Part shown: piece by piece, positions 1 to 64,000 of the stretch
Layout of the letters: every line of letters begins with the position of its first letter
How positions within the stretch are numbered: the first letter of the stretch is position 1
From: Branchinecta lynchi
Taxonomy: Eukaryota; Arthropoda; Branchiopoda; Anostraca; Branchinectidae
NCBI GenBank assembly: GCA_023053575.1
Contig: JAKZAP010000022.1
Location: 12,318,518-12,382,517 of the forward strand
Length of the DNA stretch: 64,000 nt
Direction of reading: 5' to 3'
Program-made: the position numbers and the translations under genes
Notes under the pieces: generated by a model
The model's input: only the letters and a program-made list of their open reading frames with translations
Databases searched by the model: none
Told to the model about the DNA's origin: nothing

Positions 1-150
1 CTTGACCCAAAGAATACTCACACCAAGTTTCATCAAAATATCTCATTCCCTTCGCGAGTTACAGTGCGCACAGACGGACGGACGGACAGACGGACAACTT
101 TTGCGATGTCATAGGTATCCCTCCCCTTACGTTTTGGGATCTGAAAAACT
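1..150 (+). repeat. Family B 3' end
   Basis: The window opens inside the conserved 3' part (CACACCAAGTTTCATCAAAA), the GACGGACGGACGGACAGACG microsatellite and the terminal TACGTTTTGGGATCTG, with the palindrome mutated. Confidence 0.5.
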
Positions 151-235
151 TGCTAATAATAGATGGTCCTTCAGCCCAAGCTGATTGCGAATACTATTTG
201 ATGGTGCAAAACGGATAAGTCAGCTACATTTTATT

Positions 236-280
236 AAAGCTACATTTTGGCCCTTCTTGGCAAGGGCCCTCTTCAGGCTC
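236..280 (-). ncRNA. Hammerhead-like motif, degenerate
   Basis: CTGAAGAG and stem II are present, but GAAA has become AAAA (G12 lost) and the stem I 3' strand is changed. The family flank CAGCCCAAGCTGATTGCG begins at 173. Confidence 0.4.
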
Positions 281-299
281 AAGCCGCTCATGCTTGAAA

Positions 300-725
300 A
301 TGAACTTGTAAAAAAAAAAAAAATCAAAGATTCTTCCTTAAAGCACTATGGACACTTCTAGTGCTTTACTTTGTATCCAATGCTCCACAAATAAACATTA
401 CCGACTTCCTTTAGACGGCGCTACCAAAATCGGCCGTTTTCTTGTTATACCTTGTCTTTACCTCTCTGGCATTTCGGCGATCCAAATCCTGGGAGCTGGG
501 ATATCGTGGCAGGAAATTCAAAAACTCCCAGCAATGCTTGATAGAAAATGATATATTTGAGATGTCACCAAAGTAGCTTCAGATGCAGTTCACCTGATTG
601 TTCTAGTGTTTCGTCAGAAGTTCCATGGCTTAAAGTGCCTGTTATAAGTTTTTCTTTGTGGAATAGTGTTGTGAAGCTTGATCAGCTTGCTTTATAAAAT
701 GTACCAAAATATGCAACAAGCTTAT
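300..725. other. Unassigned sequence
   Basis: An A-run (309-322) then AT-rich DNA. A 67-codon frame at 348-551 has no recognisable feature. Confidence 0.4.
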
Positions 726-2509
726 AAACAAGAGCGGAAAGCTCATATGGCACTTGCAAGGCTGGGTTAGATGGAAGTGATGGTCAAAAGTATTTTTTCC
801 TTTTTCCGTTAAGATGTGCCAAACTTGCTAGGCTGGGTCAGAGGATCGAAGTGATGGTCAACAGTTTTTTGTTTTGTTTTTTACTTTTCGTTTGAGCTGC
901 GCACTTTAAGGGTGATAAAAATTAATTTCCAAGCAAAACCCTTGAGGCGAAAAGGATCATGTGCTCATGGCGGTCGTGAAAAAGTAAATTTCGCTTAAAA
1001 GATTGTTTGTACTTTGCGGTTAAGATGAGTTCTTTAAGGTATGGTCGGACCAGAGAGTGACGATGTCTAACCCAATGATGTCAAGTTTCTAATGCTCCAG
1101 CATAGTTTTATCGTCCTAGCACATCTGGAAGTACCTTAACTCACGATCACCGGAACTCTGGACACCCTCTACAGCTCCTCACCCCCCCCCCTCGGTACCC
1201 GAGTCCGGTCCGATACTGTGACTGATGCACCTAGGACTTGTGCCTGTAGGCTACTTCCCACCATGTTTCATCCTGATCGCTCCACTCTATGGGTGTCACC
1301 AGATGTTCGGCTCTCCCCTCCAACCACCCCCCTTCCGGTTTATCGGATCCGGTCCGGACTTGGAATGGGACATGCTGAGACATGAGGTCTTTCAAGATAT
1401 CAAATTTCTGTAAGGTCCGATAACCCATTCGAAAGTTATGCATGCTGCTAATTTCCGGATTCTGTCGTCTCCCCTTCCCCCACGATAGTCGGATCGGGAA
1501 AACGACTGTTTCCAAGTTAACGGGTCCCTAAGATGCCTGCCAAGTTTTATCGTCCTGGCCCACGTGGAAGTACGTAACTACGGATCGCCTGAATGGCGGA
1601 AACCCCCATCCACCTCCCCCCACAGTGTCCGAATCCGGTCCAGTTCTGTCGGTGATGTATCTAGAGTGTGTGCTTGTTCTTCGCACCAAGTTTCATCCCG
1701 ATTGCTCCACTTTGAGAGTTTCACACGATTTCCGGTTCTCCTCTCGGACTCCCCCCAGATTCGTTCCGGTCCGGACTTGAAATGAGACATTTGAGACACG
1801 AGATCTTTCCAGATACGAAGTTTCATTAAGATCCGATCACCCGTTCGAAAGTTATGCATATCCCTATTTTCCGGACTCCGCCACCTCCCCCTCCCCCCAC
1901 GATGGTCGGATCGGGCAAGTGACTATTTCCAAGTTAGTTTGGTCGGGTCCCTGATATGCGTGCCAAGTTTTATCGTACTAGCCCACCTGGAAGTACATTG
2001 ACTACGGATCGTCGGAATTCCAGAACCCCCTCCAGCTCCCCCACAATGTCCGAATCGGGTCCGGTTCTGTCAGTCTAGAGCTAGTGCTTGTTCTTACGAC
2101 TAAGTTTCATCCCGATCGCTCCACTCTGAGAGTTTCACATGATTTCCGGTTCCCCCCTCCGACTCCTCCCCCCCCCCAGATTCATGAGATCCGGTCCTGA
2201 CTTGGAATGAGACGTCTGAGACACGAGATCTTTCCAGATATCAAGTTTCATTACGATCCGATCACCCGTTCGAAAGTTATGGATGTCCCTATTTTCCGGA
2301 TTCCACCACCTCCCCCTCCCCCGAAGATGGTCGGATCGCGCAAGTGAGTATTTCCAAGTTAGTTTGGTCGGGTCCTTGATATGCCTGCAAAGTTTCATCG
2401 TCCTAGCATATCTGGAAGTACCCTAACTCGCAAACAGCGGACTGACCGACCGACCGACCGACGGAAATGTGATTGGTATATGGAACTTGACCGGAAGGCA
2501 AGTGCCATT
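726..2509 (+). mobile_element. Family A element, complete (Helentron-associated/DINE-1/pearl-like architecture)
   Basis: Begins AAACAAGAGCGGAAAGCTC followed by ATATGGCACTTG. About two units of a roughly 125-bp core follow (740-1040), then about 1.4 kb of the roughly 280-bp core (1040-2430; marked by GTTCGAAAGTTATGCAT and TCCGGTCCGG), a GACCGACCGACCGACGG microsatellite (2441-2463) and the terminal hairpin TGGAACTTG-ACCGGAAGG-CAAGTGCCA (2481-2507). The subterminal motif TATGGCACTTG occurs in direct sense near the 5' end and inverted at the 3' end. No coding capacity. Class assignment is by architecture only. Confidence 0.55.
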
Positions 2510-2925
2510 AAACAAGAAAGAAAATGGGAAATTGCCTTTTCACGGTCTTGTAAGGGGAAACGGAAAAGCGCCCAAATACACCGGTTGAACTTTATAAATA
2601 CGCCCAAAAGTGCGCAGGCGCATTTCTTGAAAAAAAAAATGCACCAAGGAATTTCAAAATGCGCCCAAATGGCGCAAGGCGCAATTGCTCCCAATCTGGC
2701 AACACGGTCTAGACGTTGCAAGTACTAGAATGCTTATGATGCAACTCCTTTTAACAACATAATACTGGACTGGAACACTCGTCAGGAGCTCATAACGGGC
2801 ATGGAAACTAGTGAATCGCGGCAAGCGTAAAGATTAGGGGGGGGGGGGGGGTTGCTAGCGGATCAGAAAGTTGTCAGAAATGTTATTATTTGAAAATAAG
2901 GTTTGAAGCCAAGCTGACCATTCAT

Positions 2926-3913
2926 TACGAAAGAAATAGAAAACCGTGATTATCGGGGTTTTGTTCTTGATCAGCTAATTATTCCTCTAGGATGATGTGC
3001 GTGGGATAAATATAAATTCGGATATTTCGGTTGCACTTCCGGCAAACCGTCCTCAGCGAAAAACAAAAGAAAACTAAATCATAAAATCCACCACCATCAC
3101 AACATGAGAACGATGCGGAACCAACAGACAAGAAGACGAGATGTAACTAAAAACCAGAAGAAAACGGTGCTGATGCAGATAAAAATAAAATAACGAAAGA
3201 TAAAATGTGCGTGTTAAAAATGTATATGTACAAATCTGTGATTATTTACAATTCTTAGCTCTGTGTATATTTACAATTTACAATCCGTCTGGGAAAGCGT
3301 AGAAGCTTTCACCCAGAAAACGGCCCACTCGAAAAATCCATTATACGTTTGACCACTTTGGATAAAACCTTCCACACCGGCAGGACTGGACCGGATTCGG
3401 ACACTGTGGGGGGAGGTGGAGGGGGGTTTCCCCAATTCAGGTGATCCGTAGTTACGTACTTTTCCAAAGATTTTATCCAAAGTGGTCAAATATATAATGG
3501 ATTTTTCAAGTGGGCCGTTTTCTGGGTGAAAGCTTCTGCGCTTTCCCAGACGGATGGTAAATTGTAAATCTACACAGAGCTCAGAATTTTAAATAATCAC
3601 AGATTTGTACATATACATTTTAACACGCACATTTTATCTTTCGTTATTTTATTTTTATCTGCATCAGCACCGTTTTCTTCTGGTTTTTAGTTACATCTCG
3701 TCTTATTGCCTGTTGGTTCCGCATCGTTCTCCTGTTGTGATTATGGTGGATTTTATGATTTTGTTTTATTTTTATTTTTCGCTGAGGACGGTTTGCCGGA
3801 AGTGCAACCGAAATATCCGAATTTATATTTATCCCTCGCACATCATCTTAGAGGGATAATTAGCTGATCAAGAAAAAAACCCGAAAATCACGGTTTTCTA
3901 TTTCTTTCGTTAT
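2926..3913. repeat. Near-perfect 1-kb palindrome with family A sequence at its centre
   Basis: About 440-nt arms: the left (2926-3370) reads back as the right (3466-3913). Landmarks are CGGTTGCACTTCCGGCAAACC at 3029 and its complement near 3790. The 95-bp spacer (3371-3465) is a family A core piece (GGACCGGATTCGGACACTGT). Arms differ by scattered substitutions and small indels, so it is not an assembly mirror of identical sequence. Confidence 0.75.
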
Positions 3914-4919
3914 TATTTGAAATAACAAATGCAGTCATGGAAGTGGGTTTCATCGGCATTATATGTTCGACAGGTCCTCTAAGTATGTGTGCATCCGATG
4001 ATAAACATACACATTTTAAAGCAGCTATAAGAAGGCTAAGTGAATTTTTAAGAAAAACCCAGGGAAAACCACGAATCACGAGATCTCCGGGAAGATGAAA
4101 ATTCGTCACTTTTGGCCAGAACAGTAGGCCTATTTTTTCACTCTACAGTACTTGCCTAACGTAACTACAAGCTCAAATAAAAAAAAAAGGTTACCGTTTT
4201 ACGAAGTCCAGAACCGCTTATGAATAATCCACCAAAAGAGTTGTTTTCCCACTTTATCGGAATCGGGAATATGTGCACTAAATGGTTATGTGCAGAATAA
4301 TATACTCAACTCGCATTCCAGTCAGCACGAAATTAAGTTCACTGTACGATTATTAGAACATACAAATCTGGTCGACTATCCGCTTATATGACCAAGATAG
4401 ATCAAAGTCTCACAATATATATACAGTAACTTCGGTTCACTGCTATACTTGCTGAAGAATCTTCTTCCACTGCTCCCACATGTAATCGACGATAGATCAG
4501 ATTTACGCAAGAATATGTTTTCTAAGACGCAATTTAGGTATGACAAATTCCGGACCCGGGAATGAATGTAACATTGAAAGGTCCATCGCGGGACCTCGGA
4601 AGTAAAGAGTATAACATCATTGGTTTATGAAGCAATAATATTCATAAGACAACCTACATGTCATCTGCGCATTACAAATAAACATGTCGATCAATCGGCT
4701 CTAGCTTTTCACGAGATTTTAGGTGGAGGAATAGTACGCTAATTACATTTCGTTAGAGGACATCTCGTAATGTTTACTATTTTATGGTGTCAGAACTGCG
4801 CGTAAGATCGCATAGAGGCCATCTAACGTTTCAGAAATGCATATACCCTGGTAGTTTTGTTTGGCCAGAGAAGCTACTCATACAGGCGCAGAGCTAGACA
4901 ATTGTGAAGTAAGGGGTAG
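3914..4919. other. Unassigned, about 1 kb
   Basis: AT-rich, no ORF over 73 codons and no repeat I could match within the window. Together with 6070-7200 and 47360-49840, among the longest apparently unique stretches. Confidence 0.4.
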
Positions 4920-5325
4920 GGGTTTGACAAAAACTAGAAGAAGTGTTTCGAGAGATTTCGGGTGTCCACCTGCAGCCCCCCCCCCCCCCCAGTTATCGGA
5001 TCCGAACCGAATCTGACAATGAACATCCAAGACACTTGTTCTTGATAACTGTCAAGTTTAATGCACGCCCGATTATCCGTTCTTAAGTTATGAATGTTAC
5101 TAATTTCTGGATTCCCCATGTTGCAACTCCCCCACTGATGATCGGATCGGGGAAGTGATATGGGTCCCTGATATGCCTGCCAAGTGATATGGGTCCCTGA
5201 TATGCCTGCCAAGTTTTATCGTCCTAGGTCATGTGGAAGTTCCCAAACTAGCAAAATGCGGACAGACCGACAGACAGACAGACATTACGATCGCTATATG
5301 GCACTTGAGTAAGCTCAAGTGTCAT
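4920..5325 (+). repeat. Family A 3' end fragment
   Basis: One core unit (C-run 4977-4991, TTCTTAAGTTATGAATG), a short local duplication of a 31-bp block at 5155-5215 (GATATGGGTCCCTGATATGC), the GACAGACAGACAG microsatellite and the hairpin TGGCACTTGAGTAAGCTCAA to 5325. Confidence 0.5.
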
Positions 5326-5841
5326 ACAAATAACAGCTTCAAAAATCGTTCAGAAACAAATAATCTATTCAAACCTGAATGATACAAGCTGATTTATGCA
5401 TAAAACAAAGATCTACTAAGTATTACAAGAAAAGAAACATCACTTTTATCTTTGTCCAAGCTAGTAAATTGAGCATGTACTGGCCCAAAAAATTACACTT
5501 TGAAATATCACAGTGAGGAAACTGTTGAAAAAGCTGCTGATCTAGGGGGTAAGCATTGTTCCTATGTTGTTACAGAGTTGGATTGGGGTAGTTTGATATG
5601 CCCACTTTAAATATCTGATTTGATGGACTTCTTCTCTGAAAATTGGTTGGAGTTAAAGCTGGTCCTGTGATTTCATTTTGGACATGGCTACTGCTTTTGC
5701 TGTTCGATTGGGTCGTCGAAAGCGTAGAGATTTGTCTGCATTTTGGTTTTGGAGTCACTTGTTTCTTCTTCTTCTTTCCAGCTAAGATGAGTACTTGTCG
5801 GTGGCATGTACGGGCGATTTGAAGTTCCGTACTATGGTGAT

Positions 5842-6068
5842 AGATAGTCCTTCAGCTCAAGGTGACTGCGAATCATATTGTACTGTGCAAAACGGATAAG
5901 TCAGCTACATTTTATTAGAACAATATTTCGGCCCTTCTTGGCAAGGGTCCTTAAGTTCATTTTCCGGCTTAAGCGGCTTGAGCCTGAAGAGGACCCTTGC
6001 CAAGAAGGGCCGAAATATAGCTCTAGTAAAATGTAGCTGACTTATCCGTTTTGCACCGTCAAATCTGG
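5842..6068. repeat. Ribozyme-bearing inverted-repeat element (family F)
   Basis: The two arms run from the family flank (AGTCCTTCAGC) through TTTTGCAC, AGTCAGCTACATTTTATTAG and the ribozyme region, then back in inverse order to TTTTGCACCGTCAAAT. The intact ribozyme-like core is in the right arm only. Other copies: 155-300, 14620-14815, 30740-30875, 31500-31760, 31765-32140, 35590-35700, 44255-44400 and 63412-63540. Confidence 0.6.
5980..6023 (+). ncRNA. Hammerhead-ribozyme-like motif, subtype 1
   Basis: Stem I GAGC/GCTC; core CTGAAGA (5984-5990); stem II GG(A)CCCTT-GCCAAG-AAGGG-CC; GAAA (6012-6015); then TAT and H17 = A at 6019. All invariant hammerhead positions (C3 U4 G5 A6, G8 A9, G12 A13 A14, A15.1-U16.1, H17) are satisfied, with stem III reduced to essentially one pair. 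Predicted cleavage is after 6019. The inverted partner at 5920-5960 has lost the CTGA core. Confidence 0.6.
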
Positions 6069-7205
6069 CTAATAATTTCGTGGGCTGACAGGACAGGATG
6101 TTTGTGGAGGGTAAATAGATCTGAATGCGAACGAAGGAGTGTATTGATACTATCCTGAACATTAAAATTCGAAACTAACTTACGATTAGGCTACGAAAGG
6201 ATTTAGGAAGATTCATCAGAAACTTACAGTACTCAAAGAAACAGCTTTCAAATCTTTTACATCTTTCTTCCTTAGGTTATGGTAAATTCCGGAACAATTG
6301 TGAATATATGGAAAACAAAAAGCACTATACAACCTTCCGAGCGCATAGCCTAAATATTTTCTATTTGTAGGCCTAGTCTGGATGATGGAAGCTTTTATGA
6401 CAGGATTGCATTCGCAAGTCTGGAATCCAGGCTTCCGTCCCGCATCCATTAGCAAGCTGACTAGGACAATAGCGAAAAATAGTTGCGTTTTCGATAAGAA
6501 TTTTCCGTGTGGTTCTCCTCGCAATTCTCTTATTTCGCGTTTTTGGACTACTCAGATGAAGCGAATTCTCCTTTTCTTGCGTTTAATCGAGAACGAGGAA
6601 AGCCTCGTGCCTTTGCGATTCTGCAGAATCGAGAAGTTGCTCTGATAGTGAATTCTCGATTCTCCTCTCTCTGATCTTCTCCCTGATTGGTCAACAGAGT
6701 GCGGCTGTTCAATATGCATAAACACGTATACCGTGTTGTGGACGAGCTGCCTAATTAGTATTTTTGTCAAAAGCGAGAACGGAGCAGGCAGAGGAGCACA
6801 AATTCGGAACGGATAATTTGGATCGAAAAGGCAACTAATATAACCTACGAAGTGTTCACTTTGGAAACTATGATGTAACCTTTTCGGGACTAGTGAACCT
6901 GGTGGTCCATTTGACTAAACACAATCTGGCGCTTTAATGGCTGGCTGCAGAAGAACGCCATCTTATTCGCAGTAATGAAACGCTTTGTATGATTCCTACT
7001 ACTAGATAGCACTGTATACTATACTGATACTTTAGTGTAAAACGAGACTTTCACAGCATTGGATTGCCGAACTTGTCGTTTTCGTCAGGTACATCATAAT
7101 TACAAAACATTTAATAAGGCGGTTGTACATAATAAAGCAATAGTCAAAAAATGATCAAACAGAATAAAACTCTAGACAATTAAAACATTAAAGGGAAATA
7201 GTTAA
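6069..7205. other. Unassigned, between family F and the LINE fragment
   Basis: Overlapping ORFs of 87-102 codons on both strands (6216-6645) show no domain. Nothing else is recognised. Confidence 0.35.
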
Positions 7206-7612
7206 TCAATTGTTCAAAACTTCAACAAAAGATGGTACAAAGCTCTTTCTGTAGCGATCGGTTCTTGTACAAACAGGGTTAAGAACCGGAACTTTTTGTG
7301 CTACAGCTCGAGGTAGTCGAGGTTTTGGCGGGCAATATGGGGTAGGAAACAGGTGCTCAAAACATGAGTGGGAACGCAGACTGTCCCCGAAACCAGTACA
7401 AAGAGTAAGACGTCGGGCTGCTAAAGTAGGGAGGCGGAACTCTTTGAGGAGGAGGATATAAGGCACTTTGCCCTGGCGGTAGATGATTCTCAAAGCTCTC
7501 TTCTGAATAGTTTCAAGCCTATCAGACTGATCTACTGTCAGGCCAAAGTGCCAAACCGGACAAGTATACTCAAGTAGCGGACGGATGAAAGTAACGTAAA
7601 GGCGGAGAACTC
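7206..7612 (-). pseudogene. Jockey/CR1-like LINE, C-terminal RT fragment
   Basis: The minus strand encodes LYVTFIRPLLEYTCPVWHFG, then LTVDQSDRLETIQKRALRII and a Cys/Pro-containing tail ending RTDRYRKSFVPSFVEVLNN and TGA. This is the well-known post-RT region (IRP-LEY-CPVW, L-IQKRALRII, R-T-RY-SF-P) of Jockey/CR1 elements. The frame is open throughout, but nothing recognisable lies beyond 7612, so it is a 5'-truncated insertion. It is a different clade from the 18.6-kb LINE. Confidence 0.8.
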
Positions 7613-8454
7613 TGTGATTCTCACTGTAGTATCATTTTCAGCAGACATTTCAGAACTTCATATCTGTTTACAGTTTTCCAGATATCGGGTCGAAACTTAC
7701 GGAGCTTGCTGGGAAATTACCCCAGTCAACTTATAAGTATCTGCCGGGCCACAGTGGACTTCCTCGTTTGCTTTAGTTTCTTGTGCTTTTTGTTTTGTGA
7801 AGTGCTTGTTTTGTTTCTTTTATCGATACTCCGCTTTGATTTTTGTAGCGGGTCAAAAAAAAAATATTGTTATGTTATAATATTTTGAAAACTGGTTCAC
7901 ATTGGACTAAATACAAATTTCAAAAATAACAATTTGTTAAATTCTTTGATACAGACCAAAAAATAAGGAAATTGCCATTCTGGAAAGCAGTGAGTTTTTT
8001 AGGTCTCGTCAAGCAGTAAGGAGGCAGATATGTGCTCAATACTATAATATTTAGTGCTACTAAAACAGCCAAAACCGTGGGTTAGTTGTTGAAAGCACAG
8101 CCTAGTTTTAAAGTATTCAAATATTTTTGAACATACTGTCAGTTGAAGAGTAAATAGTGCGAGGGTCCTTTAAGGTAGAATACTGACTGAAATGCCTTGT
8201 TTTACTCCAGAATAAGCTTTGACTTTTTTTTTATAAAGTTAGCCTGAACTAGTAGGAACCTTTAACTTTACAATAAAACCCAATTTTCAGTTAAAACTCT
8301 GGCTATTTGTATTTTTTTTTTTATTCCTTCATTAAAAGTTTGTTTGCCACACGCTATTTAATTTTGCTAAGACAATCGGTTCTGCCATTCTCTCTATCAG
8401 ATTACTGCAAATATAATTAAAATCACATGCTTTTAATTCTTGGGAATTTTGAAA

Positions 8455-8830
8455 CATGAAAACCACTCGGAGTTGAGAGTTGAGGATATCCCATCAGATT
8501 ATCAGGTAGACACCGACATACATCTTGATGAAGACAAAGGAGATCGAGATTTTATCCAATAATACTTTGATCTTCAGCCTACCGCAGATGATCCATAGAA
8601 CCATCGACTTCTTCAGCTTCAATGGAACAATCATCAACGCCTGCTAGTGATAATCCAGAATCCAGATGCATCTAAAGTTGGAAGATGTATGATAACATTG
8701 CTACAGAGGCTTCTGAAAAAGAAATCCCTGCTAAGAAAGGAACAAGAATCAGAAATAACATTGTCCAACCTCCCATGAGACCTAGAACTGAAGTGCTACA
8801 CATCAGTATCAAAGTGAATACTTTGAGATG
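8455..8830 (+). pseudogene. Possible decayed coding sequence, acidic
   Basis: Reads ENHSELRVEDIPSDYQVDTD followed by IHLDEDKGDRDFIQ and a stop, then in other frames TSSASMEQSSTPASDNPE and AKKGTRIRNNIVQPPM. An acidic run then a basic patch resembles the N-terminus of some transposases, but no domain can be named. Low confidence. Confidence 0.25.
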
Positions 8831-8952
8831 CCACTAGGGGAGGGAGAGATTGATTTAATAGCAAATCTTCGTTACATGTAGCCAATTCATAGTTTCGTTA
8901 CAATCAGTAAACACACACAAACCTATCCATGTTCACTTGATTGTCCCTTCTT

Positions 8953-9088
8953 CACTGTAAAAAGTTGCAGTATTTGCTACTGGGATTAATCTTATGAGAT
9001 AAAATTAATTCAAATTAGACATAAGATTGTCTTTAAAGAGACAAGATTAATCCCAGTAGCAAATACTGCAAGATTTCTTTTTCCAGTG
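8953..9088. mobile_element. Short foldback MITE with CACTGTAAAAA termini
   Basis: Ends CACTGTAAAAAG and CTTTTTCCAGTG. Immediately inside are perfect 29-bp inverted repeats starting TTGCAGTATTTGCTACTGGG. It shares the terminal motif, but not the interior, with 15096-15400. Confidence 0.65.
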
Positions 9089-9270
9089 TTGCTAACGAGG
9101 CCAAGGGGATCCATCTTATCATCATAATGCAGTAGGCAGTAGCTCTCGAGCACTCGTCTGGCATCTCGCGTTCTGAAAGCACTGTCCTGACATCTGCTGT
9201 TCTGTCAAGCACATTGATAGTACTACGATTCTGCAACGGAAGTAGATGCCGCAGCTACTGTGAACTCAAT

Positions 9271-9581
9271 AGTATAGTGTCCGGCTGTATCACGGCTCCG
9301 GTCAACTTGATAAGATAGGGATATGGAAGCACGCTCGAGGCGGCTGCATATATGAGTGTTGAACCGTACCGTTTTTTCTTTCTTCCTCCTTTTTTTTCAG
9401 CCACAAACAAAAAAAAGTATCAAGGGTGTCGGACACATAGAACCTTTTAGCGATGCACCGCTCCATGTCATCTATATTGCAAATGGTCTCCCTACGCCGC
9501 TCTTCAGCCGCACGGCAGTATAGTGTCCGGCTGTATAACGGCTCCGGTCAACTTGACAAGATAGGGATATGGAAGCACGCT
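9271..9581. repeat. Direct repeat of 65 bp, 246 bp apart
   Basis: AGTATAGTGTCCGGCTGTAT at 9271 and 9517, each extending to ...GGAAGCACGCT with two mismatches. The function is unknown; the spacer contains a polypyrimidine TTTTTTTTCAG (9390-9400). Confidence 0.7.
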
Positions 9582-9722
9582 AATCACCCTCGGAGGTTCT
9601 TATGTATAAACCGTACAATGTCCACGTCTCTCCAATCCTCATCATCGAATGTCATTATTAATTCGTACGGACGTCATAAATTCGAAATAAAAAATACACT
9701 CAACAATAAGAGTTAACAGTAC

Positions 9723-10893
9723 TCACTGGAACACCCTTCTAAAACCAACTAAATTGTTTAGAGCCTCGTACTGTTCAGTCGATGATTCCAGTGAGCCTGA
9801 AGGCTGAGACCCCACACCCGATTCCATTTTAGGTCCAGAATGCGCCATCACCCTTTCCCAGGCTGTCTAATAGTCTGCTGTAGCCTTACAGCGCCACCCC
9901 ATCAGCTCTTCTGTCGACGCACCCATCGAAGCCAAAGTAATTGCGCCACCTGCTCGTAAGCTGTGAGGCGTTTCTCCTTCTTCCAAACCGACATAGTTCA
10001 AGCCTGACTTCAAAGACGGATATACGAATAATAAGAGATGGGTTCACTGACAAACGCAGATCCCACTATTTTCTTAAAAAGAAAACCGTAAGAAATGTCA
10101 ACCTTGCAGGCTTTTGCAAACTTTCTGTATTCCTCTAGCGCGTCCACCGGGGATATCTCGCGATCTTCCGTTCGAAATACTCCAAATACATTAGAAGCTC
10201 CCTGACGCAATGTCTTTCCTGCGGTATGATTAAAAAGGACACCTCTATTTCCTGGGAAAAACATCAACTGTTGGCTTTTCGCGTGTGCCAAATCCGACGC
10301 CCGGTCCTCTCCATAGGACTGGATTAAGAAAAATGCCCTGTCCCTACACAAGCGAAGAACTGACACATCATCTCCTTTGTTCAAAAAACTCGATATGCCT
10401 TTTTTGTCATTGAAATTGAGAGTTGCTTAAGCTTCCAGACAAGCATGGGAACTGTCTGTTTGGGCCTTACTGCCGCATTGGAAAGTTGAACCTATACTGC
10501 CTTTACGTGGTCCTTGACCAATTTCGAATCAGTCGGATTTCCGTCCTTTCTGATAGCATGCGAAGGTCCAGTACGGCCCATCTTGTTAAACATTGCCGAC
10601 ATCTGACCTACCATACTATCGAGTGTGCCTGCGGCTAAAATTCGTCGACAACTACAGTCCGTAGCTTCAGTTGCTAAATTTACATACTCCATCTCATGCA
10701 ATACAGTCCTTCCCCTATCCTCTCGTGAAATTAGGAAGTTGAGCACGTCTAGAGGAGAACAGGACCACACTGTAACTTTCATATCTTCTAGAAAGGTCGT
10801 GAAATCGGAAAACAACTTAGATTTCTTAGTCTCATAGCTGGAACTTTCCAGGATAGAGACAAGCTCTAGCCTGCGTTCCTCCCAATTATTCAC
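9723..10893 (-). pseudogene. Tyrosine recombinase (DIRS/Ngaro/Crypton-type), decayed
   Basis: DNA strand-exchange enzyme of a YR-encoding transposon. Four pieces lie in order on the minus strand. 10492-10893 is the N-terminal core-binding part (NNWEERRLELVSILESSS to CRRILAAGTLDSMVGQM and VKDHVKAV), then a TAG at 10492-10494 with the frame continuing (NAAVRPKQTVPMLVW). After a frame change near 10383, 10010-10384 carries the first catalytic Arg (SYGEDRASDLAHA), VLFNHTAGKTLRQG and GVFRTEDREISPVDALEEY. After a second frame change near 10010 comes GLEEGETPHSLRAGGAITL (HxxR box), MGWRCKATADY, a TAG at 9867-9869 in place of the second Tyr of the DYY expected around the catalytic tyrosine, then a tail to TGA 9723-9725. 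No partner RT or RNase H was seen. Confidence 0.75.
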
Positions 10894-10962
10894 CTGAACC
10901 GACCTTGATCAATGGACCATCTGCAAAAGAAATAATTGGAACGATATGTTTTTTTGTTGTTT

Positions 10963-13177
10963 TTATGGCACTTGCCCTTCGGCCAAGTGCCATATAGCGA
11001 TCGCAATTTCTGTCCGTCCGTCGGTCTGTCGGTCTGTCGGTCTGTCGGTCTGTCGGTCTGTCCAGGTTTTGCTAGTTCGGGCACTTCCACATAAGCTAGG
11101 ATGATAAAACTTGGCAGGCATATCAGGGACCCCAAATGATTAAGTTGGAAATAGTCACTTCCCCGATCCGAGCACCGTGGGGGGAGTGGAGGGAGGGGGA
11201 ATCCGGAATCTTGAGGTATTTTTAACTTTTGAACGGGTGATCGGATCTCGATGAAACTTGATATTTGGAACGAACTCATGTCTCAGACGACCCACTTAAA
11301 ATCCGGACCGGATCCGGTGACTTTTGGGGGGAGCTGGAGGGGGCAACCGGAAATCTTGGGAAACGCTATGAGTGGAGGGATCGAGATGAAACTTGGTGGG
11401 AAGACACCTAGCAAACACTGGATACATCGTTGACATAACCGAGCCGATTCGGGCACTGTGGGGGGGAGTGGAGGGAGGGGGAATCCGGAATCTTGAGGTA
11501 TTTATAACTTTTGAACGGGTGATCGGATCTCGATGGAACTTGATATTTGGAAAGACCTCATGCCTCAGACGACCTACTTAAAATCCGGACCGGATCCGGT
11601 GACTTTTGGGGGGAGCTGGAGGGGGCAACCGGAAATCTTGGGAAACGCTATGAGTGGAGGGATCGAGATGAAACTTGGTGGGAAGACACCTAGCAAACAC
11701 TAGATACATCATTGACATAACCGAGCCGATTCGGGTACTGTGGGGGGAGTAGAGGGAGGGGGAATCCGGAATCTTGAGGCTTTTATAACTTTTGAACGGG
11801 TGATCGGATCTCGATGGAACTTGATATTTGGAAAGACCTCATGCCTCAGACGACCTACTTAAAATCCGGACCGGATCCGGTGACTTTTGGGGGGAGCTGG
11901 AGGGGGCAACCGGAAATCTTGGGAAACGCTATGAGTGGAGGGATCGAGATGAAACTTGGTGGGAAGACACCTAGCAAACACTAGATACATCATTGACATA
12001 ACCGAGCCGGTTCGGGTACTGTGGGGGGAGTAGAGGGAGGGGGAATCCGGAATCTTGAGGTATTTATAACTTTTGAACGGGTGATCGGATCTCGATGGAA
12101 CTTGATATGTGGAAAGACCTCATCCCTCAGACGACCCACTTAAAATCTGGACCGGATCCGGTGACTTTTTGGGGGAGCTGGAGGGGGCAACCGGAAATCT
12201 TGGGAAACGCTATGAGTGGAGGGATCGAGATGAAACTTTGTGGGAAGACACCTAGCAAACACTAGATACATCGTTGACATAACCGAGCCGATTCGGGCAC
12301 TGTGGGGGGAGTAGAGGGAGGGGGAATCCGGAATCTTGAGGTATTTATAACTTTTGAACGGGGGATCGGATCTCGATGGAACTTGATATTTGGAAAGACC
12401 TCATCCCTCAGACGACCCACTTAAAATCTGGACCGGATCCGGTGACTTTTGGGGGGAGCTGGAGGGGGCAACCGGAAATCTTGGGAAACGCTATGAGTGG
12501 AGGGATCGAGATCAAACTTGGTGGGAAGACACCTAGCAAACACTAGATACATCATTGACATAACCGAGCCGATTCGGGTACTGTGGGGGGAGTAGAGGGA
12601 GGGGGAATCCGGAATCTTGAGGTATTTATAACTTTTGAACGGGTGATCGGATCTCGATGGAACTTGATATTTGGAAAGACCTCATCCCTCAGACGACCCA
12701 CTTAAAATCTGGACCGGATCCGGTGACTTTTGGGGGGAGCTGGAGGGGGCAACCGGAAATCTTTGGAAACGCTATGAGTGGAGGGATCGAGATGAAACTT
12801 GGTGGGAAGACACCTAGCAAACACTAGATACATCATTGATATAACCGAGCTGATTCGGGCACTGTCGGGGGAGTGGAGGGAGGGGGAATCCGGAATCTTG
12901 AGGTATTTATAACTTTTGAACGGGTGACCGGATCTCGATGAAACTAGATATTTGGAAAGACCTCATGCCTCAGACGACCCACTTAAAATCCGAACCGGAT
13001 CCGGTGACTTTTGGGGGGAGCTGGAGGGGAGAACCGGAAATATTGGAAAACGCTATGAGTGGAGGGATCGAGATGAAACTTGGTGGGAAGACACCTAGCA
13101 AACACTAGATATATCATTGACATAACCGAGCCGTGCCTACTCGTAACAAGTGCCATATGAGCTCGTAGCTCTTGTTT
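10963..13177 (-). mobile_element. Family A element with expanded 281-bp array
   Basis: In minus orientation it starts AAACAAGAGCTACGAGCTC (13177) and ends with the hairpin TTGGCCGAAGGGCAAG (10963-10993), preceded by the GACGGACGGACAG and (GACA/GACC)n microsatellite at 11010-11062. The interior is the tandem array listed separately. The outer bases match the copies at 726 and 44592. Confidence 0.6.
11160..13130. repeat. Tandem array of 281-bp units, about 7 copies
   Basis: The start of the unit (GAGCCGATTCGGG) recurs at 11441, 11723, 12004, 12285, 12566 and 12847 and ends at 13128, a spacing of 281-282 bp. Units differ by a few substitutions, so the array was homogenised recently. Single diverged units of the same sequence make up the cores of the other family A copies. 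Confidence 0.9.
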
Positions 13178-13675
13178 TAATTAAGAAAAACTAAAAATCT
13201 CACAAAAATGGCAAACAATTGAACAATTGACATAACTTGACCCGCTTAATGTCAAAATAAGGATTGAACTTTACTGTCAATGAACCACACGTTGTATACA
13301 CAATCAAATATAAAGGAAATTATTACAATAGAGGTATATAACAAGGGATAGTTATTAACTAGGATAGTTAGTAATTTCCGACAGTGCATTTTTGGCAAAG
13401 GAAAACCTGTAATACAGGAGTTCTTCCAGATCGAATAAAAACTTGGAAATACTACAAACTTCATGCCTCGCACAAACCCACTCTCTCTGCACTGTCGGAA
13501 GTTTCATAACAGACGACAAAGGATGCGCGGTTTCAACAGACAGTGCATAAAGCACAACACTTGGGATGTTATCTGTTGTTGGAAAACGTTGTACATGAAA
13601 TGTTAAGCATAACAAGCATTGCAAGGAAGAGAAAAAACAGCCATTTCCGGGGGAATTAATTTCTGGTGAGAAAAT

Positions 13676-13895
13676 AATTTTCGTATTATGACTCAGCTTG
13701 TCTCCTTACCCCTAAATCGACTATTTCAGTAGCTTTTAAAAAATGTGTTTCGTTGCCCTTAATCTCAAACCCCTCCCCTACCCCTAAATATAGAGCTAGA
13801 GAACCCATCTTCAAACTTGGCCAGTACTTTGGTCCAACGAGTCCTCATGCCTAGTTTGATCAAAATATTTTAATCCCTTCGAGAAAAAAAGACAT
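13676..13895 (+). repeat. Family B fragment
   Basis: Late core and pre-microsatellite region (TTACCCCTAAATCGACTATT, CCTAGTTTGATCAAAATATT), cut before the microsatellite by a partial copy of the CAGGCCCGTATCCAG-type hAT-like MITE. Confidence 0.4.
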
Positions 13896-13997
13896 AGATC
13901 AGAGGGAAAAGCCTATAAAAAATGATTACTTTTGTATGTTTGGGGGGGAACCCCCTCACCCCTCCTGGATACGGCCTGTCTATGTACATTCATTTTT

Positions 13998-14590
13998 TAT
14001 GGCACTTGCCTTCCGGCCAAGTGCCATATACCGATCACTTTTCCGTCGGTCTGTCGGTCGGTCGGTTAGTCCGGTGTTTGCGAGTTAGGGTACTTCCAGA
14101 TTTGCTAGGACGATGAAACTTGGCAGGCATATTAGGAAACTGACCAAACTAACTTCGGAATAGTCACTTGCCCGATCTGACCATCTTGGGGGAGGGGGAG
14201 GTTGCAGAGGGGCATGCATAACTTTCGGATGGGTGACCGGATCTTAATGAAACTTGACACCTGGTAAGACATCGTGTCTCAGATGTCTCATCTCAAGTCC
14301 GGACAGGATCCGATGAATCTGAGGGGGAGTCGGGAGGGGGAGCCGGAAATTGTGTGAAACTCTTGGAGTGCAGCGATCGGGATGAAACTTGGTGGGAAGA
14401 ACTAGCACAAGTTCTAGATAAATGACTGACAGGTCTGGAACGGATTCAGATACTGTGGGGGGAGTTAGAGGGGGGTTCCGGGATTCCGGCGATCCGTAGT
14501 TCATGTACTTCCAGGTGGGCTAGGACCATAAAACTTGGCAGGGATATCAGAGACCCGACCAGATTAACTTGGAAACAGTCAGTGGCCGGA
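13998..14590 (-). repeat. Family A 3' half
   Basis: The hairpin TATGGCACTTGCCTTCCGGC opens the fragment (13998-14029), then the microsatellite (GTCG/GTCT)n and about two core units. It is cut at about 14590 by a family F element. Confidence 0.5.
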
Positions 14591-14686
14591 TATATAGGCG
14601 GATAATAAGATAAATATTCCTTCATCCCAAGCTGACTGCGAATCATATTTGATAGTGCAAAACGGAAACGTCAGCGGAATTTATTG

Positions 14687-14730
14687 GAGCTATATTTCGG
14701 CTCTTCTTGGCAAGGGTCCTCTTCGGGCTC
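14687..14730 (-). ncRNA. Hammerhead-like motif, core mutation
   Basis: Stem I GAGC/GCTC, stem II and GAAATATA are kept, but CTGA is CCGA (U4 changed), so catalysis is not expected. Flanks 14620-14815 match the rest of the family, including TTTTGCACTATCAAAT. Confidence 0.45.
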
Positions 14731-15095
14731 AAAACCGCTCAGTTGGAAAAACGAACATGTGGGAGAACCAGATGAAATTCAGCTGACGTATCCGTTTTGC
14801 ACTATCAAATACGAATAAATAAGTTTCTGTTGACTATTTACTATCGCAAATATCGCCAAATACTACGTTGTAGTCTCGGGGCCGGAGACAAGAAAAACAC
14901 ATCCATCGACTTGTCTTCAGGCATGAGTTCTGCGAAGTTTTGCAAAATGCAATATCGTGTTCATTAATCCGGCTTTAGTTAAAAACATTCCGTGAAGACC
15001 CCGGAGATTATAGACCATTACCATCTTCTAGAAAGTAAGGCCGCCCCAAAAACACATTGAGGAGAATTCATATGACCGAGATCTGAGGACGGCTG

Positions 15096-15400
15096 CACTG
15101 TAAAAAGTCTCTCCTTTATCGGACTTTAGTAGTAGTGCGTCCCCGATTTCGGACCTTTTTATTCCTAATTCGAAGAATTAAAATCCGAATTCGGAGAGTT
15201 TTTATCCGATGCATGATTGAAACGCTAGAATGCAAAATACTACAGAGTATACTGCAATATTTTGCATTCTAGCATTTAATCCTACATCGGATTACAACTC
15301 TCCGAATTCAGATTTTAATTCTCCGAGTTAGGAATAATAATGTCCGAAATCGGTGACGCACAACTACTAAAGTCCGAAAAAGGAGAGAATTTTTACAGTG
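15096..15400. mobile_element. Foldback MITE with CACTGTAAAAA termini
   Basis: Arms of about 145 nt (AGTAGTAGTGCGTCCCCGAT; CCGAATTCGGAGAG) fold on a GAATGCAAAATAC centre. 305 bp; target duplication not clear. Confidence 0.75.
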
Positions 15401-15589
15401 GGTACCTCGCTAGTACCTGAATGGGAAGACGTCACCGCTGCGGCATCAGTGCGGGACGAATGGAGAGGCTTTGTCAACGCCCTATGCGCCACCGATGGCT
15501 CTGGAGGCACTAAGGTCTAAGGTCTAAATCTTGTAGCATTGAGCAGACATGGGTGGACTAGGAAAAACAAGAAAAGCTAGAAGGTTATA

Positions 15590-16090
15590 TGTTGCAAGGC
15601 TGGGTCAGAGGATGCAAGTAGGAATTCTTCAATTCGTGGGTTGTTGTGATAATTTGTAAGCAAAACCCTTGAGATAAAAATGTTCATGGGCCCTTTAAAA
15701 TCACGAGAATGTATCATTTGTAAAAATCACTGTTTTTTTGGATTTGGCTGTGACGATGCACAATTTAAGGGTACTAGAAATTCATTTGTAATGATAATTC
15801 TTAAAGGACCCCTTGCACTATTTACTCTTCAACTTGCAGTATTTTAAAATAGTTGAATACTTTAGAACGAGGCCGTGCATTCAAGAAACAAACCACGGTT
15901 TTGGCTGTTTCAAGCCTTTTCCGAGACCCGTTGACTTGTAGCGACAACAGAGAAACAATTTACATAACCGGTACTGATGGAAAAACATCTCGCAGACAAC
16001 ATTCGACAGCATGATATAGACCGATCTACCGACAGACGGTATGTGGATGTGCAACTTGAGCCAGAGGCTGCAAGTGCCATAAGAATTAGA
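15590..16090 (+). repeat. Family A copy, diverged, mostly 125-bp core
   Basis: Positions 15595-15860 match the post-5'-end and 125-bp core (AAGGCTGGGTCAGAGGATG). The 3' end is recognisable as GACCGATCTACCGACAGACGG, then a decayed hairpin ending GCAAGTGCCATAAG (16015-16085). Confidence 0.4.
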
Positions 16091-16399
16091 CATCGAAATC
16101 ATCACATTGGAATGTTAAGGAGGCATACGGCAGTGGCAAGTACACCCAAACCAATATATGGCAGACCCTTTGAAAACACTATATGAAACAGAATTTCACT
16201 TCAAATTGTTGGAAATTTATGGGCTTCACTTTTTAAAATAAGAAGAAAAGGCTTGTTGCCTTAAAGCCTTTCTGAGTTTCTAGCATTTCTGTTCGATCAC
16301 CTCTATATCTGGAGCACTTGTTTTGAAAGATGAGAACAAACACTTTTTTTTTTTTAAGTTGAAAATCTTTTATAAGTAGTGAACTGCTAGACAAAAATG

Positions 16400-16463
16400 C
16401 TCCTCAGCCGGGATTTGAACCCGGAATACAAGGCCTTCACGCAACCACTGAGCTACCAAAAAT
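16400..16463 (-). pseudogene. tRNA-like remnant (box A and box B, shortened)
   Basis: The minus strand carries TAGCTCAGTGGTTG (box A) and CCGGGTTCAAATCCCGG (perfect T-arm with box B), but only about 14 nt lie between D and T arms instead of about 23, and the acceptor stem does not pair. CCTTGTAT could be a remnant anticodon loop. It is probably a tRNA pseudogene or SINE head. Three copies of a 21-bp unit (GGAAAAATTGTTTATGGAA) follow at 16459-16519. Confidence 0.55.
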
Positions 16464-16884
16464 GTTTATGGAATTGGAAAAATTGTTTATGGAACTGGAA
16501 AAATTGTTTATGGAATTCGTCGCGGTACAAGTCCCATGTGTAAAATGCCATCTATATTAATTGAAAATATTTTCCTGGCTCCAAGCTTTCTTTCCATTGA
16601 TATACAATTATGCTGGGTTTTGTCAATCATAGCTCTTGACAAAAAAATCAGAAATCGTAACAGGGAATTGGACTATAGTTTAGACTTAGTGTCGGTAGCC
16701 TATATCTCAGAAACGTCCCATCGGCGGAAATGTACCCTACGATATTCGTTTTCAGCTTCTTTTTCGGTTTTCTAAATTCCAAAACCTGTCACAAAAGACT
16801 TTGAAAACCACTTTCCACGTCTTAAGCGCTCGCTCTTGTAACTACGACGAGTGAGATGCTGCTCACTTGTGTCACAAAGTGTCT

Positions 16885-17025
16885 ACGGGTCCCTGCCCCC
16901 GGGTCTGCCTCCAAGGCTGCCTCCGGGCCTACCTTTGTCCCTTCCTACATGCCTGCCTCTGTGCCTCCTGGCCTTCCTCTGGCCTCCGGGCCTGCCTGCG
17001 AGCTTCCGGCCTGCCTCTTGGTGTA
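16885..17025. repeat. GCCTGCCTC-type low-complexity tract
   Basis: Irregular repeats of CTGCCTCC/GGGCCTGCC. The overlapping ORFs here are artefacts of the tract. Confidence 0.6.
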
Positions 17026-17391
17026 CGCCAAAAATTTCAGTGAGCAGACCCTCGTTTAGGCTCTAGCTCGAGGACAAGTAAAAATCATCCTTTTTGGCCT
17101 CAGGCAAGAGTTCTACGGAGCTTTCCAAAATGTAATGTCATATTCATCAATCCGGCCCAAGGTCCACACTTTCCGTAAAAACCGCACATGTTTTTACGGA
17201 AAGTACAGGAAAGCACAGGTTTCTCGGAAAGCACAGGTTTTTACTCTCACCACTTTCCAGCAACAAGCTGAAATCAGCGGCGTAAACCGAGCTGTTGCTC
17301 TCGCAACACAATTATCGTCATTCATTTGTATGAAGAACTTGATCTGATTAGTTTTTTATTTTCGACTAGCGTTAGCATTCCGGTCGCAATC

Positions 17392-17540
17392 TAACCTGAA
17401 TCTGGCGAACCTGTCCTTGGGAAAACCGATATGTTTCCGGGATTTGCCGAATACAGAAAATCTAAGAGACTCGATTGTCTGGATAAAGAAGTCCAATATA
17501 TTTTCAATTTCAGGATCCCGTCGACACCTTTGGTCTTGTT
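17392..17540 (-). repeat. Family B 5' fragment
   Basis: In minus orientation it begins AACAAGACCAAAGGTGTCG followed by ACGGGATCCTGAAATT. The first 150 bp only. Confidence 0.4.
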
Positions 17541-17864
17541 TCCAAAAGTCAGGTAGTCCAAACGTCCTGGATTGGCCATTGGGTGAGTTGGCTCCTCCTT
17601 TGCGGGAGGAGTCAAATAGTGACAGGTTTTCCTCTTTCGACTGTTCAAAAGAACCTACTATAAAAATTAGTGTGATTAGTGATTACTGTGGTTAGTGAGG
17701 TCTGTGATCACTCTGCTGCAATCAAAGAAAATAAAAAGGCACTGTCTAGGGAGCCGTACTTTATGTCCTACGGGCTACAGACCGGTATAGTTCTCACGGA
17801 AACCAAACCATATGTGCTGCGATTCCGAGATGTGACGTCAAGAAGATTGTGATTGATATGGTTG

Positions 17865-18160
17865 GAAGAGATTGTTTGGAACGCCTGGAAATCAAAACGG
17901 TGAAGGGATTGGGACAAAATATTTGGGGCGAGGCTTAGATAGGTCAATCCGACCTAGGTGGGGAGTGGGAGGGTGGTATGTTCGGATCCGGAAATCAAAC
18001 CGTATCCGGGCACTGTGGGGCGTTGTAGGGAGCGGGGTTCCGGTGATCCAGATTTAAGGTATTTCTAGAAGCTTGTCAGGCATATGAGATACTCGATCCG
18101 ACGACTGGGGGGTAGGGGGGGGGGGGCAACGGAAATGACTCGATCATCGGAAGCATTTTG
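17865..18160 (+). repeat. Family A core fragment
   Basis: About one unit of the 280-bp core (TCGGATCCGGAAATCA, GGGCACTGTGGGGCG), without ends. Confidence 0.35.
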
Positions 18161-18288
18161 TCTTACCACCTATCAAGTTTCGCTCAAATCCGAGCATTTT
18201 TCTGGAAATCCCAACAACCCTTCCTCCACCATCTTCGAATCCGGTTCAGACCCTAAAATATACCATCTATGGCATATGATCTCCCTAC

Positions 18289-18456
18289 CAGGCCCGTATC
18301 CAGAATTTTTTTTTCGGGGGGGGGGGGTTCCCGCGGGTCGGACAAAAAAGTACAAATAAGACATAGATCAGAGGGAAAAGCCTATAAAAATTACTATTTT
18401 TGTATGTTTCGGGGGGGTTTCAACCCCCTAACCCCCTCCCCCTGTATACGGCCTTG
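18289..18456. mobile_element. hAT-like MITE of a second family, target duplication CTCCCTAC
   Basis: Ends CAGGCCCGTATCCAG and CTGTATACGGCCTTG, flanked by CTCCCTAC (18281-18288, 18457-18464). 168 bp with G-run and C-run near the ends. A half copy lies at 13895-13990 (CATAGATCAGAGGGAAAAGC). Confidence 0.8.
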
Positions 18457-18717
18457 CTCCCTACATTCCACTTTTCATTCAAATCGCCTTTAGTCGTTTG
18501 ACTCCTATGCCAGTCACATTTTTGTTTATTTACTCATTTCGCTAGATCGCTCCCAAGTTGCCTTGAACTAATTGTTACTGATTGATACTGAAGCTACTGA
18601 TTGCGAATCACGGTGAGATGAAATCAATATGAATATGAATGAATATATATTTAATAGCCAATTGGCCGTACAAAATACATGAGTTACAATACACTTTACA
18701 TCACTCAATACTTATCT

Positions 18718-21700
18718 TTATTTAACTAATACACTCTTTAAGAATTGGCATATTTTAAGTATCTTAGCTTTATTTTTTGTTTCAAGAATATCGGGGAACT
18801 TGATAGTATACCCATTAAGAAAGTGTCTCCTGAGGTCTGAGAGTTGCTCGCATTCAACCAAAAAATGGCCCTCTTCCTCTGTATTAAAGCACAGGGGGCA
18901 TTCTCGCTTACTATTTGGGATCTTAAAATCCCAATTACTCCGACCACGTACTGGCAGGCAGTTCGCTCGAAGCTGAAACCACAGGCGCAGGCTCTCCGCC
19001 GGTAGGTATAGCTTGAAGTAAAATTCCATTCCGAAAATCTGCTTAACTTCTTTGTAGTATTTTAATGTATCTGAATTTTGCGTCCGTTCGTACCAAGCTT
19101 GAACCTCTTGTTCTTCTAACACTCTTGTGAATTCACGTATGAAGCTGGTCGGGTCTCCTTCCGGCCCTCTTCCTTCATTCCATATGTAAGAAAGACCTGC
19201 ATTATCTAAAAGTTTTTTAACTTGGAGCGGCCATGAATTTCGCTTTTTCGTCGATAGTGCTTCCAGGTAAGCTTGCTTAAGCAGTCTCTTCTCTGGTAAA
19301 GATATAAGTTTTGCCCAGAACCTTATTATTTGGGTTAATCTATGTTTCCTTAGGGAAAAAAGTCCCAGATCCCCTTTTACTGCCTGGCTGTGGGTCGTCT
19401 GGTGTAAACCAATAAGTCTCTTGAAATACTGAAGCTGTATTGTCTCTAGTTGGGGGGCAGTTTCGAATCCCCAAAGCTCTGCACCGTAGTGAATTGTTGG
19501 CGTCACTTTCGACATGAAAATTTGTTTATGAATTTTTATGTGCTTAATTCCTGATAGCGTCCCGTTACGAAGTATTGCGCTTGTCACTCCTCTTCCCCTA
19601 TTTGCCATCTCTTTTACATGGTATTTCCATCCTCCTACTTCTGAAAAAATTATCCCCAGATATTTAAAGCTAGGCTTTGTAGACACTTGCTCATGTCTAT
19701 AATAAAATTTTGGCGGTTCTGTCTCATTTCTTTCTTTCTTGCCGAATATCACAACTACAGTTTTCTTAACATTTAGCTTTAGCTTCTTTTTCTCCAAATA
19801 TTCTGATAGGATATCCAGAAGGGTTTGAAGCTCTTGTGGTGACTTTGCTATTAATGCTGCGTCGTCAGCAAATAGCAGTAGTGATATGACTAAGTTTCCG
19901 AGTCGCACGGTTGGTGCCCAACGCTTTTCGAAAAACTCCTTCATATCATTTATGAAAATGCAGAATAATCTTGGAGAGAGCGCGCTTCCTTGCTTCACCC
20001 CGCTATTCCAATCAAATGGGCGGGAAAATCCCTTGTGAAATATTTTTACTACTGCTTTAGATCCAATATACATTCCAGAAATTAGTCTAACAAAAAATCG
20101 AGGTAACCCTATTCTTATCATTTCTACGCACAGCAGCACTCTATCCACTTTATCAAATGCCTTTTCAAAATCTATGAAAGCAACGTAAAGTTTATCTTTT
20201 CCTTTCCCATATTTCTCAGTTAAAGTCTTCAATATAAATGCACGATCTATTGCGTTATAACCTTCCCGGAAACCTCCTTGTTCTTCCTTCATAACGTCAT
20301 TACTTTCCAACCATCGAGCCAGCCTACTATCCAAAATCTTTTCTAAAACTTTACTTATGCACGGAATTAGCGATATCGGTCTGTAGTTCGCGTGGACATT
20401 GGGGTCTCCTTTTTTGAAAATGGGGATTAGTATAGATGTTTTCCAAGCATCTAGCCATTCTGACGAGCTAAGTATCGCGTTAAATAGAAGTAACAATAGG
20501 GGCATGAGTGTTGGCCAGCACTTTTGGTAGACGCGCGTGGGAATTCCGTCAGCCCCGGGTGCTGAACCTCCTTTCATATGCTTGAGCGATTCTTCAATTT
20601 CTTCTCTCGATATCTGCCGTAGCAGCTCATCATCCGACTCTTTCTGAGGCCTAATTACTTCCTCATTCAACTGTTTAAATTCATTTTCCTGCCACTCCTT
20701 TAGATCATTTTCCCCCATATCTAATGCGAAATATTCAGGCCACGTTTCTGGCTCCGGTGCGTTACCGTGCTTCTTTTCTGTCGTATTATTAACTTTCCTC
20801 CAAAATAATTTCATGTCTGACTTGCTAAATGCCTTCAGTATACCCTCCTTCTCAATCAGTTCTCTTTCATTCTTCTTCCTTTTTAAAAGTTTTTTGTATG
20901 TTTTTCTCATCTCTTTAAATCTTTCGTTAAGACCCTGTTTTTTTTATGCTTCTTTTTCTCTCCTCGCTAATTCATACATTATTTCCACGCTAGTTTTTGC
21001 ATTTCGGCATTCCTCATCAAAAAAAGGTTTATTTTCTTTCTTTTGCTTTGCTAGGATTGGTTCTACAAATTCCCAAATTAATTCATTCATACTCTCTGAC
21101 AATTTTTCCGGGGACGTACTTTCAACCAGCATTCGGCTGCTTCGGGACAACATTTCATCGCTACTAAAAGCCTGAATTATTTCTCTTTCTTCTTGCTGTG
21201 TCCATTCTCTTCGGAGCTGTGGAAGGGGGGCCCTATCTGCTTGTCTTTTTAATGGACTATTCACATGTGGAGCCCGTGAAATAAGGTTAGGCTGATGTGT
21301 GATCACTAGTTTCACAGCAAGGTGGTCAGAACCCACCAAATTCAGAATCTCCACGTCCAGAGATTCAAGCGATAATCGAACGTCCACCAGTACGTAATCA
21401 ATAATACTATGCTTAACTCCCGAAACACAAGTGAAATCACCTATCAATGAATCCGTCCCGAACCTCCCATTCCCAATTACTAGGCCCATGTCAGAGCACA
21501 ATGCGAGCAACTTTCTACCCCACACATTAAGTTTACGAGACGCGTCTTTGCTTGTCCTTGGTAAAGTAAAAACTTGGGGGACAACACCTGATATTCCTGG
21601 AATCTTTATATTTTGAACTTCCTGCTCATCACTCGTATATGCATTGAAGTCACCCAACATAATTATCTTATAAGTAAAAAACTTTGTTTTCATCTCCTCT

Positions 21701-22104
21701 ATTTCCTGTTCTATAATATTCCATGTATCTTCATTTCGATACGAGCTGTTCTGTGGTGGGATATACACGGATCCTACCAACATCTTTTCTCCATTTAAAC
21801 ACTCTACCTTAATCCAAATCAAATTTTCTGACCTGCTCGGTTGCCGTATCGCTCTCTTAAAGGCACCATCCTTTATCAAAACTAAAATCCCACCGTAAAC
21901 TCTTTGGTTTTTAGATGGTTCTCTACACGCACTTTCTAATCTAAATCCTGGGGCATTTAATACAATCTCTTTTGGGAGCCAAGTTTCAATCAATGCAACA
22001 AAGTCATATTTCCTAACGTCACTTAATATAATCTCCCGTCTAACACCCAGGCCTTGCACGTTCCAAGAAACAAAACTAGTATTGTTCGTACGGCCTTCGT
22101 CTTG
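18718..22104 (-). pseudogene. LINE ORF2: APE endonuclease, reverse transcriptase and CCHC, one in-frame TAA
   Basis: The frame opens directly after the ORF1 TAG and runs 1128 codons before its stop. Endonuclease motifs: SWNVQGLG (about residue 13), the IETWL glutamate, LGDFNA (about 151) and GSDHLAV (about 259). A TAA at 20944-20946 (residue 387) sits between ARREKEA and KKQGLNERF with no frame change. RT motifs follow: NYRPISLIP, VAFIDFEKAFD (first catalytic Asp about 645), GVKQGSALSP and LLFADDA (about 745-748). A C-X2-C-X7-H-X4-C knuckle (CPLC...H...C) lies about 40 residues before the end. No ATG exists in frame until 21781-21783, after the first catalytic endonuclease motif. The TAA probably inactivates this copy; everything else looks intact. 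Confidence 0.85.
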
Positions 22105-22107
22105 CTA
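22105..22107 (-). promoter_or_regulatory. In-frame TAG between LINE ORF1 and ORF2 (candidate leaky stop)
   Basis: The ORF1 stop is TAG followed by CAA GAC, with ORF2 continuing in the same frame (QDEGRTNNTSF, then SWNVQGL). UAG CA is a context known to favour readthrough in some viral RNAs. Alternatives are reinitiation at a non-AUG codon, or a recent nonsense mutation in a single-ORF element. Confidence 0.4.
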
Positions 22108-23232
22108 TTCCTCACTATACTCGCTGGCAGGGGGTGGCAACTCAGAGGTGCGTTCCATGTCCGCATCAAGTTGGAAATCGTTTGAACTCCCGTCCGGGAA
22201 GTTAAGTCTATGGTAATCGCTGGGTTGTTGGAAGCTTCGACGTGGGGATTGCCACTTGGTATTCCGTGCTTTGACATCCCGAACGCTTGTGCGGTACCGG
22301 TCTTCCGGACTGATAATCGAATCCAGCTTCCTGGATCTTTTATCACTCCCTACACCCGAGCTAACACCCTGGGCATAGCTAAAATCCCCACCCTGGCTGC
22401 CACTTGGATGCACAACTTCACTTATAGTGTTATTGGGTATCTCCCTTCTCACTGTTTCCGACCCTTCTGGGATGGTTCCTGGTACCGGTTGCCTCACCTC
22501 AACTACGGTTGATGCCGTGCTACTCGCGTCACTCTCCCCTAGATTTTCGTTTGGTTCTCTATTGCGGAATGTCAGCTGGGGTTCTACTTTTCGGGGGCGG
22601 TTCTCTTCTCTCACTTTTTCATCGTTTGCGTCGTACAAAAACATCCTTCCATCTATGTAAAGTCGCGTTCCTCTAAGCCGTACCTCGCGACCTTCTCTAA
22701 TTGCTCTACTCATTACCGGCTTTAGCTGTTCACGGGCGTGACGCTCAGCGATTGTATAATCAGGCGCAACAGCTACACCGTCTCCTTGGAGTTTCCGGCC
22801 ATTTCGCAGAATGAAGTTACGCAAGTCCACTGAGTTGAATTTTATCAGTATCGGTCCTGTGCGAAATCGGACCGAGTCTCTTATTTCGTGTCGCCCTAAT
22901 TTAAGTTCGGGAAAACGCGAATTGAAGTATGTAATGACTTCCACAGAGAGCGGGATTCGTGATGGGTTCGTTTGGTGGAAATTGAACATCATAAGGTTTG
23001 CGCGTTTGGCTTCTGCTTCCAAAAACTCTATCCTATTTTTTGACTCGTTTAATGCTACTTTCATCCGCGCCATGTCGTGAGCCAGTCTTTCATCTGTCGA
23101 CTTCCGGTTCTGTATATATTGCTGCACATCGTTCATTTGCAGCTGAATTGACTTAATGTGTTCTGACAGTGGAGGGATCAAATCCAGTTTAAAGTTTATT
23201 TCCTCGAGATACTGCCGTGATGCATCAGACAT
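22105..23232 (-). CDS. LINE ORF1 protein: coiled coil plus RRM-like RNA-binding domain, 375 aa
   Basis: Nucleic-acid-binding chaperone of the retrotransposon, expected to coat the element's RNA. The ATG at 23230-23232 (MSDASRQYLEEINF) is preferred over an upstream GTG in the same frame. Residues about 5-75 are helical and heptad-like (coiled coil). Then comes an RRM-like block with RANLMMFNF and TGPILIKFNS strands, followed by DYTIAERHAREQLKPVMSRA and RLRGTRLYIDGRMFLYD, resembling the C-terminal domain of L1-type ORF1 proteins. The last 160 residues are Ser/Pro/Arg-rich and probably disordered. No CCHC knuckle is present. It ends with a TAG (22105-22107) in frame with ORF2. Confidence 0.8.
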   Translation of the reverse strand: MSDASRQYLEEINFKLDLIPPLSEHIKSIQLQMNDVQQYIQNRKSTDERLAHDMARMKVALNESKNRIEFLEAEAKRANLMMFNFHQTNPSRIPLSVEVITYFNSRFPELKLGRHEIRDSVRFRTGPILIKFNSVDLRNFILRNGRKLQGDGVAVAPDYTIAERHAREQLKPVMSRAIREGREVRLRGTRLYIDGRMFLYDANDEKVREENRPRKVEPQLTFRNREPNENLGESDASSTASTVVEVRQPVPGTIPEGSETVRREIPNNTISEVVHPSGSQGGDFSYAQGVSSGVGSDKRSRKLDSIISPEDRYRTSVRDVKARNTKWQSPRRSFQQPSDYHRLNFPDGSSNDFQLDADMERTSELPPPASEYSEE

Positions 23233-23489
23233 TTTTTTTTCTTTTCTGATGTACTTGCAGTCACTAAAGAACAGGCTGATCGGCACCTTTCCCGTCACTT
23301 ACTTGGCCGAAACTCTCACTCCGACGCGTACAATCTTTCCTGTATATTCCAAAAATGTTATTAGCCTCGAAATGCTCACAGATCCGTATCACTTCTCTCT
23401 TAAATAACAAGTTCACCTGGCGCGCTCTCTTCGGAGGTGCAACCGGTTTGACTGCTGCCAGGCGACACCTCTGGTCTTGTTTTTTTTTA

Positions 23490-24660
23490 TTCCAGATCCT
23501 TCCGTCTTTCTGTCACCACCCTTACTCTCGAACCAATGAGTATGTTTTTAATCTCTAAAAGTGAGATGGAGCAAAGTTTTTAGGAAGAAAGAAGAGACTT
23601 AAAGCAGAAACAAACTAAACTACTTTAAAGGACACCTGAATGAAGAGTACCAAGTACCATCCCTATCTGTATGACTTCCGTTAACATTGCCTGCAAAAAA
23701 CTTCATTTGTCTTTATTCTAGCACCGAACAATTTTAGAAATGAACAAATGTCTCCAATCAACCCTTCGTCTGGAATATTTTTTAACCAGCTAAGCCCAAA
23801 CGTATATTTAGAAGAAATTCCAATACGATCCGGCCAGCGCTGTATAAGATTTGAATGAATTGCGCTTTTTGTCTTGGAGTCTGCATGTGCAAACCTCCAG
23901 AAACGAACATCCCTATTTTGAAAACGTCAGGCTCAGGAGAAGAATGCTCTCCGTGGCCATGTCTGTAAATGCATTCTCCACGGTGTGTTCAAGTATGGTT
24001 TCATTATTCAGGTGTCCTTTAAACCTAAAGAGCAACGACAAGGCAAACAGACTAATATCACCTCCCCTCTTACATTTGTTCTATGACATCCGCCGCTCTC
24101 TTACACAGCTTTCTGTACCTTTTTTTTAGTTCCTTGATCTAATTATAATACTTTCGTTAAGAGTTTTACTTTAATAACCTATCCAGGTGAATATAAAGAT
24201 CCTGAATTGAAGGTAGTACAAAACTGATCACAAGTAAAACTTACCATCGTATGCGTTCAAAGACAGAAAGTAAACTAACTCCGCAACAGAATGGACACTG
24301 GTTAATATCTACTCCCCGGATTTTGGACTGACGGGAACCAGTTTTGTCCCTACCTTGAGAATAAGCAACACGTAGATACAAAATTTCCAAAAATTTTATC
24401 CGGCTCCAGGCGTTATTGCTTTATTTACTCTAGAGGCCTGCTCATAATTTCTGAAAAAACCTGATATCTGAAAAACTGGTTGGATGAGGTATTCTGGGTG
24501 GTTGGTCGTTGCAAGGGGCATTACCCTCAGTAATTATGGAAAGTCTTAGTGGTATTACCCCATCCATTCTTCATTTTTTCATTTTTCGTTAGGACGCTTG
24601 GAACATCTGAGAGTCAAAGAAGTGTTGAGGGGTGCACTCCTTTGGATGACAGAGGGATCA
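23490..24660. other. Unassigned upstream flank of the LINE
   Basis: No repeat match except short segments. A 92-codon frame (23851-24129) has no recognisable motif. Confidence 0.35.
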
Positions 24661-24670
24661 TCCTTGCATC

Positions 24671-24982
24671 CAGAGGCGTTAATAGCCAAAATATTTGGGG
24701 GGGGGACGACGTATTTACCGACTGGCTGATAATTTTTACCGACTTTTTCTGCACATAAGAAGACTGTTTTCAACAACAAAATGATATATTTTTTTTTAAA
24801 TTGACCGATTTTCCGAAAAATCCACTGGTTTTCAGAAAACCCGACTATTTTGAGGAAAATCGACCAATTTTTAGAAAAACGACTGTTTTCATGAAGAAAA
24901 TCAACTGTTCTGACGAAAAACCGAGACAGACTGGCCGACAGCATTAGGGGCGTTCTCCTCCCCCCCCGTCGTGACGCCCCTG
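24671..24982. mobile_element. hAT-like MITE, 8-bp target duplication CTTGCATC
   Basis: Ends CAGAGGCGTTAATAGCC and GTCGTGACGCCCCTG, flanked by CTTGCATC on both sides (24663-24670, 24983-24990). The interior is a run of short CGACTGTTTTC/CGACCAATTTT motifs, 312 bp in all. Confidence 0.8.
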
Positions 24983-25014
24983 CTTGCATCTTCAATATCC
25001 ACATCGGTCACTTT

Positions 25015-25562
25015 TAAAGGTGCATTTTTTTGTATGTAATTTCACTGTAGTTTGACGTATTTTGTATCAGTTATGAAAGTACAATATGTGTACCGTTTTA
25101 TTTGTCCTTTACACTGTCAGAAGTTTCATAACAAATAACACAAGGATGCGCTGTCTCAACAGATAATTTGTAGCAGATAACACTTCGGATGTTATCTGTT
25201 GTGTTTCAAAGTGTTATCCATAATGAGCGTTACCATCAGGAAGAACCGAAAAACCGCCAAAAATTATCTGCCGAGTTTTCCGATATCATAACAATAAAGA
25301 ATAAAACCAGTAGATGCTTTTTTGGCTCTTCCTGACAAAGCTTATTATGCATAACGTTTCATGCATAATGTTTTCAAACACAACAGATAACATCCCAAGT
25401 GTTATCTGTTACGCATTGTCTGTGGAAATCGCGCATCCTTGTGCTATCTGTTATGAAACTACTGACAGTGTACACATACTGTACTTTCATAACTGAAACA
25501 AAAGTACGTCAGACTACAGTGAAACTACAACGAAACTACATAAAAAAAACGCACCTTAAGTC
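25015..25562. repeat. 548-bp foldback element
   Basis: Outer arms 25015-25110 and 25470-25562 are inverted copies (GTTATGAAAGTACA). The inner element 25111-25469 has ends CACTGTCAGAAGTTTCATAA and its diverged complement, with further internal inverted ATAACATC/GATGTTAT segments. A partial relative lies at 13373-13640 (CACTGTCGGAAGTTTCATAA). Confidence 0.7.
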
Positions 25563-26274
25563 ACTAATAGGTGGTTCGAGTGAGAGGGTTACTCACCTCT
25601 TCCCATATTTCATAGATTCCCACTCTCAGTATGTTTTGAGTTTCACTGATTGATAAGGAAGGTTTTTCCCGAGATTCGGGAATCCACTTTCCAGCGAGCG
25701 AAGCCCATTGTGAAAACTGTGGGATATCACTTTCCACTTTGATTGATTGCGAAGACCCATGGAAAACTTAAAATCACCGGGAAAATATAGAACTCGAAAC
25801 CTTTACAATAAATATGGTTCACTGGACATGCCTTCGATTCTCCTATATTTTATCGAAATAATCTTGAATTACGCTTGTTCTATGTTTTGCATTATTTTGT
25901 GACTCTTGCATATTTTTTCCAACAACTTCAAAGTTCTGACCGAAGGATTCAGCTTTCCGCGGAGCTTTCAAATAACTTTCTGTAATCACTTTTCGAGAAA
26001 GCTTCTTCGGTTTTCAAAGAACGAAAACGGCTGGAAACTTCGGTAACTTCTAGAAGCAGGCCAAAAACCGTTGGAAAGTGATTCCGCCTTTAGTTTCCAG
26101 CTCGCGAAAACCCTCATAATTATAGTCTCATGTTTGGAGATTTTCAGAATGAGTTTCTCTATTCTAACTAGATCTACGTTGCCTGGGCGACTAAAGTGCT
26201 TTGCCGACTAAAGTGTTGCGAGAGCAATACTTTGGTTTTGTTTCTTCGCTTTTCGTCCCATCGAGGTTTCCAAA

Positions 26275-26620
26275 TTGGTATGAATGAATGAAGAATTTAT
26301 TTCCAAAAGCCCGTGGGCCCATGGCAGGAAAACAAAATAAACACAAAATAACACTCAAAAATACAATATTTACCCTAAAAGGAGGGAACCCTTACTACAA
26401 AAAACGCTCCCGATGCTCCATAGCCTGCTTGAGAAACCTCCCAAGCCGACGACGATGACCGAAATTATTCTTCCCAATAACCTTAACCAATTGCTCTTCT
26501 TCCATCCTATCGTGCCCACAAATCTCTTTACGCAAATCGTTTGGATCAACGATGCAAAATACATGCAAAATATCGCACCAGATGCAAAATATCCTCCCCT
26601 ACTGAACCACACAGGGCAGA
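26275..26620 (-). pseudogene. LINE ORF2 C-terminal fragment with 3' UTR
   Basis: The minus strand reads DPNDLRKEICGHDRMEEEQL, then VKVIGKNNFGHRRRLGRFLK, ending at a TAG (26395-26397). This is the kind of C-terminus expected after a CPxC zinc knuckle; CPVW in another frame just upstream shows a frameshift and loss of a Cys. Downstream lies CCATGGGCCCACGGGCTTTT and a CATTCATTCAT-type tail, resembling the 3' ends of the LINEs at 18.6 and 59.9 kb. It is 5'-truncated. Confidence 0.7.
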
Positions 26621-26738
26621 AGTAAGGAGCAGAACGTAACTTAATTTTACCTATAAACTTTCTTCTTTACTCCAATGGGAGAGAATCCGCCCACAGACTC
26701 ACCATCCATTTTAGTTCCTCTGGTCTAAGCTCCGCTTT

Positions 26739-28212
26739 AAACAAGACCAAAGGTTTCGAAGGGATCCCAAAAATTCAATATTTGATCTAGACAATTGGAT
26801 CTTGTCTTCGCCAGATCCAGTCTTCGCCAGACTCCTTGAACATTTTTACTATTAAAATTCAAAAACAGATTAAGGCCAAAAAGCTAATCATCTGAGAAAA
26901 CCAAGTTCAGATATGGATTCAGCATGTTCTTATAAGTCATATCTGTTTTGACGAAAACTTCCTGCCTTACTTCTGCCAATTTCCCGGTTTCGACCGAATT
27001 CCGGAACTATCCGTCTGGAAAAAAAAAAGAAAGCTAAAAACGAACTCAGCGTATCTTCTTTCCCCTATATTGAACATCTAATCATCTTTAAATCGAAATT
27101 TAACTTATAACAAATTTTGCGGTTCCTGCCGGATTCCGGGTGAACTATATGTCCGGGTAAACAAGACCAAACGTTTCGATGGGATCCCAAAAATTAAATA
27201 TTTACAGACAATCGGGTCTTGTAGCGGTCCAGTGGTAATCATCGGAGAAGACGAAGTTCAAATATGGATTCAGCATGTGAGTTTACCTTATAGCCCGCGT
27301 CATGTCTACTTTGATGAAAGTTCCTGACTTACTTCTGCCAAATTTCCGGTTTCAGTCGGATTCCGGGCGAACTACTTGTCTTGCAAAAAAATGAAGCTCA
27401 GAAACAGATTTAGCGTATCTCCATACCATCCATATCTCCATAATCAACTTCACATAAAACTTCAACTTTTAACACATTTTCCGATTTCAGCAGGATTCGT
27501 GGTTTAATGTGTCCAGGTATAAAATGATTGTCACACACGAATACGACATGCCTTCTTACCCATAAATCGAACACCTAATGAAATTCATATAAAACTTTAA
27601 CTAACAGATTTTCCGGTTATGGTCGGATTCCGGGCGATCTACTTGTCCGGCGACAAAATACTTGTCATATTCGGATTCAGCATACTTCAGTATCCTTAAT
27701 CGAACCTTCCGGACTTTTGACAAACTTTCCGGTTTTGGCCGGATTCCGGCCGATCTACTTGTCAAACGAGGAAATGGAAATCATTTTCGTATTCGGATTC
27801 AGCATGTCTCCTTACCTCTAAATCGGATATCTAATCAACTTCAGATAAAACTTTTACATTTTAACAAACTTTCCGGTTTTAGCCGGATTCCAGGTAAATT
27901 ACTTGTCCGGCGAGAAGATGGTTTTCACATTCGTGTTCAGCATGTCGTCTTACCCCGTAATCAACTATCTCATTAGCTTTTAAAAATATTTTTCGCCCCT
28001 TAATTTGAAACCCCTCCCCCTCCCCTAAATATGCAGCTACCGGGCCCATCTAAGATCTCGACCTTTCCCGTGACTCGAACAGTCCTCACACCAAGTTTAA
28101 TCAGAATACCTCATTCCTTTCGAGAGTTATCGTGCTGACAGACGGACGGACAGACGGACAACTTTTGCGATGTCATAGGTATCCCTCCACTTACGTTTTG
28201 GGATCCCAAAAA
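26739..28212 (+). mobile_element. Family B element(s), composite (Helentron-associated-like architecture)
   Basis: Two 5' ends (AACAAGACCAAAGGTTTCG at 26739 and AACAAGACCAAACGTTTCG near 27165) share one 3' end. The interior holds diverged units of about 137 bp (GGCCGGATTCCGGGCGA; TCAGCATGTCTCC). The 3' part carries CCAAGTTTAATCAGAATACC, the microsatellite GACGGACGGACAGACGG, then GATGTCATAGGTATCCCTCC and the terminal palindrome TTTTGGGATCCCAAAAA (28197-28212), which repeats the 5' subterminal GGGATCCCAAAAAT. Family A shares this plan but not this sequence. Confidence 0.5.
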
Positions 28213-28277
28213 TGATTGTCATACACGGATTCAGCAGCTCTTCTTACCCCTAAAGCGGATATCCAATCAACTACAAA

Positions 28278-28400
28278 CAGGGGCGTCACTAGCCTTTTAC
28301 CTTTGGGGGGGGGGACGTCCGGTTTGTGCCGACGGACTAAAAAATGTGCCGACACTTCACGACATTTCCCGCCAGCACAGAATAGAACCGGGGTAAACCT
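28278..28400. mobile_element. hAT-like MITE, one end only
   Basis: Starts CAGGGGCGTCACTAGCC with a G-run and GTGCCGACGG interior, as in the other copies. The opposite end is not found. Confidence 0.4.
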
Positions 28401-28404
28401 AACT

Positions 28405-29035
28405 GTAATGCATCAGTTGAGATTATTCCTTTGGTGTAATTTCGTATTTTAAGTTCACATATTTTGCTTTTCATTTTAGCCTTCGCTAAAAAGCGAAGGT
28501 TCCAACGACTGTACCAAGAACAAGTTAAACTAAGCGCCGCAGGCGAAATTTTTTAAATCTGCCTTTTTTCCGGAAAAATTTTGCTATACCTACCATACAA
28601 GTTCTAGCTTTTAAGGTGTTTCAGCGAATTTCAATCCTAAAACGCCAAGCCAAGCTAAATGAAACACTTTTTGTGACACTGTAACAACGCATCAATTGAG
28701 GTCATCCCTTTGGTATAACTTCGTATTTTAAAGTTCACATATTCGGCTTTTCATTTTAACTTTCGCTGGAAAGCGAAGCTTCCAACGACTGTACCAAGGC
28801 AAGTTAAAGCAAGCGCCGCAGGCGAAATTTTTTTAATCTGTTTTTTGGCAGAAAATTCAGCTATAGTACGATACACTTTCCGGCTTTTAACGTGTTTCAA
28901 ACCCCGAGAATTTCTATCCTAAAAGAAAACTAAATGATACACCATTCTTCCAAATAGGGAATACTACAAAATGCGCAGCAGGCGAAATTTTGTGTAAAAC
29001 TTACTGTAATCCGTCAGTTGATATTGTTCCTCTGA
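28405..29035. repeat. Tandem repeat of about 280-310 bp, 2.2 copies
   Basis: ATCAGTTGAGATTATTCCTT (28411), ATCAATTGAGGTCATCCCTT (28689) and CGTCAGTTGATATTGTTCCT (29002) start successive units. Each contains AAGCGAAG...TTCCAACGACTGTACC and GCGCCGCAGGCGAAATTTT. Confidence 0.65.
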
Positions 29036-29040
29036 TGTAG

Positions 29041-29248
29041 GCTCTTGGAAAGTGAAAGTGCTAAAGACGGTCGGGTACTATCTTTACAAAAAGTTACTTC
29101 GAAGTAACGCTCTTCCTTGTGCTCCCCGTAACTTTTTGACAAGCTGGAACGGTGAAAGTGACTGAAAAGTAACTATTTAGTAACTTTCGGGGCAAGCTGG
29201 AACGAACCCAGTACCCGACCGTCTTTAGCACTTTCACTTTCCAAGAGC
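29041..29248. mobile_element. MITE with perfect 39-bp terminal inverted repeats
   Basis: Begins GCTCTTGGAAAGTGAAAGTG; the same sequence occurs inverted at 29210-29248. The interior has inverted AAGTAAC/GTTACTT pieces. A related sequence lies at 30060-30150. Confidence 0.75.
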
Positions 29249-29254
29249 CGTCTC

Positions 29255-31490
29255 GAGAGGTGAACTCGGGGCAGCAAAGTGAGACAAGGTGTAATTGCAA
29301 AAGTGATCAGGACATTATTGTGTGATTTTCAGCTGTACTTGGCCTTTAGCTTCTCGTCAAATATGATTCGTTGATTACCCCCCCCCCCCCCACCCCAAAA
29401 AAAACCAACAAATAATCCAGTAAACATCGTTGATGGTTTACTGGTCAGTCTGGTGACTTGATTGGGACTGTGGCAGGAATGACATTCAAATGTCTATTAT
29501 TCAGATGGCAATTTTTCACTATAATTTATTAAATTTCAAATGAAACTTTAATAATAATATATATTAAATTCATCACATTTATTTAGAGGTGAAGACTTTT
29601 CTGTTGCTTTGTCTTATTTATTATTATTGTCATTATTACTGTATACACTGTAGGAGAAGAAGCTAAAAATCTATCTAATGAACCTTGTTAACCACCTATA
29701 ACATCATTGGGTTCCAGATTCTAGAATCTGGGCGTTCATTCCTAATAAGGACTGCTAAAAAATTTGCACGGGAATAAGAAAGACTGTTTCTATTCCGGCT
29801 AGGAAATAATTACGTGACAATAAGGATTTAGCGACCAAAAAGACACAACCGGAATAAAGATAAAGAATTAACGGACATAGTCATTGTCACGGCTCCATTT
29901 ACAAGCCTGAAGCATTAGCTCCTCTTCTCCTTCACTTGAAGAAACTGTTGCGAACTAATTATCAAGCCGTTATTATGCAGCAAAAACAAACAATTTGTAT
30001 CTCTTAATCCTTCCCCATGCTGTCCCCATCTCTTCTTGCGTTCAAGAAACACGCGTTATCTCGTCCCGTAGTAACTTCGTCCGTTCCAGGTAGTAGTTAA
30101 TTTGTGACGTCACACGTAGTTACTCCGAAGTAACTACGGAGAGGAGCTGGAACGAACCCTATGACTTTAGTTGTCTTTGTGACATGGTTTGATGCTGATC
30201 CGCATCAACATCATCACTTGATTATGTCCGGTATAGACATGACAATATCCTAACATAACATCTTGTTGAGAGAGGAGATCTTTTGTAAATCCTACTGAAC
30301 AGTATATATTTATTTGTTGAGAGAGAAAAAGAAGAGTGCGTCTGAGCCCTAGACTACCTAGGACATCCCTACCCCTCGTTTAGTTGATTGGTTTGAGAGT
30401 GGAACTTAAGGCCAGGCCCTCTGGTCTTCAGATTTCCACGCTATCCAACAGGTCCCAGTGACCCTATTCAAGACCTAGCCTTATCCACCACCCTTGAAAC
30501 CACATCATCACTATTCCCTGGCCAAAGATTGAAAATTAATTGTCTTTTTTGTGTGTTTGAGTTTTACTTATTATCTTTCATTTACTCCGCTTTTTCAAAA
30601 TGGCGGGTTACAAATAAATTACTTACTTACTTACTTCCGAAAACAAGTTCAGGTCGGTTAAGTCGTTTTTTTTTTCATTTCTTCTCGATGCTAGAGGGGG
30701 TCTAACCTCTATTTATTCAAACGATGTTTATCCAACCAATGCTGTTTGACAGCCTGACGAGGACCCTTGCCAAGAAGGGCCGAAATATCGCTGATGAAGA
30801 ATCGTAGCTGACGTATATCCGTTTTAAACATTGTTTGAATAAATTTTTCATAGTCAGCTTGGGCTCAATGAGGGTCTAACCTCTGTGGTTTTTAACTTCC
30901 AGCTGCAACAATAATAGGTATCTTTCGGTCCACATTCGTACAAAACACCTAACCGATTATGTATTTCGGAAGCCCATTACAATGGCATACCTAGCCTGGA
31001 CGTTTTGTGTAGGTAAAGTAATCATAAGTATTAAGTTCAGCGTTAACCATCATTCATTCTTTCATTTATTCGTACGACACAAACTACAGAACATAAATAT
31101 AAGATAAGAAACAAGACCCCCTGAAGCTATCTTGTTGGGGACCGCACTAACCTACACTGAAAATATTTTTACAATATTTACATCACATTACAAGCATAAA
31201 TAAGCTATATATAGAAAAATGTTAATCGTTCTTTAACATATTGCGAAAACAAGAAGGTTTAGCTTTGAAGTTTTCTATAAGACTTTTGAAAATAATTTGG
31301 TAAAATCCTTCTGTTTTTTGTTTGTTTTTAGGATTTTGTAGTTTTCGTAATAACGTTGAGAGCGTGGGCTGATTGCATGGCAAACCAAAATTCACCCAGG
31401 CGCGGAGAATTTGAATTTAAACAAAGTCCTGCTTTTCCAGGGCTGAAGAGGCATATCTGAGAAGTTAAGCCTGTAGAAAAGTAGGAAAAT
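29255..31490. other. Mostly unassigned
   Basis: Contains a C-run (29380-29390), a relative of the 29041 MITE (30060-30150), a TTACTTAC tetranucleotide run (30621-30637) and one family F copy (30740-30875). No gene seen. Confidence 0.35.
30750..30793 (+). ncRNA. Hammerhead-ribozyme-like motif, subtype 2
   Basis: Stem I CAGC/GCTG, core CTGACGA (30754-30760), the same stem II as subtype 1, GAAA (30782-30785), TAT, H17 = C at 30789. Stem I differs from subtype 1 by a compensatory change on both strands. Downstream is the family sequence ending GTTTGAATAAAT, then GTCAGCTTGGGCTC. Confidence 0.6.
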
Positions 31491-31572
31491 GATTTTAAAT
31501 TTTCCTTCAGCCCAAGCTGACTGCGGATCGTGTTTGATAGTGCAAAATGGATACGTCAGCTGCATTTTGTTA

Positions 31573-31616
31573 GAGCTATATTTTGGTCCTTCTTGGCAAG
31601 GGTCCTCTTCAGGCTC
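31573..31616 (-). ncRNA. Hammerhead-like motif, degenerate
   Basis: GAGC/GCTC stem I and CTGAAGAG are intact, but GAAA is AAAA. The inverted partial partner at 31717-31741 (GAGCCAGAAGAGGACCC) is broken inside stem II. Confidence 0.4.
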
Positions 31617-31822
31617 AAAGCCGTTCAAGTTGGAAAAAGGAACTTGTGGGAAAACAAAATTTGTTGGAAAAGGAACTTGTTGGTTTTCCCACAAGTTCGT
31701 CTTTCCAACTTGAACGGCTTTGAGCCAGAAGAGGACCCTTAAATATTCTTTGAGCCCAAGCTTACTTTGAAACAGTTATTCAAACAATGTGTACAACGGA
31801 TATGTCAGCTACGATTCTTCAT

Positions 31823-31866
31823 CAGCGATATTTCGGCCCTTCTTGGCAAGGGTCCTCGTCAGGCTG
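31823..31866 (-). ncRNA. Hammerhead-ribozyme-like motif, subtype 2 (inverted partner)
   Basis: The minus strand reads CAGC, CTGACGA, the GGACCC...GGGCC stem-loop, GAAATATC and GCTG, all core positions intact. It faces the plus-strand copy at 31968-32011; together they form a palindrome at about 31777-32056. Confidence 0.6.
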
Positions 31867-31967
31867 TCAATCCTCTGGTTCAACTTCGGGGAACGAAATT
31901 ACAGGTTTGTAATTTTTGAAGGGATTACAGGTTTGTTTCTTTCCCCGAATTTGAACCAGAGGATGGA

Positions 31968-32011
31968 CAGCCTGACGAGGACCCTTGCCAAGAAGGGCCG
32001 AAATATCGCTG
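31968..32011 (+). ncRNA. Hammerhead-ribozyme-like motif, subtype 2
   Basis: CAGC (31968-31971), CTGACGA, stem II, GAAA, TAT, C17 at 32007, GCTG (32008-32011). It is followed 46 nt later by a second, 5'-truncated subtype 1 copy (32057-32096) in the same orientation, giving a tandem arrangement. Confidence 0.6.
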
Positions 32012-32056
32012 ATGAAGAATCGTAGCTGACGTATCCGTTGTAAACATTGTTTGAAT

Positions 32057-32096
32057 AAAAGAGGACCCTTGCCAAGAAGGGCCGAAATATAGCTCT
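32057..32096 (+). ncRNA. Hammerhead-like motif, 5'-truncated
   Basis: Retains AAGAGGACCC...GGGCCGAAATATAGCTC but has lost CTG and the 5' strand of stem I. It lies directly downstream of the intact motif at 31968. Confidence 0.5.
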
Positions 32097-32629
32097 AATA
32101 AAATTAAGCTGACGTATCTGTTTTGCACTATCAAATAAGAAATGAATGTGATATTTTTATTTCATTTTTCGGCAATAGCTTACATTTCTAGTTGGTGAGT
32201 GTTTCAAGCCTAGAGGGACAAGCACATACAGACATCACAAATCCGAAAGAATAAGTTCATTCTATGAAATCGACTATCCCAGGATAACGGAGAAACGAAG
32301 TAACGCATTTTTATCAAGTTTTCAGGAATATTTAAGTGAATAAGTGATATGTTACTAGACGTGTTGGACCCTAAACCTATTCGGTTAAACTTTAAGATTG
32401 TGAGTTAAGACTAAAGATCCTCGACCTTCAACCCACCCTATACTTTTTTTTCATCACGCTTTCCATTTGTCCACAACCCATCCATTAACTAGATAGGTTT
32501 CAAATCCGATTAGTAACAGATGCTGGTCAGCAAGTGGCCTTAACCAACACTCGTCTTGCTAAAACGTCTTTTCGCTTTTGCTGAGGTAACAGGGATTTTC
32601 TTGGCCAGCTTGAAAGCTTTCCATACTTC

Positions 32630-32870
32630 TGAAGACATCTTTCAATTCACGAAAACAGAATTCCGGTAGATTCCCTGAGCAAAATTCCGGTAGATTCCCT
32701 GAGCAAAATTCGGGATCGACTAAAAAGAGGCACGGCACGGCACGGCATGGTGCAGGAGGCATGCTACTAAAAAGAGGCACACGTACTAAAAAGAGGCACG
32801 GCATACTAAAAGAAGGCATGCCTGCGCCAGGAGGCATGCACCGTCTGTGCCTTTTTTTAGGACCCGTTTT
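32630..32870. repeat. Short tandem motifs flanking the 26-bp minisatellite
   Basis: TTCCGGTAGATTCCCTGAGC is repeated twice or more (32660-32710), then CACGGCACGGCACGGCATGG and inverted units of the minisatellite (TACTAAAAAGAGGCACAC). The orientation switches at about 32850. Confidence 0.6.
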
Positions 32871-34215
32871 CTGGCGTGCCTCTTTTTAGTACTCCAGCTA
32901 CTTTGCATAAAAATCGATTTTTCTGGCGTGCCTTTTTTGTGCTCGACTTCTTTGGGTTTAAAAAGGTGATTGTATAACGTGCCTTTTTAGGATCCATTCT
33001 GGCGTGCCTTTTTAGGACCCTTTTCTGGCGTGCCTTTTTCTAGTAGGCTACTCGACTTCTTTGGGTTAAAAGGTGATTCTATAACGTGCCTTTTAGGACC
33101 CTTTTTCTGGCGTGCCTCTTTTTAGTACTCGAGCTTCTTTGCATAAAAATGGATTTTTCTGGCGCGCCTTTTTTTAGTGCTCGTTTAGAACCCTTTTCTG
33201 GCGTGCGTTTTTAGGACCCTTTTCTGGCGTGCATTTTTCTAGTAGACTACTCGACTTCTTTGGGTTAAAAAAGGTGATTCTACAACGTGCCTTTTTAGGA
33301 CCCTTTCTGGCGTGCCTTTTTAGGACCCTTTTTTGGCGTGCCTTTTTAGGAACCTTTTCTGGCGTGCCTTTTTAGGACCCCTTTCTGGCGTGCCTTTTTC
33401 TAGTAGGCTACTCGACTTCTTTGGGTTAAAAAAGGTGATTCTATAACGTGCCTTTTAGGACCCTTTTTCTGGCGTGCCTTTTTAGGACCCGTTTTCTGGC
33501 GTGCCCCTTTTTAGTACTCGAACTTCTTTGCAGAAAAATGGATTTTTCTGGCGCGCCTTTTTTTAGTGCTCGTTTAGGACCCTTTTCTGGCGTGCATTTT
33601 TGGGACCCTTTTCTGGCGTGCCTTTTTCTAGTAGGTTACTCGACTTCTTTGGGTTAAAAAAGGTGATTCTATAACATGCCTTTTTAGGACCCTTTTTTTA
33701 GTACTCGAATTCTTTGGGCTAGGTGATTCTACTAAGTGCCTTTTTAGGGCCCTTTTTGGCGTGCCTTTTTAGGACCCTTTCTGGCGTGCCTTTTTAGGAC
33801 CCTTTTCTGGCCTGCATTTTTAGGACCCATTTCTGGCGTGCCTTTTATTAGTACTCGACTTCTTTGGGTTATAAAAGGTGATTCTTTAACGTGCCTTTTT
33901 AGGACCCTTTTTGGCGTGCCTTTTTAGGTCCCTTTTCTAGCGTGCCTTTTTAGGACCATTTTCTGGCGTGCCTTTTTTTAGTACTCGAATTCTTTGGGTT
34001 AGGTGATTCTACTAAGTGCCTTTTTAGGACCCTTTTCTGGCGTGCCTTTTAGGACCCTTTTCTGACGTGCCTTTTTAGGACCCTTTTCCGGCGTGCCTTT
34101 TTTTTAGTACTCGACTTCTTTGGTTTAAAAAAAGTGATTCTATAACGTGCATTTTAGGACCCTTTTTCTGGCTTGCCTTTTTAGGACCCTTTTCTGGCGT
34201 ACCGGTCTTTAGTAC
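32870..34215. repeat. 26-bp minisatellite, 1.3 kb
   Basis: Dozens of imperfect units of CGTGCCTTTTTAGGACCC TTTTCTGG (the space only splits the string), interspersed with a second motif (ACTTCTTTGGGTTAAAA, GGTGATTCTATAA) every 100-200 bp, which suggests a higher-order unit. Confidence 0.85.
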
Positions 34216-34249
34216 TCGACTTCTTTGGGTGATAAAGGGTGGTCACCAA

Positions 34250-34830
34250 CTATAGTAACTTTGAGGGGTCGGCAACTCGAATTCTCAGTCAAGGGGTAAA
34301 TAAATCTTTTAGGGATTCCGCCTCTAGTAATTTTTCGATTTGAGTATTTCTTCTTCGCGTTACTGCCTTGTCACGGTTTAAAGCCGTTTTATTAGCATTG
34401 TCAGATGAATATAACGGACAAGCATAACAAATAAAACGCAGCTGAGAAACTCTACACCAGACAGAACCAAAACTTGCTTCCAGATTATGTCATCATTCAT
34501 GGCGTCCTGTGACACGGCACTGAAAATTAACAAGGACAAATAAAACGGCATTAAGCAGACATGGTAGTTAAATAAAACGGTATTTGTTTGACGGGGCCGA
34601 GACAAGGGTAAATCCAATGCGGCTTTAGTATCCCCTTTAATGATCACTATTTCTTTTCCGGTGATTCTTCTTCCTATGATCTCGAGTGACGTGAATCGTC
34701 GATTCATGCAAGCAGTACCACATCCGGGACAGAGAATATGCGATTGTAAACCTTTGAAGCCAGCTTAAGTCGTGATTGCAAATCGAAAGCAACACTGCCT
34801 TAAAACTGGGACTCTTCACCGACATGATCA
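34250..34830 (-). repeat. Dispersed repeat E, copy 1
   Basis: Shares most of its length with 53690-54260 (ACTCGAGATCATAGGAAGAA; GTCACAGGACGCC; AACAAGGCAGTAA-like end). Both copies can be read as a short hydrophobic peptide (QDAMNDDIIWKQV / QDAVNDDMIWEQV), but the longer frame is not conserved between them. In both cases a tandem-repeat field lies next to the same end. Confidence 0.5.
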
Positions 34831-34899
34831 ATAATAGTCGGATACTAAATATATTTCCCAGTTCCTGCGAAACAGTTTCCGGATGATCCCAGGCGGTGA

Positions 34900-35400
34900 A
34901 GAGCCCCACTTCTAGGTCGGTGGCTGCAACTTTACTGTTTTCAGTAGTTGTTCAGCCACATTCTTCCGGACGACTAAACTAGGAAGTGGGCAGGGCACAG
35001 GCCAAATTTCTCTTCAGTAGCCTGTGGGGTGTGAGCAGCTAGGGGGTTGGGTCCCTTAAAGTGCGAATCCTTACAAGTCAGCAGTTACTCCGGCTGTCAG
35101 TCCTGCAGCCCTCCTGCTCTACCACAAAAAATAATACATTTTGATTTCACTTAGAAATTTTTACGCTTATATAAATCATTCATCCCCTTCCCAATTCTAC
35201 TTCTTTTCTCAACTTTCTTCGGAATCTCGTCTGCTTCGTTTTCTTTATTTTTTCCTCGCTTTTGCTCTTTTCATGTCAATGTAGTCTCCAAGGCACTGAA
35301 ATGTAAAGGTAATAATTAACAAAAAAAATGAGTCATCGCCCCCCCCCCCCCCCACTGTCGACGGATGCGACTGGGACCAAGAAACGGGAAACTAGGTAGT
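34900..35400. other. Unassigned, GC-richer then AT-rich
   Basis: No ORF. A C-run sits at 35339-35353. A short segment (GGCACTGAAATGTAAAGGTA) resembles one at about 37800. Confidence 0.3.
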
Positions 35401-35405
35401 CTTAT

Positions 35406-35990
35406 TTTCACAATACCAAAGTTTTGATAGGATCCCAAAAATAGAATATTTACTGAACTTCTTGATCCAGAAAATCTGTTCTTGTAAATTTCCGGTCTTC
35501 ACTAGACGAGTATGCATGTTATTTATAAGCTCCTTAATCAGCCACAAAAAAAAATATTCAAGAAAGGATATTCTTGTGGTTTCGCGGACTACGCCTAAAC
35601 CGCTGACGGAACTAAACGGATACGACAGCTGATTTTATTTGAGCGATATTTCAGCTCTTCTTGTTTAAGTTCCTCTTAAGCTCAAAGTCAGAAAAATGAA
35701 CCTCACCTCGAAGTTCCCTTTTAAGGCTAAAGAACGACAGTCAGTTCACAAACCAAGAATAGATTTGAAATCACCACGGTTCTACAGCCATATTTCAAAG
35801 CTTATCGACGATTTTTTTTTTTACTTCTACCAAATTACCATGGTTTGCCGAATGCCGGGAGAATTACGGAATTCGGATGAAAAAAATTATGTTCGGAAAT
35901 GGACTCAGTGACTAATACCAAGCTAATGCCTCCGTCGAATTTTCAACCGACTTCCCATTCAGTCAGATTCCGGGCCAACAACTTGTCAGG
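35406..35990 (+). repeat. Family B fragments with family F insert
   Basis: The 5' end is degraded (CCAAAGTTTTGATAGGATCC, 35412), one decayed family F copy lies at 35590-35700, then core-like sequence (GATTCCGGGCCAACAACTTG) to about 35990. Confidence 0.35.
35641..35683 (-). ncRNA. Hammerhead-like motif, highly degenerate
   Basis: Stem I GAGC/GCTC and GAAATATC survive, but the core is TTAAGAG and stem II is disrupted. It is recognisable only by comparison with the intact copies. Confidence 0.3.
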
Positions 35991-36005
35991 CAAGAAAATA
36001 AGGAT

Positions 36006-37660
36006 AAACAAGAGTTAGAACACATGGCACTTGCAAGGCTGGTTGAGAGGATGACCCATGAGGCCAGAACGATCACGCGCCCCTAGGGATCATGAGAATG
36101 AGTCGTTTAGCCAAAATTATTTGTTGCACCCAGCCGTAATGATGCGCACTCTAAAGAAAAGGGCTAGGAATTTCGTTGTGACAATCATGTGCCCTTCAGA
36201 GGCGTTACTAGCCAAAATCCTTGGGGGGAGTGGGAAGAGGCATTTACCGACTAACTGGTAAACAAAAAATGAGTTTTGAAAAAAATCGACTGACTTTCAG
36301 AAAAATCCACTGATTCTCCGAAAAACCGGCTATTTTGACGATAAATCGACCGATTTTCGGAAAAAACGACGGTTTTCATGGCAAAAATCAACTGTCTTGA
36401 CAAAAAATTACGGCGCTTGGCGGCGCCTAGGTTTTTTTTTACCGGCTGGTCGACAGCATTGGGGGCGGGAGCCTCCCCCTAGTCGTGACGCCCCTGGTGC
36501 CCTTGGATCTCATGAAAATGTATTGTTTGGTCAAAAGTATATTTTCACATTGCAGTTTAGATGCGGACTTAACGGCGCTAGATAGTCAATTGTAAGTAAA
36601 GCTCTAAGGAAAGTAAAAGTGATTAAAAATGATCATGGCTTGGGAATAATGAAAATGTATAATTTGATCTAAAGTATTCTTTATATTTTTTGCGGTTAGG
36701 ATGAATGTTATAAAGCATTAACTTGTAATAAAAAACTTGGGAGGCAAAAATGATCATGGGCCCTTGGGTACACACAAATTTATCCTTTGATCAATAGTAT
36801 TTTTTGCACTTGGCAGTTACGAAGCGCACTTTAAGAGGTATAGCAATTCATGAGTAAGCAAAATCCTGGAGGCGCAAATGATCATGGGCCCTTGTAGATC
36901 ATGAATATGTATCGTTTGCACACAAATGTTTTTTTGTACTTCGTAGCTGAGAAGAGCACTTTAAGGAATTCATTTTTATGCAAAACCCTCGAGGCAAAAC
37001 ATATCATGGATCCTTGGTAATTACGAGATTTATAGTTTGGACAACGTTATTTTTTGGCACTTTGCGCTGAAGTGAGCAAAGATGATAAGCACTTCGTAAC
37101 ATAATATGCACTTTAAGAGGTTTTCAAGTTCCGTCAGAATCAGATTTACGCCCCCTCTCCCTCCAAATCTCCCTATAATACCCGGAACCGCAACAGTTAT
37201 ATAAACTGGCGAGTCCTAGGGATTATACTTTACCCCCCCCCCCCCTCAAATCGGGTCTAGGTCAATTCATTATAAGCAGGCCTTGGGATTTCGGGTCCCC
37301 CCCCCCTTCCAGTAGTTGTCGGATCCAATAGGGAGCAGAAATGAACAGCCAGAGGCTACTTCCCAGTTATCAAGTTTCATTCAGATCTGATCGCCGGTTC
37401 GAAAGTTATGCATGCCTCAAGTTTCCGGATTTTTCTCCCTCAATTCTCCTTCCCCCAAGGATGGTCGGATCCTCCCATCCAACTGCCCCCACAGTGCCCT
37501 GATCCGGTCCGGTTCTGTCAACAGTGTATCTAGATCTTGTGTCTATTCTTCCCACCAAGTTTTATCCAGATCCCTCCAGTCTAAGCTTGTCACAAGAATT
37601 CCGGTTATCCCTAGAACTCCCCCCCAATTCGCCGAATCTGGTGGAGAGTTACAGTTATAG
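36006..37660 (+). mobile_element. Family A element, 5' part with 125-bp core array
   Basis: Begins AAACAAGAGTTAGAACAC. Four or five tandem units of about 121-128 bp run from 36510 to 37100 (GATCATGGGCCCTTG at 36630, 36751, 36879, 37001). Two diverged 280-bp units follow to about 37660. A hAT-like MITE sits at 36197-36496. The 3' microsatellite and hairpin are missing. Confidence 0.5.
36197..36496. mobile_element. hAT-like MITE, 8-bp target duplication GTGCCCTT
   Basis: Ends CAGAGGCGTTACTAGCC and GTCGTGACGCCCCTG, flanked by GTGCCCTT (36189-36196, 36497-36504). 300 bp; same family as 24671. It is inserted in the 125-bp core of a family A element. Confidence 0.8.
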
Positions 37661-38004
37661 CAAAGGGATGGACGGACTTTCGTTTCAAACTACACTTTCT
37701 GGCATAAAGTACTTTTATTTCTTACCTGTTGTTGTTCTCTCAGTTTGTTTGTTATTGCTATTCCTCTCTTTTCGCTGTAGAATTCTCACCAAATCCAGAG
37801 ACTGAAATGTAAAAGTATCGTTTAAAGCAATAATATAGTTGTTTGGTCATGCTCATGCCCGATTTTGTGATTTAGAAGAGTGAGCTCTAGTCTCATCTGA
37901 AAGCTTGTTTTGTACTCGGCAGGACAGATTATTGCCCCAAAACATTAACACAGTAAAAAGCCAGGTCTACCAATATCTCCAATTTCTTTATGACACCTTG
38001 TGAA

Positions 38005-38296
38005 CCCGATGACAAATTTTTCTCAAAATAGTATTACGAAGTAGTCGAAAAAGTTGCATGCAGTACTAACGATGCTACTACATGCTTCTACTTCAAGGCT
38101 TCCGTGTTACTGCATAATACTATATGGTACTATTAGCAAGACTGGATGTTACTATGGCAAGATAGGATGCTACTGGATACTACTACATAAGATTTGACCA
38201 GTCTGAGGCATATTAAATGATAGTATTCTTTGCTACTACATAGTATTACATGCAACGTTTTCGTACTACTACGCAGGCTACAAATTTGTCATCGGG
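38005..38296. mobile_element. MITE with 15-bp inverted termini
   Basis: CCCGATGACAAATTT and its complement AAATTTGTCATCGGG bound 292 bp rich in AGTACTA/ACTACTAC motifs. No clear target duplication. Confidence 0.65.
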
Positions 38297-38528
38297 AACC
38301 ACCCAATGAAAAAGCTTTCTCGAAAATTAGTTGTATGATGTAAGTTATAGTAGCTTTCAGCGTAACTGATGCTGCTATATCAAGACTGATGCTAATGGTT
38401 AGGCTACTGCTGCTTGAATATTTCAAAATACTACATAAAAACTTCACAATGAAAATCTATCAGACAATGACCCAGGCTACAACCAATATCAGCAAGTAAA
38501 ACAACACATCAGAGAGATTGAAAGTAGG

Positions 38529-39937
38529 AACAAGACCAAAGGTTTCGATGGGATCCCAAAAATTCAATATCTGATCCAGACAACTGGGTCTTGTCTTAGC
38601 CAGATCCAGTCTTCGCCAGACTCCTTGAACATTTTTACAATTAAAATTCAGAAACAGATTAAGGCCAAATAGCTAATCACCTGAGAAAACCAAGTTCAGA
38701 TTTGGATTCAGCATGTGTGTTTACCCCTATAAGTCATATCTGTTTTGACGAAAACTTCCTGCCACTTCTACCAATTTCCCGGTTCCGGCCGAACTCCAGA
38801 ACTACTTGTCCGGCGAAAAAAGAAAGCTCAAAGACGAAATCAGGGTATCTTCTTTCCCCAGTAATGAACATCTAATCAACTTCAAATAGAAATTTAGCTT
38901 ATAACAAATTTTCCGATTCCAGCCGGATTCTGGTCGAACTATATGTCCGGGTAAAATATGATTGTCAAACAGGGACTCAGCATCTCTTCTTACCCCTAAA
39001 TCGCGTATCTAATCAACTAGAAATAAAACTTTGACTTCCAACAGTTTTCCGGTTTTGGCCGGATTCCGGACGAACTACATGTCCGGGTAGAAACTTGTTT
39101 TCACATAAGTGTTCAGCATGTCTTCTTGCCCTAAATCGAACATCTAATCAACTCCAAATAAAACTTTTAATTTTAACAAACTTTCCGGTTTGGGCCGGAT
39201 TCCGGGCGAACTACTTGTCCGTCGAGAAAATAGTTTTCACCATCGTCTTCAGCATGTCTCCCTACCTCTAAATCGAACATTTAATCAACTTCAAATAAAA
39301 CTTTTACTTTCAACAAACTTTCCGGTTTGGGCCGGATTCCGGGAGAAATACTTGTCCATCGAGAGAATAGTTTTCACCATCGTCTTCAGCATGTCTTCCT
39401 ACCCCTATATCGAACATCTAATCAATTTCAAATAAAACTTTTACTTTCAACAAACTTTCGGTTTGGGCCGGATTCCGGGCGAAATACTTGTCCGTCGAGA
39501 AAATAATTTTCACCATCGTCTTCAGCGTGTCTTCCTACCCCTAAATCGAACATCTAATCAACTTCAAATAAAACTTTTACTTTCAACAAACTTTCTGGTT
39601 TTGGCCGGATTCCGGGCGAACTACTTGTCCGATGACAAAATGGTTTTCACCATCGTGTTCAGCATGTCTTCTTACCCCATAATCGACTATCACATTAGCT
39701 GTTTCAAAATATTTTGTTTGTCCCTTAATTTGAATCCCCTCCCCCACCCTTAAATGTAGAGCTACAAAGCCCATCTACGAACTTGACTGGTCCGACGACC
39801 CAACGAACCCTCACACCAAGTTTCATCAAAATATCTCATTCCCTTCGAGAGTTATCGTGCTTACAGACGGACGGACAGACGGACAACTTTTGTGATGTCA
39901 TAGGTATCCCTCCACTTACGTTTTGGGATCCCAAAAA
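38529..39937 (+). mobile_element. Family B element, complete copy with 137-bp array
   Basis: Runs from AACAAGACCAAAGGTTTCG to TTTTGGGATCCCAAAAA. GGATTCCGG recurs at 39061, 39197, 39334, 39470 and 39607, a spacing of 136-137 bp. The microsatellite GACGGACGGACAGACGG is at 39866-39882. No coding capacity. Confidence 0.55.
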
Positions 39938-39939
39938 GA

Positions 39940-40730
39940 GCAAGCAATTCATAACCAGTGATTCTACTACTGGTCAGAATGAAGAAGTATTGCTTAGACT
40001 CACTTAACAACTCTTATGTTACTATTTTTTTTTTTGAAAGTAGTTAGTCTACTAGGTGGTGTAGGGGAGGAAGGAGGAACCAGAAAACAACAGTGCTCAA
40101 TTTTACTGTTTTTGATCTCTCATTGTTTGAGCAATACCATAGTCTATTATAAGCTACTTTGAGAATCATCATATAACAATGTTAAGTAATTTAATTTGTA
40201 CAATAAAGTAGCCTACTGCCATTTATTATATACTAAACCATGCCAAATCAATGTCGAGTAGCCTATTGTGTTACAACCTACTTTCAAGTATGTATTTTTC
40301 TCCTCATCATATTTGTTGGCAAGGCACACTGATCTATCAGACAGTGAGCCCTTAGTCTACTAAGATTTTTTTTTTCCATTGCTAAAAGTGGGCTGTTAGA
40401 TGACATCCCTGAAAGGTTTTAAGCTTTTTACTCGGACAAACAGTTTGCTGACCACACAGGAAGGGTTCAAACAGTCAGGAAGCTAACTCTTAAATAAGTT
40501 TCAATGGATACGGATGTTACTCTTCATTTGTTACAAATACTTGCAACAAATTTTCTAACATAGCCTACTACTTTTTATAAGAAAATTTGGATGTCAGTTT
40601 GCTGCTAACTGCCAACTGGTTACCTGGTATTTCTTTCATACTTCAAAGCACAACCAAACTTAACCAAATATATGGTGCTCAAACCAACAAATGCACCCAA
40701 AGGAAGACATGGAACATTACAAAATTGATA
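39940..40730. other. Unassigned
   Basis: AT-rich DNA without recognised repeats or ORFs between family B and the AGAGCGTG MITE. Confidence 0.35.
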
Positions 40731-40734
40731 ATAA

Positions 40735-40986
40735 AGAGCGTGTCTACCCTTCTAACAATAGTAACTATTAGTTTCGTTCCAACCTCGTAAAATACCATTT
40801 GCTTACCATGCTCTGGAGCGTAGTAAGCATGGTAACTATGCATATCTGTAACATGATTCGTCAGGTTCAAACATGGCATTATATTCTGCTGGAGAATAGA
40901 AAAATCATTCCAGCCTTCATGGCAAAAAGCAAGAATTTGTGACTTCAAGCGCAGTAACTACTGTAAGTAGGGTTGAAAACGATCAG
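40735..40986. mobile_element. MITE, second copy of the AGAGCGTG family
   Basis: Starts AGAGCGTGTCTACCCTTCTA and parallels 41248-41544 throughout (GCTTACCATGCTC; CTGGAGAATAGAAAAATC). The right terminus is mutated. Confidence 0.6.
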
Positions 40987-41097
40987 AAAATCTGAATTAC
41001 CAGATCTGAAGTTTAAGACCAGGAGTCAGGACAACATTGACTAAAACTCAATTTAGGGTGGGTTGATGTACAGTTGAAGATGAAGACAGGGTTAGTC

Positions 41098-41716
41098 AGT
41101 CAACCACAAACCCCTGATTTTTGGATACCCTATGCCAAACGCCGGATATGTCTAGCGTTTGGCATACCCTATGCCTAATGCTGGATACACTATGCCAGGT
41201 GCTGGATACGGTAACCCAGTAAAATATTGATGATTTGAGTGAAGCTAAGAGCGTGTTCCACCCTTCTAACAATAGTTGCTATTAGTTACTATTTCCATTC
41301 CATCCCCACGAAAAGTTACTACACTGACCGTTCCAACCTTGTCGGAATAGTAACTAATAGTTACTATTTGCTTACCATGCTCGGGAGCGTAGTAACTACA
41401 CATTTCTGTAACGTGATTGGTCGGTTTCGTCCTTGGCGTGAACTCCTGCTGGAAAATAGAAAAATCTTGCAGCCTTGACGGCAAAAAAACAGAATTCGTG
41501 ACATCATGCGTAGTGACTACGGTAAGTAGGATGGAACACGCTCTAAAAAATCAACCAATCAGAACTCCTTTCTATTGAGGTAGGTCAGGGTTAGGTTATC
41601 AACAGGTATCCAGCGTTTGGCATAGGGTATCCAGCGTTAGGCATAGGCTATGCTAAACGCTAGATATGCCCAGCGTTTGGCATAGGGTATCCAAAAATCA
41701 GGGATTTGTGGTAGAC
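41098..41716. mobile_element. Foldback element with a nested MITE
   Basis: Left 41104-41215 and right 41590-41713 are inverted (CACAAACCCCTGATTTTTGG; CCCTATGCCAAACGC). The interior contains the intact MITE at 41248-41544. Confidence 0.65.
41248..41544. mobile_element. MITE with AGAGCGTGTTCC inverted termini, nested
   Basis: 12-bp perfect termini AGAGCGTGTTCC/GGAACACGCTCT, 297 bp. A second copy lies outside at 40735-40986 with a decayed right end. Confidence 0.7.
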
Positions 41717-42918
41717 TGGGGTTAGTTGGCTATGTCGTTATGGCCTAATAATTGTAAGTTTTATGAAGATCGTTATTTTTCCTTTCAAATTTGCCTGTCT
41801 TTTAAACAAGTTGATATTAAGTTTGTTATTTTCCTTTCCATTTGACTGTTTTAAATGCAAGGAAGAAATTCAGGGTAGTGAAACAGTTGAAGAAGTGTTC
41901 AAATAAGCATACCTCTACTATACTTCTCCTGTCGGCTTGAGGAAAAAGACATCATTTTTGCTGCGACATCTTGTTTGAAAAAATTAGCAAAAGGAACATT
42001 TAGATACTAAATAAGCACAGATAACCAATTCAATTCAACCAATTCAACAGACGGATTCAGAAATTTGCTTTTGATTGCTGCCGCCTGACACTGTTGCCAT
42101 GGTCCTTCGGATTATTTGATTTGTGAAATAAAACTGATTTCATTCACAAGAATATAGAATTTTGCGATCGGTAAGATTATAAGAAATGCCAAAATCAAGC
42201 AATTTTATATAATTATGAAGCTAAAGAATATATATTCTGGATACCCTGGAGCTATCTCGATAGTTAATTGGTAATAAGAACCAAAATTGCTGGCAACACA
42301 GCCGTTCAGCCACCGAAATTCGAAAGAAAAGAAGAAATGGCTTGTCCTGAATATTGAAATCATTTTACCGGCATTATCTCTGCTGATCGTCGGTACGGTT
42401 ATTGAGAAAACACCAAGAAATGTAGAATTGGAGGATGATTAATGCTCGTGAACATTGAGACTAGGTAAGTGATTGCTCATATAATGCTTCATCAGGAACT
42501 AACTACTCACTTAGGACTGATATGTGTGTCTTTTTTTTAACTCCAGTGGAAGAACAGACTGCAGGACAATCGTGGTATCGATACTATAATAGATGAAGAT
42601 TTGTCATTACAGGAAGCGAGACTGGCTTAGCAGAGGAGCCTAGTTTGCTTTATTTAGGGAGATAGTCTGATAGCCCTGATACCCCTCCGTCACCATCTTG
42701 AAGTACTTGTCCACCGCTCAAAGCCACCCGAGAATGCCCAGTGCTGACACATTGAGCATTGGGAATCAAGTGCTTGGAATGCTCAAAATTCGAGAAACAC
42801 CCACCAAATAACCACCTGCATTAAAATTTGTAAATATTCGGATGACCCGAATATGTCAAGACTTTTGGCAGTAAGGGTGAAAGTGCTGGTTTGCCACTGC
42901 CACTCTTACTGCCCAGTG
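41717..42918. other. Unassigned, 1.2 kb
   Basis: No ORF over 60 codons and no repeat recognised. It could contain introns or regulatory DNA; nothing supports either. Confidence 0.35.
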
Positions 42919-43080
42919 CCTTTGTGGATATTTTCAATCTTATTACATACCTGTTTGAGGAAAATTGTTATAAAGTAAATATTCTCTTTCAGTACGAGTA
43001 ACCGACATCTACCGTACGACTCTGAGATGCCATTTTGATCTCTTTGGTGGCTACAGATTCAGTACATGATCACCTATACT
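42919..43080. repeat. Dispersed repeat, also at 47216-47360
   Basis: CTTTGTGGATATTTTCAATC opens both copies, with GGCCATTTTGAT-like endings; about 150 bp of clear similarity. The family is unknown. Confidence 0.5.
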
Positions 43081-43500
43081 CAGCACTCCCAATCTTTACG
43101 ATCTTAGCCCCAAGACAGAAATGGGGGACTGCTAAGTACCTCTGTAGCAGCTCTGTGGGATAGTTCGTTAAACTAAGCGCGCTGGCAGCCCTACCTCAGT
43201 TGGTGGCGTGGAAACGGGCTTGAACCCTTGAAATGATTGAAGCAATGAATGGCGACACAGACATTTCTTTTCGGTAAGTCAAAAAATCCACGGGGGCAAA
43301 GAAAAGGGGAACTCGCTGCGAAAACAGTTTCTAATTTTAAGCTGTAGGTTCAACAAACAAAAGCTGTAAGCACATAAGGCAATTGGAAGCATACGTAGTA
43401 CCTAAGGATATCAGCTAATATTCGCGCTGTTCTAAGGTATGAATGATTATAGGGCCCTTTGGGATCACGAAAATTAATGTATGATTCAGTCAGAAATGTG
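43080..43500. other. Unassigned, with a doubtful tRNA-like piece
   Basis: GGATAGTTCGTTAAACTAAGCG (43159-43180; split here only by its weak box A similarity) and GGGCTTGAACCC (43216) hint at tRNA parts, but no cloverleaf forms. Confidence 0.25.
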
Positions 43501-43715
43501 CTAGATCCAATACTCAGATCCAATCACCCGCTAGAAAGTTGCGCATGCGCGAATATTCGGGCATCCTTTTCCCACCACTCCCTCGTGATGGTCAAATCGT
43601 GTAAGTGAATATTTCATAGTAAGCTTATTCCGGTCCCTGATTGGCCGTCCAAGTTTCTTAGCAAACCTGGCAGTGCCATAACCCACGATCACAGTTGCAA
43701 ATGGCCGGAAGGCAT
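43500..43715 (+). repeat. Family A 3' remnant
   Basis: Core sequence (CCCGCTAGAAAGTTGCGCATG) followed directly by a decayed hairpin GGCCGGAAGGCATGTGCCAT. A further unit of the same core lies at 43945-44260, interrupted by family F at 44255. Confidence 0.35.
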
Positions 43716-46145
43716 GTGCCATAAATAATTTCCAAGAGAAACTTCCAACGGTTGACAGATTGTATTTTTTTGTTGGCATCACCGCACCTATACCCAGCCA
43801 ACACCGTTGAGTGGTTGACACAAAATTTGATATACAAAATTCCGAGTTTAATTAATTCGGAAATAGCGTCACTGCAGTTCTCCACAGCCAACGCCGTTGA
43901 TTGGTTGACACAGAAGTTAAGTCATCATTTTAGGGTCCCAAACAAATAGTCGTTTCTCAATCCAACCATCGTGGGAGCAGTGGTTGGATAGGGAATTCGG
44001 AATCTAGGGGCATGAACAGCCTTTGAAGGGGTAATTGGATTACAATGAAACTTGACAAGTGGAAACAGCTACCGTCTCATCTTCTCAATATCAAATCCGG
44101 ATCGGATTCAGTACTTGTGGGGGAGGGGGACGCCGGAAAATTTCTGAAATGATTAGAGTCGAAGGATTGGATGGAACTTGGTAAGGAAAACACGCATTAG
44201 GCCTTAATTGATGGAGACAGATCGTATCGGAGCTCTGTGGGGGGAGTTGGATGGGTAGATAAAGCTGACTCATATTTGACGGTGCAAAATAGATGAAGTC
44301 AGCTACATTGTATTAGAGCTATATTTCTGCCCTTCTTGGCAAGGGTCCTACTCCAGTCCGAAGAGGACTCTTGCCAAGAAGGGCTTGGAGGGGTTCCTGG
44401 AATTCTGGTGATTGCGAGTTAGAATAGTTACAGATGTGCTAAGACGATGAAACTTTGCAAGCATATTAGTTACCAACCTTATTGACTTAATAACTGACTA
44501 ACAGGAAATTTGAAACTACATAACCCATTCCTAGGTCGGAACAGCCTTTTTGGGTGGCAGGTGTAGTTCGTGATGCCATCCTGCTTTGTTTAAACAAGAG
44601 CTGAAAGCTCATATGGCACTTGTAACAACAGTTAGCATGTTTGTCAGATACAGTTTGCAGTTTTCAAGGCTGGATTTTTCTCCCGATATTCATTTCATCA
44701 GAAAATGGGCTTGATCTAGTAAATCTGAAGGGTTATACCACTCATTGACAACTGTATCTTCCTACAACGATGATCGGATCGGGGGAGGGACTATATTTTC
44801 AAGCCAATCTAATAGAGTACCTAACATGCCTGCAAAGTTTCACGGTCATAGCACATCTGGAAGTACCCTAACTCGTGATCATCGGAATTAGGGAAAACCC
44901 CCTCCAACTCCCCCCACTGTGACACGATCGGTTCTGTTTAGTCAATAATAATAATATATTTGCAAATTGAATGGCAGGCCGTTAAGCCTCTACAATGTAT
45001 CTATGGCTTATGCTTGTTCTTCCCTCCAAGTCCCATCCCGATCTCTCGACTTATAAGCGTTTCAAGAGATTTCTCCCCCCGCCTCAAGCTCCTCCCGATG
45101 TTATCGGATCCGTTCCAGACTTGAAATTGATCATCTGAGTATGAGTTTCATGCACGTCTGATCACCTGTTCCAGAGTTTTGCATGTCAATAGAATCCCCC
45201 CCATGATCATCGGATCGGGAAAAGAACTATTTTCAAGTTGACCTGGAAGAGCACCTAATATGTCTGCCAAGTTTCATGGTCCTAGTTCATGTGGAAGTAC
45301 CCTAACTCGTGATCACCGGAAATCCGGGGAAACCCCCTCCAACCCCTCTACTGTGACATCCCGATCCCTCGACCCTAAGCATTTCACGACATTTCCGGTT
45401 CCCCCTCTAACCCCCCCCCCCTCTCCAGATTCGGTCCAGATTTGAAACTGAAAATCTGATACACTTGTTCTCCACAATTGTCAAGTTTTATGCATGTCCG
45501 ATTATCCATTCCAGAGTTATGTTTCTAGTTTCCGGATTCCCCTTCCCTCCGCCCCCCCCCGCGGTAGCAGGATCGGGGAAGTGATTATTTCTATGTTAGT
45601 CTGGTTGGTTCCCTCATATGCCTGTCAAGTTTTGATGTGCTAGCTTATTTGGAAGCGTTTCACCAGATTTCCGGTTCCCCCTCTAGCTTCCCCCCCCCCA
45701 GTTATCGGATCTGGTCCGGATTTGAAACTGAGCATCTGAAGCACTTATTCTTGACATATGAGTTTCATGCAAGTCCGATTACCAGTTCTAAAGTCATGCG
45801 TGTTACTAGTTTCCGGATTTCCTGTTCCTCCACCCCCCCACGATGGCCGGATCGGGGAAGTGATTGTTTCCATGTTAACCTGGTTCGGTCCCTTATACGC
45901 CTGTCAAGTTTCATCGTCCTAGCTTATGTGGAAGTGCCCAAACTAGCAAAACCGGGACAGACCGTAGTTTCCGGATTTCCCATCCCTCCACTCCCCCACA
46001 ATGATCGGATCCGGAATATGATTATATCCAAGTTAACCTGGTCGGTTCCCCGATATTCCTGCCAAGCGTTTCACTAGATTTGTTTGACTTGGACTGACCA
46101 TCTTTAAACCGTATCTATTATCGCGTTCACTTTTTTATACATCAT

Positions 46146-46190
46146 GGCATGGCTCAGTGGTAGAACACTGGATGGGCAACACAAAGGTCA
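46146..46190 (+). other. tRNA box A-like insertion in family A
   Basis: GGCATGGCTCAGTGGTAGAAC resembles the 5' half of a tRNA (D arm). No T-arm is present. It interrupts a family A core unit. Confidence 0.35.
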
Positions 46191-46265
46191 AGTTTCACGT
46201 ATGTCCGATTACCCTTTCCAAAGTTATGCATGTTCGCTTTTCGCGCATTCGCTTTTCTGTACAGA

Positions 46266-46310
46266 GTCGCATGGCTCAGTGGTCTCCCGTCTTACCGTCT
46301 CCCGTTTTAC
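46266..46310 (+). other. Second tRNA box A-like insertion in family A
   Basis: GCATGGCTCAGTGGTCTCCCG, again without T-arm, followed by a short duplication (GTCTTACC / GTCTCCCG). It lies 122 bp after the first. Confidence 0.3.
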
Positions 46311-46629
46311 TTTATAGTTTCCGGACTCCCGGATCCGGGGAAAGATGGATTGGGGAAGTGATTATTTGTAAGTTGATCTGGTCGAGTCCGTGATATGCCT
46401 GTGAAGTTTCATCGTCCTAGCTTGTGTGGAAGTGCCCAAACTAGCAAAACCTGGACAGAACGACAGACAGACAGACCGACAGAAATTACGATCGCTATAT
46501 GGCACTTGAGTATGCACAAGTGCCATTGTTTAAAAAAAGCAAGTGCCCATTCTCACATATATGACACTGACACTTACCTTAAAATAAATTCACTACCAAA
46601 GTAGCCAAAAAGCCGGACCTTGACACAGA

Positions 46630-46950
46630 ATTTGAGATACAAAATTCCGAGTTTAGTTAGTCCTCTTGATAACCAGCTCGAATAGCATCCCCACGGCTCT
46701 CCCCAGCCAACACCGTTGATTGGTTGACACAGAATTTGAGTCATTGTTTAGACGACGTTTCTTCTTCTTCACGAGATTCACTGGCGTGTTTTGGGACTTG
46801 CGCCCTTTTAAAGATACAAAATTCCTAGTTTAGTTAATTCGGCAATAGCGTCACCGCAGGACTCCAAGCCAACGCCGTTGATTGTTTGCCACAAAAGTTG
46901 AGTCATCTTTTGGGCGGCGTTTCTCGTTCTTCCCGACATTCGCTTATGTG
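46630..46950. repeat. Tandem pair of about 180-bp units
   Basis: ACAAAATTCCGAGTTTAGTT and ACAAAATTCCTAGTTTAGTT begin two units, each containing CCAACRCCGTTGATTGKTTG. A third copy is at 43830-43935. They resemble repeats, not a gene. Confidence 0.55.
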
Positions 46951-47360
46951 TTTCTTGACTTAGTCATACAGAGTATTTGGACTTTTAAAGAAACAAAGCT
47001 GTACCAAAGAAAAACTGGTACTACTTACAAACAAAAAATTTTGTTGGAAAAAAGTCATAATAGTTAACGTACATCCATATAGGTGAATATCGGAATAGCA
47101 ACCTCGATTCCCCTGTCAACCTCGCTTCGCTTGGAAGATATTTTTCATAACCTACCTGGGCTCCTGCTCGGATAAGTTATTTTCAGTTGTAGTATCGGTG
47201 TTATTTTCCAATATAAACCTTTGTGGATATTTTCAATCTTATTACATACCTGTTCGAGGAAAATGTTATAAAGCAACTATTCTGTTTCAGGACGGATGAC
47301 CGATATTTACCATACAGCTGCGAGAGGCCATTTTGATTTTCGATGTCTTTTGCGGACACA

Positions 47361-49840
47361 AATACATTACACAGTCCATGCACGGAGTACCAGAAATGCT
47401 GCTTTGGAGCATATGTAAGTGAAACATTTTTAGCAGTAAAACCGCCAAGCCCGAGCCAATGATATTTCAGCCAATAACCAAGAACAAATAAGGACGAGAA
47501 CCTCAGTCTCACGATCTCTGTAATACGTCCATGCAGAGTAGAAACGCCTTATTTCCAGCGCGATACAAACGATCGGTGGGTAGGAGCTACGCCGAATATC
47601 CCAATTCGTTACCTCTACAAACAGCTATGTCGCAGTAGAGCCTCGGAGAAGAAAGTTAAAAAGGAAAAGCCGAGCGCGCGGCTCTTCGCGCCTCCTGAAT
47701 TGTTTCCTTTGATTTGTCCAGCGGCAAAGTGGGAAGTAGACGTGCAATGACTCAAAGCTAGAGGAAATACTTAAAGCTCGGCCCAGTTTTGGCGGGATAC
47801 CCATATTTGCTAATGAGACCAAAGACGGAGGTTCTATTAGATTATTTGTTCTTCCCTTATTTTTCCGATATAAGATAGTATGAGAGCGGAAAAATATCGA
47901 AAACAGAACGCGTTAAAAGTAGAACTTGGCAAGGGCTCCATGGCATTTCTAAACCAACCAACATTTGAGGAATGATGAAAATGCAACAGAGGAGTGATCC
48001 GAAAGCGAACTATGATGATGACGTTCTTTTGTTCAGAGAATCACACTATAACGACCGAGAATCCTATTATGATTATGGTCTGTGTTTACGGGATAAGGCT
48101 GCACGAAAGTACATGTTCATTTTAATACAAAGGAAATTGCATTTTTGTCTCAGGAGAGGCTGTACCTAGTGCAGTGTACACCTGAGAATTCAAATAAGTA
48201 CTTTCGTTGAGTTGATCCAGGTCACGGGTGAGGTTTGTATCGGTTCTGCCGTTGAGTGTACACCTGAGACTTCAGTGTATTTTACTTGCAAATGTCTTTC
48301 TTATCGTGATGACCTAGTTGCTAGATTAAATAACCTGAAAATGAAAAAGTGATGTCCATGAGTGAAAACATACAGGATTGTTGACTCAGGTTAACAAGCA
48401 AATTCTTAAGCTCAAGATAAGAAAAAGCACCAAGTTTATAACCATATATAAAATAAAATGGGAAAATATGTGAATGGCAGATTAATATATCTGGCGGTAC
48501 GAATAGTGTTTGGACTGTCTGTTGCCCGTTTGAATGAAGTGACGTATGTTATTATGAAACAAAAATTATAGGGGAAGAAAAATATGCTCTATAATGGAAC
48601 TAAATTTGGTACTTTACATTGACTTGGCAAATTTTAGTGTTGAACAAAAGCGACAAATATTAGTGGATACTCACTGTTTTCGTTTTAAGGCAAATACACT
48701 AGGATGCAGAAGTAGGCTAAGTGACCCACTGAGAGTAGAACTTGCAAGAAAAAAGGACAGAGCATGAGGGCTCTTGTCACCGTCAATGGATAGTCAACGT
48801 TATCATAGAGAGTAGATACTAGAATAAAATAGACGTGAGGTCAATACTCACGATAGATGTAAATTCAATATAGTAATAGGAAATGTATTAGTTGTTATAA
48901 GAAAAGAGAACCTCTGATCTACATGAAACGGAATTAATCGAATCTGACCTCATACGAAACAATATAAAAATGGTAGTGGTTACGGCAGACAAAGGCTGAC
49001 TATTCACAATTTGCAGGTCGAGGTACTAACAAGGCGTTACCCGTCACGTCTTCGACTGATCGACGATGGAACAACAACAATTTAATGAATTGCATGGAAG
49101 CTTTTCTTTGTGAATGAATATTTCCGTGATGGGATAAAGAATTTCATTATGTTATTTAAATCACATCAAGCCTTACACTTTGAAACTATTTAAAATGTAT
49201 CGGAATAATTATTATAGACAAGTACTAGTTATTTATATATAAAGTTCTAGTAAATTGCTTAGTACTCAGTTATATTTTGTAATGCAGATACTTAAATGAA
49301 ATTTGAATGTCCAAAGATTGAAAATCCATGCAATTACAGATAGACTTGGAGTACAAGTGGCAGAGAATACTATCTCATGGTAAGTGACTTGAACCAGATA
49401 GCTAGGCCAGTCTTCACACCTGTTTAATGCTACCTTGACGTCTTTCAGGTTTGTGGGCCTGCATAAACAAAACTAAACGAACGTCTTACTTCTTTCAGTT
49501 GAAATTGTTTCTGATCAACTGAAAGTATTTTTGATATCCTCTTATTTTTATTACACGTGAGCAAAAAAATATTAAGTATTTGAGATGGGAAATATTCAAG
49601 CCTTAAAATTTAAATGAAAACAGACTGATTGTTACATCACTTAGTAGAATTAGATTTGGTGGAATTTAATAGATTATTTGGATTTGGTCAGAAATTTAAT
49701 TATTTTCCCTTATGTGCTCCAGTAGTGACGTTTAGAATATCTACGGTCGTCCCCTCAACGAAACAGTACTATGGCGAGGAAAATTTTAGTCCAAACACGG
49801 ACGCCGATTTTAGCCGCAAGTGATCAGCTCGCGGCAGGGG
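47361..49840. other. Longest apparently unique stretch, 2.5 kb
   Basis: ORFs of at most 103 codons without motifs. TGTACACCTGAGA occurs twice (48176, 48259) as a short local repeat. Positions 49890-50060, just beyond, resemble 32205-32380 (GGGACAAGCACATA; GAATAAGTGA), another dispersed repeat. Confidence 0.35.
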
Positions 49841-50069
49841 GCTGACTGCAGGAACACATCTTTTTCGTAAATCGTTTTCGTCAAGAGTAAAACAAAGGGA
49901 CAAGCACATAGAGGTACCAGAGGTAAGAGAAAATTCACTATGCGAAAATCGATTACTCGTCAACAGCGGAGCAACGAAGTAATGTAGTTCCATCTGGTCT
50001 ACTAGCCTATTTAAATGAATAAGTGACGGGTGTCTAGATTGTCTTTTCTCAGCACTTTTCAGATAAACG

Positions 50070-51040
50070 GCAACCACTAAGCACAGGAAATCGTGGACTT
50101 TAGTAAACAGAGCAGGAGATGGGACTAAGAAAATAAGTAAAGGTTTGGAAAAGAGTTTTCTTGTGACGTCATGACCAATAGATTTACTTTTCTTTAACAG
50201 GAGGTGGGGGGAGAACTACGGCAAGAGGAAGAACAGAAGCTGTGGAAGAAGGTTTTATAACTTTTGTAAAGTTACACAAGTTTAATTGCAAATATTTGTC
50301 ATGGCACTGTATTGGTATTCACATTTTAATTCGCCTATATTCATCGGCGAACGTCAGTAAAGAAACAAATTAAATAAGAGTTTGAAAGTTAATAAAGATT
50401 CAGCATGAAAAGGTACTAGGTCATAATAAAGTATTACAAGAAACTGAGGCAAGCTAGCCAATTTCAGCGTCTTAAGATTTCCTTTTTTGTTCCTTCCAGT
50501 TCACGTCCCATAATCTCTAGCATGAACCTTCAAGAAAGAACTCGTTTTCCGTCATCGTCCTCATCAAGCGGTCAGTCGAAAAGAGGCGTGACAAGAGCAA
50601 AAGTTTCAGAGCTATTTTACAAATTGTTCCCGTTACGACCAGCTGAAACCGCGTTGTTCCGGCTACGACCAGCCGAAACCGCGACATACGCTACGAACAG
50701 GCCCTTGAGAAACTGAACTTACCACCGCTTAAAGTCCGGCTTGAAAAACTGATTTTGCAGTTTGGCAAATCCGTCCTAGCCAATACGAGCCACCGGTCAC
50801 TGCTACCGGAACCAGCCCCTCCCAGTAATCGGGCTCGGTTACAAAATAAACTTCTACCCCGTAAAGTCCTCACTAATCGTTACGGGAACTCGTTTGCAAA
50901 GAACGTGCTCGTTTGTGCCATTTTTTTACTTCGATGTTCAATGCTGAACCTTAGTGTGTGTTTGTTATTTATGTGTTCTTTATTTATAATTTGTAAGAAA
51001 CTGAATTTAGTTATGCTACGATAGTTTCTGAATATACCTA
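50070..51040. other. Unassigned, with a short repeat
   Basis: 50520-50600 resembles 51480-51545 (CGTTTTCCGTCATCGTCCTC; AAAGAGGC). CTACGACCAGC is duplicated at 50635-50680. No gene seen. Confidence 0.35.
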
Positions 51041-51059
51041 TCTCTTTCTCTCTCTCTCT

Positions 51060-51300
51060 CTGTTATTGAAAAGCACTTATAATGGTTATACCAGGTATAT
51101 TCTCATAACATTTAACACGTATGCGCTTTACAGTCTGCAACTACTGGCAGAGTTGCTTTAAGATTTGCAACCGCTTATTCTCTGTCGGCTGTGGTCCTGC
51201 TGCATGAATCGACGAATGGAAGAGGGTGGAAAAAGGAGGAGAGCGGGAGAAATGATATTCGAAACAGTAATGGAAACATGAATCTCATATTTAAGTTTCG
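51060..51300 (+). repeat. Dispersed repeat E, partial copy
   Basis: Matches the first part of 53690-54260 (TTCTCATAACATTTAACACG; GTGGTCCTGCTGCATGAATC). A TC microsatellite precedes it at 51040-51062. Confidence 0.4.
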
Positions 51301-52344
51301 TAATATAGGCACTTCTAGGTCTCTCGTCACTTCCATTATCCTCTAGCGAAATTAATCCCGTAGCTAATTAATCCATTGAAAAGGAGGAAAATAAATAGCC
51401 TTTGCCGGAAGCAGAATCTTCAGGCAAAATGAAACGGAATTCTTCGCGGACATGGAATCCTTTCTAGCTTGAACATACTAGAAAGAACTATCTTTTTCCA
51501 TCATCGTCCTCTTCAGACGGTTAGGTGAAAAGAGGCATTACGAGACCACGACTACCTCATTAGCTTTTAAAAAAATATTTAGTTCGCCCCTTAATTTGAA
51601 ACCCCTCCGCTAAATATGCAGCTATGGGGCCCATCTACGAACTCGACCTATCCCTTGACTCGATGAGTTCTCACACCCAAGTTTTTTCAAAATATCTCAT
51701 TCCCTTCGAGAGTTAACGTGCTGACATACGAAGGGGCAAAAGCGGACATAAAGAAATTCTATTTACCGAGTCAGATTCTATTTACATAAGATGAAATTAT
51801 ATTTACCGAGTGAGATTCTATTTACATAAGATGAAATTCTATTTACTGAACCAATTTTATTTACATGAAATCAAAATTCTATTTACTTAACGAAAATATA
51901 TTGACTTAGCAAAAATTTATTTATTTTTAACAAACCTTTTTTTTTCGACCAAACTATTTGACTTAGCAAAAGTTTATTTAACAAACTTTCTTCTTATTTT
52001 TTTTTCTTTCCATTGTCTGTAAATTCAAAACATGCCCAGTAAAAAAAAAAAAAAATCTGTAAACGCAAAATTTTTCTAAGTAAATAGAAATTGAACCGCT
52101 GTAAATAGAAATTCATGTTGTAAATAGAATTTCGCGCTGTAAATAGAATTTGAAATTCCAGATACCAATACGCTCGAAAGCCGATACACAAGCCGGTAGT
52201 TTGTGTTATCGATACAAGTTCGTTTTGAATTCAGTATACTAGGTGGATCTGCTTAAGTGATGACTGCTGAGCTGATGGACTTTTTTACAGGAAGAGGAAG
52301 ATAACCAAGGGTGAAGTAGGCAAATTTTCCAAATCCAAAACAAC

Positions 52345-52505
52345 AGCAGTGTATTTAGAAAGAAGTGAGTAGAGGTGGAGGAGATTAAAAACTGCATCAG
52401 CAGTGGCCTCAGGCACCTCAGTTTAGCAGAAACTGCAAAGAGGATGGGATGGTCATCTAAAACAGTAGTAGGAGACTCAAGGAAAGTGGACTCGCCAAGA
52501 GCAGC
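52345..52505 (+). pseudogene. Helix-turn-helix coding remnant, left arm of foldback
   Basis: The plus strand reads VEVEEIKNCISSGLRHLSLA, ETAKRMGWSSKTVVGDSRKV, then a TGA. It is the inverted duplicate of the right-arm remnant; GCACCTCAG and SLAETAKRMG are shared. Confidence 0.45.
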
Positions 52506-52526
52506 CTGACTATCAGGTATAGCAGA

Positions 52527-52888
52527 CAGGGGCGTCACAACTGTGTCAGACAGGACGCCGTCAATGATGACGTGATTTTGAAGCGAGTTTCGGGGACTGA
52601 AACTTCCTTCCAACCTTTCTAAGCCAAAATGTTAGGGAGGGGGGACAAGGCATTAACCAACTGGCTGGTAATTTTACCGACTATTTTGGCAGAAAAACGA
52701 CTGTTTTCAAGAAAAAAACGTAAAAAAAATCGACTGATTTTCGGAAAAAAGACTGTTCTGACGAAAAATTGACTGATTTTCAGAAAAACTACTTTTCATG
52801 AAAAAAATCAAATGTTTTGATGATAAATTGTGGCGCTGGCTCTTTCTGGCGCCATTCCCCTCCCCCCCCCCCCCTTGTGACGCCCCTG
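52527..52888. mobile_element. hAT-like MITE at the centre of the foldback, without direct target duplication
   Basis: Ends CAGGGGCGTCAC and GTGACGCCCCTG. The interior matches the MITEs at 24671 and 36197 (AATCGACTGATTTTC). Its flanks are inverted, not direct, repeats (AGCAGA / TCTGCC). Near its left end it carries about 50 bp resembling dispersed repeat E (GGACGCCGTCAATGATGACG). Confidence 0.6.
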
Positions 52889-53097
52889 TCTGCCATACCT
52901 GATAGTCAGGCTGCTCTTGGTGAGTGTACTTTCCAAAGTCTCCTACTACTGTTTTAGATGAGCATCCCATCCTCTTTGCAGTTTCTGCTAAGCTGAGGTG
53001 CCTAAGGCCACTGCTGAGATAGTTTTTAATCTCCTCCACCTCTACTTCCCTGGCATACACAACTGTTGCTTTGGAAAATTTGCCTACTTCACCCTTG
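52889..53097 (-). pseudogene. Helix-turn-helix coding remnant, right arm of foldback
   Basis: The minus strand reads KGKITKGEVGKFSKATVVYA, REVEVEEIKNYLSS, then HLSLAETAKRMGCSSKTVV (HTH-like) and GDFGKYTHQEQPDYQVWQTG. A TTTTTAACAG acceptor-like site precedes it. It could be the N-terminal DNA-binding part of a transposase; no DDE domain is present. The left-arm copy is more decayed. Confidence 0.5.
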
Positions 53098-53689
53098 GTT
53101 ATCTTCCCCTTCCTGTTAAAAAGTCCATCCGCTCAGCAGTCATCACTTCAGCAGATCCACCTAGTATACTGGATAAAAAACGAACTTGTATCGATAACAC
53201 AAACTACTGGCTTGTGTATCGGCTTTCGATCGTATCGGTATCAAGAATTTCAAATTCTATTTACAACGTGAAATTATATTTACAGCGCGTTCGATTTCTA
53301 TTTACTTAGAAAAATTTTGCATTTACGGATTTTTTTTTTTACCGGGCATGTTCTGAATTTACGAGCAATGGAAAGAAAAAAAAAATAAGAAGAAAGTTTG
53401 TTAATAAATTTTGGCTAAGTCAAAGAGTTTGGTCGTAACAGAATTCTGATTTCATGTAAATAAAATTTGGTTCAGTAAATAAAATTTCATCTTATGTAAA
53501 TAGAATCTCACTCGGTAAATATAATTTCATCTTATGTAAATAGAATCTGACTCGGTAAATAGAATTTCGTTATGTCCGCTTTTGCCCCTTCGTACTGACA
53601 GACGGACAACTTTTGCGATGTCATATGTATCCCTCCACTTACGTTTTTGGGATCCCAAAAACTGTTCCGGCTTCAACCAAGTTCTATTG

Positions 53690-54260
53690 ACACAGCACTT
53701 AAAAAGTTTATAAAATGTATTGTCTCATAACGTTTAACACACTGATGCGCTACAGAACTTCTGGAAGTGTTGCTTTAACATTACCATTTGCGATTTATGC
53801 TAGTTCAGAGGTTTGCAATCGCTCGTTCCTTTTCCCGGATGTCGTCCTGCTTGCAGAAATCGATGAATGACGCTACTCGAGATCATAGGAAGAAGAATCA
53901 CTGGAAAAGAAATAGTGAACGTTAAGGGGATACCAAAGCCGCAATCCATTTACCATTGTCTCGGCCCTGTCAGCGAAATCCCGTTTTAGTTAACTGCCGT
54001 GTCTGCTTAATGTCGTTTTATTTGTCCTGTCCGCTGACAATTGTCAATGCCCTGTCACAGGACGCCGTGAATGATGACATGATATGGGAGCAAGTTTCGT
54101 TTCTGCTCTCGACTGCGTTTTATTTTTTATGCTTGTCCTTTGCATTCAGCTGACAAGGCTAATAAAAAGGCTTTAAACCGTAACAAGGCAGTAATACGAA
54201 GACAAGACCGAGACAGGAAACACTCACATCGAACGCAGCTTCAAACGAAGAAAGGTATGG
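53690..54260 (+). repeat. Dispersed repeat E, copy 2
   Basis: Homologous to 34250-34830 (minus), and in its first 200 bp to 51060-51300 (plus). It continues into the tandem field at 54500-55870. Confidence 0.5.
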
Positions 54261-54429
54261 TAATTTGAATATATTAGCTGCGTTTCCCTCTCAAAAATTA
54301 TGTCCTCTGGAATCACACTAAAAGAAACGAGTCGAGACGAAGAAGGGAACTATAGTTGCCGTCCCCTAAAAATTTTAAATTCCCGATTTCACTCGTTTTA
54401 GTATTATCCGTGACAAGTTACTAATACCA

Positions 54430-55870
54430 GGAAAGAAATGGTGAATTTGAAATATCTTAGTTGCCGACCCCTCGCTGGACTCGATCTTAGTTGTCTACCG
54501 ACAGGGTGCTAAAAGGAGGAAAAGGTGAACTTTTACAAATGTAAGTTGCCGATCCTTCACGAGGAACGAAACGGAGGAAAAGAACGGCAGAGCGTGCCAG
54601 TTTTTTCTAATACTAAAACGAGGAAAAGGTGAACTTTTACAAATGTAAGTTTCCGACCCGCACGGGTACTATACAGAGGAAAGACTTGCTAGTTTTTTCG
54701 AATTCCTCGTTTTGGTACTCTAAGGTACAATCCGTGAAAAGTCGCTGAAACCATGAAAGAAACGGTGGACTTGAAATATCTTGGTTGCTGACCCCTCACT
54801 GGACTCATGATCTGAGTCGCCTATCGACAGAATGCTAAAAGAAGGAAAAGGTGAACTTTTACAAACGTAAGTTGCCGATCCCTCACGAGAAACTAAACAG
54901 AGGAAAAGCACGGTACAGCGCGCCAGTTTTTTTTTCGAATACTAAATGGAGGAAAAGGTGAACTTTTACAAATGTAAGTTGCCGGCCCATCACGGGATAC
55001 TGAACAGAGGAAAGGCTTGCCAGTTTTTTCGAATTCCTAGTTTTGGTACAATCCGTGAATAGTTACTGAAACCAGGAAAGAAACGGTGGACTTGAAATAT
55101 CTTGGTTGCCGACCCCTCACTGGACTCATGATCTGAGTCGCCTATCAACAGAGTGCTAAAAGGAGGAAAAGGTGAACTTTTACAAACGTAAGTTGCCGAT
55201 CCCTCACGAGAAACTAAACAGAGGAAAAGCACGGCACAGCGCGCCAGTTTTTTTTTTCGAATACTAAAAGGTGGAAAAGGTGAATTTTAACAAATGTAAG
55301 TTGCCGGCCCCTCACGGGATGCTAAACAGAGGAAAGGTTTGCCAGTTTTTCGAATACTAAAAGGAGGAAAAGGTGAACTTTAACAAATGGAAGCTGGAGA
55401 TCGGATATTCATCCGATCCCTCCACTCTAAGCGTTTTGAAAGATTTCCGGTTCCCCCCTGCAACTCCCCCCCCCCATGTCACCGGATCCGGTCCGGAGTT
55501 AAAATGGGACGTATCTTGGTTGCCGACCCCTCACTGGACTCATGATCTGAGTCGCCTATCAACAGAGTGCTAAAAGGAGGAAAAGGTGAACTTTTACAAA
55601 CGTAAGTTGCCGATCCCTCACGAGAAACTAAACAGAGGAAAAGCACGGCACAGCGCGCCAGTTTTTTTTTCGAATACTAAAAGGAGGAAAAGGTGAACTT
55701 TAACAAATGTAAGTTGCCGGCCCCTCACGGGATGCTAAACAGAGGAAAGGTTTGCCAGTTTTTCGAATACTAAAAGGAGGAAAAGGTGAACTTTAACAAA
55801 TGGAAGCTGGAGACCCCTCACGGGATACTAAACAGAGGAAAGGCTTGCCTGTATTTCGAATCCTCGATTC
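54430..55870. repeat. Complex tandem-repeat field
   Basis: Units of about 270 bp (AGGAGGAAAAGGTGAACTTT; GTAAGTTGCCGATCCCTCAC; AAATATCTTGGTTGCCGACC) with 90-bp sub-units. A family A core piece (55384-55510, CACCGGATCCGGTCCGGAG) has been inserted inside one unit, and the array continues on both sides. Confidence 0.7.
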
Positions 55871-55977
55871 CTGGTAATTCTTTCCTCGTTTTAGTTTGCC
55901 TTTCCTGGTTTTAGTATTCTTTCCTGCTTTTCTCTTGCCTTTCCTTTCCTGCTTTTAGTCGATCCCCAAACCGTTAA

Positions 55978-56447
55978 TGTGCGGATCTCATATTCGTGCT
56001 AAGAATGCTGCTAGAAGAGTGCAACGAAAAAAGGAAAATGCTCTACCTAGTCTTCATTGACTTCGAAAAACCCTTTGACTCCATCTACCGTGCTACACTC
56101 TGGAGAGTGCTCCGGTACTATGGCATACCGGAAAAACTCGTAAGCCTGATAGCAGCCTTTTACGAAGACACGGAATGCTGTGTCCGTACCCGCGACGGCA
56201 ACACCAGATACTTCCAAATTATGACGGGCGTGAAGCAAGGGTGCGTTCTGTCTTCGCTGCTGTTCGTCCTGGTCATCGCCTACGTTCTAGGAAGATGTGA
56301 AGGATACGGCATTGACATCGGGGATGGCAGAAAAGTAGGAGACATAGACTTTGCCCTATCGAAAGCAGATTTAAACGACTCGACTCGTCGTTAGAGACGG
56401 GCCTACGACTGAAGCTGTGCAGAGCCAAAATTAACACAAAATTTTAA
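55978..56447 (+). pseudogene. Reverse transcriptase fragment lacking the FADD catalytic box
   Basis: Reads ADLIFVLRMLLEECNEKRK, LYLVFIDFEKPFDSIYR (first catalytic Asp present), LRYYGIPEKLVSLIAAFYED and MTGVKQGCVLSSLLF. After DIDFA, where DD-containing sequence is expected, the frame continues LSKADLND and stops at 56394. Shortly after, in another register, ETGLRLKLCRAKINTK resembles the RT thumb, so roughly 20-30 codons around the second catalytic aspartates were lost by deletion. The family looks like endonuclease-RT LINEs of RTE/CR1-like type and is distinct from the other three LINEs here. Confidence 0.75.
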
Positions 56448-56485
56448 ACGACTCGGGTTAAACGACTGATATGACTTAGCAAAAG

Positions 56486-56531
56486 GTAGTGGGGGGGGGG
56501 TGAATCACCCCCCCCCCCCCCCCCCCCCCTC
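56486..56531. repeat. G-run facing a 20-nt C-run
   Basis: A G11 run, TGAATCA, then a C-run and (CT)n. It would fold into a G:C hairpin. Similar homopolymer C or G runs occur at 2837-2851, 4977-4991 and 35339-35353, mostly next to repeat ends. Confidence 0.6.
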
Positions 56532-56922
56532 TCTCTTCGGTCCACCCCTGAGTCGCCTCAATCATAGCAGGTAGATAAAGTTGTGACCATGTTCCCTCCA
56601 GCGAGTCTAGTTCCTTCAACGGAGTGTTTCCAGACATGCTGTAGAGGGTTTTAGTCGTGACAAATAAGCCGGCCGGATTATAAAAGCTTGACCGAATACT
56701 GATGTCTGATCCAGCAACTTACATGGCCAGCATGATTGACTAACGTCGCAAGTCTGAAATTCAAGGCTCTATTCTTGAACCACATAGACAAGATGACTAG
56801 TAACCATATTAGCTGCGGATTACCCACGTCAAAATCTTTGACAAAGAAAGACAATATTTTTTGAAACAATTCGTATAAAAAATATAAGAGAATCTCGCAT
56901 GGCTAAAGAATAAACAGACATT

Positions 56923-57247
56923 CTAACCATATGCTGGCACGGGTGAATAGACAGAGGAAGCGCCACTGTAGTGGTCTGCTTGCTGTGCCTGGTATGGTTT
57001 CGGTGCAGGGTATGCTGGTGCTGGTGCATGATAAGCGGGAGCAGGAGCGTGATAAACCGGCGCTGGTGCGTGGTAAGCAGGAGCATGGTAAGCTGGCTTT
57101 GAAGGAGTATGATAGACGGGTTTTGGGGCCGGGGCATGATAAGGTGCTGGGGCGTGGTAGGCTGGAGCAGCGTGTCCCTTCGCTTTAGGATGCTTTGCTT
57201 TCTTAGCCTTCCTGTATGACACTGGCGCGGGCACATGGGCAGGTACA
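56923..57247 (-). CDS. Exon: C-terminal repeats of the cuticular-type gene
   Basis: The exon begins after TTTATTTACAG, completes an AG|T serine codon, and encodes SVPAHVPAPVSYRKAKKAKHP, then YHAPAP and AYPAPKP repeats, a Gln/Ser-rich QAQQADHYSGASSVYS stretch and a terminal PVPAYG before TAG. Intron 3 (57248-57751) upstream contains a two-copy direct repeat of about 62 bp (57546-57661). Confidence 0.68.
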
Positions 57248-60200
57248 CTGTAAATAAAAGATGGTATTTAAGGACAGACTTCAGCGCAAACGGAGTGAGT
57301 AGCCTACACACGGAAGTTTTACTATAAAAACTATGGATGTCACTGTCACAGAGAGAAGAATACAGACTAATTATCGGTCGCTTGTGGTGAACCAAATATT
57401 GGGTAGAACTCCGGAATCCGTCAGTCGTCAAGTGCTCTCATTCAGCGAACTTGTCTAACCAGCGCTGTGATAATAAACCTGTTTGACTGGATTTTGTTTC
57501 TGACTGGATTTCTTCCTCTTTTTCGTTTCTGATTGAATTTTGTGATAATATTGGATGATGACTACAATCCAGATGAACGGATAGTCCACAGCCGAAGCTA
57601 GTCTATATTGGATGATGCCTACAGTCCGGATGAACGGATAGCCCACAGCCGAAGCTAGTCAAGAATGTTTTTGCACGTTTTCCTAAATTACCTTGTTGCT
57701 ATGCGGACCCGCTCCCCCCAAATACTTAGATTATACAGCAAGAAAACTCACCTATAAACAGGTGCTGATGGTCGGTGATAAAGAGGTGCTGGTGCGTGAT
57801 AAACGGGAGCTGGTGCGTGGTAAACGGGTTTTGGTGCGTGATAAACGGGAGCTGGTGCGTGATAAACAGGTTTTGGGGCATGGTAAACAGGCTTTGGTGC
57901 GTGATAAACGGGTGCTGGTGCGTCATAAACGGGAGCTTGTGCGTGGTAAACGGGTTTTGGTGCGTGATAAACGGGAGCTGGTGCGTGGTAAACGGGTTTC
58001 GTTGCGTGATAAACGGGAGCTGGTGCGTCATAAACGGGGGCTGGTGCGTGATTAACGGGGGCTGGTGCGTGGTAAACCGGTTTTGGTGCGTGATAAACAG
58101 GTGCTGGGGCGTGATAAACCGGTTTTGGTGCTTGATAAACGGGTGCTGGGGCTGGATACGCAGCTGGTGCTGGTCCAGGATACGCATCTGGCGCTGATGC
58201 AACGTATGCAACTGAGGCTGGTGGAGCATAAGCAGCTTGGGAAGGTGCGGCCCACTGAGTTTGCTCTTGCGCTGCCGTGTCCCAAACAGATTGTTGCGGA
58301 ACTGCTTGTGGTATGGCCCATACAGCGGGTTCAGGTGCTGCCGAGTCAGAGAAAGATTGCTGTGGAGCTGCTTGGTGTGCGGCCCATACAGATGGTTCAG
58401 GTGCTGCCGTGTCAGAGAAAGATTGCTGTGGAGCTGCTTGTTCTGCGGCCCATACAGCTGGTTCTGGTGCTGCCGTGTCAAAGAAAGCCTGTTGTGGAGC
58501 TGCTGCTTGTGCGGTAAAAACGGACGGTACTTGTGCTGGCTCAATGTTGGCGACGGGGGCAGCATTAGCGCCAGGGGCAAAGTTGGCGCTAGAAAAAAAA
58601 TAAACGTGTAAACTTTAAGATGCGCTGGGTGCACTTCGACGGATCATTTGCTCTGCCTTTGTTTTCATTTGTGGGCTTATAACTCTTCTTTTATAACCTC
58701 ATCTGCCCATCCAACTTAATTTATAAAGATTATTTTATATTCTTCAATTTCAACTGAAAAGCCAAATTCTCTTGTTCGGATCTTGTTTTAAACGCAATAA
58801 TTTATTTCGGTTATCTAGAGATAACTGGTGCGAATAAACGTTCAGGATTTTCCGGACGGAAGTTTTGTGCTTTCATCACAAAATCTTAACTTTAAAGCGG
58901 ACCACAAGAAATGTTTTGCTACCACAAACACAATTATAACCATCCTTACTGCCGCTATGAATTTAACAAACAAAAAAAAAGAACGCCCTCAAACAATGAG
59001 CAAATTAAAAAAACAAACCAAATTTCCTAGGTTTGAAATAATTCGGTCTGGACTGAATCTTAGCCGATTATCCGGGACAGCCGTTATGGCACGTATTGAT
59101 TCAAGGACCAAAATAATTATTCCATCTATTACTCCAAACTGTTTATTACGGTACAAATACAAATACATTAACAAACCTAGACCAGTCTGGTACTCCTGAA
59201 GTCATACAAAACAGCAACCTGGCAATCAAGTTCAAATTTAAATAAACTAGTGGCTTCCGATCAGTAAGAGAAGCTAAACAGAATGCTTGGATTAGGTCTT
59301 AAAAAAAAAGGACTTCCAGTCCGGCAGCCCAACCTTGATCGTTTGACCCCAGGATAAGACCAAATTCACAGTTAAGAACGGGAAAATCTGAGCAATGGAC
59401 TAATGCATTTTCATTGTCATGTCATTCATAAGATGGAGAGCTTTAATAAGTCAGTCCGAAACTTTGGAGTTTTACCGTGAGATTAAGAAGGTGTTTGGGC
59501 CTGAGTTTTATTTTAAAATGAATCTACCTCAAAATATTTTGAAGTTGTGAATCCAGGCTAGAGCTAATTCCCTCCCCCCGTTTGGTAGATTTAGAGTTTT
59601 TGATAGGCATAGGACTGGTCCAGATGTCAGGTATAATTGCCAACTTTGCAAAGCAGGGGTAGAGGAAAATATGGACCACTTTCTCAATCGATGCCAGGAG
59701 CTTTCGGAGTTAAGGGGATCTTATTTTAAGGGGAGTGTTTTGCTTCCTCCGGATATCCTGGATAGTACTTCGGAAAGGGTTATAAAAAAGGTGTGCGAAT
59801 TTATCGACGGAGCGCTGAAGCTAAGAGCGATTAAGCTTAGTAGTGAGGCTTCATAGCCGTAGGACAATATTGTTGTTGTCTTCTTTTGTAATGTGTATTG
59901 TTGTTGTCTTATGTATATGGCCCCTGGGCTTTTAAATACACTTATTATTATAAGATGGTGGAGGAGTACGACGAAAGATTTTCAGAAATCGCTGAGCAGT
60001 TTTGATTTCTTTGACATTTGTAATGAAGTAGTCATTCAAGTAGACACTGCTTGCAAATCAAAATTATAATAGGCTTTTTGTAGTCCTTTAGGCAAGTGAA
60101 AAGTTGGCTTTTTTGGTAAAAAAAAAAGGTGCCTTTTTAAGAATAGAAATCTTATATAAAAAGAAAAGAAATAAAACTAAAACTACTGACGAGCAAATCT

Positions 60201-61810
60201 TGAAGGAGACGAAGTGGGGCCTACCACAGGGGAACTAAAATAGATGGTAAGTTTTCGGGTTGATTTACCAATTGGGAGGATGAGGACGATATAGGGAAAA
60301 TAAGGTCTTGCCATATGTGCAGTTTACGAGGAGAGAGTATTTTCATTACGTAGATAATTAGATATTAGCGCGAGAAGTGATGGAAAATTTCGCAAGAAAT
60401 GTGGGAACGGCAAATTAGGGTGACCTTCGTCGGTTCGGGAGGCTTCTCAGGCCAGATCTGGAGAACCGTGAGTGTTTTGGCGATAAGGAGCGAAGATGAT
60501 TAAAGTGTTTTGTTTTTTGGTGTTAATAATAACATAATTAGAATTTGTGAGTGTTGTTTATTATTTCATATATCTTTCTCCCGCCTCGGGCTTTCGGGTA
60601 TTAAATTAGTTCATGCCGTAGGAAGATGATAACTCAAAAATAGGCGGACTGTTGATGGCGCTTGTTATTGAGAACGAAAATAATGAAATAATATCAGACT
60701 TAAGTACTGCTTTAGAGTAGACTATAGTTGATTATACATTCGTAAAGAAGCAACATCCCAGTACCGTTTCCCACCCAACTGTAGATTAAAGTTTACAAAG
60801 TTGGTACTCACACAACGTTCGACACCTGGTTTACGAAGTCCTGGGTAATACTGGCAACTTTGGCTGGTGCATTCAGTTCTACCGCTGCAGCCTCCTTCGC
60901 CAGTATATTCTCCGGTGCTGGTGCAGCGAAGTCGGCGATCGGGAGGAGATCAACAATAGGTGCCGGTTGGGAGATGAACAATGGTTCTTGTGAAACCTCC
61001 TGCAGCAACGGAACAACGGGTACGGACCGCACTATATCGTCTGTTCCTGGTGCAATGGCCTGGACTGGTGCATTGATCATAAGTTGCTGAGACAGGGCCA
61101 TCTTGACTGGTGCTGGTGAAAAAGAAAAGCATTGTCACTTGATATTACTGCATCTCTCAAATCAAGTTCACAAGGCTATGAGTTCACAAGGCACCTTGAA
61201 ATTCAGATATCAACCAAAGGGTGCGCTCGGACGCCTCGGTTGTTAGCTCTATAAGGTTGTTTTGTAATCTCACCGTCTCCTGGTTTACTGTGGGAATAAG
61301 CATAGGAGGTCATTCTCAAAGTCTTGTGATAGTGTTTAGTCGGAAGTCCGGGGAACAGCTTTGTCTCAGAAGAAAGCTGGGCCCTCCTGAGAATTCTAGT
61401 GCCTTATAGCCTTTTCGTGTGTATACAGTAAATAATAAACGGAATGGATTAAAAAGGCCTGGGCAACATCGTTGGCTCTGAACTCGACCTCTGCAACCAC
61501 TATGAAGGGAACAGTAGCTGACATCAGACAAAGGTCTTTCGGTCTGAAGTCATCATAAGGTTAGGTCTTGTTCTCCAACTTTTCTGCTAAAATATTTCTG
61601 GTTGAGCCACAGAGGACTTTCGCAGGATTTAGCTTGTGTGACTAAGCTCTTGTCGGAAACGAACTTCCGCATTTAATTTTTTTTTTATTTAGCATTTGCT
61701 ATTAGAACAAGCAATAATAAAATAACTTATATAAATAAACACTCACCATTTTCATCAAGCGTTGACGCTGAACACAGCGCGAAGAGTGTCGGCACAAGAA
61801 TTAGAAGTCG
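56923..61810 (-). CDS. Secreted Ala/Pro/Tyr/His-repeat protein, cuticular-type (4 exons found; first exon not located)
   Basis: Likely an extracellular structural protein of the arthropod cuticle; role inferred from composition. Four exons join in consistent phase: 61747-61810, 60812-61112, 57752-58588 and 56923-57247, totalling 1527 nt (508 codons plus a TAG stop at 56923-56925). Every junction is GT-AG: donors GTGAGT at 61746, 60811 and 57751, acceptors ending CACCAG, TTTCTAG and TTTACAG. The protein starts with a hydrophobic signal-peptide-like stretch (LLILVPTLFALCSAS), then about 100 Ala/Pro/Val-rich residues, four 22-residue repeats, a long block of VYHAPAP/VYHAPKP repeats, a short Lys-rich stretch (RKAKKAKHPKAK) and more YHAPAP repeats ending in PVPAYG. 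An in-frame TAG lies just upstream of the signal exon, so the initiator Met must sit on an upstream exon, as is usual in cuticular genes. No chitin-binding Rebers-Riddiford domain is visible. Tyr and His would suit oxidative cross-linking. Confidence 0.72.
57752..58588 (-). CDS. Exon: repeat-rich centre of the cuticular-type gene
   Basis: The 837-nt exon opens in phase 2 after ...TTTCTAG. It encodes ANFAPGANAAPVANIEPA, then four tandem 22-residue repeats (pattern AAPQQSFSDTAAPEPSVWAA, about 58268-58525), then a linker of YPGPAP and YPAPAP units and roughly 18 copies of VYHAPAP, VYHAPKP and VYDAPAP. The donor TATAG|GTGAGT is at 57751. The other frames and the opposite strand carry long spurious ORFs (302, 150 and 140 codons) caused only by the repeat; the frame used here is the one that joins its neighbours in phase and has the cuticular composition. 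Confidence 0.68.
58589..60811 (-). other. Intron 2 of the cuticular-type gene
   Basis: Bounded by GTGAGT (60811) and TTTCTAG (58589). It contains the antisense LINE fragment 59438-59955 and AT-rich filler. Confidence 0.6.
59438..59955 (+). pseudogene. LINE ORF2 3' fragment in intron 2 of the cuticular-type gene
   Basis: Reads SETLEFYREIKKVFGPEFYF, then KMNLPQNILKL, a TGA (59548-59550) where the full LINE has Trp, then IQARANSLP, CQLCKAGVEENMDHFLNRC (CCHC knuckle) and a C-terminus ending at TAG 59854-59856. It aligns with the end of the 18.6-kb LINE (YYKEVKQIFGMEFYFKLYLP, LRANCLP, CPLC) but is clearly diverged, so it is a related family, not the same copy. A 3' UTR with GGCCCCTGGGCTTTTAAATA and a TTATTATTATA tail follows. 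It is antisense to the host gene. Confidence 0.8.
60812..61112 (-). CDS. Exon: Ala/Pro/Val-rich N-terminal region of the cuticular-type gene
   Basis: The 301-nt exon completes the split Ala codon (G|CA), begins APVKMALSQQL and ends in phase 2 (GT|GTGAGT), the last codon being completed by the C that opens the next exon. It is low in Tyr and His, contains an acidic middle (PAPENILAKEAAAVEL), and matches no domain I recognise. An ATG at 61099-61101 lies inside it but is preceded by an open frame and a good acceptor, so it is probably internal. Confidence 0.65.
61113..61746 (-). other. Intron 1 (after the signal exon) of the cuticular-type gene
   Basis: Bounded by GTGAGT (61746) and TTTTTCACCAG (61113). 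No repeat recognised; the ORFs inside are spurious. Confidence 0.6.
61747..61810 (-). CDS. Exon: signal peptide of the cuticular-type gene
   Basis: The 64-nt exon is bounded by an acceptor (pyrimidine-rich ...ACTTTAG) and the donor G|GTGAGT. It encodes RLLILVPTLFALCSASTLDEN and ends in phase 1. The hydrophobic core followed by CSA is a plausible signal peptidase site. The initiator exon lies further upstream; a 1.6-kb hAT-like element at 62015-63615 occupies that side, and no first exon could be picked out. Confidence 0.65.
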
Positions 61811-61951
61811 CTAAAGTAAAAGCAAACATTATTTAGCTTGAACCGCCAAAGTTGTCAAATAAGAGATCATAATTCAGTTACAAATCAGAAGAAACAATAG
61901 CTAACTCATATAGCACTTGCAGGTAATATGTCTTTCAGTAAAGGGTCTGGA

Positions 61952-62004
61952 CATACAAATGGAACAGCTCGTACATGACATGTACTAGTTGTTCCATTTG
62001 TATG
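61952..62004. repeat. 53-nt hairpin next to the hAT-like element
   Basis: CATACAAATGGAACA pairs with TGTTCCATTTGTATG around a GTACATGACATGTAC centre. It abuts the G-run before the element at 62015. A degraded family A 5' end (AACTCATATAGCACTTGCAG) lies just before it at about 61903. Confidence 0.6.
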
Positions 62005-62014
62005 TGAGGGGGGG

Positions 62015-63615
62015 CAGGGGCGTCCCGAGGGGTGGGTGGGGGTGTTGGGCGCAGCGTCCCCCCTACGTTTTGGGCATTCGGTCAAATTTTCGCCGAAGGC
62101 GAAAATTCGGTCAAACGGGCATAGCGGCGAAGCCGTGATGCCCTTTTCATAAAATCTTGTGTCCCCGCATTTCGAAATTGGGTGATTTAATGTGTTTATT
62201 GGTTCCCCTTTCTTTATCGAATTGGCTATTTCACCCAACTTTTGCTCGGTGATCTAACCTGTTTATTTGGTCTCATTCGTTACGAATTTGGTAATTCACC
62301 GGACTTCTCAAGTCCGTATCTGCTGTATTGCATTCCGTCAGTCCATTTCTGAATTCGGTCATTAATCAGATTCTTTTGGATCAGATTCATGACCGAATTC
62401 GATAATTCATCCAGCTTTTGTTCAGTCTGCATCGATTTCGCCGCATTCGGTCCTTCCTTGTGTAAATTCGGTGATTTAACCTGTTTATTCGGTCTCATTC
62501 TTTACCGAATTCGGTAACTCCGTCGCATTCGGTTGGTCTATTTCTTAATTCGTGCCATTAATTTTTACTAGACTTGCCGAATTTGGTTGTTTTAGGTGGT
62601 TCTAACAAGAGTTTTATTTTTCGGTATACTACGAATTCATTATTTGCTTCAACCCAGTTACCGAGTTGGGTAATTTAAATGGCATTTATTTAGCTCTCGG
62701 TCTTTACCATTTACGGTAGCTTCACCGGGTTGCTGTTTGTTTTTTACTTCTTAGGATTGCAATACTTCAGGAATAAGCACGTCTCTTGACGTGAAAACTA
62801 GCCTACTTTCGTTTGCTGTAAATTCCGAACAAATGTACTTCGTATCCTGTTTACCCTGGATCGCCCTTTCGTCGCCAGACAACTCTGGGCTGAATAGGTA
62901 ATCTTGGGATCGCAGATAGCACTTTTATCATCAGTGTTTCCACAAAGTTTCGCCCGCGGTGCATTTAGCAGTTTTTACTAGGTAGACAAAGGTTGCCTTA
63001 TTTAGTTGGCCGTTTGAGTCTTAGAATTTCCGGGGGATATAAATATGTTAAAATCTAGAATTTGTATTGAACTGAACTGAATTAGATAAATGTTTAGTTG
63101 TTAGGCGGATTAAACAAATTTCGCCTGCGGCACATTAATTAATCATGGGCACAGCCATTAGCGACGTTGTCGCTATGCAGCAACGCCATTTTTGCCATTG
63201 TTTCAAATCCTGTTGGCTAAACTGAAAGGTCTTCCAAAGGTAAAAGGCTAAAAAAACAGAAGCGGAAAAGCGTGACAACGCGTCAATTTTTCTCTTTAGA
63301 CTTGTTTGTCTGTACTCTGCACCTTTTTAGGTTGTAGCTTCATGAAGGCAACTCGCTGTGTTCTTACAACTTTTTTTAATAAATTCAGTAAAAATCAGGT
63401 AGCAGTTTGGTAGTTTCAGCCCAAGCTGACTGCGAATCAAGCTTGATTGGCTTGAGCCTGAAGAGGACCCTTGCCAAGAAGGGCCGAAATATAGCTCGAA
63501 TAAAATGTAGCTGACTTATCCGTTTTGCACAATCAAATAATCAGGTAGCAATTTGGTCAATTTTACCAGATGCGCCCCCCCCCCCCCCAATGAAGAAAGG
63601 CTCGGGACGCCCCTG
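62015..63615. mobile_element. 1.6-kb non-autonomous hAT-like element
   Basis: Termini CAGGGGCGTCCCGAG and CTCGGGACGCCCCTG are perfect 15-bp inverted repeats. Flanks are G-runs, so a duplication cannot be confirmed. The interior has repeated ACCGAATTCGGTAA-like segments (62270-62600), a palindromic CGCCGAAGGCGAAAATTCGG stretch, and a family F copy with an intact ribozyme-like motif (63412-63540). No transposase ORF. Confidence 0.65.
63454..63497 (+). ncRNA. Hammerhead-ribozyme-like motif, subtype 1
   Basis: GAGC/GCTC stem I (63454-63457, 63494-63497), CTGAAGA, stem II, GAAA (63486-63489), TAT, A17 at 63493. It lies inside the hAT-like element 62015-63615, and its 5' flank is the inverted family sequence TTCAGCCCAAGCTGACTGCG. 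Confidence 0.6.
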
Positions 63616-64000
63616 GGGGGGGGGGACTTGGTGGGCAGGACAGTTACAAGCCCTACGTCCATATTTATATACTAAGAACGGATCCGGGAAATGTGGGGAA
63701 GTCGGAAGGATTTCCTGAATATTTTGTGGCATGAATAACTGTCGAAAACGGAATCTGATCCGGGACATGATAGCTGGCGAGAGCACACAATCAGTCATTA
63801 CTTCGTCCAACCCTAAGACAAAGCAAAGTATCCTGTCTTGGACTGAATAAAAACAAGCAATAAACAGTCAGGCTGCTACTTTGAATCTAAAAAATGACTG
63901 ATGACTTAACAAAAATCCAAAAATGAAGCAGAATTTGCCAGTTAAAGCTTGGGCGGAGGAAAGGGCAAGTGCGAAAGTTTTCAGAAAACAAACAAAACAG
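63616..64000. other. Unassigned window end
   Basis: After the G-run flank of the hAT-like element there is a weak family A-like core piece (GGATCCGGGAAATGTGGGG, 63680-63770), then AT-rich DNA. The missing first exon of the cuticular-type gene may lie here or beyond. Confidence 0.3.

Follow-up and report, generated by a model that had tools for sequence, protein, structure and literature searches.

Here, we describe a family of short dispersed inserts (family F) in the Branchinecta lynchi genome that probably derives, in non-autonomous form, from a Penelope-like element (PLE), with arms that are likely pseudo-LTRs whose RNA would self-cleave. Our analysis covers one window of 64,000 nt, positions 12,318,518-12,382,517 of the forward strand of contig JAKZAP010000022.1 (GCA_023053575.1), and all coordinates below are counted within it. 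An earlier note on this DNA had proposed that the family is the terminal repeat of a Penelope-like element or retrozyme, or a non-autonomous derivative of one. The PLE derivative is favoured by the inverted arms, the one-sided tail and three target duplications, none of which that note had recognised, and the retrozyme fits worse.

Hammerhead motifs and the inserts that carry them

The family F motif is a 44-nt minimal type I hammerhead with a stem I of 4 bp, a stem II of 7 bp with a bulged A, and no real stem III. Its five intact copies lie where the earlier note had placed them (coordinates and strands below), and every one carries, as had been claimed, CTGANGA, a stem II of the form GG-A(bulge)-CCCTT/AAGGG-CC, GAAA, TAT, A or C, and then stem I. 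A strict hammerhead descriptor, composed with the motif already in view, matched five sites on both strands of the window, which are exactly these copies, compared with one small-type and three any-type matches in total over both strands of 150 dinucleotide shuffles. The five matches represent one event because all are copies of one family. Chance hammerheads of such quality are rare. Allowing one mismatch added a single further site, 237-280(-).

Thirteen arms bear the motif, which is intact in five, with the CUGANGA and GAAA core, stems I and II and a UH cleavage site, and broken or truncated in eight. The degenerate copies previously listed at 236, 14687, 31573, 32057 and 35641 are all real, and all on the minus strand except 32057(+), but the list was incomplete: further truncated or degenerate motif arms occur at 5882-5951(-), 44274-44349(-), 44354-44384(+) and 31722-31740(+). 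Moreover, 32057 is no separate copy, because an arm of insert E5S1 that starts before 31740 resumes there after a nested insertion. At the level of sequence and predicted secondary structure, the hammerhead reading holds.

The motif arms fall in nine short inserts (E1, E2, E3, E4, E5S1, E5S2, E6, E7 and E8), with the five intact hammerheads spread over four of them; S1 and S2 denote the two subtypes:

170..308, minus strand: E1, S1; one long (tailed) arm, no second arm recognised; degenerate hammerhead at 237-280 with G12 changed
5851..6064: E2, S1; inverted arms, the minus one long (match 5882-5951, motif 5' truncated), the plus one short
5980..6023, plus strand: intact S1 hammerhead of E2; predicted cleavage after 6019
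14621..14811: E3, S1; minus long arm with degenerate motif 14687-14730; plus short arm without motif, ending at 14811
30711..30868, plus strand: E4, S2; intact hammerhead in the long arm; only a 5' remnant of the short arm
30698-30710 / 30872-30884: target duplication of E4; 13 bp, exact
30750..30793, plus strand: intact S2 hammerhead of E4; predicted cleavage after 30789
31506..32137: E5S1, S1; minus long arm with degenerate motif 31573-31616; broken up by E5S2
31680-31740, resuming at 32071-32137, plus strand: short arm of E5S1
31741..32058: E5S2, S2; nested in E5S1; both arms with intact motif
31729-31740 / 32059-32070: target duplication of E5S2; 12 bp, AAGAGGACCCTT
31823..31866, minus strand: intact S2 hammerhead in the long arm of E5S2; predicted minus-strand cleavage after 31827
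31968..32011, plus strand: intact S2 hammerhead in the short arm of E5S2; predicted cleavage after 32007
35604..35687, minus strand: E6; old, diverged single arm with degenerate motif; 77-78% identity to S1 queries
44263..44384: E7, S1; two degenerate inverted arms; decayed ends
63412..63538: E8, S1; starts at 63412 with a remnant of the long arm (its tail, on the minus side); the short arm follows and holds an intact hammerhead
63393-63411 / 63539-63557: target duplication of E8; 19 bp, one mismatch
63454..63497, plus strand: intact S1 hammerhead of E8; predicted cleavage after 63493; stem I extendable to 6 bp (63452-63499)

No long ORF lies inside these inserts, nor does any RT or GIY-YIG ORF, and the lack of an RT makes them likely non-autonomous. 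Across the window, no PLE RT or GIY-YIG was seen among 21 ORFs of at least 110 aa, 10 of them Pfam-scanned, a search that decayed PLE pieces may escape; the RT/EN matches that Pfam gave for those 10 belong to a non-LTR element and to a fragment of an RT. Exact-pattern scans for relatives gave no match in bacterial and archaeal genome contigs or in viral contigs.

Unequal arms, target duplications and nesting

Seven of the nine inserts are built of two inverted arms, or pieces of them, placed head to head, with a single arm in E1 and E6. In all six inserts with both ends readable (E2, E3, E4, E5S1, E5S2 and E8) the arms are unequal, one stopping early and the other running about 24-35 nt further; in E2, E3 and E5S1 the short end is placed solely by where similarity ceases. 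The long arms share a common terminus near GCTGAA or GCTCAA, and the six complete elements measure 127-318 bp.

Direct target duplications flank three inserts, E5S2 (12 bp), E4 (13 bp) and E8 (19 bp), where the positions searched in E4 and E8 were chosen once the repeats had been spotted by eye. For E1, E2, E3, E6 and E7 the duplication was not significant, with 13, 248, 61, 272 and 148 of 300 shuffles, respectively, equally good, and E5S1, at its true right end, stands outside this tally. Penelope-like elements are marked by pLTR arms in tandem or in head-to-head inversion, by a tail of ~30-40 bp on a single pLTR and, in some copies, by target duplications of variable length. Family F shows all three, but the inserts lack the RT plus GIY-YIG ORF of autonomous members.

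Some of these features would also suit a foldback or MITE-type DNA transposon, in which a transposase would mobilise the arms as terminal inverted repeats and the likeness to a hammerhead would be incidental or borrowed: the arms are inverted, the long arms end alike, and the elements are small and contain no long ORF. However, the 24-35-nt difference between arms recurs in every readable element, the duplications have no single fixed short length, and a hammerhead of this quality seldom arises by chance. Because the arms end unequally and duplication length varies, we demote this reading and consider it improbable.

One element sits within the hammerhead of another, as E5S2 is nested inside the ribozyme arm of E5S1. 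When joined across E5S2, the flanks of E5S1 align without gaps to its other arm (115 of 126 positions identical). The same nested insertion accounts for the head-to-tail neighbours 31968 and 32057. This bears on a second rival, the metazoan retrozyme, which is non-autonomous and uses tandem type I hammerheads to make the small circular RNAs through which it spreads. Whereas the complete elements come close to the retrozyme size range and type I hammerheads also occur in retrozymes (excerpts of PMC7229834), the retrozymes described so far consist of tandem repeats whose hammerheads are canonical, and family F has inverted, dispersed arms and a motif without stem III. We therefore reject the retrozyme as the main explanation, and a highly improbable one at that.

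The arms of the preferred PLE derivative may hold a trace of coding sequence. The minus long arm of E5S1, the best-kept S1 arm, contains an ATG frame of 11 codons as far as the short end, or 20-22 as far as the tail end. The S1 tail is nevertheless only suggestive of a coding frame, because about 20 open codons can be chance and eight of the nine S1 arms read either stop at codon 2 (five) or lack the ATG (three), leaving one open. The ATG is missing in all three S2 arms.

Subtype divergence and predicted folding

The intact copies comprise two distinct 44-mers only, S1 (two copies) and S2 (three copies), which differ at four positions: N7, H17 and both bases of the outer pair of stem I (G-C to C-G). 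All four differences are compatible with the hammerhead fold. With two distinct sequences, the covariation of stem I pointed out in the earlier note amounts to a single compensatory pair. Among 1,000,000 random variants of S1 with four substitutions, 12,531 were hammerhead-competent and 3,370 were competent with a compensatory pair.

When five S1 arms are compared with three S2 arms, identity is 0.86 over the motif, 0.19 over the 15 columns immediately upstream and 0.47 over the spacer immediately downstream, after which it returns to 0.80 in a second block (the value for the terminal block, 0.39, is set aside as distorted by gaps and tail-less arms). Three parts remain alike between S1 and S2, namely the ribozyme block, a block that precedes the two putative RT end points, and the end of the tail, and the intervening stretches have drifted.

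At minimum energy, each of the five 48-mers folds into the hammerhead stem I plus stem II. In folds of whole elements the probability of the hammerhead pairs is 0.00 in E2 and in both strands of E5S2, E4 retains stem II only, and E8 alone folds as a hammerhead. The ribozymes of E2 and E5S2 are predicted to be buried in an arm-arm duplex, and the inverted form predicts a conflict because this pairing would hide the ribozyme. AUAU, present in all five intact copies, is self-complementary, and in one model stem III is formed between two molecules, at a cost of 3.0-3.6 kcal/mol in the energy model for the three copies evaluated.

The covariance-model check put forward for the hammerhead came out at background, with no Rfam hammerhead family matching at E<=5 in the window or at E<=10 in 5960-6050, although the models may not accept PLE variants that lack stem III. 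Rfam matches such as MIR2863 (31850-31984) and mir-4776 (44329-44384), which fall under their gathering scores, sit on arm-arm hairpins.

Self-cleavage of family F is a prediction, and a further reading, which shares the PLE origin of the arms and opposes only the ribozyme part of our explanation, holds that the motif has lost its cutting activity or has no need of it, and persists owing to the youth of the copies or to a use of the hairpin by the RT. It draws on the broken motif in 8 of 13 arms, on the predicted burial of the motif in E2 and E5S2, and on the hammerhead of an Anolis PLE, which remained uncleaved without protein and whose mutants still inserted in vitro (excerpts of PMC11167929). 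Against it, the motif has stayed similar between S1 and S2, with changes that respect the catalytic core, between flanks of 0.19-0.47 identity, and the same excerpts mention earlier self-cleavage of a PLE hammerhead at 3-25 mM Mg2+. On balance, we regard a non-cutting motif as rather unlikely.

A proposed copying model and comparison with known elements

For the PLE derivative with a self-cleaving RNA, we propose that the arm RNA serves as template for a PLE reverse transcriptase with a GIY-YIG endonuclease whose gene lies at another locus. Copying would start downstream of the hammerhead at one or the other of two adjacent sites, yielding a short or a tailed end, and the inverted arm would result from self-priming or from synthesis of the second strand. 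The weakest step of this scheme is the presumed cut after H17, in which the ribozyme, probably dimeric or bound by PLE protein, would release unit-length RNA.

Family F is likely a new relative of a known element type. More tentatively, and with somewhat less than even confidence, it may represent a separate lineage of miniature Penelope elements, MITE-like in form, in a crustacean-type genome, consisting of hardly anything beyond two head-to-head pLTRs with a hammerhead each, diverged into the subfamilies S1 and S2, moved in trans and able to enter each other's ribozymes, with the ribozyme, the downstream start-site block and the tail end kept under constraint. Such a miniature two-arm element shows which parts may suffice for copying.

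Small hammerhead variants that are associated with PLEs, have a diminished stem III and cleave as dimers were reportedly described by Lunse, Weinberg and Breaker in 2017. Minimal type I hammerheads lacking helix III are reported for PLEs (excerpts of PMC7761336 and PMC6155905). Schistosoma W-elements and metazoan retrozymes likewise are repeats with minimal or type I hammerheads, but they form satellite-like or tandem arrays, and the excerpts available mention no one-sided tail (PMC8490949, PMC7229834).

Closer in architecture is the Penelope of Adineta vaga, as far as excerpts of PMC3846280 describe it: its pLTRs are inverted, most commonly head to head, one is shorter, an optional tail of 31 bp occurs on one inverted pLTR, and TSDs of 8-10 bp flank some copies and are absent from others. 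Its pLTR includes the first 12 codons of the ORF, or 22 with the tail, which compares with 11 and 20-22 in the long arm of E5S1. Family F differs in that its duplications measure 12, 13 and 19 bp and no insert carries an RT/EN ORF.

In Poseidon PLE PAc of Anolis carolinensis (excerpts of PMC11167929), stem II marks the start of the ORF, which thus precedes the cleavage site, whereas the candidate ATG of family F lies 11 nt past the predicted cut. The same source explains the tail, 'unique to PLEs', by RT starting at two adjacent internal sites, with the hammerhead upstream of the tail, and PAc and family F are alike in having a hammerhead of stems I and II upstream of the ends that define the tail, which in PAc are two RT start sites.

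Motif copies and architecture of the inserts

With a strict descriptor composed with the motif already in view (stem I of at least 4 bp, CTGANGA, stem II of at least 4 bp with at most one bulge, GAAA, a short linker or stem III, UH and stem I), exactly five sites are found on the two strands of the window, and these are the five intact 44-nt hammerhead-like motifs whose positions the earlier note had given. Permitting one core mismatch adds a sole site at 237–280(−), and in 150 dinucleotide-preserving shuffles, with both strands searched, the strict descriptor had one match of the small type and three of any type. BLAST of the motif arms against the window yields 13 motif-bearing arms, five intact and eight degenerate or truncated, when the split arm 31722/32057 is treated as one. 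As the intact motifs comprise just two distinct sequences, S1 (5980 and 63454) and S2 (30750, 31823 and 31968), the five copies are not independent observations.

Arm alignment and flank reading resolve family F, the short inserts built of these arms, into nine members. Seven contain pieces of two arms (E2, E3, E4, E5S1, E5S2, E7 and E8), always head to head, so that upstream sides join centrally and downstream sides face outward; E1 and E6 have a single arm. Both ends are readable in six inserts, that is, the two-arm inserts except E7, and in each of these one arm ends at a near-constant place (..ATCAAATA in S1, ..TTTGAATAA in S2) and the other extends about 24–35 nt beyond that short end, to ..CAGCTTGGGCTGAA or beyond in S1 and ..AGCTTGGGCTCAA or beyond in S2. 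The arm ends of E4, E5S2 and E8 adjoin a target duplication or sit within a few bases of it; those of E2, E3 and E5S1 were set by where similarity ceases. E4 and E8 have a single hammerhead because much of one arm is absent.

Clear direct duplications accompany three inserts, and shuffle comparison gave no significant direct duplication for E1, E2, E3, E6 or E7.

Target duplications of family F inserts and shuffles reaching their score
E4: 30698–30710 and 30872–30884, 13 bp, exact; 0 of 300 shuffles
E8: 63393–63411 and 63539–63557, 19 bp, one mismatch; 0 of 300 shuffles
E5S2: 31729–31740 and 32059–32070, 12 bp, exact; 0 of 300 shuffles

The E5S2 insertion splits the hammerhead of E5S1's S1 arm, which is why the copy at 32057, listed as degenerate in the earlier note, has no 5′ stem I. 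Joining the E5S2 flanks restores an arm that aligns ungapped to the other arm of E5S1, with 115 of 126 positions identical across the junction.

Subfamily divergence and predicted folds

When five S1 arms are set against three S2 arms, identity is 0.86 in the motif, 0.19 in the 15 columns upstream and 0.47 in the spacer directly downstream; it is 0.80 in the block after the spacer (GCTGAC..TATCCGTTTT), falls to 0.23 beyond that block and, by eye, the tail ends are similar again (..GTCAGCTTGGGCTGAA in S1, ..GTCAGCTTGGGCTCAA in E4). The two motifs differ at four positions, namely the outer stem I pair, altered on both sides, N7 and H17. Among one million random four-substitution variants, 12,531 preserve fold and core, 3,370 of them with a compensatory pair. 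As judged from one subfamily split, these comparisons support selection on a putative hammerhead.

Stems I and II of the hammerhead form the minimum-energy fold of all five intact 48-mers, each with an 8-nt GAAAUAU(A/C) strand in the place of stem III. Scoring against covariance models, a check proposed in the earlier note, returned no Rfam hammerhead family at E ≤ 5 for the window or at E ≤ 10 for 5960–6050. In a double hammerhead two molecules are joined by a shared stem III, and since the AUAU of the 8-nt strand is self-complementary, a 4-bp stem III between two molecules is conceivable. Cleavage as a dimer would be possible without backing from the energy model, because this stem worsens the nearest-neighbour energy by 3.0 to 3.6 kcal/mol in the three copies evaluated and the best predicted homodimer uses another, extended pairing.

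Whole-element folds took in the four elements containing the five intact motifs. In E2, and in E5S2 whichever strand is folded, arm–arm pairing hides the hammerhead (pair probability 0.00); E4 keeps stem II alone (stem I 0.01, stem II 0.95) and only E8 folds as a hammerhead (0.91, 0.98). Because these predicted folds bury or break the hammerhead, three of the five motifs (E2 and both strands of E5S2) would probably fail to cut when the whole element is transcribed, and cutting of the E4 motif appears doubtful. Ribozyme activity, if any, would count in an autonomous source or in single-hammerhead copies.

Coding capacity and other features of the window

Reverse transcriptase (RT) and endonuclease are absent from the family F inserts. 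The window has 21 ORFs of at least 110 aa; among the ten scanned with Pfam, RT or endonuclease matches fall in a non-LTR element (18718–23298) and an RT fragment (55996–56394). Further features are as follows.

18718–23298 (−): the non-LTR retrotransposon, in which an endonuclease (PF03372), an RT (PF00078) and an upstream protein lacking any Pfam match have separate frames
10010–10893 (−): two neighbouring ORFs, one matching the ALOG domain (PF04852, E = 3.3e-15), possibly a piece of a recombinase-type element
11179–13165: satellite of about 281 bp in seven tandem copies and another, more distant one at 14175
57706–58251: 21-bp minisatellite keeping several reading frames open
51727–53594 and 2956–3882: long inverted repeats outside the family F inserts, arms 110–215 bp, 93–98% complementary
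8950–9096: a hairpin, about 147 nt long, whose Rfam matches (WsnRNA46, MIR6445) are below threshold; perhaps another foldback element

The non-LTR RT (18718–20910) has 3,286 database relatives. Among the best 120, the top animal-named matches are three Artemia franciscana proteins (49–53% identity over 43–52% of the query), outscored by eight relatives, seven nameless and one labelled as a Psychroflexus MAG. These relatives point to a branchiopod crustacean, or something related to one, as the probable source of the window.

Comparison with Penelope-like elements

Minimal hammerheads in the pseudo-LTRs (pLTRs) of Penelope-like elements (PLEs), and inserts with inverted pLTRs, are already known. 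PLE hammerheads are described as minimal forms without helix III or tertiary contacts (PMC7761336, PMC6155905). Penelope inserts have an inverted pLTR with a shorter 5′ inverted copy, arms most commonly head to head, an optional 31-bp tail on one of the inverted pLTRs, and target-site duplications that some copies show, at 8–10 bp, and others lack (PMC3846280, available passages). A PLE protein was shown to initiate reverse transcription from two internal positions lying next to each other, giving the tail, a signature termed unique to PLEs; in the PLE studied the hammerhead lies upstream of both start sites and showed no cleavage without protein, though the paper also cites a PLE hammerhead that had earlier cleaved itself at 3–25 mM Mg2+ (PMC11167929, available passages). 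Within the accessible portions of the open-licence literature we found no account of a PLE family that is miniature, built purely of pLTRs and equipped with a ribozyme in both arms and, in the literature searched, nothing relevant on hammerheads or Penelope in Artemia.

The pLTR of A. vaga Penelope contains the first 12 ORF codons, or 22 with the tail (PMC3846280, available passages). In the best-kept S1 long arm (the arm with the tail), that of E5S1, a frame begins at an ATG lying 11 nt downstream of the predicted cut; it counts 11 codons up to the short end and 20–22 up to the tail end, near the figures for A. vaga. Because five of the nine S1 arms read stop at codon 2 and three have no ATG, the resemblance is only suggestive. 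Set against PLEs as portrayed in these excerpts, family F resembles them in order, orientation, one-sided tail and inversion and, in three inserts, also in target duplication.
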